Shown here one piece after another: positions 1 through 36,265 of a DNA stretch of 36,265 nt (its first letter is position 1; each line of letters begins with the position of its first letter). Origin of the DNA: an uncultured Clostridia bacterium (GTDB taxonomy: Bacteria; Bacillota; Clostridia; Christensenellales; UBA1242); contig CATKXS010000013.1 in the NCBI GenBank assembly GCA_949841045.1, positions 1-36,265 of the forward strand. The letters are read 5' to 3'. The notes below the pieces were generated by a model, which was not told the DNA's origin, searched no databases, and saw only the letters and a program-made list of their open reading frames with translations. The translations under genes were made by a program, and so were the position numbers.

Positions 1-1244
1 TAAAGTTTCCATTACTCCCATTTACTTCATGGTCATCTAAGTATATACAAGCAGAAGCTAAATCTACCTTCCAACCCGCAAACTTATATCCCTGTCTACT
101 GAAAGCATTAGGGTATAAATTTTGAGCAACGTTAAAGGTGAAATTCTGGTTTTCCATACTTCCACTGCCCTCTATTACGTTGTATTTTACAGTGTAGTTT
201 TTAGCTGTCCATTTAGCATAGAGGACTATTCCGCTTGTTCCATACCAGGTGCGAGCGCTTGTTCCGTTTGAATAGTAGTATTGCGTTCCTGAACCATTTG
301 TCCCTGTAAAATAACCACCAAAAGTATAGCCTGTTTTTTGTGGTATTGTTATGCTTGGCATTGGCTGACCATAGATTGCAGTAACCGAGCCCGTGCCAGA
401 AGTTGTGGCACCCATATTATTTAGTGTAATTTCTGACGTCCTAAGCGTCCAGTGTGCATATATGGAAACATTACTTGTCCCAAGAGTTGATGAGGAGGTA
501 ATCTTTGTGCCACCAGTTGAAGAAGTATACCAACCGTCAAAAGAGTATCCCGACCGCGTAACTGTTGGTAATGTTCCATAGTATCCGTCCACATATGCAT
601 ATTTATGCGCAACTGAAGTGTCTGAACCAGTTTGACTCCAGCCATTATCCAATGAACATGTTCCGCCATTAGTATAAGCCGATATGGTAATAGTTTTAGG
701 CTGGAACACCGGTTTGTAAGGCATGACGTTATCTCCCCATGATTGTGGAGTAGTTATAGTTACCGTACTACCATTACTACCTGCTGAATAACATTCCCAC
801 TCTTCCCAGCTATCTGCATCATCGCTAGAATTTTTATCATAACGCCACCAACCAGCAAAGGTATAGCCCGTAGGACAGTCAAGGTCACCAATCCGAAATT
901 TATATGAAGTATTGTTTTCCAGACTTATTGTAGCATAGTTGCCTTTTAAATAATTTATTTTATTGTTCACGTAAACGTAATATGATGGGTATTTATCATA
1001 ACGTGCAGGGAAATTTTCAGCATAGTAAGTACCATATGTTTTACTCGTGTCTATGGGGCTTCGCACAAAAACACCGCCCATATAAAAATCTCTAGCTGCG
1101 TAAGCGACCTCTTGTTTTATAGATTGATTAGCATTTTTACTGAATCCCCCCCCCCGAATTAGGCAAGGTTAGGGCAAGAGTTCCAAGTAAACCTAAAACA
1201 AGAGCTGCAAAGATATATAGACTAATTCTTTTTAAATTTTTCAT
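1..1244 (-). CDS. Phase-variable secreted protein with Listeria-Bacteroides (InlB-B type) repeats; currently out of frame; 3' end beyond window
   Basis: The ATG at 1244 follows AAAAGGGG and TAGGGG ribosome-binding sequence. It opens a typical signal peptide: Lys/Arg-rich start, hydrophobic core at residues 8-27, then Pro-Asn-Ser-Gly. At codons 30-33 lies a run of ten G (C10 at 1146-1155 on the plus strand). As written the frame stops after 35 residues. Removing one G (or adding two) gives an open frame of about 414 codons that reaches the window edge without a stop; I checked it codon by codon. The downstream part has aromatic/Gly-rich modules such as GYTFAGWW, GYSFDGWYTSS..AHWT, GYTFGGYFTG..YAKWT and GYKFAGWK, the pattern of secreted InlB-B/Flg_new domains in Gram-positive surface proteins. 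No start with a ribosome binding site exists after the tract, so the present register should give no exported product. The anchor region is outside the window. A sequencing error in the homopolymer is the main alternative. Confidence 0.8.
1146..1155. repeat. C10/G10 homopolymer inside a coding sequence
   Basis: Ten consecutive C on the plus strand (G on the coding strand) fall in codons 30-33 of the secreted repeat protein, just after its signal peptide. In AT-rich DNA such a run is very unlikely by chance and is a classic slipped-strand site. Register 9 or 12 is ON; register 10 is OFF. Confidence 0.85.
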
Positions 1245-1276
1245 AACCCCTACCCCTTTTATTTCTTTATATTTTT

Positions 1277-1306
1277 ATTGTATATCTTTTTGTAAGTTTA
1301 AGTCAA
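1277..1306 (-). promoter_or_regulatory. Promoter of the secreted repeat protein
   Basis: On the minus strand TTGACT (1306-1301) is followed after 16 bases by TATACA (1284-1279) or after 18 bases by TACAAT (1282-1277). It lies about 35 bases before the ATG at 1244. The rest of 1307-1434 is very AT-rich and I see no other gene there. Confidence 0.6.
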
Positions 1307-1434
1307 TTTTTAAACGACATTTTATTTCTTTTTTATAAAATTATATATCTTTTCAATAAATCAACATAAAAATGCCAATATTACTTCTACTATCAATCAA
1401 GAAAGGGAATTTTTTATTCACTTACTTTTTTTTA

Positions 1435-1461
1435 TAATAAAAAAGGTGGAAACATCCACCT
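1435..1461 (-). terminator. Rho-independent terminator after prfA
   Basis: The stem AGGTGGA/TCCACCT (1444-1450 with 1455-1461) has a 4-base loop and is followed on the minus strand by a T run. It closes the prmC-prfA transcript before the secreted-protein promoter. Confidence 0.8.
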
Positions 1462-1533
1462 CCTTGACTTATTTTGTTATTTTTGTTAACTCAATAAGTA
1501 ATATTCAATTGAATTATATGATGACTATGTTTA

Positions 1534-2619
1534 TCAGCAGGATGCGAGTTTATCAGCTCTATCTTTAAGCGTCAGTGCATCAATAAATTGGTCTATATCT
1601 CCATTAAGCACATTGTCAAGGCTATATGAGGTCACATTTACGCGGTGGTCAGTGCATCTGCCTTGTGGATAGTTGTAAGTACGCACTCTTTCAGAGCGGT
1701 CTCCGCTTCCAACCTGACTTTTACGGTTTTCTTTATATTCGCTTTCAATTTGACCTTGATAATATTCATAGAGTTTTGAACGCAAGATTGACATTGCTCT
1801 ATCTCTATTTTTCATTTGAGAACGCTCGTCTTGACAAGCAACCACTATACCTGTTGGAAGGTGCGTAATACGAATGGCAGACTCTGTTTTGTTTACGTGC
1901 TGACCACCCGCGCCAGAAGAACGATAAGTATCAACTTTTAAGTCCTTATCTTCAATTACAAAATCAACTTCTTCAATTTCTGGAAGCACTGCAACAGTTG
2001 AGGTTGAGGTATGTATGCGACCAGAGCTTTCTGTCTCTGGCACTCTTTGAACTCTGTGAACGCCACTTTCATATTTAAATCTGCTATACGCCCCCTTGCC
2101 TTTAACCATGAAAGTGATTTCTTTTATACCGCCAAGTTCGGTACTATTTAAATCCATAACTTCGACTTGCCAACGTTTCTTTTCGGCGTACATGCAATAC
2201 ATTCTGTAAAGTTCATTGCAAAATAGCGCTGACTCTTCACCACCTGCGGCCTGTCTGATTTCCACGATAACGTTGCTGTCGTCGTTTGCGTCTTTTGGCA
2301 ACAAGAGAATTTTTATCTCTTCAATTTCCTTTTCAATTTGGTCAGTAAGTGAACCAATGTCCTCATAAAATAGTTCTTTTAGTTCGTGGTCTGTTTCTGT
2401 TTCATAACATTTTCTGCTTTCTGCCAAATCTTTTACAAGTTTTTCGAGTTTATCATGAGCTTCAACGATTTCTTCAATCGAGGAACGCTCTTTAACAAGT
2501 TTTTTCCATTCTCTATTATCAGCAATCACTTCAGGGTCGCTCACCATTTCAGTCAGTTTTTCAAAACGCTCCTTTGTCTTGCCTGTTTTTTCTAAAAGTT
2601 CATTTGCTAAATCTTCCAT
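1534..2619 (-). CDS. prfA: Peptide chain release factor 1 (RF1)
   Basis: This 361-residue protein has the full length and motifs of bacterial RF1. The codon-recognition P-x-T motif is PET at 194-196 within VQRVPETESSGRIHTS, and the catalytic GGQ loop is at 238-240 (SGAGGQHVNKTESA). The GGQ glutamine is the methylation target of PrmC, encoded immediately upstream and overlapping by 20 bases. RF1 releases finished proteins at UAA and UAG codons on the ribosome. The ATG at 2619 has an AAGGG ribosome binding sequence six bases upstream, located inside the end of the prmC frame, so the two genes are probably translationally coupled. A terminator follows at 1435-1461. Confidence 0.97.
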   Translation of the reverse strand: MEDLANELLEKTGKTKERFEKLTEMVSDPEVIADNREWKKLVKERSSIEEIVEAHDKLEKLVKDLAESRKCYETETDHELKELFYEDIGSLTDQIEKEIEEIKILLLPKDANDDSNVIVEIRQAAGGEESALFCNELYRMYCMYAEKKRWQVEVMDLNSTELGGIKEITFMVKGKGAYSRFKYESGVHRVQRVPETESSGRIHTSTSTVAVLPEIEEVDFVIEDKDLKVDTYRSSGAGGQHVNKTESAIRITHLPTGIVVACQDERSQMKNRDRAMSILRSKLYEYYQGQIESEYKENRKSQVGSGDRSERVRTYNYPQGRCTDHRVNVTSYSLDNVLNGDIDQFIDALTLKDRADKLASC

Positions 2620-4327
2620 AAATTACCCTTTCAATTTTGTTGTAATCTTTTACGGCTTGGACATTGTCATAGTCTGCCTTTTGCATAAGTTCTATAACGC
2701 CGTCACTTTGCCCTTGTCCTACCTCAAACATAAGCCAACCCTTTTTGGCGAGTTTTCCTTTTGCCTCGTCAATGATTTTTCTGTAAAAGTCAAGGCCGTC
2801 CTCGCCGCCATCTAAGGCAATACGAGGGTCATATTTTTTGACTTCTATTTCAAGTTTTTCTATTTCTGCACTTTTGATATAAGGTGGATTTGATACTATT
2901 ATATCATACTTTCTTCCCTTTTTCAAACTTTTAAATAAATCAGATTGAGAAAAATCAATTTTTACATCATTTTTTTGTGCATTAGTCTCTGCAACTGAGA
3001 GTGCTTGTTTGGAAATATCGCTTGCGTAAACCTTGCAATCTGAATATTTTGCAATGGCAATAGCAATGGCACCGCTGCCCGTACATAAGTCGAGAACGCT
3101 ATGACAGTCACACTCGCCTATTTTTTTAAGCGCTTCTTCAACAAGGATTTCTGTTTCCATGCGTGGCGAGAGCACCTTTTTATTGACATCAAACTTGAGC
3201 CCGTAAAATTCTACAAACCCAAATATGCTTGAAAGAGGCTCGCCTTTTGCACGTCTATCGCAAGCACGCAAGATTTCTCTATATTCTTTCAAACTTACAC
3301 TTCTCTCTAGTTTTGTTTCTGCGCGATTTTTATTAAGCACTGTCCCAATAATCCAGTCGCAGTCGCTCTCTTCAAACTTATCTGACGCTTTAAGTTTGGT
3401 TTCCATTTCGGCATAAACTGTGGACATAGCAATCCGTCCACTTTTAATTTTTTCAAAATCATTATAGCTTGCAAGTTCTTTTACTGCCACGTTTAACACC
3501 TCGCTTTGTGTGGTGTTTGGTCTTATACTTACAAGCCAGTTTGTTACAATTGCAATATCCTTTATCCATGTCGCCTTAGTTTTACTTGCGAAAAGCAGGG
3601 CTTCATAAATAACAGGCACGCAGGCTAAAAACAAGAGTAGGTTTATAAGAAAATTTAATGGCCAAAACACATTTATACCTACCAATGTTATCACAAAAGT
3701 TGAAAATAAAAAAACGTTTACTAAGAAATTTAAAAAATTAAGAGGATATGTGCGTGGCCTAAGCGTTTCAACCTTCCCGCTCATGTGGACATTTCCGGCA
3801 CCATTAAAAGAATATAGTCCGCTCATAAAAGGCGCAAATCTCAAAATAACAAAAATAAGATAGAGAAAAGCAAATCTTAAGAGAGCAACAATGAAAGCTC
3901 TAAAATAATAATTATCATTACTTGGAAAGGCTTTTCTGAAAAGATATGATGGAAGTACTGCTAGAAACAAAAAGCCAAACAAAAAGGCAGCGATAATTAT
4001 AGCAATAAGAACAATATAAATTGAGGCTATAGAAATATTTTTTGCAATCTTAAAGCTTTTATTTTTATCACTCTCTGGACGCTCATCAAGCTCTTGCATA
4101 AGAAAAAAAGAACTTATATAAAGCCAAAGTCCCCAAAAAAGATAGGTGAAGCCTCGAATAATTGGAAGAGTAAATATTTTTTTTATTTCTTTTACTATCT
4201 TTCCGCCAACAATTTTATTTCCACTTGAATCTATCATACTTGCGCAGAGGCGGTTTTTGTCAAGCACTCCCACGCCATTTCCAAAAGGCAAAATTAGTTT
4301 ATCCATAGACTTATTATTGCCAAACAA
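2600..4327 (-). CDS. prmC: Fusion of a DUF1385 (YqhQ-like) membrane domain with PrmC, the RF glutamine methyltransferase
   Basis: Residues 1 to about 285 are a multi-span membrane domain (hydrophobic segments near 60-75, 96-125, 140-165, 205-245) resembling DUF1385/YqhQ; its FNGAGNVHMS looks like a degenerate form of that family's YHGAEH motif. Residues about 290-575 are a complete PrmC: an N-terminal helical domain with LSPRMETEILVEEAL, the SAM motif VLDLCTGSGAIAIAIA, and the catalytic NPPY at 480-483. PrmC methylates the GGQ glutamine of release factors; its substrate prfA overlaps the 3' end. In related Bacillota DUF1385 and prmC are usually separate neighbours, so this is a single-chain fusion tethering the enzyme to the membrane. 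Codon 1 at 4327 is TTG, with AGGTG 11 bases upstream; an ATG at 4306 (codon 8) is an alternative but lacks a ribosome binding site. Confidence 0.9.
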   Translation of the reverse strand: MFGNNKSMDKLILPFGNGVGVLDKNRLCASMIDSSGNKIVGGKIVKEIKKIFTLPIIRGFTYLFWGLWLYISSFFLMQELDERPESDKNKSFKIAKNISIASIYIVLIAIIIAAFLFGFLFLAVLPSYLFRKAFPSNDNYYFRAFIVALLRFAFLYLIFVILRFAPFMSGLYSFNGAGNVHMSGKVETLRPRTYPLNFLNFLVNVFLFSTFVITLVGINVFWPLNFLINLLLFLACVPVIYEALLFASKTKATWIKDIAIVTNWLVSIRPNTTQSEVLNVAVKELASYNDFEKIKSGRIAMSTVYAEMETKLKASDKFEESDCDWIIGTVLNKNRAETKLERSVSLKEYREILRACDRRAKGEPLSSIFGFVEFYGLKFDVNKKVLSPRMETEILVEEALKKIGECDCHSVLDLCTGSGAIAIAIAKYSDCKVYASDISKQALSVAETNAQKNDVKIDFSQSDLFKSLKKGRKYDIIVSNPPYIKSAEIEKLEIEVKKYDPRIALDGGEDGLDFYRKIIDEAKGKLAKKGWLMFEVGQGQSDGVIELMQKADYDNVQAVKDYNKIERVIYGRFSK

Positions 4328-4411
4328 TTGACGTTTAACACCTAATTAAATAATTTAACTATTCTATTATGTAATAATATTTTTTCATAAAACTCAAACC
4401 ACACGCCTTTA

Positions 4412-4447
4412 ACAAAAAATCACACTCATTTTGTTTCGAGTGTGATT
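4412..4447 (-). terminator. Terminator after the diacylglycerol-kinase family gene
   Basis: Perfect stem AATCACACTC/GAGTGTGATT around a 10-base loop, followed on the minus strand by ATTTTTT. It separates the lipid-kinase gene from the prmC fusion. Confidence 0.85.
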
Positions 4448-4455
4448 TAAATAGT

Positions 4456-5382
4456 CTAAATATTCTTAATCTGTTTTGTAAGTCTTTCTTTTTTAGGTAC
4501 GATAATGTTTATGGCTTCCTTAATTACACTAGCCTCAAAACTGCCCGCGCTTATTTTTTCGCCATCAAGATTGATTGTCACTTCATTTCCAAGTTGAACT
4601 GAGAACGCTGGAACAAGAAAATGATGAAAATGTTTTCTACCTATATAACGTTCAAACCCTCTCAAAAACATAAACATAACTCTAAGTGCCGAGCCAAAAC
4701 TAACCCTATCTTTCTTTGTATCAACAAGCACAACGTCAACAAGTCCGTCATTTAAACTAGCTTTTTTATTTATCTTCATTCCAGCCGTGTAACGAGAATT
4801 ATTGACGAGCATGATGGCATACTTGCCTTCGATTTCACCGCCGTCATAACTGAGTTTTAAATTTAAAGCTTTTGTTGTGAACATACCTTTTGCACCATGA
4901 AAGAAGTAAGCAAGCTTACCCATTTTTTTCTTAGTTTTTTGGTCTGTTGCATAACTTGCCTCGGTAAAAAGTCCTGCACAACAAACATAAATGCCATATT
5001 TATTGTTGATTTTCATAACATCATGCGAAAAAGTCTCACCCTTCAAAATGTTGTCAACTGCCTTTTTGAGTTTTTTTGAAATGAAAAGTGAATGCGCAAC
5101 ATCATTGACCGTTCCAGAAGGAATATATCCTAGTGTCGGTTTTTTATCAAGGCTCATAACGGCGTCAATTATTTCATTGAGCGTCCCATCACCGCCAGCG
5201 CCAACAATCAAGTCAAACTCCGCGCCGCGCTCGCGAATTATCTCTCCGATATGCCCTGCATACTGCGAATGAGCAACTTCCACATCAAATTTTTCACTTA
5301 ATCTTTCTACGATATAACCCTCTTTTTCTTTAATTTTACATTTGCCAGACTGAGGATTATAAATAAATAAACATTTTTCCAT
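4456..5382 (-). CDS. Diacylglycerol kinase / YegS-BmrU family lipid kinase
   Basis: With the ATG at 5382 the product is 308 residues, usual for the DagK catalytic family. It begins MEKCLFIYNPQSGK (family N-P-x-S-G motif), has the nucleotide-binding GGDGTLNE at about 63-70 and PSGTVND at about 88-94. Such enzymes phosphorylate diacylglycerol or related lipids using ATP at the inner membrane face; DgkB of Bacillus is the closest role I can suggest, but the substrate is inferred. The frame extends upstream to a TTG at 5418, which I reject because those bases are a perfect TTGACA -35 box. No ribosome binding sequence precedes 5382 and the -10 box ends five bases before it, suggesting a leaderless mRNA. 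The divergent neighbour is yitT-like. Confidence 0.88.
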   Translation of the reverse strand: MEKCLFIYNPQSGKCKIKEKEGYIVERLSEKFDVEVAHSQYAGHIGEIIRERGAEFDLIVGAGGDGTLNEIIDAVMSLDKKPTLGYIPSGTVNDVAHSLFISKKLKKAVDNILKGETFSHDVMKINNKYGIYVCCAGLFTEASYATDQKTKKKMGKLAYFFHGAKGMFTTKALNLKLSYDGGEIEGKYAIMLVNNSRYTAGMKINKKASLNDGLVDVVLVDTKKDRVSFGSALRVMFMFLRGFERYIGRKHFHHFLVPAFSVQLGNEVTINLDGEKISAGSFEASVIKEAINIIVPKKERLTKQIKNI

Positions 5383-5387
5383 AGAAT

Positions 5388-5418
5388 ATAATATTACAAA
5401 ATTTTCTAAATTTGTCAA
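5388..5418 (-). promoter_or_regulatory. Promoter of the lipid kinase gene, apparently leaderless
   Basis: TTGACA (5418-5413) and TATTAT (5393-5388), spacer 19; TAATAT at 5396-5391 with spacer 16 is an alternative -10. The ATG starts at 5382, five bases after TATTAT, so transcription would start at or next to the start codon. Confidence 0.6.
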
Positions 5419-5476
5419 TAATTTTCAAAAAATCTATCAAAATATGCCTGAATAAACATATATTTTCTCTTTTTAT

Positions 5477-5505
5477 TTTGTATAAATCGAGTTTTGTGTT
5501 ATAAT
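5477..5505 (+). promoter_or_regulatory. Promoter of the yitT-like gene, apparently leaderless
   Basis: A perfect TATAAT at 5500-5505 lies six bases before the ATG at 5512; a weak -35 (TTTGTA, 5477-5482) is 17 bases upstream. No ribosome binding sequence exists between the -10 box and the ATG. Confidence 0.6.
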
Positions 5506-5511
5506 AATCCC

Positions 5512-6570
5512 ATGTTATTAAAACACGCAGAAAATAAACAAAAGCTAGATATAGGCAAATTTATATTCAGTTTAGTCATGGTATCAATTGCTGCATTTTT
5601 AGGCGGCGTTTCTTTTAAAAATTTTTTTGAATCAGCTGGAATTATTCCTACCGGTCTATCTGGTCTTGCATTAATTATTCGAAATGCAATTGCTAGTGCT
5701 GGACTTTCTCTTCCTACTTCGGTTGTATATCTCGTTTTAAACGCCATTCTATTCCTATTTGCATTTAGGCTCTTTGGCTGGAAATTCATTCTTGCCTCCC
5801 TGCTGGGTACAGGTTTTTACACTCTTGGCATGCAGTTTGGAAAAATTTCAATAATCGCAAACGCTCAAGTCGATGTTCTTCTTTACGCAATTGTGGGCGC
5901 TATAATTTGTGGCTTCTCTGTCGGCATTGCAATGAAGTTTGGTGGCTCAACTGGTGGCAGCGACATTGCTGGCGTCATCATCAACAGGTATTTCCCAAAA
6001 ATTAAAACAGGATATTGTCTTCTTATTATAAACGCTTTCGTTCTTGTTCTCAGTATTATCACTGGTGGACTATCAACAGGACTTTATGCTCTTGTGGTTG
6101 CCGTAATCAATTCACTCACCACCAACCTCGTTCTTGATGGCTCAAAGCGTGTTGTCGCTCACTATATCATCTGTGACAAAAGTGAAGAAATTGCAAACGC
6201 TCTACTTGAACGCTATCATAGAGGGGTGACAAAAATTGATGGTGAAGGCATGTTCTCCAAAAAAGGCAAATCAATTCTTTTGTGCCTTCTTCCAAACCAA
6301 CTTTCAAGCGAAATGAAAAAGATAGTAAGCGACATAGACGAAAATAGCTTCATCTTCTCTTCAATTGTGACTGAAACAATGGGAAGTGGCGACTTTATGA
6401 AAGAGGCGTCAATCTTTAAAAATAAAGTTGTTGGCGCTCAAGAGAAAATTAAAAACCTCAATAAATATAACCGCCACAACGAAATCAAAAAGCTCAAACT
6501 CAAACGTAAACAACGCACATACAAAATTTTTAATGGTGACAATTTAAAATCTCAAAATAAAAAAGACTAA
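5512..6570 (+). CDS. YitT/DUF161-DUF2179 family membrane protein
   Basis: Starting at the ATG at 5512 the protein has 352 residues. About the first 200 form five or six membrane segments with the family's Gly-rich pattern (GGVSFKNFFESAGIIPTGLSGLAL, shown only in part here; KFGGSTGGSDIAGVIINRYF motif region at positions 5935-5997). The C-terminal soluble part (VTKIDGEGMFS, then IVTETMGSGDFM) matches the DUF2179 domain that normally follows. The last 40 residues are a Lys-rich tail. The molecular role of the family is unknown; some members are induced in stress. An upstream TTG at 5494 is in frame but precedes the -10 box and is rejected. A terminator overlaps the stop codon. Confidence 0.9.
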   Translation: MLLKHAENKQKLDIGKFIFSLVMVSIAAFLGGVSFKNFFESAGIIPTGLSGLALIIRNAIASAGLSLPTSVVYLVLNAILFLFAFRLFGWKFILASLLGTGFYTLGMQFGKISIIANAQVDVLLYAIVGAIICGFSVGIAMKFGGSTGGSDIAGVIINRYFPKIKTGYCLLIINAFVLVLSIITGGLSTGLYALVVAVINSLTTNLVLDGSKRVVAHYIICDKSEEIANALLERYHRGVTKIDGEGMFSKKGKSILLCLLPNQLSSEMKKIVSDIDENSFIFSSIVTETMGSGDFMKEASIFKNKVVGAQEKIKNLNKYNRHNEIKKLKLKRKQRTYKIFNGDNLKSQNKKD

Positions 6571-6586
6571 AAACTTAGTCTTTTTT
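6561..6586 (+). terminator. Terminator overlapping the yitT stop codon
   Basis: Stem AAAAGACTAA/TTAGTCTTTT around a 4-base AAAC loop, followed by T residues. The TAA stop (6568-6570) is part of the 5' arm. Confidence 0.85.
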
Positions 6587-6623
6587 ATTCGTATTTTAAC
6601 TACAAGGAAACATGCGAGGTGCT

Positions 6624-6785
6624 GTTCGGCGGATAATCCGCAGGAACAAAACTAAACTTAAACTTGTTTGCATGTCTTACGAAAGTGGGCGGATAATCCG
6701 CACGATAGAAAGTGGGTAACCCACGGAACGCAGTAAACCTAAATTTTCAATTTTCCCTACGATAGAAAGTGGGTAACCCACACTA
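6624..6785. repeat. Palindromic repeat cluster A
   Basis: Four 13-base odd palindromes: GCGGATAATCCGC at 6629-6641 and 6689-6701, GTGGGTAACCCAC at 6712-6724 and 6769-6781. Members of each pair are 60 and 57 bases apart. The GTGGG copies are preceded by ACGATAGAAA, and the 6712 copy is followed by GGAACGC; read on the minus strand this is GTTCC-[GTGGG TTA CCCAC]-TTTCTATCG. The last palindrome ends one base from the stop codon of the gene at 6783. No coding capacity is seen in 6587-6782. Confidence 0.85.
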
Positions 6786-7127
6786 GAATTGTAAAACTAG
6801 TTGTTTTGAGATAAAGCCATACGCAATCAAGGCAACAACCATAATGTAGAAAGCGATTGCCGTGATACCATTAATTCTATGCCAAGGGTTACCCACCTTA
6901 ATGTCTTGAAGGAAGCTGTTGGCAGAAAATATACTTGCAATGCAGTAAACAATGACAATAATGCAAAGCCATTCATTTATGACTCTTAAATAATAGATTG
7001 CAACACACGCAATAGCAACAAGACAAGCAAGTATTCCGACAATTCTTCTAGTCATCATCTTGACTTTAAGATAACTTGCCTCTCTTTGTCTATATGTCAA
7101 TGGCACGCCACTAGATTTTGATTTCAT
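6783..7127 (-). CDS. Small membrane protein, three predicted spans, unknown function
   Basis: The 114-residue product has a basic N-terminus (residues 1-28, rich in Lys, Arg and Ser) and three hydrophobic segments at about 29-47, 51-69 and 86-108, with a loop NSFLQDIKVGNPWHRIN between the second and third. I do not recognise the family. The ATG at 7127 is preceded by AGAGGGG with five bases spacing. It ends with the sequence CAATTCTAG, immediately followed by a palindrome of the repeat family (gene sense GTGGG TTA CCCAC, then TTTCTATCG). It stands alone between two repeat clusters, separated from the PflX-like gene by 271 bases. Confidence 0.75.
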   Translation of the reverse strand: MKSKSSGVPLTYRQREASYLKVKMMTRRIVGILACLVAIACVAIYYLRVINEWLCIIVIVYCIASIFSANSFLQDIKVGNPWHRINGITAIAFYIMVVALIAYGFISKQLVLQF

Positions 7128-7181
7128 ATGCCCCTCTTTTTTATTAGTTTAAATATTTTATTCACCCATGTCAAATGTTTT

Positions 7182-7398
7182 CAAGCCAAATGCTTGGCGA
7201 TTATCGTAAAGTATTGTTTAAATATATTACTTATTACGTTCCCAAACCAAATGTTTGACGGTTATCGTAAACTATTGTTTTAAAATATTACCTATTACGT
7301 TCCCAAGCCAAATGCTTGACGAGCAAACTCAGTTTGTAGGAACGTAATTTGATGTGGAATTTCTGTAAGACTTACGATAATGATGCAAACTAAGTTTG
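7182..7398. repeat. Palindromic repeat cluster B
   Basis: Three direct repeats with a 61-base period carry hairpins CAAGC-CAAAT-GCTTG (7182-7196), CAAAC-CAAAT-GTTTG (7243-7257) and CAAGC-CAAAT-GCTTG (7304-7318). The second and third are preceded by GTTCC; the first two are followed by TTATCGTAAA. An oppositely oriented CAAACTCAGTTTG (7324-7336) with GGAACGTAAT pairs with the third so that ACGTTCC..GGAACGT form an outer inverted repeat. A last copy, CAAACTAAGTTTG (7386-7398), touches the stop codon of the next gene. I see no gene in 7128-7398. Confidence 0.85.
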
Positions 7399-8244
7399 CT
7401 AGAATTGTGGTATAAAATTCTCACTTGCACTTTCGAGTTCTTGAAAATAGCCTTCACTTAAACCCAACTTTTCAGCATGCGATAAAATAAGTTTATACTC
7501 AAGTGGTTTAAGCCCCTCTTTTATTCGTCCTCGAATTGGCGTGAACTGCCCCATTAAACTTACAAAGGGTTTATTTATTTCCTTAGCTATAAATTCAAGC
7601 AGCCTAAGACTGTCTTTTATATGGCCTGGCAAAACCAAATGGCGTATAAGCACTCCTTCAGTTAAAATTCCATCTTTAAATATGTTATTCTTCTTGCAAT
7701 CCTTCATGGCTTTTAAAGCCTCGCTTGCCACCTCAAAATAATTAGGCGCTTTAGCCAAAAGAGATGAAAGTTCGCTTTCATAAAACTTAAAATCAGGCAA
7801 AAACACATCAACTACTTTGGCAAGCTTTTTAATCATCTCCACATTTTCATAACCGCCCGAATTCCAAACTATAGGTATGGGAGAATTAAAATCAGCCAAA
7901 GCCTCAATTAAAAGTGAAGAAAATTGTGTTGGCGTGATTAAATCAATGCTGTCAAACCTTGTCAAATCAAAGCTCTCAAGATAAGCCCTAAACTCCTCAG
8001 CCGAATAACTCTCGCCTTTTCCTATATGCGAAATTTCAAAGTTTTGGCAAAACTCACACCTTAAATTGCAACCAGAAAAAAATATGGCAAGTGCACCTTT
8101 ATTTCCACTTATGCAAGGCTCTTCCCACATAAAATTTTCTAGTGTTTTGGCAACGCGAATTTTATCGCCCTCGCCACAAAACCCCTTTTTAATACTTCTA
8201 TCTATCCCGCATTTGCGAGGACAATCATAACACAATTTTTCCAT
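7399..8244 (-). CDS. PflX-like radical SAM protein (COG1313 type)
   Basis: This 281-residue protein begins with a cysteine cluster C5-x2-C8-P-R-x-C12 and C23, characteristic of the PflX-like 'putative pyruvate formate-lyase activating enzyme' group, followed by the radical SAM cluster CxxxCxxC at C59, C63 and C66 (GCNLRCEFCQN). It should bind a [4Fe-4S] cluster and S-adenosylmethionine; the true substrate of this group is not established. It is the third gene of pflB-pflA-pflX-like, starting 19 bases after the pflA stop. There is no clear ribosome binding site before the ATG at 8244, so expression may rely on coupling with pflA. The stop TAG is immediately followed by a family palindrome (CAAAC TTA GTTTG in gene sense). 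Confidence 0.85.
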   Translation of the reverse strand: MEKLCYDCPRKCGIDRSIKKGFCGEGDKIRVAKTLENFMWEEPCISGNKGALAIFFSGCNLRCEFCQNFEISHIGKGESYSAEEFRAYLESFDLTRFDSIDLITPTQFSSLLIEALADFNSPIPIVWNSGGYENVEMIKKLAKVVDVFLPDFKFYESELSSLLAKAPNYFEVASEALKAMKDCKKNNIFKDGILTEGVLIRHLVLPGHIKDSLRLLEFIAKEINKPFVSLMGQFTPIRGRIKEGLKPLEYKLILSHAEKLGLSEGYFQELESASENFIPQF

Positions 8245-8263
8245 AATTATTTTTCGTTTGAAA

Positions 8264-9082
8264 TTATATTTTTTCTATAAGCTCCTTAAGAAGTGTCTCA
8301 AGACACCTGCATTTTTCTTCGTCCATATTCTCAAGCCCTTCAAGTCGATATTTTATGCCAAGCGTTTTATATTTTATTTCACCTAAATTTTTATATGGCA
8401 AAAGTTCAACTCTTTCAACATTCTTGAGCGGTTTTATAAAATGGGCAAGTTCTTTAATATTTTCTTCATTGTCATTAAGACCTGGCACAATCACCTGTCT
8501 TAGCCACAATTTCACACCCTTTTCTTGGCAAATAGAAAGAAAATTTTTAAAACGCGACATGGGTTGACCTGTCAAATTCTTATAATCCTCTTCTCTCACT
8601 GCTTTTATGTCCAAGATGACAAGGTCGCATAGAGACAAAATCTTTTCGATTTCATCTCTTGGCGAAATTCCTACGCCCGCCGTGTCAAGTACGGTGTTTA
8701 TTCCTTTTTCCCTGCAAAGCGAAAGGCACTCTAATAAGAATTTTGGTTGAAGAAGGGGTTCTCCTCCCGAAAAGGTCACCCCGCCACTCTTGCCAAAATA
8801 GCTTTTATATCTCTCAATTCGTCTAATTAAATCATGGGGCGTAATCGTTTCCCGTCCGCCGTCCAAATTCCAAGTCTCTGGATTGTGACAATACTGGCAG
8901 CGGAGTTGACAGCCCTGTAAGAATACCACATATCTTATTCCTGGTCCGTCCGCCAGCCCCATGCTTTCAACACTACTTATATTCCCCAGCAGTTTTAAAC
9001 TGTTTCTATCGTTAGCATTGTCTAAATTATTAATTCTATCCGTTCCCAGCAGTTTTAAACTGTTTCTATCGTCAAGTTTCAT
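8264..9082 (-). CDS. pflA: Pyruvate formate-lyase activating enzyme with a repeat-derived N-terminal extension
   Basis: Radical SAM activase of 272 residues. Family features are the SVESMGLADGPGIRYVVF opening, the cluster motif C58-x3-C62-x2-C65 followed by HNPETW, and SGGEPLLQ further on. It installs the glycyl radical on PflB, whose gene is 220 bases upstream on the same strand. Normal PflA proteins start only a few residues before the SVES region. Here about 30 extra residues precede it and contain DRNSLKLLG twice (5-13 and 25-33), the translation of two copies of the palindromic repeat at 8985-9075. The ATG at 9082 has a good ribosome binding sequence (TTTGGAG, six bases spacing) which itself lies in repeat unit 2. 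No better internal start is visible, so the extension is probably translated. Confidence 0.93.
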   Translation of the reverse strand: MKLDDRNSLKLLGTDRINNLDNANDRNSLKLLGNISSVESMGLADGPGIRYVVFLQGCQLRCQYCHNPETWNLDGGRETITPHDLIRRIERYKSYFGKSGGVTFSGGEPLLQPKFLLECLSLCREKGINTVLDTAGVGISPRDEIEKILSLCDLVILDIKAVREEDYKNLTGQPMSRFKNFLSICQEKGVKLWLRQVIVPGLNDNEENIKELAHFIKPLKNVERVELLPYKNLGEIKYKTLGIKYRLEGLENMDEEKCRCLETLLKELIEKI

Positions 9083-9302
9083 TCAAACTCCAAATTCTAT
9101 CCGTTCCAGCCTTAGGCTGTTTCTATCGTCAAGTTTCATTCAAACTCAAATTTCTGTGTGTTCCCAGCCTTAGGCTGTTATTATCGTTAAGTTTTATTCA
9201 AACTCAAATTTCTGTGTGTTCCCAGCATTATGCTGTTTCTATCGTTAGCATTATCTAAATTATTAATTCTATCTGTTCCAGCATTATAGCAGGCTAAGCC
9301 TG
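8985..9302. repeat. Palindromic repeat array C (five units plus one inverted)
   Basis: Direct repeats of 57-61 bases with palindromes CAGTTTTAAACTG (8990-9002, 9050-9062), CAGCCTTAGGCTG (9107-9119, 9165-9177) and CAGCATTATGCTG (9223-9235). Each is preceded by TTCC, mostly GTTCC, and followed by TT(T/A)(C/T)TATCG or close variants. Two different spacers alternate: units 1 and 5 share an AT-rich one (TTAGCATT..TCTAAATTATTAATTC), units 2-4 carry one containing TTTCATTCAAACTC or its variant, which on the minus strand encodes a Shine-Dalgarno and ATG. A final CAGGCTAAGCCTG (9290-9302) touches the pflB stop. The two palindromic base pairs inside CAG..CTG vary in a compensated way. Confidence 0.9.
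9083..9139 (-). CDS. Possible 18-residue leader peptide upstream of pflA, created by repeat unit 3
   Basis: The ATG at 9139 starts MKLDDRNSLRLERIEFGV and stops at TGA (9085-9083), which directly abuts the pflA ATG (TGA-ATG). Its first nine residues match those of PflA because the translation start is part of the repeated unit. The preceding TTTGAG is a weaker ribosome binding sequence than that of pflA. Whether it is translated is unknown; it could be a by-product of the duplication. Confidence 0.35.
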   Translation of the reverse strand: MKLDDRNSLRLERIEFGV

Positions 9303-11549
9303 TTAAAGTTTTTCGTGGAAAGTTCTTGCGATAACTTCCTCTTGATGAGCACGAGAAAGTTTATTAAAGTTGACTGCATAACCAGAAACACGAATTGTAA
9401 GATTTGGATATTTCTCTGGATTGTTCATTGCGTCAATAAGTTTTTCTCTATCAAGAACGTTTACGTTGAGGTGTTGTGCACCGCGAGTAAAATAACCGTC
9501 AAGCATAGATACAAGGTTATCCTGTCTTGATTCCATATCTTTTCCAAGTGAGTTTGGAATGATTGAGAAGGTATTTGAAACACCGTCTTGACAGCAACCA
9601 CAATATGGAATTTTTGCAACTGAGTTTAATGAAGCAAGTGCTCCACATGCATCTCTTCCATGCATTGGATTTGCACCTGGTGCAAAAGCCTGACCTGCCA
9701 CGCGTCCATCTGGAGTTGCGCCAGTCTTTTTGCCATACATAACATTTGATGTAATGGTAAGTGCAGAAAGAGTATGATGAGCATTTCTATAAAGTTTGTT
9801 TTTCTCAAGCGCTTTGATAAAATGCTCAACAAGTTCAACAGCAAGACTGTCTACCCTGTCGTCATCATTGCCATATTTAGGGAAATCGCCCTCAACCTTA
9901 AAGTCAACAGCAAGACCTTCCTCATTTCTAATAGGTTTAACTTTAGCATACTTAATTGCAGAAAGTGAATCTGTCGCAACAGAAAGTCCTGCCATACCAA
10001 ACGCCATCATTCTATCAACGTGAGTGTCGTGAAGGGCCATTTGTCCAGCCTCATATGCATATTTGTCGTGCATAAAGTGGATTATGTTTAAAGCGTCAAC
10101 ATAGGTCTTTGCAACCTTGTCAAGTACTTCAAAATATCTCTTTTTAACGTCCTCAAATTCAAGGACTTCATCTTTGCACTCTTCAATGCCCTCAACAACA
10201 AGTTTACCACTGACTTCATCTCTTCCGCCGTTTATGCTATATAATAGTGATTTTGCGAGGTTGCATCTTGCACCAAAGAATTGCATTTGTTTGCCCACTT
10301 TCATTGCAGATACGCAACATGCGATTGCATAATCGTGACCATAGACTGGCGACATAACATCATCACTTTCATATTGAATTGAATCTGTCAAGATTGAAAT
10401 CTTTGCACAGAACCTCTTGAAATTTTCTGGAAGCCTTGTTGACCAAAGCACAGTAAGGTTTGGTTCTGGACTTGAATCAAGATTGATAAGGCTATGCAAG
10501 AATCTGAAAGAGTTTTTGGTTACAAGGCTTCGCTTGTCGTCAAGCATACCGCCAATTGATTCGGTAACCCAAGTAGGGTCGCCACCAAATATTTCATCAT
10601 AGTCTGGTGTTCTAAGATGTCTTACAAGGCGAAGTTTGATTATGAACTGGTCAACAAGTTCTTGTGCGCTTTCCTCATCTATTACTCCCCCTCTTAAATC
10701 TCTCTCAAGATAAATATCAAGGAAAGTTGAAACACGTCCAAGACTCATTGCCGCGCCATTGTTCTCTTTGACAGAAGCAAGGTAAGCAAAGTATGTCCAC
10801 TGGAAGGCCTCATGAGCATTGTTTGCAGGCAGAGAAATATCATAACCATATTTTGAAGCCATTGACTTAATTTTTTCAAGAGCTCTAAGTTGCTCAGACA
10901 CCTCTTCTCTAAGTCTGATTTTTTCTTCACTGTCCACCTTTAAAAGTTCGTCTGAAAGTAAATCTTTTTTCTTTTCTTCTATAAGCCTATCTATTCCATA
11001 AAGAGCGACTCGTCTATAATCGCCTATAATTCTACCTCTGCCATATGCGTCTGGAAGACCAGTAATAAGCCCTGCTGACCTAGCGCGTCTTATATCAGGT
11101 GTATATGCATCAAAAACGCCGTCATTGTGAGTCTTTCTCACCATCTGTTTGAAAAGGTTTATAGTCCCCTCATCAAGCTTTTTGCCGTACGCCCCAAGCG
11201 CATTTTCAACCATTCTTATACCACCAAAAGGATTTACAATTCTCTTGAGTGGTTTGTCTGATTGTAGACCAACAACAACTTCGTTTTCCTTATCAATATA
11301 TCCAGCTGGGAAATTGTCAATTCCAGACAAATGTTCAAGGTCAACGTCTAAAAGATGAACCTTTCTCTCCTCTTTTAAAAGTTCTTCGCATTTAGCCCAA
11401 ACTTTGCCAGTCTTTTCGCTTTTGCCCTTCAAAAATGTTTCGTCACCTGTGTATTCAGTATAGTTTTCATCAATAAAGCCAGAAACGTCAATATTCTCCT
11501 TCCAATTTTCTCCTTTAAAACCTTTCCAGCATTCTAAATTTTTTTCCAT
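9303..11549 (-). CDS. pflB: Pyruvate formate-lyase (formate C-acetyltransferase)
   Basis: A 748-residue glycyl radical enzyme, close to the usual 750-760. The active-site cysteine pair is C411-C412 in [14 protein letters not shown] and the radical glycine is G723 in RVSGYAVNF near the C-terminus. It converts pyruvate and CoA to acetyl-CoA and formate under anaerobic conditions. The ATG at 11549 has an ideal AGGAGG five bases upstream. The activase pflA and a PflX-like radical SAM gene follow. The TAA stop is directly followed by the palindrome CAGGC TTA GCCTG (gene sense) at the edge of repeat array C. The activase lies 220 bases downstream across that array. Confidence 0.98.
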
Positions 11550-11560
11550 AATTTCCTCCT

Positions 11561-11578
11561 AGTTACACTTTAGTAACT
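11561..11578. promoter_or_regulatory. Inverted repeat in the pflB leader
   Basis: AGTTAC-6-GTAACT ends directly upstream of the pflB AGGAGG box. It could form a hairpin in the 5' leader that affects ribosome access, or be a protein-binding site. Confidence 0.45.
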
Positions 11579-11635
11579 TTCTTAGTTTGTCCTATTTTCT
11601 TTGTTTTGATTATGTTTTTGTTTAACATGTTTAAA

Positions 11636-11663
11636 ATTTTATCACAAAACAAAATTTTATCAA
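11636..11663 (-). promoter_or_regulatory. pflB: Promoter of pflB
   Basis: Minus strand TTGATA (11663-11658), 16-base spacer, TAAAAT (11641-11636), about 87 bases before the ATG. A 12-base direct repeat AAAATTTTATCA occurs at 11633-11644 and 11651-11662, covering both boxes; it may reflect base composition or an operator. Confidence 0.5.
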
Positions 11664-11715
11664 AATAAATTTACGGCCTTTAATGTATTTAATAAAATTT
11701 ATAATACTTTTTTAT

Positions 11716-11744
11716 TTGACAAATAATAAAATTTTCAATAAAGT
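11716..11744 (+). promoter_or_regulatory. Likely promoter of the flavin reductase gene
   Basis: Perfect TTGACA at 11716-11721; at 17-base spacing the -10 is a weak TAAAGT (11739-11744). The ribosome binding sequence GGAGGG at 11755-11760 precedes the ATG at 11766. Confidence 0.4.
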
Positions 11745-11765
11745 TAAGTTGTATGGAGGGAAATA

Positions 11766-13853
11766 ATGGATAAACAATTTGAACCACTTTTTACGCCTTG
11801 GAAAATTGGCAATGTGGAAATTAAAAACAGAATAGTACTCTGTCCAATGGGTGGGACTTCACTCTTTGGCTGGATGGAAAAACATCATTTTGATAAGGAC
11901 TCGGCAGATTTCTTTATGGACCTTGCTAAAAATAATGTAGGTCTTATCATTCCTGGCATTGCTCCCCTTAAAAATCTCATGGGCGGGGCTTGGCTATATA
12001 AAAGTAAAAAAGCATTCAAACAACTTAAAGAATATATGGTTGAATTTCACAAGACTGGTGCAAAGATGTTTATTCAACTTACTGCTGGCTTTGGAAGGAG
12101 TTTTTCTATTCCAAACAACATGGTGCCAATGCTTAAAAGTAAGGCTCTTGCAAGTTTAATAAAACCTATATTTGATATTCAATATCTCTGCGCAAGTCCA
12201 TCTAAGCTCCCGTCTCGTTGGGCTGAGGGCGTGCTTTGTAGGGCTATAACCAAAAAAGAAATTAAAAATATAATAGATGGCTTTGCAAAAACAGCTAAAT
12301 TATGTAAAGACGCTGGCGTTGACGGCGTGGAGATTCATGCAGTACATGAAGGCTACCTCATCGACCAATTTACAACCTCTTACACAAATCAACGTGAAGA
12401 TGAATATGGTGGAAGTTTTGAAAACCGCTTCCGCTTCCCTGTCGAGATAGTAAAGGCAATCAAAGCCGAATGCGGACAGGATTATCCAGTATCCCTTCGC
12501 TACTCTGTTGTAAGTAAGACAAAAGGGTTCTGCGAGGGCGCGCTTCCAGGCGAAAAGTATACAGAAGTTGGACGAAACATGGAAGAGAGTGAAAAAGCCG
12601 CAAAATATCTCGAAGAGGCTGGTTATGATATGCTCGACGCCGACAATGGAACATACGATGCTTGGTACTGGGCTCACCCACCAATGTATATGCCTAAAAA
12701 CTGCAATCTTGAAGATGTTGCACACATACGCAAGTTCATTAATATCCCTGTTGTATGCGCAGGAAGAATGGAGCCTGACGTTGCAGCAAAAGCAATTGCA
12801 AAGGGCGAGATTGACGCTATGGGCGTAGCAAGACAATTCCTCACCGACACTCACTGGGTGACCAAGCTCATTGAAGACAGGCTAGAAGATATTAAACCTT
12901 GCATTTGCTGTCATAACGCATGCCTTGCAATGAGTCATTATAAAGGTGTTGCAAATGCCTGCTCAATGTCAGACTCAATCCACATGTCACGTTGCGCGCT
13001 TAACCCTCAAACTATGGACGGAGGCAAGTACGATTACACCCCTGCCAAAAAGCCAAAGAATATTGCAATTATAGGTGGCGGTATTGGTGGAATGGAATGT
13101 GCTATCGTGCTTAAAAATCGTGGACATAAAGTGACAATATATGAAAAGACAGACAAACTAGGCGGAATCTTCAACGCAGCAGCCGCTCCATCATTCAAAG
13201 AAAAAGATAGAGCACTTCTCAAGTGGTATGAACGCCAAATGCGACTACTTAACATTGACATCAAGTTCAATAACGAAATAACTGACCTCTCAGAGATTAA
13301 AGCCGATGAATATATCATAGCAACTGGCGCCAAGCCAAGAACCCTTAAACTCAAAGGCTATGAAAGAGCAATCGAGGCAACAGATTATCTTTACGGCGCT
13401 GAGGTTGGCGAAAATGTAGTTATAATCGGTGGCGGTCTTGCAGGCTGTGAAATCGCATACGATTTATATTTGAAAGGCAAAAAACCAACAATTATTGAAG
13501 CGCAAAATGACCTCATGATTTCAAATGGACTTTGCCTTGCAAACTCATCCTTCCTTAGAGATTTCTTTAAAACAAATAATGTCCCTGTTTATCTTGAAAG
13601 CTATTGCGAGGAAATCAAAGAGGGAAGCGTGATAATTGCAACAAAAGATAAAGATAAAAAATCAAAGACCGACACAACTTCAAACGACAATAAAAAGGAA
13701 ATCAAGGCTGACAGCGTAATCCTTTCAATAGGTTATAACCCTGCCCCTCTTACTAAAAAATCAGCGCATGTTCATATTGTTGGTGACGCGCTCAGCGTTG
13801 GCAACCTCAGAACAGTAATCTGGCGAGCCTGGGACATTTCAACTTCTCTCTAA
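11766..13853 (+). CDS. NADH:flavin oxidoreductase, 2,4-dienoyl-CoA reductase/enoate reductase type
   Basis: A 695-residue protein with the layout of FadH-like enzymes: an Old Yellow Enzyme TIM barrel (about 1-360, starting FEPLFTPWKIGNVEIKNRIV), an Fe-S binding cysteine region (C379-x2-C382-x3-C386, then C399 and C410-ALNP), and a two-dinucleotide-fold part with IAIIGGGIGGMECA (FAD) and VVIIGGGLAGCEIA (NAD(P)H). Such enzymes reduce activated C=C bonds using FMN, FAD and a [4Fe-4S] cluster; the group includes dienoyl-CoA, cinnamate and bile-acid reductases, and the sequence alone does not fix the substrate. The gap before the last cysteine is longer than in FadH. It is divergent from pflB and may serve as an electron sink in fermentation. 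Start has GGAGGG with five bases spacing. Confidence 0.9.
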   Translation: MDKQFEPLFTPWKIGNVEIKNRIVLCPMGGTSLFGWMEKHHFDKDSADFFMDLAKNNVGLIIPGIAPLKNLMGGAWLYKSKKAFKQLKEYMVEFHKTGAKMFIQLTAGFGRSFSIPNNMVPMLKSKALASLIKPIFDIQYLCASPSKLPSRWAEGVLCRAITKKEIKNIIDGFAKTAKLCKDAGVDGVEIHAVHEGYLIDQFTTSYTNQREDEYGGSFENRFRFPVEIVKAIKAECGQDYPVSLRYSVVSKTKGFCEGALPGEKYTEVGRNMEESEKAAKYLEEAGYDMLDADNGTYDAWYWAHPPMYMPKNCNLEDVAHIRKFINIPVVCAGRMEPDVAAKAIAKGEIDAMGVARQFLTDTHWVTKLIEDRLEDIKPCICCHNACLAMSHYKGVANACSMSDSIHMSRCALNPQTMDGGKYDYTPAKKPKNIAIIGGGIGGMECAIVLKNRGHKVTIYEKTDKLGGIFNAAAAPSFKEKDRALLKWYERQMRLLNIDIKFNNEITDLSEIKADEYIIATGAKPRTLKLKGYERAIEATDYLYGAEVGENVVIIGGGLAGCEIAYDLYLKGKKPTIIEAQNDLMISNGLCLANSSFLRDFFKTNNVPVYLESYCEEIKEGSVIIATKDKDKKSKTDTTSNDNKKEIKADSVILSIGYNPAPLTKKSAHVHIVGDALSVGNLRTVIWRAWDISTSL

Positions 13854-13854
13854 A

Positions 13855-13865
13855 CCCTTTAAGGG
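13855..13865 (+). repeat. Short palindrome one base after a stop codon
   Basis: CCCT-TTA-AGGG begins one base after the TAA of the flavin reductase and is followed by CTTTCT. The arrangement (stop, one base, hairpin with TTA centre) matches the family copies at other genes, though the stem is only four pairs. Confidence 0.5.
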
Positions 13866-13953
13866 CTTTCTGAAAAGGAAATTTGATAATCTTTAAATAT
13901 TGACCAATGAAAAATCAATTGTGAATACAAAAAATCAAGCTCTATGATTTATA

Positions 13954-13987
13954 AAAAAAGACGTCTAAATTAAGAACGTCTTTTTTT
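13954..13987. terminator. Bidirectional terminator between convergent genes
   Basis: AAAAAAAGACGT/ACGTCTTTTTTT around an 11-base loop. It can end the flavin reductase transcript (plus) and the HTH gene transcript (minus). The remaining bases 13866-13953 hold no recognisable feature. Confidence 0.85.
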
Positions 13988-14022
13988 AGCAAATAATCAT
14001 GCAAAATTACTTTAACAATTAA

Positions 14023-14430
14023 TTATTCCTGAAAAATTAAAGTGTCAAAATCAAAAAGTTCACTATCAAAAAATTCTGCAATTGACGTGCCCAACGCTTT
14101 TATTATTAGCGCTAAATTATTAAAATCAAGATTTTTACAATCGTGGTTTAGAATATCATTCAATATGTTAATAAAATCAAGATTTTCTTCTTCTAAGTCT
14201 AAATTGTTAAAGTCAAAAAGCTCACTATCAAAGAACTCCGCCATTGACATTCCTAGTGCTTTTATAATTAGTGATATATGATTTAGGTTTATAATTGGAC
14301 TTTTGCAACTTAGAATATCGTTTAATGTGCTGTGACTTAAACCAGTTTTTTGTTCCCATTTAAATAAAGTTAACTTTTTTACATTCAATATTTTTTTCAT
14401 TCTTAAAGCAAATGCTTGATTTAATTTCAT
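14023..14430 (-). CDS. XRE-type HTH protein with an internal 54-residue duplication
   Basis: The 135-residue product has an N-terminal Cro/CI-like helix-turn-helix (LTLFKWEQKTGLSHSTLNDIL, abbreviated; residues about 20-60). The segment from LNDIL (36) through LIIKALGMSMAEFFDSELFDF (54-74) is repeated at 90-128 as LNDIL..LIIKALGTSIAEFFDSELFDF, an offset of 54 residues (162 bases). The two DNA copies differ at many third positions, so the duplication is not recent. A DNA-binding regulator is likely, with the second copy lacking recognition helices and perhaps acting in dimerisation. The ATG at 14430 follows AAGGAG with seven bases spacing. Target unknown. Confidence 0.8.
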   Translation of the reverse strand: MKLNQAFALRMKKILNVKKLTLFKWEQKTGLSHSTLNDILSCKSPIINLNHISLIIKALGMSMAEFFDSELFDFNNLDLEEENLDFINILNDILNHDCKNLDFNNLALIIKALGTSIAEFFDSELFDFDTLIFQE

Positions 14431-14563
14431 TCAAAACTCCTTGTATGTTTTTTTGCTATAAGAATTTTAACATAACTTTTTTCAGAAATATTCTCGTATT
14501 ACGTATATCTTTTATAAAATTTTATGGTAAATAAAGTTGTACTAAACTTGATGAATGCAGACA

Positions 14564-14594
14564 AAAAAGACGTCTAATATGACGCCTTTTTATT
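14564..14594 (-). terminator. Terminator of the two-TM protein gene
   Basis: AAAAAGACGTC/GACGCCTTTTT (one G-T type mismatch) around a TAATAT loop, with A/T runs on both sides. Lies just downstream of the stop at 14603. Confidence 0.75.
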
Positions 14595-14602
14595 TATAAT
14601 CC

Positions 14603-15127
14603 TTAAACTTCATGTGAGTTTAAATATTCTGCATAATATTCTCTTCTTTCTTTTTCTGCTTCTTCAAAGTCTTTATCAGCAGAATCTATTATTTTTTTCC
14701 TTATACCATGAAGCCTTAAAATTGAACTTGCCATAATTAACATACAACCACTGCTAAGAGTTGTCGCCCATACAAGACGATAATGATTGTTTTGTTTTAC
14801 AAGGCCTTGATAGTTTGAATCATATTCAAAAACTTTGTTTGCAAAATCTTCATCTGACATATTATTCAAAATTTCGAGCTCATTGCCATATTCGTCTTTT
14901 GTGATTTCTCCACTATTATATTTAGCGTTCAAATCATCATACTGCTCTACTTTGTAAGTTGATACAGCATCTGATTTAACATAATCTTCAATTTCATTTA
15001 AAATCCCCACTCTAGCAATGGTAAAACTGAGAGAAGTTCCAGTAAACGCTAAACTTGCAATTCCAATTGCAGGCACAAAAGCCAATTTTAAAATTCCTTT
15101 GGCTTTCTTTGCAATTCCTTTTTTCAT
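14603..15127 (-). CDS. Two-span membrane protein of unknown function under a possible phase-variable promoter
   Basis: The 174-residue product has a Lys-rich N-terminus, a membrane segment at about 13-37, a predicted extracytoplasmic acidic domain (40-115, with DLNAKYNSGEITKDEYGNEL and several Asp/Glu/Asn), a second segment at about 118-138 and a charged C-terminal tail containing EEAEKERREYYAEYL. The topology N-in/loop-out/C-in is inferred from charges. No family recognised. The ATG at 15127 follows AAAGGGG with nine bases spacing. Its promoter contains a nine-base G/C tract in the spacer. The LysR gene upstream is on the same strand, 80 bases away, but this gene has its own promoter. Confidence 0.75.
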   Translation of the reverse strand: MKKGIAKKAKGILKLAFVPAIGIASLAFTGTSLSFTIARVGILNEIEDYVKSDAVSTYKVEQYDDLNAKYNSGEITKDEYGNELEILNNMSDEDFANKVFEYDSNYQGLVKQNNHYRLVWATTLSSGCMLIMASSILRLHGIRKKIIDSADKDFEEAEKERREYYAEYLNSHEV

Positions 15128-15151
15128 AATCCATTCCCCTTTGATATCTTA

Positions 15152-15179
15152 ATTTTAATCGGGGGGGGGTATTTGTCAA
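15152..15179 (-). promoter_or_regulatory. Promoter with a C9 homopolymer in the -35/-10 spacer
   Basis: On the minus strand a perfect TTGACA (15179-15174) is followed by AATA, nine C (15169-15161), GAT and TAAAAT (15157-15152): spacer 16. One inserted C gives the optimal 17; losing bases would weaken it. The predicted transcription start is about 18 bases before the ATG, consistent with the ribosome binding site. Upstream is an A/T-rich stretch. Confidence 0.75.
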
Positions 15180-15207
15180 GGGGTTTTTCAAAAAAAGTTA
15201 ATTTTTT

Positions 15208-16086
15208 TTAATTTTCAAGATATTTCAGAAAGGTTTTTGTCGCTATGGTAGGCGCAAATATTGATGAACGCGCTACACTCACCCTAAATTCAGGTATTTT
15301 TTCTTCCAATGTCAAAATGCTTAAATCATCATCTTTTTCAATCGTCTCTTTAAGCACAAATCCAATTCCAAAGCCACTTGAAGCAAGGATTTTGGCAAGT
15401 TCTTGACTTACAACCTCAGTACAAGTCAAATCTTGCTCATTTACCCCCTTTTTCTTAATCATATCGTCAAAAAGCTTTCTAGAATTTGAGTTCTTGTTTT
15501 GTAGTATTAGAGGAAATTTAATGAGCTCCTCATTAGTTTTAACATTTTCCAAATTAAAGAAATTTTTGTTATAGACAAACACATGTTGAAGATAGCCAAT
15601 TTCCCTCACCTCGAGTTTTTTGTTTTCACATTCTCCGCCAAATATAACAATGTCGAGTTTGCCCCTTTCGAGTTCTTCCAATATGTCACTTGTAAGCCCA
15701 TTGACAAGTTCAATCTTGACACCTGGAAAATCTTCATGAAAATTTTTAAGCGGTTCAACCAAAATCAGCTTTGCAAGAGTGGTTGAAATTCCAATCTTGA
15801 CGCACCCTTTTTTTAGTCCTCTATAGTTCTCAAATTCATCTTCACCCTTATCTAAAATTTCAAAAGCGCTTTTAACATAAGAAAAAAGCTCCATTCCCTC
15901 GCTCGTTAAAGTTATGCCTTTATTGCTTCTATTAAAAAGTGTTCCACCAAGCTCATCTTCAAGTTTTTTTATACTCTGCGAAACGGCAGGTTGCGAAATA
16001 AAAAGATTCTCGCTCGCCCTAGTCACATTTCCCTCTTTTGCAACTTCATAAAAGATTTTTAATAATTCCAAATTGTATTTTGCCAT
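15208..16086 (-). CDS. LysR-family transcriptional regulator
   Basis: At 292 residues this is a full-length LysR regulator: winged HTH at about 4-62 (LLKIFYEVAKEGNVTRASENL, then FISQPAVSQSIKKLEDELGG), linker helix, and a periplasmic-binding-like effector domain (about 90-290). The effector is unknown. It is divergent from coaC across a 150-base spacer, a typical arrangement for autoregulation and control of the divergent gene, although coaC is usually constitutive. The ATG at 16086 follows AAGGAGG with good spacing. A CTGCC-T-GGCAG palindrome and direct repeats ATAAGCA lie in the spacer and may be binding sites. Confidence 0.93.
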   Translation of the reverse strand: MAKYNLELLKIFYEVAKEGNVTRASENLFISQPAVSQSIKKLEDELGGTLFNRSNKGITLTSEGMELFSYVKSAFEILDKGEDEFENYRGLKKGCVKIGISTTLAKLILVEPLKNFHEDFPGVKIELVNGLTSDILEELERGKLDIVIFGGECENKKLEVREIGYLQHVFVYNKNFFNLENVKTNEELIKFPLILQNKNSNSRKLFDDMIKKKGVNEQDLTCTEVVSQELAKILASSGFGIGFVLKETIEKDDDLSILTLEEKIPEFRVSVARSSIFAPTIATKTFLKYLEN

Positions 16087-16187
16087 TTTTCCTCCTTTGC
16101 TATCCTCTTATGACTGCCTGGCAGCTCAATCCAAACAGCCATCATTTGTTATAAGCACACATTATATCGCACATAAGCATTATATAT

Positions 16188-16216
16188 TTTACTTATAGCA
16201 CAATTTGATATATAAT
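16188..16216 (+). promoter_or_regulatory. coaC: Promoter of coaC-coaB
   Basis: TTTACT (16188-16193), spacer 17, TATAAT (16211-16216), followed by AAAGGAG (16224-16230) and ATG at 16237. On the opposite strand TATAAT occurs at 16166-16161 and 16184-16179, candidate -10 boxes for lysR. Confidence 0.65.
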
Positions 16217-16236
16217 GCAAGTGAAAGGAGATAAAA

Positions 16237-16800
16237 ATGGACAAAAAAGAAGAAATTTTAAAAGGTAAAAATATTGTTGTCGGCGTAAGCGGAGGAATAG
16301 CCTGTTACAAATCGGCAAGTATTGTTGGAGCTCTCAAGAAAAAAGGTGCAGAGGTATATGTAATAATGACAAAAAATGCTCGTGAGTTTATCACGCCCCT
16401 TACACTTAAAACACTTTCTGAGAATGATGTTGTTTGTGATATGTTTGAAGAGAGGGAAAGCGCTGAAGTCAAACATATAACTTTAGCTGAAAAGGCAGAT
16501 GCTTTTATCATCGCACCAGCATCAGCAAATATAATCGGCAAAGTTGCTCATGGAATAGCAGATGACATGCTCTCAACTACCATTATGGCAACAAAAAGCC
16601 CTGTCATATTTGCACCTGCAATGAACTGCAATATGTACTCAAATGCTATCGTTCAAGACAATATAAAAAAACTTAAATCTTTTGGTTATAAATTTATTTC
16701 CCCTCAAAATGGTCATCTTGCGTGCGGGACTGAGGGCGTAGGCAAACTCGCCGACACAAGAAAAATAATTGAAGAAATCGAGGAGGAACTGTCACTATGA
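16237..16800 (+). CDS. coaC: Phosphopantothenoylcysteine decarboxylase (monofunctional)
   Basis: The 187-residue flavoprotein carries the HFCD-family features: GVSGGIACYKS near residue 16, the catalytic His at 80 (EVKHITLAEKADAFIIAPASANIIGK, shown in part by positions 16465-16542), PAMNCNMY at 127-134 and the substrate-lid Cys region GHLACGTEGVGKL at 159-171. It decarboxylates phosphopantothenoylcysteine to phosphopantetheine with FMN, in coenzyme A synthesis. In many bacteria CoaB and CoaC are one fused protein; here they are separate and overlap by four bases (ATGA), as in streptococci and enterococci. Confidence 0.95.
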   Translation: MDKKEEILKGKNIVVGVSGGIACYKSASIVGALKKKGAEVYVIMTKNAREFITPLTLKTLSENDVVCDMFEERESAEVKHITLAEKADAFIIAPASANIIGKVAHGIADDMLSTTIMATKSPVIFAPAMNCNMYSNAIVQDNIKKLKSFGYKFISPQNGHLACGTEGVGKLADTRKIIEEIEEELSL

Positions 16801-17561
16801 AAATCATCATAACCTCTGGTGGAACAAGTGAGCCAGTAGACAATGTTCGCAAAATAACCAACCGTTCATCAGGACTTCTTGGCAGTATGATTGCAAATGA
16901 GCTTGTGGCAAAAAATGATGAAAATTTAGAAAAAATTTACTATATTTCCAATAAAAACGCCAAAAAACCATATAAAAACGATAAAATCAAAGAAATTATC
17001 GCTGAAAGTACAGAAGATGTTTACAACGCGCTTGAAAATCTTGTGCCAAAATGTGACGCTATAATTCACGCTATGGCAATCTCAGATTACAAGGTAGATT
17101 ACGTTTCATCAAGTCAACTTTTGACCCAAAGGCTGGCAGGAAAATCAAAAAATGAAATTGAAAAATTGCTTATTTCAAATGACGTAAAAATCGCCAACAA
17201 TGACAAAATATCTTCATATAATGACGATTTATTTATTAGACTTGTTCCTACGCCAAAAATCATTTCAAAGATAAAGGAATGGAATAAATCTATTTTGCTT
17301 ATAGGGTTCAAACTTCTATCAAACGTAAGAGAGGAAAAACTTGCTGACGTTGCTACAAATCTTTTAAGAAAAACAAATTGCGACTTAATTGTTGCAAATG
17401 ATATAACAAAGATTACAAAAGAACGTCACCCTGCACTTATAATAGACAAAAATTCAAACGTTGTAAAAGTCAATACAAAGGACTATATTGCAAAAGTTAT
17501 ATCCCAGTATCTACTTGATAATTCAGAACTTTCTCCAACTTACAAATATTACTCAGTCTAA
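16797..17561 (+). CDS. coaB: Phosphopantothenate-cysteine ligase (monofunctional)
   Basis: 254 residues, starting with TSGGTSEPVDNVRKITNRSSG, the nucleotide-binding start of CoaB, and including MAISDY and KTNCDLIVANDI. It joins phosphopantothenate and cysteine, the step before CoaC. The short, split form fits the type seen with separate CoaC. The start overlaps the coaC stop by four bases, with GAGGAAC upstream. The product ends at TAA, one base before the terminator hairpin. Confidence 0.93.
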   Translation: MKIIITSGGTSEPVDNVRKITNRSSGLLGSMIANELVAKNDENLEKIYYISNKNAKKPYKNDKIKEIIAESTEDVYNALENLVPKCDAIIHAMAISDYKVDYVSSSQLLTQRLAGKSKNEIEKLLISNDVKIANNDKISSYNDDLFIRLVPTPKIISKIKEWNKSILLIGFKLLSNVREEKLADVATNLLRKTNCDLIVANDITKITKERHPALIIDKNSNVVKVNTKDYIAKVISQYLLDNSELSPTYKYYSV

Positions 17562-17583
17562 GGTGCGTTACGCACCTTTTTTT
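17562..17583 (+). terminator. Terminator after coaB, built on a family palindrome
   Basis: AGGTGCG-TTA-CGCACCT followed by seven or more T. The core GTGCG TTA CGCAC (17563-17575) has the same 13-base N5-TTA-N5' form as the intergenic repeats, here with a real T-tract. The 5' arm includes the last base of the stop codon. Confidence 0.85.
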
Positions 17584-17823
17584 AAGAACGCAAGAACAAC
17601 ATGAGATATATCAAATGTTTTCTTATTTTTATTTTTTTTCGTTATGAAAGGTGCATAATTCACTCAAAACTCAAACAAAGTGAGCATAATGTGGCTAAGC
17701 CACACACAGTTATAAAAAGTGCCTAAGCCGCAACGTACATTATGCATCATTAGCCCACAAAATTTAACGCAGTTATAAAAAGTGCCTAAGGCACACGCAG
17801 TGAACAATTTGTGCATAATGCAC
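17563..17823. repeat. Palindromic repeat cluster D between convergent genes
   Basis: Palindromes GTGCGTTACGCAC (17563-17575), GTGGCTAAGCCAC (17691-17703), GTGCCTAAGGCAC (17782-17794) and GTGCATAATGCAC (17811-17823), with imperfect relatives at 17651-17663, 17719-17731 and 17735-17747. The copies at 17719 and 17782 are 63 bases apart and share the upstream AGTTATAAAAAGTGCC. The right flank ACGCAGTGAAC resembles ACGCAGTAAAC in cluster A. The outer copies sit one base from the stop codons of coaB and the EamA gene. No gene is seen here. Confidence 0.8.
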
Positions 17824-17824
17824 C

Positions 17825-18700
17825 TTAGAGGATACCAAGAAGTGCTGTGCATACGGCAATTATTGCAAGAAGTATATAACACTTCCAGTTGATTTTTTCT
17901 TTCATAATAAGCCGCTCATAAAGAGTGATAATCACAAGCCCAAATACGCTTACGGCATCAACTATTCCAAGATTCATCTTTAGTGCCAAGTTTATAAGAC
18001 TGATATGATTTGCAATTCTGCAAATGCCAACAATCATAAGCCACTTGTCTTTTAATATCACCTTAGTGAGCTTAAAGACATTTTTCTTTTTTATAACCAT
18101 ATAGACAAAGGTTATTAAAAACATCAAAAGGTTTAAAACAAAATTGTAAACCACCCCACTCATTCCACTTTTTGCAAGTGCACCAGGAATCAAGCCTTTT
18201 ATAATGTAAAGAATTACCCAAAGACTTAAAAAGAAAAATCCGATTTTATAATTGTATTTTGCCACCTTTTTACCATTTTGAAAATAGGCAAGAAGCAGGC
18301 ATGCAAAAATGACTAGACAGAGAAGAATTATATGCCAAACTGACAATCTTCCGCCAAATATAAGCCAATAGAAAAAAGTCAAAAATGCTATGTAAATCTC
18401 TGACACTCCTTCAGCTATACTCATCGGCAAGTGTTGTGAGGCTTTCGCCCAAAACACAATACTAAATAGAGACATGACTGTCACAAGTAATAGGTAACCG
18501 ACGTCTGACATACTGATTGCATCAAAGTTTAAATTATCGCCGCAAAGTCCTGCAACAAAAAGAATTGGTAAAGACAAAATAAGCGACCAAAAGGTCACTC
18601 CAAAAAGGACAGTTGACGAGTCTGATACTTTTGTGTTTTTATATGATATTGTTTCTCCAGCATTTGAGAGAATCATAAAGATAAGAAGTGTATAAACCAT
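17825..18700 (-). CDS. EamA/DMT-family transporter
   Basis: A 291-residue, nearly all-hydrophobic protein with about ten membrane spans in two halves of five, the EamA drug/metabolite transporter plan. Suggestive sites include the helix-end LPMSIAEGVSEIYIAFL in the first half and the matching GIVDAVSVFGLVIITLYERLIMKEKIN near the C-terminus (only the order is used here). The substrate cannot be told. The ATG at 18700 follows AAAGG. It is transcribed toward coaB; its TAA is followed by G and the palindrome GTGCA TTA TGCAC. A GAGCGCGCTC palindrome (18717-18726) lies in its leader. Confidence 0.85.
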   Translation of the reverse strand: MVYTLLIFMILSNAGETISYKNTKVSDSSTVLFGVTFWSLILSLPILFVAGLCGDNLNFDAISMSDVGYLLLVTVMSLFSIVFWAKASQHLPMSIAEGVSEIYIAFLTFFYWLIFGGRLSVWHIILLCLVIFACLLLAYFQNGKKVAKYNYKIGFFFLSLWVILYIIKGLIPGALAKSGMSGVVYNFVLNLLMFLITFVYMVIKKKNVFKLTKVILKDKWLMIVGICRIANHISLINLALKMNLGIVDAVSVFGLVIITLYERLIMKEKINWKCYILLAIIAVCTALLGIL

Positions 18701-18980
18701 TTTAGCCTTTGCACTAGAGCGCGCTCCTATTACTATATATTCATTGCGTCACCCTTATGACACGACCTCGCAAACTTAGCTTACTTCACTAAGCCATGCT
18801 TGACCGACTGGCGTTTGCTAAATTAAATTTATTTAAAACAGCAAAATTCACAAATTTGACATAAATTATTAAAATTTTGCCATTTTTTAGATAAAATAGC
18901 CCATATTTTGTTAAAATTGCATAAAAAAGTGGATAATCCACAAAAAAAGCCTATTTGGTAAAATAGACTTTTTTTGTTTA
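18701..18980. other. Gene-free spacer between the ABC exporter and the EamA gene
   Basis: I see no coding region. It holds the GAGCGCGCTC palindrome (18717-18726), an inverted repeat GTCA-6-TGAC near 18747-18760, the single palindrome GTGGATAATCCAC (18929-18941, again N5-TAA-N5') and a hairpin with T-tract (about 18943-18976) that could terminate the ABC transcript or a readthrough. Confidence 0.6.
18943..18976. terminator. Terminator of the ABC exporter operon
   Basis: AAAAAGCCTATTT/AAATAGACTTTTT around a GGTA loop, with one mismatch and A/T runs on both sides, directly after the ABC gene stop (18981) in the minus direction. Confidence 0.75.
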
Positions 18981-20882
18981 TTATGCTAATTTTTCAAACT
19001 GACTGTTGTATAAATCCGCATAGAATCCGCCCTTTTCAAGGAGCTTATCATGCGAACCACTTTCAATTATATCACCGTCTTTCATTACAAGAATTAAATC
19101 TGAATTTTTAATGGTTGATAATCTGTGAGCGATGACTATTGAAGTTCTCCCCTCCATAAGTTTATCCATAGCTTTTTGGATGAGTTCTTCTGTTCTGGTA
19201 TCAACATTGCTTGTCGCCTCATCGAGAATAAGCATTGGAGCGTCAGTCACCATTGCCCTTGCAATTGTGATAAGTTGTTTTTGTCCTGCAGACAAACTAG
19301 CATCTTCGTTGAGGACGGTATCATAACCAAGTGGAAGAGTTTGAATAAAGTGGTGAAGACCAACGGCTTTACATGCCTCAATAACCTTTTCGCGACTAAT
19401 ATAAGGATTGTTGTACACAATATTTTCAAAAATTGTGCCTTCAAATAGCCAGGTGTCTTGCAAAACCATGCAGAATAATTTATGAACATTTTCACGTGTC
19501 AACTCATTTGTTGGAACGCCATCAACAAGCACCTGTCCCGCATTTGCTTCATAGAACCTCATAAGAAGATTCACCATTGTGGTCTTTCCTGCACCTGTAG
19601 GCCCTACGATAGCTATTTTTTGACCAGCTTTAGCTTTTGCTGAAAAATCGTGAATGATTATTTTATCCTCATCATAACCAAACTTTATATTTTTAAATTC
19701 AATATTACCCTTTGCCTCTTCAAGCACTCTTGTCTTTTCGCTTTCGTCCTCAAGTTCACTTTCCCCAAGAAATTCAAAAACACGATAACTTGCCGCACCT
19801 GCCTGTTGCAAGGTTTGCATAGATTGAGCAAAAGTAGAAAGTGGTTGAGTAAATAGTCTTACATAAATCATAAACGCAACAATTACGTCAAATCCAATAG
19901 TGCCATTCATTGTGAGGACAGCGCCGACAACGCAAACCGCTACATATCCAAAATTTCCAACAAATCCCATAAGAGAAGGCATAAGCCCACCTAAGAAGTG
20001 TGAGACCCAAGAGGATTTATATAAATCTTTATTTATTTTATCAAATTTTTCATTTAAACCCTTTTCGGCATTGTATGCTTTTACAACATTATGGCCAGAA
20101 TAAACCTCTTCAATATGACCGTTTATATCGCCTAACAGTTTTTGCTGTCTATTGTAATATTTTTGTGAGTTCACCATTATTACACTCATAAGCATAAATC
20201 CAAGTAATGATGAGCCTATTGCAACGAGAGCCATAATCCAGTTTGTTACAAACATCATCACTACCGAGCCAACAAAAAGAGTTATCGCCGAAACAAGCCC
20301 CACAATGCTTTGATTTAATGTTTGACCTATAGTGTCAACATCGTTTGTAACACGCGAAAGAATATCGCCATGACTTGTTCTATCAAAATATTTGAGTGGG
20401 AGCTTGTTGATTTTCTTAGAAATATCCTCTCTCATTTTCTTTGTTATCTTTTGAGTAACAGTTGCCATGATAAACCCTTGAAGATAAGAAAGAATAACAC
20501 TTGAAGCATAAAAAGCTACTAAAGTAAGCGCAATTGTTGTAATCTTTTTAATGTCCATGTTCCCAGCAAAGCCAGCCATAATAACATCTGTCATTTCGCT
20601 GATTTTATCAGGTCCAAGTATTGTAAATACAGTTCCACCAATTGCAAAGATAAGAGCCATAATTATGAATGGAGCGTATTTCTTACAGTATCCAATAAGC
20701 TTTCCCCATGTTTGCGAAAAGGCGTGCTTTTCTCTTTTTATTTTATTTTTTCTTTGTTTTTTATCGTTTTTTAACGCTTTTTCATCATTTTCTTGAATAT
20801 TTTCTACAATTTCAGTCAAATTCTCTTCATTTTCAAGAGGTTGATTATTTTCAAAGTTTTCTTCATTTTCTAAATCTATCAT
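18981..20882 (-). CDS. ABC exporter half-transporter with the consensus catalytic site
   Basis: 633 residues: a Glu/Asn/Lys-rich cytoplasmic N-terminal tail of about 65, a six-span type-I exporter membrane domain (about 70-350) and a nucleotide-binding domain with Walker A GPTGAGKTT (about 425-435), the signature LSAGQKQ (non-consensus A for G) and Walker B LILDEATSNVD, which keeps the catalytic Glu. It overlaps the partner gene by four bases (ATGA) and should form a heterodimer with it. Such pairs (BmrCD, LmrCD, TM287/288 type) export drugs or lipids. The N-terminal tail is longer than usual. Confidence 0.92.
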   Translation of the reverse strand: MIDLENEENFENNQPLENEENLTEIVENIQENDEKALKNDKKQRKNKIKREKHAFSQTWGKLIGYCKKYAPFIIMALIFAIGGTVFTILGPDKISEMTDVIMAGFAGNMDIKKITTIALTLVAFYASSVILSYLQGFIMATVTQKITKKMREDISKKINKLPLKYFDRTSHGDILSRVTNDVDTIGQTLNQSIVGLVSAITLFVGSVVMMFVTNWIMALVAIGSSLLGFMLMSVIMVNSQKYYNRQQKLLGDINGHIEEVYSGHNVVKAYNAEKGLNEKFDKINKDLYKSSWVSHFLGGLMPSLMGFVGNFGYVAVCVVGAVLTMNGTIGFDVIVAFMIYVRLFTQPLSTFAQSMQTLQQAGAASYRVFEFLGESELEDESEKTRVLEEAKGNIEFKNIKFGYDEDKIIIHDFSAKAKAGQKIAIVGPTGAGKTTMVNLLMRFYEANAGQVLVDGVPTNELTRENVHKLFCMVLQDTWLFEGTIFENIVYNNPYISREKVIEACKAVGLHHFIQTLPLGYDTVLNEDASLSAGQKQLITIARAMVTDAPMLILDEATSNVDTRTEELIQKAMDKLMEGRTSIVIAHRLSTIKNSDLILVMKDGDIIESGSHDKLLEKGGFYADLYNSQFEKLA

Positions 20883-22636
20883 TGCTCTAATTCCTCCTTT
20901 GATAATTGTGAGAGAGCAATTTCTTTATAAACTTGACAGTTATTTAAAAGCTCTTTATGTTTGCCCATTCCAACAACATTTCCTTCGTCAAGAACTACAA
21001 TTTTGTCTGCATCTTTGATTGTTCCAATACGCTGAGCGACTATAAAGGTGATTGCATCTTTAGTCCTCTTTTTAAGCTGACCTCTCAGCACTTTATCAGT
21101 CTTATAGTCAAGCGCTGAGAAGCTGTCATCAAATATAAATATTTCAGGTTCTCTTGCAATCGCTCTTGCAATTGCAAGTCTTTGTTTTTGTCCTCCCGAG
21201 AAATTTGTTCCGCCCTGCGCTACACGTGAATCATATTTCATTGGCAACTTTTCAACAAAGGTGCGTGCCTGAGCTATATCTGAAGCATCAACTATAACAT
21301 CATCACTTTTCTCCCCTTTTCCGTTGTCACCAAAGTCAAGGTTAGATTTGATTGTACCTGCAAATAGCACCGCTCTTTGTGGCACATAGCCAATCTTATT
21401 GTGAAGTTCGCTTTGCTTATAATCTTTGACATTCACGCCATCGACCAAAATTTCGCCGTCTGTCACGTCATAAAATCTTGGGATTAAATTGATAAGCGTA
21501 CTTTTTCCACTTCCAGTTGAACCAATAAAAGCAATTGTTTCACCCTTTTTGGCTGAAAAGCTAACATTTTTTACTACATATTCTTGAGCATCTGGATACT
21601 TGAAGCTTACATTATTGAAAACTACAGTACCTTGATTTGCGACATTTTCATTATTGCCATCTAATATTTTAGGCTGGGTATCCAAAACTTCATTGATACG
21701 TTTTGCAGACACGCTCGCTCTTGGCAAGAACATAAATACCATAATCAGAAGTATAAACGACATGACTATCTGCATTGCGTATGATATGTAAACAACCATA
21801 TCTGAGAAAAGTCCAATTTTAAGTAATGGGTCGGAAGCTGAATTTATAAGATAAGCTCCTATCCAATAGATGGAAAGAGTCAAGCCATTTGATATAAGAG
21901 TCATTCCAGGATTCATAATAGCCATTACTCTACCTGTGAAGAGATGATTATCTGTGAGTTCTTTATTCGCCTTGTCAAATTTCTTCTCTTGATATTTTTC
22001 TGCATTGTAGGCGCGGACAACTCTAAGGCCATTTAAGTTTTCCCTTGTAACGCTATTTAAATTATCAGTAAGTTTTTGAATTTTCTTAAATCTTGGAATT
22101 GCCATTACAATTACTACTAATAAGATTGCTATCAGAACGGCAACAGCAACAACTGTTGCAATCGACCATTGCCAACTCTTTGTTGAAATTTTTATTGTCG
22201 CCCAAATAGCCATTGTTGGAGCTTTAACTAGAAGTTGAAGGGACATTGATAGAGTGATTTGAACCTGAGAAATATCATTGGTTGTACGAGTAATCAAGCT
22301 TGAGGTCGAGAAATTCTTGATTTCCTCCATTGAGAATGCTTCAACTTTACGATAGACACCCCCTCTCAATCTATAAGCAAGTATTGCCGAGACTTTTGAA
22401 CCAATAAAGCTGACTATTACAGCAGTCGCAAGACTTCCCAGTGCACATGCAAGCATATAACCGCCGGTCTCCCAAATTTCTGACATTTTGCTACCTTGAG
22501 TGGTGACAAGTTTGGTAATTGTCTGCATATAATCAGGAATTTTCAAATCAAGCCAAACTTGAAATACGATAAAAGCTGTACTGATTAAAATAAAAATCCA
22601 TTCCTTAGCTTTTAAATACCTAAATAATTTTAACAT
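20879..22636 (-). CDS. ABC exporter half-transporter with a degenerate catalytic site
   Basis: With the ATG at 22636 the protein has 585 residues; a frame extension to 22657 adds seven residues but lacks the AGAGG ribosome binding sequence. The membrane domain covers about 1-310. The NBD has Walker A GSTGSGKST, signature FSGGQKQ and Walker B IFIFDDSFSALD, where the catalytic Glu is replaced by Asp. With the LSAGQ signature in the partner this builds one degenerate ATP site, the hallmark of asymmetric heterodimeric exporters. First gene of a two-gene operon. Confidence 0.92.
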   Translation of the reverse strand: MLKLFRYLKAKEWIFILISTAFIVFQVWLDLKIPDYMQTITKLVTTQGSKMSEIWETGGYMLACALGSLATAVIVSFIGSKVSAILAYRLRGGVYRKVEAFSMEEIKNFSTSSLITRTTNDISQVQITLSMSLQLLVKAPTMAIWATIKISTKSWQWSIATVVAVAVLIAILLVVIVMAIPRFKKIQKLTDNLNSVTRENLNGLRVVRAYNAEKYQEKKFDKANKELTDNHLFTGRVMAIMNPGMTLISNGLTLSIYWIGAYLINSASDPLLKIGLFSDMVVYISYAMQIVMSFILLIMVFMFLPRASVSAKRINEVLDTQPKILDGNNENVANQGTVVFNNVSFKYPDAQEYVVKNVSFSAKKGETIAFIGSTGSGKSTLINLIPRFYDVTDGEILVDGVNVKDYKQSELHNKIGYVPQRAVLFAGTIKSNLDFGDNGKGEKSDDVIVDASDIAQARTFVEKLPMKYDSRVAQGGTNFSGGQKQRLAIARAIAREPEIFIFDDSFSALDYKTDKVLRGQLKKRTKDAITFIVAQRIGTIKDADKIVVLDEGNVVGMGKHKELLNNCQVYKEIALSQLSKEELEQ

Positions 22637-22651
22637 TTTTTCGCCTCTCTG

Positions 22652-22673
22652 ACACATTAGAATATATATGTGT
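22652..22673. promoter_or_regulatory. Inverted repeat in the leader of the ABC exporter operon
   Basis: ACACAT-10-ATGTGT, AT-rich centre, 16 bases upstream of the ATG at 22636. Its position suits an operator for a MarR/PadR-like repressor, but no such gene is adjacent. Confidence 0.4.
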
Positions 22674-22762
22674 AAAAAAATAAAATCGTCTATTGTTTTT
22701 TAAAAATAGATAAAAGATATAATAGTATAAATAAAATAAAAAGTCAAACGATATAAATATTT

Positions 22763-22984
22763 TTAATCTTTTTGTTTTTTGATAACGACTTCGTTAATAA
22801 ATTTATCATTTTCAAACTCAACAAAGTAACCATAAACTTTCGTATCGAATACACTGTTTAATACATCTCTAACATATATTTTCACATCTGCTAAATTCCT
22901 TAAATTAAGTTTACAAATTTCTTTTAAATGTTCACTCTTTCCATAACCAAAATCATGGTTTAATATATAATTTCTACTTTTCAT
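22763..22984 (-). CDS. Small hypothetical protein, 73 residues
   Basis: The ATG at 22984 has AAAGGAG five bases upstream, so I prefer it to the in-frame ATG at 23005. The product (MKSRNYILNHDFGYGKSEHL..., ends VVIKKQKD) is charged, soluble-looking and without recognised motif. Lies 76 bases after the 49-residue gene on the same strand, both divergent from the HTH operon. Confidence 0.6.
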   Translation of the reverse strand: MKSRNYILNHDFGYGKSEHLKEICKLNLRNLADVKIYVRDVLNSVFDTKVYGYFVEFENDKFINEVVIKKQKD

Positions 22985-23007
22985 TTCATCTCCTTTAATA
23001 AACATTT

Positions 23008-23029
23008 AAAGCCTAATATGGCTTTTTTT
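23008..23029 (+). terminator. Hairpin with T-tract between the two small genes
   Basis: AAAGCC-TAATAT-GGCTTT followed by T residues on the plus strand. On the minus strand it lies between the two small genes without a T-tract, so it may act as a partial attenuator there, or terminate antisense transcription. Confidence 0.45.
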
Positions 23030-23060
23030 GTTAATAAATACAACACCTATCTTTTTTAGG

Positions 23061-23210
23061 TCACATTGACAAACATTTTTTTACGCTAATAATAACACTA
23101 CTTTTATCTTCTAGTTCAACTTCAATATAATCCTTTTTTAATTGAACTTTATTAGAAATTTCGCAACTAAAAGACGCCATCAATATTTCTAAAATAAAAT
23201 CAGTTTTCAT
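23061..23210 (-). CDS. Small hypothetical protein, 49 residues
   Basis: The ATG at 23210 follows AGGGAGGAAAGT, a strong ribosome binding sequence. The product starts MKTDFILEILMASFSCEI and ends ISVKKCLSM before TGA; it contains a charged middle KKDYIEVELEDKSS. No homolog is recognised. It is divergent from the three-HTH operon and precedes the 73-residue gene, so both may be targets or partners of these regulators. Confidence 0.55.
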   Translation of the reverse strand: MKTDFILEILMASFSCEISNKVQLKKDYIEVELEDKSSVIISVKKCLSM

Positions 23211-23296
23211 ACTTTCCTCCCTAACAACCTTTATTTTGTAGCAAATAGGTTGAACTAGGCTAATTACAACCTCGAATAGTTATCCATTCAACTCTT

Positions 23297-23324
23297 TTGC
23301 GTCAAAATTAATTAAAATTATAGT
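23297..23324 (+). promoter_or_regulatory. Likely promoter of the HTH operon
   Basis: TTGCGT followed after about 16 bases by TATAGT (23319-23324). Just upstream are inverted elements GGTTG (about 23248) / CAACC (about 23268) and GTTGAA / TTCAAC, candidate autoregulatory sites in the divergent spacer. Confidence 0.4.
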
Positions 23325-23349
23325 TGTATTTAAAGGAATTTTGTCGAAC

Positions 23350-23787
23350 ATGAATTTTCAATTAGAAACTTTATGCAAAAATAAAAAAATAAGTTGTCTT
23401 AAACTTGAAAAGATTTTAGGTATACCCAACGCAAAACTTAATAAGTATTACCGAAAAGCGGGCTATCCCAACGTTGAAAGAGCGGTAATTATTGCTAACC
23501 ATTTCAATTGTTCTTTAGATTTTTTAACCGGATTGACAAACTTAAAAAAAGACAGAGAATTGACTGCCCCGAATATTGAATTATTTCATTTGAGACTAAA
23601 AAATTTAATCTTATTAGAACATTCTCAATCCGCATTTTTTGAAAAGTGCAAAATTGCACGAAGTAATTTATATCGTTGGCTTTGCAAAAACGATTTCCCG
23701 AAACTTGCAAATTTGTTTATTGTCGCCGAAAACTTGAATGTTTCATTAGATTATTTAATAGGTAGAACAAATAAAAAGGAAATTTAA
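23350..23787 (+). CDS. Double XRE-type HTH protein, copy 1
   Basis: Residues 1 to about 62 and 75 to 140 each look like a Cro/CI helix-turn-helix ending in the same phrase, SLDFLTGLTN and SLDYLIGRTN, so the protein is an internal tandem of two domains. ATG at 23350 is chosen; an in-frame TTG at 23341 is too close to the AAAGGA box. 145 residues. Probably a DNA-binding regulator; binding sequence and role unknown. First of three adjacent paralogs (2 bases from the next). Confidence 0.75.
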   Translation: MNFQLETLCKNKKISCLKLEKILGIPNAKLNKYYRKAGYPNVERAVIIANHFNCSLDFLTGLTNLKKDRELTAPNIELFHLRLKNLILLEHSQSAFFEKCKIARSNLYRWLCKNDFPKLANLFIVAENLNVSLDYLIGRTNKKEI

Positions 23788-23789
23788 AA

Positions 23790-24224
23790 ATGACATTTCA
23801 ATTTAAAGAAATTTTTACAGATTTATATGTCAATTCGGGCTTTTCAAAAACAAAATTAGCTTCTTTAATAGGTATTAATCATTCTCTGATTACTCTTTAT
23901 TTAAATGGCACTATCCCCACAACCAAAACAATGCAAAAGATTTGTAAATACTTTAATTGTTCAATGGATTACATGATGGGATTAAACGATAAAAGTACTT
24001 ATAGCACTTTAAAACACGTGATAATTCGTGAATGCTTCTATCCAGAATATAAAAGACTTCTAGAGATTAATAAAACAAATCATTTCCAACTTTCTAAACA
24101 AGGCATAGTATGCGAAAGCAGTTTAAGTTCTTGGAAATATGGGCATATACCTCAATTTGAAAATATTTATAAGATTGCTAAAGAACTTGGTGGTTCAATA
24201 GATAAATTATTAGGGAGAATTTAA
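23790..24224 (+). CDS. Double XRE-type HTH protein, copy 2
   Basis: 144 residues with the same two-domain plan: first domain with GFSKTKLASLIGINHSLITLY and closing CSMDYMMGLN, second domain with NHFQLSKQGIVCESSLSSWK and closing GSIDKLLGRI. The ATG has AAGGAAA upstream at nine bases. Starts two bases after copy 1, so a single transcript is expected. Confidence 0.75.
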   Translation: MTFQFKEIFTDLYVNSGFSKTKLASLIGINHSLITLYLNGTIPTTKTMQKICKYFNCSMDYMMGLNDKSTYSTLKHVIIRECFYPEYKRLLEINKTNHFQLSKQGIVCESSLSSWKYGHIPQFENIYKIAKELGGSIDKLLGRI

Positions 24225-24235
24225 GGATATTAAAT

Positions 24236-24667
24236 ATGAAATATAATATTATTGATGCCCTTGAAGAAATTAAACTTAAAGAAAACTGTAGTTTAACAGA
24301 ACTTGCAAGGAGATTAGGCTTAAATCACAGACAACTAAGGATTTATTTGAATGGCGGATTGCCTAGGCTTTCTTCAGCTGTAAAAATAGCAAACTTTTAT
24401 TCTTGCACTCTAGATTATTTATTCTCTTTTTCTAACGAATACATCAAGACCCTTTCCCCTATTACTCTAAAGCCAGAAAAATTCTATGAAAAATATGATA
24501 ATATTTTAAAAGCCAATAAAATTTCTCATTTCTCTTTGAGTAAAAAAATTGAAATTTGTGAAACAAGCTTAAGTAATTGGAAAAAAGGTTGTCTTCCAGA
24601 AACATACGCTATACTAGAAATCGCAAATTATTTTGGAGTAAGCATTGACTACTTAGTAATAGAATAA
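24236..24667 (+). CDS. Double XRE-type HTH protein, copy 3
   Basis: 143 residues: first domain with CSLTELARRLGLNHRQLRIYL and closing CTLDYLFSFSN, second with SHFSLSKKIEICETSLSNWK and closing VSIDYLVIE. Ribosome binding sequence AAGGA eight bases before the ATG. The second domains of copies 2 and 3 resemble each other most (SSLSSWK/TSLSNWK), suggesting serial gene duplication. A terminator follows after 20 bases. Confidence 0.75.
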   Translation: MKYNIIDALEEIKLKENCSLTELARRLGLNHRQLRIYLNGGLPRLSSAVKIANFYSCTLDYLFSFSNEYIKTLSPITLKPEKFYEKYDNILKANKISHFSLSKKIEICETSLSNWKKGCLPETYAILEIANYFGVSIDYLVIE

Positions 24668-24686
24668 ATATAAATAGAAAAAATAA

Positions 24687-24712
24687 AAACCGATTTAATC
24701 GGTTTATTTTTT
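24687..24712. terminator. Bidirectional terminator between the HTH operon and tilS
   Basis: AAACCGATT-T-AATCGGTTT with A-rich sequence left and T-rich right. Its core CCGAT TTA ATCGG (24690-24702) has the N5-TTA-N5' form and starts one base from the tilS stop (24704-24706). Confidence 0.85.
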
Positions 24713-26059
24713 TATTGCTTCGATTTTATATATAGTTGTTGTGTTGTCATCTATTTTAACCTTGTCTGATATTTCAATTCCCCCAACAACCAAAATCTCA
24801 TTATCAACTGCCAGAAGTGGAATATATTTTCGTTGTCTACTTGCAATTTTTTTATCAATGAAATAGTCCTTAAGTTTTTTTCTTCCCCCTCCAAATTTAA
24901 CAAACAAATCACCCTCTTGTCTAAATCTCCACTTAGCCTGTTTTGGGACTTTTTTTGCGTCTATATATAAGCTTTTTTTAGAAATTTCGCTATAATTTGC
25001 CTTTTTTACAACTATTTTGCCATAATTTGGCACAATTATTTCACCACACTTCAATTTTTCATCAAATTTAATTTCTTCTTCATGCTTATTCAAAATTGTC
25101 AAATAATCATATTCTTTAATTGCGACAGCCTCAAATGGAAGATTTATTTTTTTACCATTCTCACCCTTTAGCGCAAGCTCCTTTATGGAAGCGATATGTT
25201 TTCTTTCTATATCCTTTGTTATTCCAATTTTCTTAAAAGAATTAAAAAGTAATCTATTTATAATTGATGACGAATACAAGAAATATGAAACAGGTATTTT
25301 TATAAGTTTATCTTCTTCAATTAAGCCCTCTTCAAAAATTTGGCTGTTAATATATTCATCATCTTCTTTAACAGCTTTTCCAAAATTTACAATCGCATCA
25401 ACAGCATTAGGCCAACGCTTTGATATTTCTGGCAAAATAACATTTCGTACATAATTGCGGTTAAAGCTATTGTCGCCGTTGGTGTAATCTTCTATATGAT
25501 TAAGATTGTTATCCTTTAAATAAGACAAAATTTCATTCTTTGAAGTATCCAGAAGAGGTCTAACATAAAAATTATCACTAATTGTATCCATTCCCTTTGC
25601 CCCAGCAAGACCAGAGCCTCTGAAAATGTGCATTAAAATAGTCTCCGCTTGGTCGTTTTTGTGATGAGCAAGTGCGACCTTATTTACAACCTTCTTTTCT
25701 TTTAGCGCTTTAAACACTCCATACCTTGAATCGCGTCCTGCGGTCTCAAGGCTAATTCCTCTCTCTTTTGCGAGAAGTGGAACATCTATTTTAAAATTAT
25801 AAAACTTCACACCAAGTTCGCTTGCAAGGTTTTTTACGAAATCGCCGTCCTCTTTGCTATTCTCACGAATGCAATGGTCGACATATACAGCCACAACTTC
25901 TATGCCCAATTTCTTTTTGTTGACAGCCAAAAAATGCAGAAGCATCACCGAGTCACTTCCACCACTACAACCTACGCAAACTTTGTCTCCTTTTTCAAAG
26001 AGATTATTTTCTTTGATAAACTGTTCGATAGCTAGCATGGCTTCCTCACTTTTTTTCAT
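24704..26059 (-). CDS. tilS: tRNA(Ile)-lysidine synthase
   Basis: A 451-residue PP-loop ATPase with SGGSDS at about 30-35 (VGCSGGSDSVMLLHFLA), HHKNDQAETILMHIFRGSG in the catalytic domain, and a C-terminal TilS substrate-binding domain (WRFRQEGDLFVKFGGGRKKLKDYF at positions 24868-24938). It converts the C34 of the AUA-reading tRNA-Ile to lysidine, an essential decoding modification. The ATG at 26059 has only a weak AAGATAAG upstream. Gene order on the minus strand; convergent with the HTH operon. Confidence 0.95.
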   Translation of the reverse strand: MKKSEEAMLAIEQFIKENNLFEKGDKVCVGCSGGSDSVMLLHFLAVNKKKLGIEVVAVYVDHCIRENSKEDGDFVKNLASELGVKFYNFKIDVPLLAKERGISLETAGRDSRYGVFKALKEKKVVNKVALAHHKNDQAETILMHIFRGSGLAGAKGMDTISDNFYVRPLLDTSKNEILSYLKDNNLNHIEDYTNGDNSFNRNYVRNVILPEISKRWPNAVDAIVNFGKAVKEDDEYINSQIFEEGLIEEDKLIKIPVSYFLYSSSIINRLLFNSFKKIGITKDIERKHIASIKELALKGENGKKINLPFEAVAIKEYDYLTILNKHEEEIKFDEKLKCGEIIVPNYGKIVVKKANYSEISKKSLYIDAKKVPKQAKWRFRQEGDLFVKFGGGRKKLKDYFIDKKIASRQRKYIPLLAVDNEILVVGGIEISDKVKIDDNTTTIYKIEAIKK

Positions 26060-26242
26060 TATAACTTATCTTTTATTCATTACACAACATAAATTAAGAA
26101 AAAATATGTAAAAATTGATAAAAATTCCAAGTTTTATAAGAATTTATGTCAAATTTAAATAAAATTCCTTGTTTGTTTTACACTTTACTTAATGTGAAAA
26201 CTAAATAAATTCTCACAAAAATTCGCGTGCTTTTCATGTCTA

Positions 26243-26268
26243 AAAAAAAGAGCTTTACGCTCTTTTAA
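26243..26268 (-). terminator. Terminator after the 60-residue gene
   Basis: AAGAGC-GTAAA-GCTCTT on the minus strand followed by TTTT. The stop codon of the small gene lies in the 5' arm. The rest of 26069-26242 is AT-rich without a visible gene; it should contain the tilS promoter, which I could not pin down. Confidence 0.8.
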
Positions 26269-26447
26269 TCTTCTTCATCTCTATCGAACAGGTAATTCAT
26301 ATTGAATAGGCTTCGACTAAAAATTTTCATGCTCTCTAATACCTTTATGTAATCAGCGTCTTTTTTCTTAAGCACAAGACTGATTGCCTCATCAATAAAC
26401 TTACTTAGCATTTCATATTCACTTTCTATTTTTTCGTAATCTTTCAT
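26265..26447 (-). CDS. Small hypothetical protein, 60 residues
   Basis: Starts MKDYEKIESEYEMLSKF and is highly charged, predicted helical, with an acidic end NYLFDRDEED. The ATG at 26447 follows TAGGAG. It has its own promoter and terminator and is a real gene candidate despite its length. No family recognised. Confidence 0.65.
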   Translation of the reverse strand: MKDYEKIESEYEMLSKFIDEAISLVLKKKDADYIKVLESMKIFSRSLFNMNYLFDRDEED

Positions 26448-26509
26448 GGTGGCTCCTATAAATTTTTCTAGTAAAATATCTTATAAATTTATTGTCTAAA
26501 CTGCAAATC

Positions 26510-26538
26510 ATTATACATGCTTAGTAATTTAGTCTCAA
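26510..26538 (-). promoter_or_regulatory. Promoter of the 60-residue gene
   Basis: TTGAGA (26538-26533), spacer 17, TATAAT (26515-26510), about 55 bases before the ATG. Confidence 0.65.
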
Positions 26539-26573
26539 AGACAATATATGATTATAGTTTAAAAGTGAGACAA

Positions 26574-27134
26574 TTAAATATTATTTTCACTCTCACCACT
26601 ATTTTCAAAATAATGCTGATTATTGTATTCTTTTTGTCTTTCAAAAGTCTCTATAATAAATCCAACATATTCTTTTTCTGGCTTAATAGCGCATGCCATT
26701 TCACATGGTGTAAAGTCACAATCTGCAACTTTTGCCACTGTCTTTGTTAAGCTTTTAAATGCTTTTTGGTGTCTCTTAACTGAGATGCCAATGTCCTTTA
26801 AAAGTAGGTCATATCTGTCATTTAAAATTATATTATCTTGTTTAGTCTTCTCTTTAAATTGGCGTTTGCGTACCATAGTAAGAAGAGAATCATACAATCT
26901 TGTAACAAAAGTGTTTGTTGGGTCGTTAGAGTTTTCAACGCCCATATCGCCAAAAATTTCATCTCTTTCAAGTTCTTTCTTCTTTGCTTCTTCGTAAGTC
27001 TCATCAAGCATAGTAACAACCTCATTCAGTTGCCTCCAATCTTCAAGCATTGCATCAATAACTAAGTTGACGTCTTTATTAACCTCTGCAAGGTTATCAT
27101 ATTTCTTTCCTAAAAATTTATATTGTGTTGCCAT
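26574..27134 (-). CDS. Hypothetical protein, 186 residues, helical
   Basis: A hydrophilic protein rich in Lys, Glu and Asp without membrane segments, starting MATQYKFLGKKYDNLAEVNK; coiled-coil-like stretches around 40-70 and 85-120. Three cysteines near the end (about 148-160, VADCDFTPCEMACAI) form a C-x4-C-x3-C pattern that could bind metal, but this is only a guess. AAGGAGAG precedes the ATG; a -10 TATAAT lies 18 bases upstream. Function unknown. Confidence 0.65.
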   Translation of the reverse strand: MATQYKFLGKKYDNLAEVNKDVNLVIDAMLEDWRQLNEVVTMLDETYEEAKKKELERDEIFGDMGVENSNDPTNTFVTRLYDSLLTMVRKRQFKEKTKQDNIILNDRYDLLLKDIGISVKRHQKAFKSLTKTVAKVADCDFTPCEMACAIKPEKEYVGFIIETFERQKEYNNQHYFENSGESENNI

Positions 27135-27152
27135 AGCACTCTCCTTAGCCTT

Positions 27153-27181
27153 ATTATATCACCACTTTCCTAAAAAAGCAA
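27153..27181 (-). promoter_or_regulatory. Promoter of the 186-residue gene
   Basis: TTGCTT (27181-27176), spacer 17, TATAAT (27158-27153). Confidence 0.5.
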
Positions 27182-27212
27182 GACTTATTTTTTTCTCAAA
27201 CTAAGATTGAAT

Positions 27213-27779
27213 TTACTTTGCTTTAAAAAGTTTTTCATCAATTAAAATATCAAAAAACTGAACAAGTTCTTCCTTCTTATACAAGTTGTACTGAATCCAG
27301 TCAAGCGTAATAAATGTCATGCCACCTATAAAGAAATCTATTATAATATTAAGCGGAACAATATAATCTTCAGTATATTTGTTTCGACTGATAAGATACC
27401 TCAAACTTCTCTTAACAGTGGTCGAAATAAGTGAGACAATTTTTTCATCATTATGACTCAATATGAGTTTGAATTTTTCCTTATTTTCTTCAACGAAATC
27501 GAGAAATTTTACAATCAAACTTGTGTACATTTCTTTAGCTGAGGAATAATCTCCTCTTTCGATTGTACTTTCAAACATATCCTCTTCAAGTTCATCAAGC
27601 GCACAATTTAAAAGGTCGTTTTTATCCTGAAAATGATTGTAAAAGGTTGCACGATGCACCATTGCCTTATCGCATATTTCATTGATAGAAATTTTTTCTA
27701 TTGGGCTTGTTTGCATAAGTTCTAGTAATGCCAGTGTGAGCAATTTTTTTGTTCTTTTTACTCTCAAGTCTTCTTCCAT
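27213..27779 (-). CDS. TetR/AcrR-family repressor
   Basis: 188 residues with the N-terminal TetR helix-turn-helix ISINEICDKAMVHRATFYNHF at about 30-50 and a ligand-binding helical domain. It is divergent from the ABC-2 transporter operon, so it most likely represses that operon and itself; a perfect inverted repeat lies between them. GGGGG precedes the ATG at 27779. The ligand is unknown. Confidence 0.92.
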   Translation of the reverse strand: MEEDLRVKRTKKLLTLALLELMQTSPIEKISINEICDKAMVHRATFYNHFQDKNDLLNCALDELEEDMFESTIERGDYSSAKEMYTSLIVKFLDFVEENKEKFKLILSHNDEKIVSLISTTVKRSLRYLISRNKYTEDYIVPLNIIIDFFIGGMTFITLDWIQYNLYKKEELVQFFDILIDEKLFKAK

Positions 27780-27790
27780 TTTATTTCCCC

Positions 27791-27819
27791 CTTTTAGACA
27801 TTTTGGGCGTTTTTGTCAA
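27791..27819 (-). promoter_or_regulatory. Promoter of the tetR gene
   Basis: Perfect TTGACA (27819-27814), spacer 17, TAAAAG (27796-27791). The -35 overlaps the left arm of the inverted repeat at 27810-27833. Confidence 0.6.
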
Positions 27820-27833
27820 ATAGCCGACAAAAA
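27810..27833. promoter_or_regulatory. Candidate TetR operator
   Basis: Perfect TTTTTGTC-8-GACAAAAA. It covers the tetR -35 and lies 26 bases upstream of the ABC operon -35. Outer half-sites TTTTAGACA (27792-27800) and TGTCTAAAA (27915-27923) form a wider inverted pair around both promoters. Confidence 0.65.
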
Positions 27834-27858
27834 GAATATTTTAGTAAAATTATCTTGG

Positions 27859-27887
27859 TTGACCTCATAAATAATATAGCATATAAT
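27859..27887 (+). promoter_or_regulatory. Promoter of the ABC-2 operon
   Basis: TTGACC (27859-27864), spacer 17, TATAAT (27882-27887). AGGAGG follows at 27933-27938, six bases from the ATG at 27945. Confidence 0.75.
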
Positions 27888-27944
27888 TCTACTGATGTCA
27901 AAAAAATATACAAGTGTCTAAAAACTTACAAAAGGAGGCTTGAA

Positions 27945-28865
27945 ATGGAAAAGATAAATGTTGAAAATCTAACCAAAGATTACGGACATAATCGAGGTGT
28001 TTTTGATGTATCCTTTAAAGTAAAAGAAGGCGAAGTTTTTGGATTTTTAGGACCTAACGGTGCTGGTAAATCTACAACTATACGTCACCTAATGGGCTTT
28101 AGCAAACCTGACAGCGGAAAGGCACAAATACTGGGTTATGACAGTTTTGAAAATTATGATAAGTTTATGACCAACGTTGGTTATCTGCCCGGTGAAATTG
28201 CCCTTCCAAGCGGGCTTACTGGATACCAATTTATTGACATGATGAAAAAACTTAAGGGCGTCAAAGAGGACAAATTTTTAAAAGACCTCATCGACCGCTT
28301 TGAACTCGACCCGCGTGGAGACACCAAACGAATGAGTCTTGGCGTCAAGCGAAAACTTGCCATCGTAACGGCATTTTTGAGCGACCCTGACATACTTATT
28401 TTAGATGAGCCTACAAGCGGACTTGACCTTTCCATGCAACAAACTTTTATTGAGTTTATAAAAGAAGAAAAAAGACGTGGCAAAACCATTCTATTATCAA
28501 GTCATATTTTTGGCGAAGTTGACGCGACTTGTGACCAAATCGCAATTATTAAAGATGGAAAAATCGTTTCAGATTTTATCGCTGATGAACTTAAACATAA
28601 ATCTGACAAGACTTATCTTGTAAAATTCTCAAGCATGACGGACAAAAAGAAGTTTTTGAGTGCCAAAAAGAGTAGGCCATATTTTACTGCAATTGACTCT
28701 AACGACAAAGACGTTCTCATCTCAATAAATGACTCCAACATAAATGTACTTCTGCAAGAAATTTCAAAATACAAATTTATAGATTTTATCCACCTAAAAG
28801 AGAGCCTTGAAGATTACTTTATGAATTATTATAAGGAAGATAAAGATTTTGGAGGCGCGTTATGA
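27945..28865 (+). CDS. ABC-2 type ATP-binding protein, first subunit
   Basis: 306 residues from the ATG at 27945; a frame extension upstream to 27813 runs through the operator and promoter and is rejected. Contains Walker A GPNGAGKST, signature MSLGVKRKLAIV and Walker B ILILDEPTSGLD. C-terminal 80 residues are a divergent accessory region. Overlaps the next gene by four bases. Likely pairs with the second ATPase on one permease. Confidence 0.92.
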   Translation: MEKINVENLTKDYGHNRGVFDVSFKVKEGEVFGFLGPNGAGKSTTIRHLMGFSKPDSGKAQILGYDSFENYDKFMTNVGYLPGEIALPSGLTGYQFIDMMKKLKGVKEDKFLKDLIDRFELDPRGDTKRMSLGVKRKLAIVTAFLSDPDILILDEPTSGLDLSMQQTFIEFIKEEKRRGKTILLSSHIFGEVDATCDQIAIIKDGKIVSDFIADELKHKSDKTYLVKFSSMTDKKKFLSAKKSRPYFTAIDSNDKDVLISINDSNINVLLQEISKYKFIDFIHLKESLEDYFMNYYKEDKDFGGAL

Positions 28866-29818
28866 AAGAAAAGCTTGATAATAAAATCAATCAAATTGAA
28901 GAAGTAATTGAAGTCAATAATTTAACAAAAGATTATGGCGAAGGACGAGGCATTTTCAACATCACTTTCTCTCTTCACAAAGGTGAGACTCTCGGCTTTG
29001 TAGGTGCTAATGGAGCTGGCAAAACAACTACCCTTCGCAACATTATGGGCTTTTTAAAGCCAGATGGCGGAAGTGTAAAAATTCACGGCCTTGATTCTTG
29101 GGAAGATAGTGAAAAAACAAAAAAATACATAGGCTATGTTCCTGGCGAAATTGCTTTTCCAGACCTTAAAAGTGGAACAGTGTTTTTAAAATCGCAAGCT
29201 GAATTTTTAAATGTCACTGACATGACTAAAGCAAATGAGATTATTGAAAAGTTACAACTTGACCCCACTGCAAACCTTAAACGAATGAGTAAAGGAATGA
29301 AGCAAAAAACCGCACTAGTCGAGGCCCTTTTTAGTGACCCAGAGATAATAATTTTAGATGAACCAACCACCGGTCTTGACCCGCTTATGAGAGTGGCATT
29401 TTTGGAGTTGATAAAAAAAGAAAAAGAGGCTGGTAAGTCTATCATAATAAGCTCGCATCTATATGAAGAGCTTGAAAAAGTCTGCGACCGCGTTGCTCTT
29501 ATTGATTGCGGGAAGATAGTAAATATTATTGATATGAATGAACTTCACAATAGAGATTGGGCTGATTTTAAGATTGAATTTTATGATAAAAAGGACTATA
29601 AAGATTTTAATAAACTCAGATATAAAATCATACGAAAACAGCCTGAATATAATCAAGTTACAGTAAACATAGAAAAGAAAAACATTCCAAATCTTTTTAA
29701 AGACCTCACAATGTTCAATGTGAAATTTATTTCTGAAATTAAATTTACGCTTGAAAAACACTTTAATGAGGTTATTAGTAACTTAAAAACCAAAAAGGAG
29801 GAAAAAAATGATAAGTAA
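28862..29818 (+). CDS. ABC-2 type ATP-binding protein, second subunit
   Basis: 318 residues; paralog of the preceding gene with Walker A GANGAGKTT, signature MSKGMKQKTALV and Walker B IIILDEPTTGLD. Both ATPases are catalytically complete. GGAGG precedes the ATG inside the preceding gene. Its last eleven bases overlap the permease gene, whose ribosome binding site lies in its KKEEK-coding end. Confidence 0.92.
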   Translation: MKEKLDNKINQIEEVIEVNNLTKDYGEGRGIFNITFSLHKGETLGFVGANGAGKTTTLRNIMGFLKPDGGSVKIHGLDSWEDSEKTKKYIGYVPGEIAFPDLKSGTVFLKSQAEFLNVTDMTKANEIIEKLQLDPTANLKRMSKGMKQKTALVEALFSDPEIIILDEPTTGLDPLMRVAFLELIKKEKEAGKSIIISSHLYEELEKVCDRVALIDCGKIVNIIDMNELHNRDWADFKIEFYDKKDYKDFNKLRYKIIRKQPEYNQVTVNIEKKNIPNLFKDLTMFNVKFISEIKFTLEKHFNEVISNLKTKKEEKNDK

Positions 29819-31409
29819 ACCATTATTTAAACAGTCCTGCAAAGCCAACATAGGAATTTGGTCATTTGTAACCCTTATCACCTGCTTTATGCTTGCTATC
29901 ATTATTGCAGTACTGGGGAATTTAAATGTAGGAAGCATTCGCGATTCTATGGTTGACATGTTTGTAACCGATGCCATTGAATCCACGACGCAAAAACAAT
30001 CAATGACATATTATAACATTACCGAAAATGCTCTTACAACCTATGAATCACAACGAGTAAGCCTTAATTATCTTTTAAATCAAACTCTCTCTGATGAGCA
30101 AAAGAGCCAAATAATTGGCGCCTATAATAGCCTGGTAGAAAATGGAAAAAGTGATAATGAGGCAAGAGAAATTTTACTTTTTGGCAAAGAGGAAAATGAA
30201 AAGCTTGCAATAAACACTCTTATCACCTACTACCTCGCACAAGGCGAAAATTATACTCAAGCTGATATAAACTATTTCGTTCTTCGCTCTATTGAAGAGG
30301 AAATATATAATTCGCTTGTTGAAAGCGAGGGTGAAATGATTGCACAAGGCACAAAGGAGATTATTTCTCAAGCCATATCAGATTTTACCGAGTCGGGCTC
30401 CGATAATGCTTCCGATTTTGCAACTTTCTATATTCCACAAACTTTAAAAAAGATTTTAATTACCCAAAGTTTTGACTATCAAGACAGAACACTCTCAATA
30501 AAAGATTATTTCACTGAAGAAAAACTTGGCGATATTTCCCTTTCTTCAATTATATCCTATAAGGCTCAACTTGACGTAAAAGAAAAAGAGCTTAGAGAAA
30601 AAATTAGCACTGAAAATCCAACCTTTACTCAAGAACAGATAGATGAAGAAGTGGATAAAGAGCTTCAAGTTTACAAAGCCGAGCTTATTCCTTCACTTTC
30701 ATCAAGCATTCTTGACGACCTTCCAAAAGATGTCGCTGACGCACTCACCGAACTCGGCAGTCTTGACATATCAAGTTTAGTAATCGGCTCTATGTTCTTC
30801 CGCATGGCTGGTATTCTCCTTCCTATTGTCTATATAATCATGGCTTCAAACAACCTTATGGCATCTCAGGTAGACAGCGGGTCAATGGCATACGTGCTTT
30901 CAACCCCAACAAAAAGACGAACCGTTTCAATCACTCAAATGCTTTTCCTCGTCGGCTCACTATTTGCGATGTTTGTATGCACTACTATTGTAGGCCTTGT
31001 ATCCCTTGCCATTGTCAACTCAAGTGCCATTAGTATAGGCTATGTGGATATGGTGCTTTTCAATCTTGGTGCCTTCGTTGCAATGTTTGCAATTTCTGGA
31101 ATTTGCTTCCTTGCTTCAAGCTGGTTTAATAGAAGCAAACTTTCAATGTCAATTGGAGGAGGCTTGTCAATGTTCTTCCTCGTAACAACAATATTAGGTT
31201 TATTCGGCTCAAAAGTAATTCCTTCTGCAATGCGAATTGACGCTATGAACTACTTTAATTATTTCTCTATTATTTCTCTTTACGATTGTGAATCAATAAT
31301 GTCAGGCTCTCTCACCTTCCTTTGGAAGCTTGCAATACTGCTCGGGATAGGGATTGTAACTTACATAATTGCAATTTTCAAATTTAAGAAAAAAGACTTA
31401 CCTCTATAA
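29808..31409 (+). CDS. ABC-2 transporter permease with a large external domain
   Basis: 533 residues. One membrane span at about 19-42, then a long hydrophilic part (45-320, including SLSDEQKSQ-like helices rich in Glu, Ser and Asn; predicted outside), then about five spans between 328 and 525. This plan matches the permease of two-ATPase ABC-2 exporters in Bacillota, often linked to antimicrobial-compound resistance. Substrate unknown. AAGGAGG is seven bases upstream of the ATG. A terminator follows. Confidence 0.88.
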   Translation: MISKPLFKQSCKANIGIWSFVTLITCFMLAIIIAVLGNLNVGSIRDSMVDMFVTDAIESTTQKQSMTYYNITENALTTYESQRVSLNYLLNQTLSDEQKSQIIGAYNSLVENGKSDNEAREILLFGKEENEKLAINTLITYYLAQGENYTQADINYFVLRSIEEEIYNSLVESEGEMIAQGTKEIISQAISDFTESGSDNASDFATFYIPQTLKKILITQSFDYQDRTLSIKDYFTEEKLGDISLSSIISYKAQLDVKEKELREKISTENPTFTQEQIDEEVDKELQVYKAELIPSLSSSILDDLPKDVADALTELGSLDISSLVIGSMFFRMAGILLPIVYIIMASNNLMASQVDSGSMAYVLSTPTKRRTVSITQMLFLVGSLFAMFVCTTIVGLVSLAIVNSSAISIGYVDMVLFNLGAFVAMFAISGICFLASSWFNRSKLSMSIGGGLSMFFLVTTILGLFGSKVIPSAMRIDAMNYFNYFSIISLYDCESIMSGSLTFLWKLAILLGIGIVTYIIAIFKFKKKDLPL

Positions 31410-31458
31410 ATAATATTTTCATAGTATAGCCACCTAAGATTTAATCGTCATTCTAACT

Positions 31459-31492
31459 TAAAAGCGAGCTTTAGTTTAAGCCCGCTTTTTTG
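31459..31492 (+). terminator. Terminator of the ABC-2 operon
   Basis: AAAAGCGAGCTT/AAGCCCGCTTTT (one mismatch) around a TAGTTT loop, then TTTT. Confidence 0.8.
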
Positions 31493-31525
31493 TTTTTATC
31501 AAAAATTTTACATTTTTCGCCAAAA

Positions 31526-33109
31526 TTATGAAAAATCATCTTGATTTTTGCTTATTTTTGCAGTTTTGTCTGCAAAAAACTTTCCGATTGTCAATTTGTA
31601 GTATTTTATGGTAAGCGGAAATGATGTCACTAAGTATACAGCCATGCCCAAAATAACAGCTAGAGCAAGGCCTAAAAATCCTCCAATGAGAGAGAGGAAA
31701 ATCTTAACCACCATGTACATTATAAAGGCTGAAAGTAGTGGCAAAACTATATCAAAAAATGGAAATTTTATAAGTTTGGAAAGCTTAATCAAAATGCATA
31801 TTGACACAACAAGTGCTAAAGTAATATTTGAAATTGCTATTGAAAAAATAGAAATCTCTTTAAGTGGAGCAGTTATAAATAATATCACTATTTTACCTAT
31901 TCCGCCTAAAATACTAAAAATAAGCGAATAGGTAAAATATCCATTTGCCTGCAAAAGTGAAAGTAAAAATTGCATTATTGCAGTTAAAATTATTGAAATT
32001 CCGCTTAAAAGTGTTAGTTGAAGGGCAATTTTGAGATAATTATTTATAATTTTTGGATATATAAGCGGATACAGTACTCCTGAAACAGACATAATTCCTA
32101 GCACAAGCGGAAGTAGAATAAACCACATTGCAAGGAATGCTTTTTTTATCATTTTTTTCTGACCCTCTATATCACCTTGTGTTGCAAGGAAGGCTAGGTT
32201 TGGAAGGAGAGACACGGCAACTGCCAAAGAAATTATAAGTGGGAAATTTAGTATCGCTCCTACTATTCCAGTTTGAAGCCCATAGAGCGCTGTTGCGTTT
32301 TCATGACTAATGCCTGCTCTCATCAAAAGAGTTATAATAAATAGTGCTTCAACAGCATGTGAAAGTGGCAAAACCACACCACCAAATGTTAAGGGCAAGG
32401 AGGCTGAAAAGAACTCTCTTTTCCCCTCTTTATTGAAATCGTATCGCCCATTCTTGCTAGCACTCCAAAAAAGATATAAAAATGCAAATATTTCGCTTAT
32501 CAAAATTCCTAAAAAAGCTCCAAACACTCCTCGCTCAACACTATGACTTCCAAACAGATATGCAAAAATGAGCCCAAAGGCAAATTTTGTAATCTGTTCG
32601 ATTATCTGGCTTACTGCCGTTGGCGTCATATCGCTGTATCCTTGCAATAGTCCTCTTGTAACTCCAACTAATCCACCTAAAGGCAGAATAACTGCGACTA
32701 TTAAATAGCAGTTGGCACCCTTTCCAATTCCTTGCACTGAAGCAATTGGCGATGAAAAAAGAACAAACATTAAGGAAAAAAGAACACTAAGCGAAAGGGT
32801 AAATATGAGTCCATACCTAAGATATGAACCTATTTTTTTATAGTCGCCTCTTGCTCTAGCACTGGACACTAGTTTTGAAAGTGCATTTGTCACCCCGCCC
32901 GAAACAAAAACCAAAGCAAGCGAGTAAAGAGACATGACCATTTGAAATATGCCAATTCCTTCTATGCCAATAATGTTTGTAAGAGGAAGTCTAAAAAGTC
33001 CACCAAAGAACTTGCAAATAATTCCGCTCAAGATGAGGACAAAAGCGCCTTTTCCTATACTATTTTTCATAATTCTAGCATGCCTAATTGATTTAAAAGT
33101 ATTCGCCAT
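31526..33109 (-). CDS. SpoVB/MATE-like polysaccharide or lipid II flippase family protein
   Basis: 527 residues with about 14 membrane spans and the N-terminal phrase RLPLTNIIGIEGIGIFQMVMSLY plus VTRGLLQGYSDMTPTAVSQIIEQ-like loop (positions 32577-32660), typical of the SpoVB/YtgP/MurJ-like group of the MOP exporter superfamily. These flip lipid-linked cell-wall or capsule precursors, or take part in spore cortex formation. Which of these applies cannot be read from sequence. ATG at 33109 has AAAGG four bases upstream; an internal ATG at 33067 has none. Confidence 0.88.
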   Translation of the reverse strand: MANTFKSIRHARIMKNSIGKGAFVLILSGIICKFFGGLFRLPLTNIIGIEGIGIFQMVMSLYSLALVFVSGGVTNALSKLVSSARARGDYKKIGSYLRYGLIFTLSLSVLFSLMFVLFSSPIASVQGIGKGANCYLIVAVILPLGGLVGVTRGLLQGYSDMTPTAVSQIIEQITKFAFGLIFAYLFGSHSVERGVFGAFLGILISEIFAFLYLFWSASKNGRYDFNKEGKREFFSASLPLTFGGVVLPLSHAVEALFIITLLMRAGISHENATALYGLQTGIVGAILNFPLIISLAVAVSLLPNLAFLATQGDIEGQKKMIKKAFLAMWFILLPLVLGIMSVSGVLYPLIYPKIINNYLKIALQLTLLSGISIILTAIMQFLLSLLQANGYFTYSLIFSILGGIGKIVILFITAPLKEISIFSIAISNITLALVVSICILIKLSKLIKFPFFDIVLPLLSAFIMYMVVKIFLSLIGGFLGLALAVILGMAVYLVTSFPLTIKYYKLTIGKFFADKTAKISKNQDDFS

Positions 33110-33123
33110 ATACCTTTAAAAAC

Positions 33124-33152
33124 TTGACAAATAGAGCTTTTGTAATTAAAAT
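33124..33152 (+). promoter_or_regulatory. Promoter of the pnuC-like gene
   Basis: Perfect TTGACA (33124-33129), spacer 17, TAAAAT (33147-33152), followed by the inverted repeat GATTAT-TT-ATAATC (33161-33174) at the expected transcription start: a candidate operator. Confidence 0.7.
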
Positions 33153-33206
33153 AGGTGATGGATTATTTATAATCGACTATATGATTAAATTATACGGAAT
33201 GAAAAA

Positions 33207-34139
33207 ATGAGCAAAATTAAAGAAAATTTTAAGAAAATTTGGCTAAAAACAAAAGAATTTGCCAAAAAATTGTGGAATTATTACACGCTTTACGAAAAAC
33301 TGTGGTTTTTGACTATTACTATTCTTGCATTTGTTTTTGCATTTGTATTCCCAGAAGAGGACATTGGCGGAATAAATGGCAAAATCATTATGACATTATA
33401 TCTTGTTGACATTTTATCAAACATACTATGCGAGCTTCTCATATCAAAACAAAGCAAGTGGAATTTCCTTGTATCTCTAGTTGTTGAATTTACCGAAATC
33501 GCCATCTGTATTGTGTGCGCATATAGATTTGCAACTATGGCAGCAACAATATTCTTCTGGATTCCAATTGATATAATAAGCTTCTTTGTATGGCATCGTC
33601 ACCCCGACCGCAAAGAGCAAGAACTTACAGAAGTTCGTAGGCTTAAAGGTTGGCAGGAAGTTTTGGTTATCGCAGGAATTGTCGTTTGGACGGTTGGAGT
33701 TGGCTACCTCCTAACGCTAATCGACATAGAAGGCGGAATTCTATCAAACTCACCTGTGCTCGAAAAAGTTGTCTGTTATATTGATGCCTGTTGCAGTGCT
33801 GTCGGAATTGCAAATGGACTCTTCATTCTGTTTAGATACCGTGAACAATGGATTGCCTGGTACATTGCAACTTTTCTTGAAATTGCAATGAATATTATCG
33901 CTGGCCAATGGGTGCTTTTAGTCCTTAAGGCCGGATACCTAACCAACACAACCTATGGATATATAAAATGGACCAAATACATAAAGTCTCACTCGAATGA
34001 AAATAAGAATAAAAAAGACGAAAATCAAGTTATTGACGATACTCAAATTCAAGATATTGACAACATCAAAGAAGAAAAAGTAGAACAAGAAAAGGACGCC
34101 CAAAATGATGAGAATCTGCCTTCTGAAACACAAAATTAG
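33207..34139 (+). CDS. PnuC-family transporter (nicotinamide riboside or similar vitamin)
   Basis: 310 residues with an amphipathic basic start, about seven membrane spans and the C-terminal PnuC signature RYREQWIAWYIATFLEIAMN followed by TYGYIKW. The family imports nicotinamide riboside, or other vitamins such as riboflavin or thiamine. Unusual is a highly charged hydrophilic tail from about 253 to 310, rich in Lys, Glu, Asp and Asn, absent from normal PnuC. The ribosome binding sequence (CGGAATG) is weak. Confidence 0.82.
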   Translation: MSKIKENFKKIWLKTKEFAKKLWNYYTLYEKLWFLTITILAFVFAFVFPEEDIGGINGKIIMTLYLVDILSNILCELLISKQSKWNFLVSLVVEFTEIAICIVCAYRFATMAATIFFWIPIDIISFFVWHRHPDRKEQELTEVRRLKGWQEVLVIAGIVVWTVGVGYLLTLIDIEGGILSNSPVLEKVVCYIDACCSAVGIANGLFILFRYREQWIAWYIATFLEIAMNIIAGQWVLLVLKAGYLTNTTYGYIKWTKYIKSHSNENKNKKDENQVIDDTQIQDIDNIKEEKVEQEKDAQNDENLPSETQN

Positions 34140-34170
34140 TTAAAATTTCATAAAAAACGTTAAAAAACAC

Positions 34171-34200
34171 AAAAAAATGCAATAAATATTGCATTTTTTT
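34171..34200. terminator. Bidirectional terminator
   Basis: AAAAAAATGCAAT/ATTGCATTTTTTT around an AAAT loop between the pnuC-like gene and the convergent S51 gene. Confidence 0.85.
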
Positions 34201-34201
34201 A

Positions 34202-34948
34202 TTAATTATTTTTAAAAACTTTACTTTCCTCGTTTTCGCAAATACGAACCACTTCCCCTTTTTCAATTTTATAAACCTCGCCATATAATCTACATTCTTT
34301 ATCATCGACAAGGATATAACTTCCATTTGGTAGAGCATAGAAAGTTTGATTTTGGCTATCTGGTAAATAATACTTTTTAAGCAAGTTAACATTCTTAGGA
34401 CAATATAGATTACCACTCTCCTCTACAAAATGAGGAATAATTACAAAATCATAAAATCCAAGTCCGCTCAAATATTTCTTATTGAATATTACCTCTCTCC
34501 TATTCTCTGGATAATTATAACCAATTTCACCAAGATTCATCGCTCCAGCGCTTACGCCTAAGACAACAGCATTTGATTCTAGCAAAAGTTCTTTCAAACC
34601 AATTTTCTTAAAAAACTTAAGTTGACATTTTAATTTACCGCCCGCAAGAAAAATAAGGTCGGCATTCTTGACAAGTGACTCTGCCTGATTATAATTTTCC
34701 CCGTCAAGCACATCGCAATTCTTAAATGGTAATCCTGCCTCTTTCAAAGCTTCAAAAATCATATTAGCACTTTTTAAGTGAGACTCATGATATTTAGGGT
34801 TATTACAAATAAATAGAAAATTATCACATTTTTTAAGAGATTTTGTTAAATTATCTCTAAATGTGTTGCTTTTATCTATTTCCTTTCTAATTGTTTCTCC
34901 ATTTTCGCGTATGCTTTTTACGCTTTCAGCCAGTAAAAATATTTTCAT
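34202..34948 (-). CDS. S51-family peptidase (dipeptidase E-like)
   Basis: 248 residues with the family's nucleophile motif GVSAGAMNL (Ser133), an LAGG turn at 101-104 (D..IFLAGG), and a His in IIPHFVEE. S51 peptidases cleave N-terminal Asp-X dipeptides; cyanophycinases are relatives, and the substrate here is not fixed by the sequence. AGGAGG overlaps the stop codon of the upstream AAA-CYTH gene, with an 8-base gap, so the two are likely coupled. Confidence 0.85.
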   Translation of the reverse strand: MKIFLLAESVKSIRENGETIRKEIDKSNTFRDNLTKSLKKCDNFLFICNNPKYHESHLKSANMIFEALKEAGLPFKNCDVLDGENYNQAESLVKNADLIFLAGGKLKCQLKFFKKIGLKELLLESNAVVLGVSAGAMNLGEIGYNYPENRREVIFNKKYLSGLGFYDFVIIPHFVEESGNLYCPKNVNLLKKYYLPDSQNQTFYALPNGSYILVDDKECRLYGEVYKIEKGEVVRICENEESKVFKNN

Positions 34949-34956
34949 CTTCCCTC

Positions 34957-36066
34957 CTAATTCAAATCACTTGGCACACTTTGCGCAAGTGCAAAATTTG
35001 AAAATACTTTCTCTTCAGTTACTTCTCTGACAACTTTAATAAAGTCTGGGATTTCAATTTTGTCGTTTTCGCTTGTAAGTTCAATTTCCATAATAGCTCT
35101 ATTTTTCGCAAAAGGATAAATATCAATCTCAAAATATTGATTTTTATAAACAAGACAATATCTATCTTTGCGAATTTGTTTTAAGTTTGTATTCGCTTCT
35201 TCAAGAAGAGTTAAATAGCGTTTTTGAGAGATTTTTTCTTCAAATTCTACCCTCTTTATTGGCGAAATACTACGCTTGGTGGTAACAGTGTAGATATAAC
35301 TTCCATTTGCGCCTCTTTGCCTAACACGCCGTTCATCACCTTTTTCAGAATTAAGATAAGTTTGTATTATATTCACCTTAGTACAATTTGCAAGACTTTC
35401 TAGATAATTTAAGTCTGGTTTTTCAATTAAAAACTTGCGTTCTATCTCAAACGGAGAAGGCTCACCAAGAAGCGCGCAAATCTCACGCAATAGCCTCTTG
35501 ATTTTTGTTTCAAAATCGGTTGAGTTGTCGATTACTCTAAAATGAGGATGCCCAGTCCAGCATGATATAATTTTATCATCTTGCACTCTCGCCTCGTCAA
35601 TACTCTCTTTTCTTGCAAGATTATTTGCAGTTGTATATGCACTTTCCGCCCCTTTTGCACAACTTACGAGATGAAATACCCCATCATAACTATCTCGGCG
35701 CTCAAGCATATCAATTCCAGTTTCTTCAAGAAGTTCATCAAATTCCCTATCTGTAACAAACCCTTTGCAGTCCATAAGTCCACGGTCACATACAAGCAAT
35801 ATCTTTTCATCAGGAAGCAGTTTGCAAGCTTCTTCATAGAAATTTTCTTTAAGTTGTTGAAAAAGCATAATATTCTTTTCAAACAACTTGCCATCATTAT
35901 TAAACGCGGGTAAACTAAAGCCATCAAGGATAAGTTCTGTCGCCGTTTCGCTAACTGTGACAACCTTATATCCAATCTTGCTTATTTCTTTTTCAATACT
36001 GCTAAGACCTGTGCTTTTTCCACCACACGGCCCACCAGTAAGTACAATTTTAACTATTTTTTTCAT
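34957..36066 (-). CDS. AAA_28-type P-loop ATPase fused to a CYTH domain
   Basis: 369 residues. Residues 1 to about 190 are a P-loop domain of kinase/NadR-like type with Walker A TGGPCGGKST (10-19) and LLVCDRGLMD (Walker B-like). Residues 205-360 are a CYTH triphosphate-tunnel domain with EIERK at 207-211 and further Arg/Lys/Glu-rich strands (RRVRQRG, IMEIEL). CYTH enzymes hydrolyse or act on triphosphates, so a role in nucleotide or polyphosphate chemistry is inferred. Ribosome binding sequence AGGTG before the ATG at 36066. First gene of a pair with the S51 peptidase. Confidence 0.85.
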   Translation of the reverse strand: MKKIVKIVLTGGPCGGKSTGLSSIEKEISKIGYKVVTVSETATELILDGFSLPAFNNDGKLFEKNIMLFQQLKENFYEEACKLLPDEKILLVCDRGLMDCKGFVTDREFDELLEETGIDMLERRDSYDGVFHLVSCAKGAESAYTTANNLARKESIDEARVQDDKIISCWTGHPHFRVIDNSTDFETKIKRLLREICALLGEPSPFEIERKFLIEKPDLNYLESLANCTKVNIIQTYLNSEKGDERRVRQRGANGSYIYTVTTKRSISPIKRVEFEEKISQKRYLTLLEEANTNLKQIRKDRYCLVYKNQYFEIDIYPFAKNRAIMEIELTSENDKIEIPDFIKVVREVTEEKVFSNFALAQSVPSDLN

Positions 36067-36127
36067 TTTTCACCTAATTTTTTGTTTATTTTACACAACT
36101 TAATATTAACTTGACACTATATTGATA

Positions 36128-36265
36128 CAAACTAAGTTTTCCGCAGCAGACGAGGCCTGACTTTGCGATTTTTTTTGAAAGATACTGATGCAAACTAAGT
36201 TTGTTGGAACGAATTGGTTATAATATTAAGACTTTGCTAAACGATACTGATGCAAACTAAGTTTG
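36128..36265. repeat. Palindromic repeat cluster E at the window edge
   Basis: CAAACTAAGTTTT (36128-36140, last base degenerate), CAAACTAAGTTTG at 36191-36203 and 36253-36265, spaced 63 and 62 bases. The last two are preceded by GATACTGATG; the middle one is followed by TTGGAACGAATTGG. The same 13-base palindrome occurs 29 kb away at 7386-7398. The window ends exactly at the last copy, so the array may continue. Region 36067-36127 should hold the promoter of the AAA-CYTH gene; I found only a weak TAAAAT. Confidence 0.85.

Follow-up and report, generated by a model that had tools for sequence, protein, structure and literature searches.

Intergenic arrays of short tailed palindromes and a near-constant spacer in an uncultured Clostridia bacterium: possible REP-like mosaic elements

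Several families of short bacterial palindromes offer points of comparison for the repeats considered here. CGTC-tagged REPs are described as units with different stems, loops and tails, defined by a stem of 8-9 bp with A-T in the first two pairs, a loop of 4-5 and a tail near CCA (Di Nocera et al., 2013; PMC3733652); the word Firmicutes is absent from the main text of that paper. In Neisseria, NIME arrays combine a palindromic repeat (dRS3) with spacer elements (RS) in intergenic positions (PMC3898611). Rickettsia palindromic elements are described as lying in frame inside ORFs (PMC3733652). Moreover, compensatory changes of several bases have been attributed to template switching (PMC8794818).

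The window, that is, the whole stretch of DNA analysed, comprises positions 1-36,265 (36,265 nt) of contig CATKXS010000013.1 from an uncultured Clostridia bacterium, whose own genome is called G000 below. The original prediction was that five clusters of tandem units carry palindromes with a TTA centre, framed by GTTCC and TATCG. The palindromes are present where they had been placed. Perfect 13-mers of the form N5-TTA/TAA-N5' occur 24 times in the window, which exceeds chance (60 first-order Markov simulations averaged 4.1 and never gave more than 9), and 17 of the 24 fall within the five clusters. The GTTCC...TATCG frame, with a unit spacing of about 57-63 bases, is found in four clusters (6624-6785, minus; 7182-7398, plus with an inverted part; 8985-9302, plus; 36128-36265, minus). 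It does not extend to the fifth, 17563-17823, where GTTCC and TATCG are lacking on both strands and the palindromes have other flanks. The CAAAT-type loop ascribed to the copies of cluster B is present. In the window, every Rfam family stays below its gathering score. The arrays are laid out as follows.

Cluster A, 6629..6781, minus strand: palindromes 6629-6641, 6689-6701 (GCGGATAATCCGC), 6712-6724, 6769-6781 (GTGGGTAACCCAC); minus-strand GTTCC at 6643-6647 and 6725-6729, TATCG at 6703-6707 and 6760-6764.
Cluster B, plus part, 7182..7318, plus strand: CAAGCCAAATGCTTG at 7182-7196 and 7304-7318, CAAACCAAATGTTTG at 7243-7257; TATCG at 7202 and 7263, GTTCC at 7238 and 7299.
Cluster B, inverted part, 7324..7398, minus strand: CAAACTCAGTTTG at 7324-7336, CAAACTAAGTTTG at 7386-7398; minus-strand GTTCC at 7339-7343, TATCG at 7375-7379.
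pflA-like radical SAM ORF, 8264..9082, minus strand: the listed open frame starts inside cluster C; start codon putative.
Cluster C, 8990..9302, plus strand: 13-nt palindromes starting at 8990, 9050, 9107, 9165, 9223 and 9290; TATCG...GTTCC spacer units of 40-41 nt at 9007-9046, 9067-9107, 9124-9164, 9182-9222 and 9240-9279.
Cluster D, 17563..17823, strand not assigned: palindromes 17563-17575 (followed by C and T7, like an intrinsic terminator), 17691-17703, 17782-17794 and 17811-17823.
Cluster E, 36191..36265, minus strand: CAAACTAAGTTTG at 36191-36203 and 36253-36265; minus-strand GTTCC at 36206-36210, TATCG at 36242-36246; the array is cut by the contig end.

Cluster C sits between pflB-like and pflA-like genes, and the listed frame of the latter begins about 36 codons ahead of the part used as conserved query (8974).

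A basic cassette consists of a palindrome, about 13-15 nt long, and a tail of about 3 nt, and it alternates with a near-constant spacer of about 40 nt (TATCG...GTTCC). In most types the tail is specific for its palindrome. In two close relatives, G032 and G065, the cassette measures 18 nt with a 3-nt tail, and once the 12 of 98 units whose type occurs a single time are set aside, 83 of the remaining 86 carry the tail locked to their stem (41/43 in G032, 42/43 in G065). Across the 98 units the stem spans about 6 bp, most outer pairs are C-G, and loops are mostly of 3 or 5; in G000, stems are more varied and T-tailed types have no stem-specific tail. The spacer interior (TATCG-N30/31-GTTCC) is 30-31 nt long in 34 of 44 G000 units, and exactly 30 nt in 43 of 60 units of G032 and 42 of 69 of G065, with a mean pairwise spacer identity of 0.70-0.71 in G032/G065 and 0.47 in G000. 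New combinations of cassette and spacer are observed: identical 30-nt spacers carry different palindromes in four of the seven identical-spacer pairs of G065 (0 of 1 in G032). Across nine types, 18 of 27 positions can form Watson-Crick pairs when the tail is set against the part of its own 3' arm next to the loop, versus 10.5 after permutation (p ~0.0007; with wobble, 22 versus 16.7, p ~0.007), under a rule formulated after viewing the data and with T-tailed types excluded. It might be proposed that these are combinatorial cassettes of about 18 nt whose tail pairs with their own 3' arm, recognised by fold and internal tag pairing rather than by sequence, joined to fixed-length spacers by an enzyme not yet known, and in some cases circulating between families; we regard this specific model as doubtful.

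How the stems vary bears directly on the original claim that selection or the copying mechanism acts on the hairpin and not on its letters. A repeat family with variable stems and preserved pairing and flanks is indeed observed, paired stem cells amounting to 85.9% versus 56.9% in shuffles, with a covariation score of 0.654 versus 0.187 (24 hand-picked units). Between types, pairing is kept and sequence is not; within a type, however, the letters are conserved, also across species and families. Among unit pairs whose spacers are at least 85% identical, differences in both arms far exceed the number predicted from independent change at the spacer's rate (G000, 4 versus 0.11 in 4 pairs; G032, 96 versus 4.3 in 77; G065, 60 versus 1.7 in 59), and one-sided differences in the same pairs number 0, 49 and 18, respectively, in a comparison where the pairs are not independent and the exclusion of poorly paired cores lowers the one-sided counts. 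Such two-sided changes could also stem from template switching or selection. Because there is a small alphabet of conserved tailed cassettes and one spacer can carry different ones, action on the hairpin alone is not retained as the main reading: the "compensatory" stems largely represent a limited set of hairpins that are exchanged, not free variation. In short palindromic repeats, what looks like compensatory change can come from the exchange of whole hairpin cassettes, which bears on the reading of covariation as evidence of structure.

The flanks were expected to recur beyond the clusters, and they are shared genome-wide. In G000, the literal pattern has 11 matches versus 2 for the pattern read backwards, and a covariance model has 46 matches at E<0.01, a number that rises to 69 at E<=1, the 46 including the 24 hand-picked units that the model was built from and that match by construction. 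Within the sample, only a minority of the genus genomes carry the elements, and outside it one genome from a different family (G299) does so, showing the same plan with a different spacer; G000, G032, G065, G213 and G299 are among the carriers. The single matches in G008, G009, G028 (E 0.01-0.09) and G038 are within chance over 61 genomes. Order-wide, 3 of 297 genomes have matches at E<=0.001 under stricter filters; class-wide, one exact cassette pattern occurs in 1 of 391 genomes, G000 itself. Identical cassettes are present in distant genomes, CAAGCCTTACGCTTGGCG being the same to the letter in G000, G032, G065 and G299, and CAAACCAAATGTTTGACG in G000 and G299, across two families in both cases. 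TTA palindromes were also counted in 20 kb from each of 20 genus genomes (7.1 kb for one of them); in G005, G006 and G011 the count lies 1-2 copies above the highest value of 20 simulations. GC-bearing TTA palindromes are in mild excess in an unselected 100 kb of G000 (7 versus 3.2, maximum 6 in 20 simulations) and not in unselected G032 sequence (2 versus 3.1).

Comparison of orthologous loci shows that whole cassettes have been gained or lost between close relatives. The array flanks are mostly 93-98% identical, and 6 of 13 aligned array pairs display cassette-, spacer- or unit-sized differences (25 nt in L086/L125, 36 in L074/L121, 17 and 25 in L139/L120, 81 in L078/L131, 121 in L070/L128, 188 in L072/L118); L080/L124 has no indel of at least 6 nt across 4 kb. 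The gains and losses seen concern modules inside arrays; a locus from which an entire array is cleanly missing was not encountered. Between pflB and pflA, examined at 29 loci, the gap is 24-179 nt in seven, 360 nt in L175 and 658-703 nt with other sequence in three, while 18 loci gave no answer, partly since only one strand was read; therefore, no nucleotide-level empty site is available there. Two close relatives with similar flanks but very different arrays make REP-like hairpin movement measurable.

We give an even chance to the proposal that these are REP-like intergenic mosaic elements, comparable to BIMEs and Neisseria NIME/dRS3, which move or recombine in the form of tagged hairpins. 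Cassettes would spread and be exchanged as folded single-stranded hairpins, through a structure-recognising nuclease (acting in trans or since lost) or through replication errors provoked by the hairpin. Arrays would then grow and shrink via tandem duplication and deletion, and the short stems would stay paired because the hairpin is the thing copied or recognised. Somewhat unlikely, in our opinion, is a history without mobility, where old tandem repeats evolve by slippage, unequal crossing-over and template switching at quasi-palindromes only, the last copying one arm onto the other and thereby keeping pairing without selection. Such a history fits the length differences between relatives that amount to roughly two (121 nt) and three (188 nt) whole units, the single-pair two-sided changes between units of one array with nearly identical spacers (CAGCTTTAAGCTG/CAGTTTTAAACTG, spacer 97% identical), and the description of template switching as an origin of compensatory change (PMC8794818). 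It does not, however, easily explain that tails change together with the stem, that cassettes are identical between families, that cassette-sized differences of 17-25 nt occur, and that matches number dozens in G000 and G032 versus none or few in most sampled genus genomes. As to what might move tagged hairpins, the suggested link to a Y1 HUH transposase is not supported. PF01797 has no match in the incomplete G000 assembly, which is not among the 5 of 41 genus genomes with one. Two of eight carriers have a Y1, both with an in-frame stop (G032; G299, partial), and the doubtful carrier G008 has a partial Y1 cut by a contig end (9 genomes tested in all, 3 with a match); no cassettes flank the G032 Y1 locus. 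With no match in G000 and only stop-bearing or partial copies in other carriers, REP/RAYT membership is rejected and the analogy kept. Reverse transcriptase (PF00078), found in 10 of 41 genomes, is rejected as the copier, having no match in G000 or G032. A phage or plasmid vector is rejected as well, three cassette patterns having no match in viral contigs, one window cluster none in phages and one G065 array none in plasmids. These same searches speak against the cassettes being sites of a palindrome-acting tyrosine recombinase or phage integrase (as dRS3 for the Nf1 prophage) or attC-like sites, which we consider highly improbable: modular joining, gain and loss would agree with it, and tyrosine recombinases (PF00589) are present in G000, G032, G010 and G029, yet they are found in 40 of 41 genus genomes, their number does not track carriage (6 in G000, 10 in G032, 9 in the non-carrier G007; no excess), and none of the six G000 matches is near a model match at E<=1 (five lie on contigs that have no such match; the sixth is on C4, at a distance of about 65 kb). 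That no intact Y1 turned up in the carriers leads to the same question as for CGTC-type REPs, namely what moves elements of this sort.

The arrays are extragenic and often start at a stop codon. None of 66 lies inside an ORF, and in 41 of the 61 having an upstream gene this gene is co-oriented, the array starting -30 to +18 nt from its stop codon in 23 of the 41. In some cases the stop codon seems to be provided by the first palindrome. These positions would suit RNA-level 3'-end elements, that is, hairpins kept for mRNA termination or stability with arrays as repeated back-ups, and so would the terminator-like sites of cluster C (4 versus 0.1 expected) and the TTA loop of 18 of 26 three-base-loop terminator-like hairpins in the window and the array-bearing G000 stretches (array units included). 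Nevertheless, the upstream gene is on the other strand for 20 of the 61 arrays, terminator-like sites are at chance level in one G065 array (1 versus 0.8), and the main cassette tails are not T runs, a hairpin followed by a T run being seen for T-tailed types and not for ATC-, ACC-, ACA-, GCG- or ACG-tailed cassettes. Moreover, in a 100-kb sample of G000 picked without regard to arrays, none of six such hairpins has a TTA loop, and TTA as the organism's general terminator loop is for this reason rejected. A role at RNA 3' ends is, in our judgement, quite improbable. Promoter-like sites in spacers number 1 versus 0.9 in cluster C and 2 versus 0.4 in the G065 array. Under the mobile mosaic reading, the elements may or may not benefit the host, and may simply be tolerated beside gene ends.

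It had further been claimed that no described family has such a design. This is too strong, as CGTC-REPs and NIME arrays share parts of it in the descriptions given in PMC3733652 and PMC3898611; a literature search for the cassette letters returned no paper, and any absence from print is meant within the literature searched. CRISPR arrays also alternate repeats with stretches of nearly uniform length, about 30 nt, but here the spacers are mutually related and it is the "repeat" that varies. Rickettsia palindromic elements are longer than the cassettes described here. Their palindromes reach into genes, and the listed pflA-like frame here starts in an array, but the arrays themselves lie outside ORFs. 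NIME arrays resemble ours in being intergenic and in combining a repeat of about 20 bp, with terminal inverted arms, and spacer elements (PMC3898611). However, the outer arms of dRS3 are fixed (ATTCCC/GGGAAT) around a variable N8 interior, whereas here the arms vary by type and no unit inspected by eye reads ATTCCC(N8)GGGAAT; RS elements measure 30-160 bp as compared to about 40 nt for our spacer (PMC3898611), and the integrase link was not found here.

CGTC-REPs resemble our elements in that they are short palindromes between genes, have a 3-nt tail and an unpaired tag on one side, lie mostly downstream of genes and lack a dedicated transposase (PMC3733652), as also found here within the limits of our searches. 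Several cassettes start with CGTC, TGTC or CGCC on the minus strand, namely those tailed ACG, GCG or ACA, and not those tailed ATC or ACC. Nevertheless, the tag differs here from one stem to another (GATG and GGTC also occur), most stems have 5-7 bp instead of 8-9 (PMC3733652), and the G032/G065 units, with their C-G outer pairs and loops of 3 or 5, depart from the CGTC-REP stem, loop and tail. Moreover, CGTC-REPs are mostly head-to-head dimers (PMC3733652), whereas our units mostly follow one another in tandem and in the same orientation, set apart by a spacer of near-constant length. GTAG-REP/RAYT systems differ in their GTAG tag (CTAC is in the tail of 0 of 179 units here) and in their intact Y1 transposase, seen in none of the carriers tested; nor was a RAYT gene flanked by repeats found in these incomplete assemblies. 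One further hairpin, in G066, reads CCTAC. Escherichia coli BIMEs and GTAG-REPs share with our arrays palindromic units joined by short connecting motifs and a hairpin plus tag (PMC8266576), and palindromic units with extra motifs in varying order, BIMEs in the general sense, are what the arrays consist of. REP/BIME-like elements, as originally proposed, stand as their nearest analogue.

In the window, which is contig C13 of a 1.16-Mb, 34-contig assembly (G000), 24 perfect N5-TTA/TAA-N5′ palindromes are found versus 4.1 expected (at most 9 in 60 simulations). Of these, 17 lie inside the five clusters of the original prediction, whose palindromes are borne out on direct reading. The GTTCC/TATCG frame assigned to all five clusters is present in four and absent from 17563-17823. 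Stems had also been said to change while pairing is kept. This is seen in 24 G000 units, with two-sided changes at all six stem pairs; paired stem cells reach 85.9% versus 56.9% in shuffles, slid controls being much lower, figures to be read as an illustration rather than an unbiased test because the units were picked by eye and MAFFT left GTTCC unaligned in some rows. As single-stranded DNA, eight hairpin-holding stretches fold with z-scores between -1.5 and -5.9; the stretch 36206-36240, a ninth one that lacks the palindrome, gives no fold.

The unit plan was derived from 98 units of two close relatives, G032 and G065, anchored on the spacer alone with no palindrome required. It runs from a palindrome (about 15 nt) through a tail of 3 nt and two further bases to TATCG or a close variant of it, with GGTCC following after 30 nt. 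After register correction, at least five of six stem pairs are formed in 43/51 units of G032 and 43/47 of G065. Among palindrome types with two or more occurrences, 41/43 units of G032 and 42/43 of G065 carry the tail typical of their type. The cassette alphabet of these relatives is small (CAAACTTAGTTTG-ATC, CAACCTTAGGTTG-ACC, CAGCATTATGCTG-ACA, CAGCCTTACGCTG-GCG and few others); G000 uses a broader one, in which ATC, ACG and GCG tails occur beside a second group that is T-tailed. Spacer length is near-constant in the three genomes, and spacer sequence varies in G000, at a pairwise identity of 0.47, and is better kept in G032 (0.70) and G065 (0.71). At loci L083, L085 and L123 of these relatives, a longer, repeated module containing a GGTGTC-NNN-GACACC palindrome (GTCCGAGTTTGTTAAAGGAAAGAGG...) is found between cassettes.

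The genome-wide covariance search proposed in the original prediction, with a model built from the 24 hand-picked units, gives 46 matches in G000 at E<0.01 and 69 at E≤1, training units included. Among 61 genomes (37 of the genus, G000 included, and 24 from other families), eight have a match at E≤0.1: G000 (50), G032 (46), G010 (5), G029 (one, at 5.7e-4) and G008, G009, G028 and G038, whose single matches are within chance level. At E≤1, G065 has 57 matches and G066 five. In an order sample, 3/297 genomes are positive, namely G000, G213 of the same genus and G299 of another family; with laxer filters, G213 has 12 matches and G299 55 at E≤0.1. One exact cassette pattern matched G000 alone across 391 class genomes, a draw that, as listed, left out G032, G065, G213 and G299. 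In named genome contigs, an exact cassette pattern matched 25 stretches from three uncultured Clostridia bacterium assemblies:
CALVNW, genome G032
CAMLSW, genome G065
CAKNIB, genome G066
Loci L041 and L148 of G029 share the TATCG/GTTCC frame, with even palindromes having an AG-centred middle (TGTGCAGGCACA, TGTCCAGGGACA). Locus L149 of G008, a doubtful relative (E 0.088, within chance), has palindromes of similar type and GTCCG-like flanks.

G299 follows the same plan, except that it has TGTCG and that its right end differs. CCCGAATAA lies at 35-39 nt in 41/77 of its units and, because two cassettes stand in tandem, at 64-68 nt in 4/77; the exact motif is missing within 90 nt in 32/77. Stems include CAAGCCTTACGCTTG-GCG, CAAACCAAATGTTTG-ACG and CCAACCAAATGTTGG-ACG, the first two letter-identical in G000. 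None of nine cassettes counted occurs in 387 kb taken from 20 genomes of the genus, which include G010 and G029, both weak carriers, or in unselected DNA of G000 and G032 (100 kb per genome); counts at carrier loci are not densities, since these loci were picked for holding arrays. At G299 loci L221, L223, L225 and L227, cassettes are interleaved with longer recurring palindromic modules (GTCATCCTGAGGCGAAGCCGAAGGATCT; GGGAGCGCAG...CTGCGCTCC types).

Independent substitutions in the stems would seldom make units with similar spacers differ on both arms at once. Two-sided changes number 4 versus 0.11 expected in G000, 96 versus 4.3 in G032 and 60 versus 1.7 in G065, and one-sided ones 0, 49 and 18 (4, 77 and 59 non-independent comparisons, poorly paired cores excluded). 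Different palindromes stand on 4/7 unit pairs with identical 30-nt spacers in G065; the sole such pair in G032 has the same palindrome. Six of 13 aligned orthologous array pairs, whose flanks are mostly 93-98% identical, differ by cassette, spacer or whole-unit sizes (17, 25, 36, 81, 121 and 188 nt). An additional 19-nt difference yields a hybrid palindrome in L074/L121, L077/L135 differ by 417 nt, and L085/L123 and L084/L122 differ in many pieces. Some gaps fall in ordinary intergenic DNA, and no indel of at least 6 nt was found across 4 kb aligned in L080/L124. These arrays are best read as REP-like tagged hairpins that would be moved or copied as folded strands, tandem change coming afterwards. 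Template switching is a rival source of the same pattern.

An RNA role of the hairpins at 3′ ends is another rival. Array position was surveyed in G000, G032 and G065 over 66 arrays, with both members of each orthologous pair included. None of them falls within an ORF of at least 90 aa. The gene upstream has the orientation of the array in 41 cases and the opposite one in 20, and 5 arrays have no upstream gene; individual cases may be wrong, since gene calling relied on a simple ORF script. In 23 of the 41, the array starts -30 to +18 nt from the stop codon; six of these start 10-11 nt inside the gene, so that the stop codon is a TAG within the first palindrome. A gene that we take to be SecA-like from the motif of its G032 protein ends this way in L070 (2-2257, G032) and L128 (G065); the G032 protein ends ...GSGKKYKNCCGQT (C-terminus ...CCGQT). 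Two G000 arrays (L054 2188-2399, L065 2182-2550) begin directly after a tRNA-Leu gene (ARAGORN), and the pflA-like frame of the window starts within the cluster at 8985-9302. Inside L065, another tRNA-like 3′ end (GGCACCA) is seen, as if captured. The arrays could alternatively be recombinase sites; no excess of tyrosine recombinases was found. A mover of such folded hairpins is inferred. The Y1 transposase suggested at the outset was not found intact: G000 has no match, G032 has a reading frame with one in-frame TAA (L114 1501-1857) and no cassettes around it, G299 has a partial, stop-bearing match, and G008 has a contig-end fragment. No reverse transcriptase was found in G000 or G032.

Relative to what the consulted parts of PMC3733652, PMC8266576, PMC3898611 and PMC8794818 describe, the arrays are a variant. 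They differ in their stem-specific tails, in interchangeable cassettes carried on near-constant spacers, and in being shared across families.
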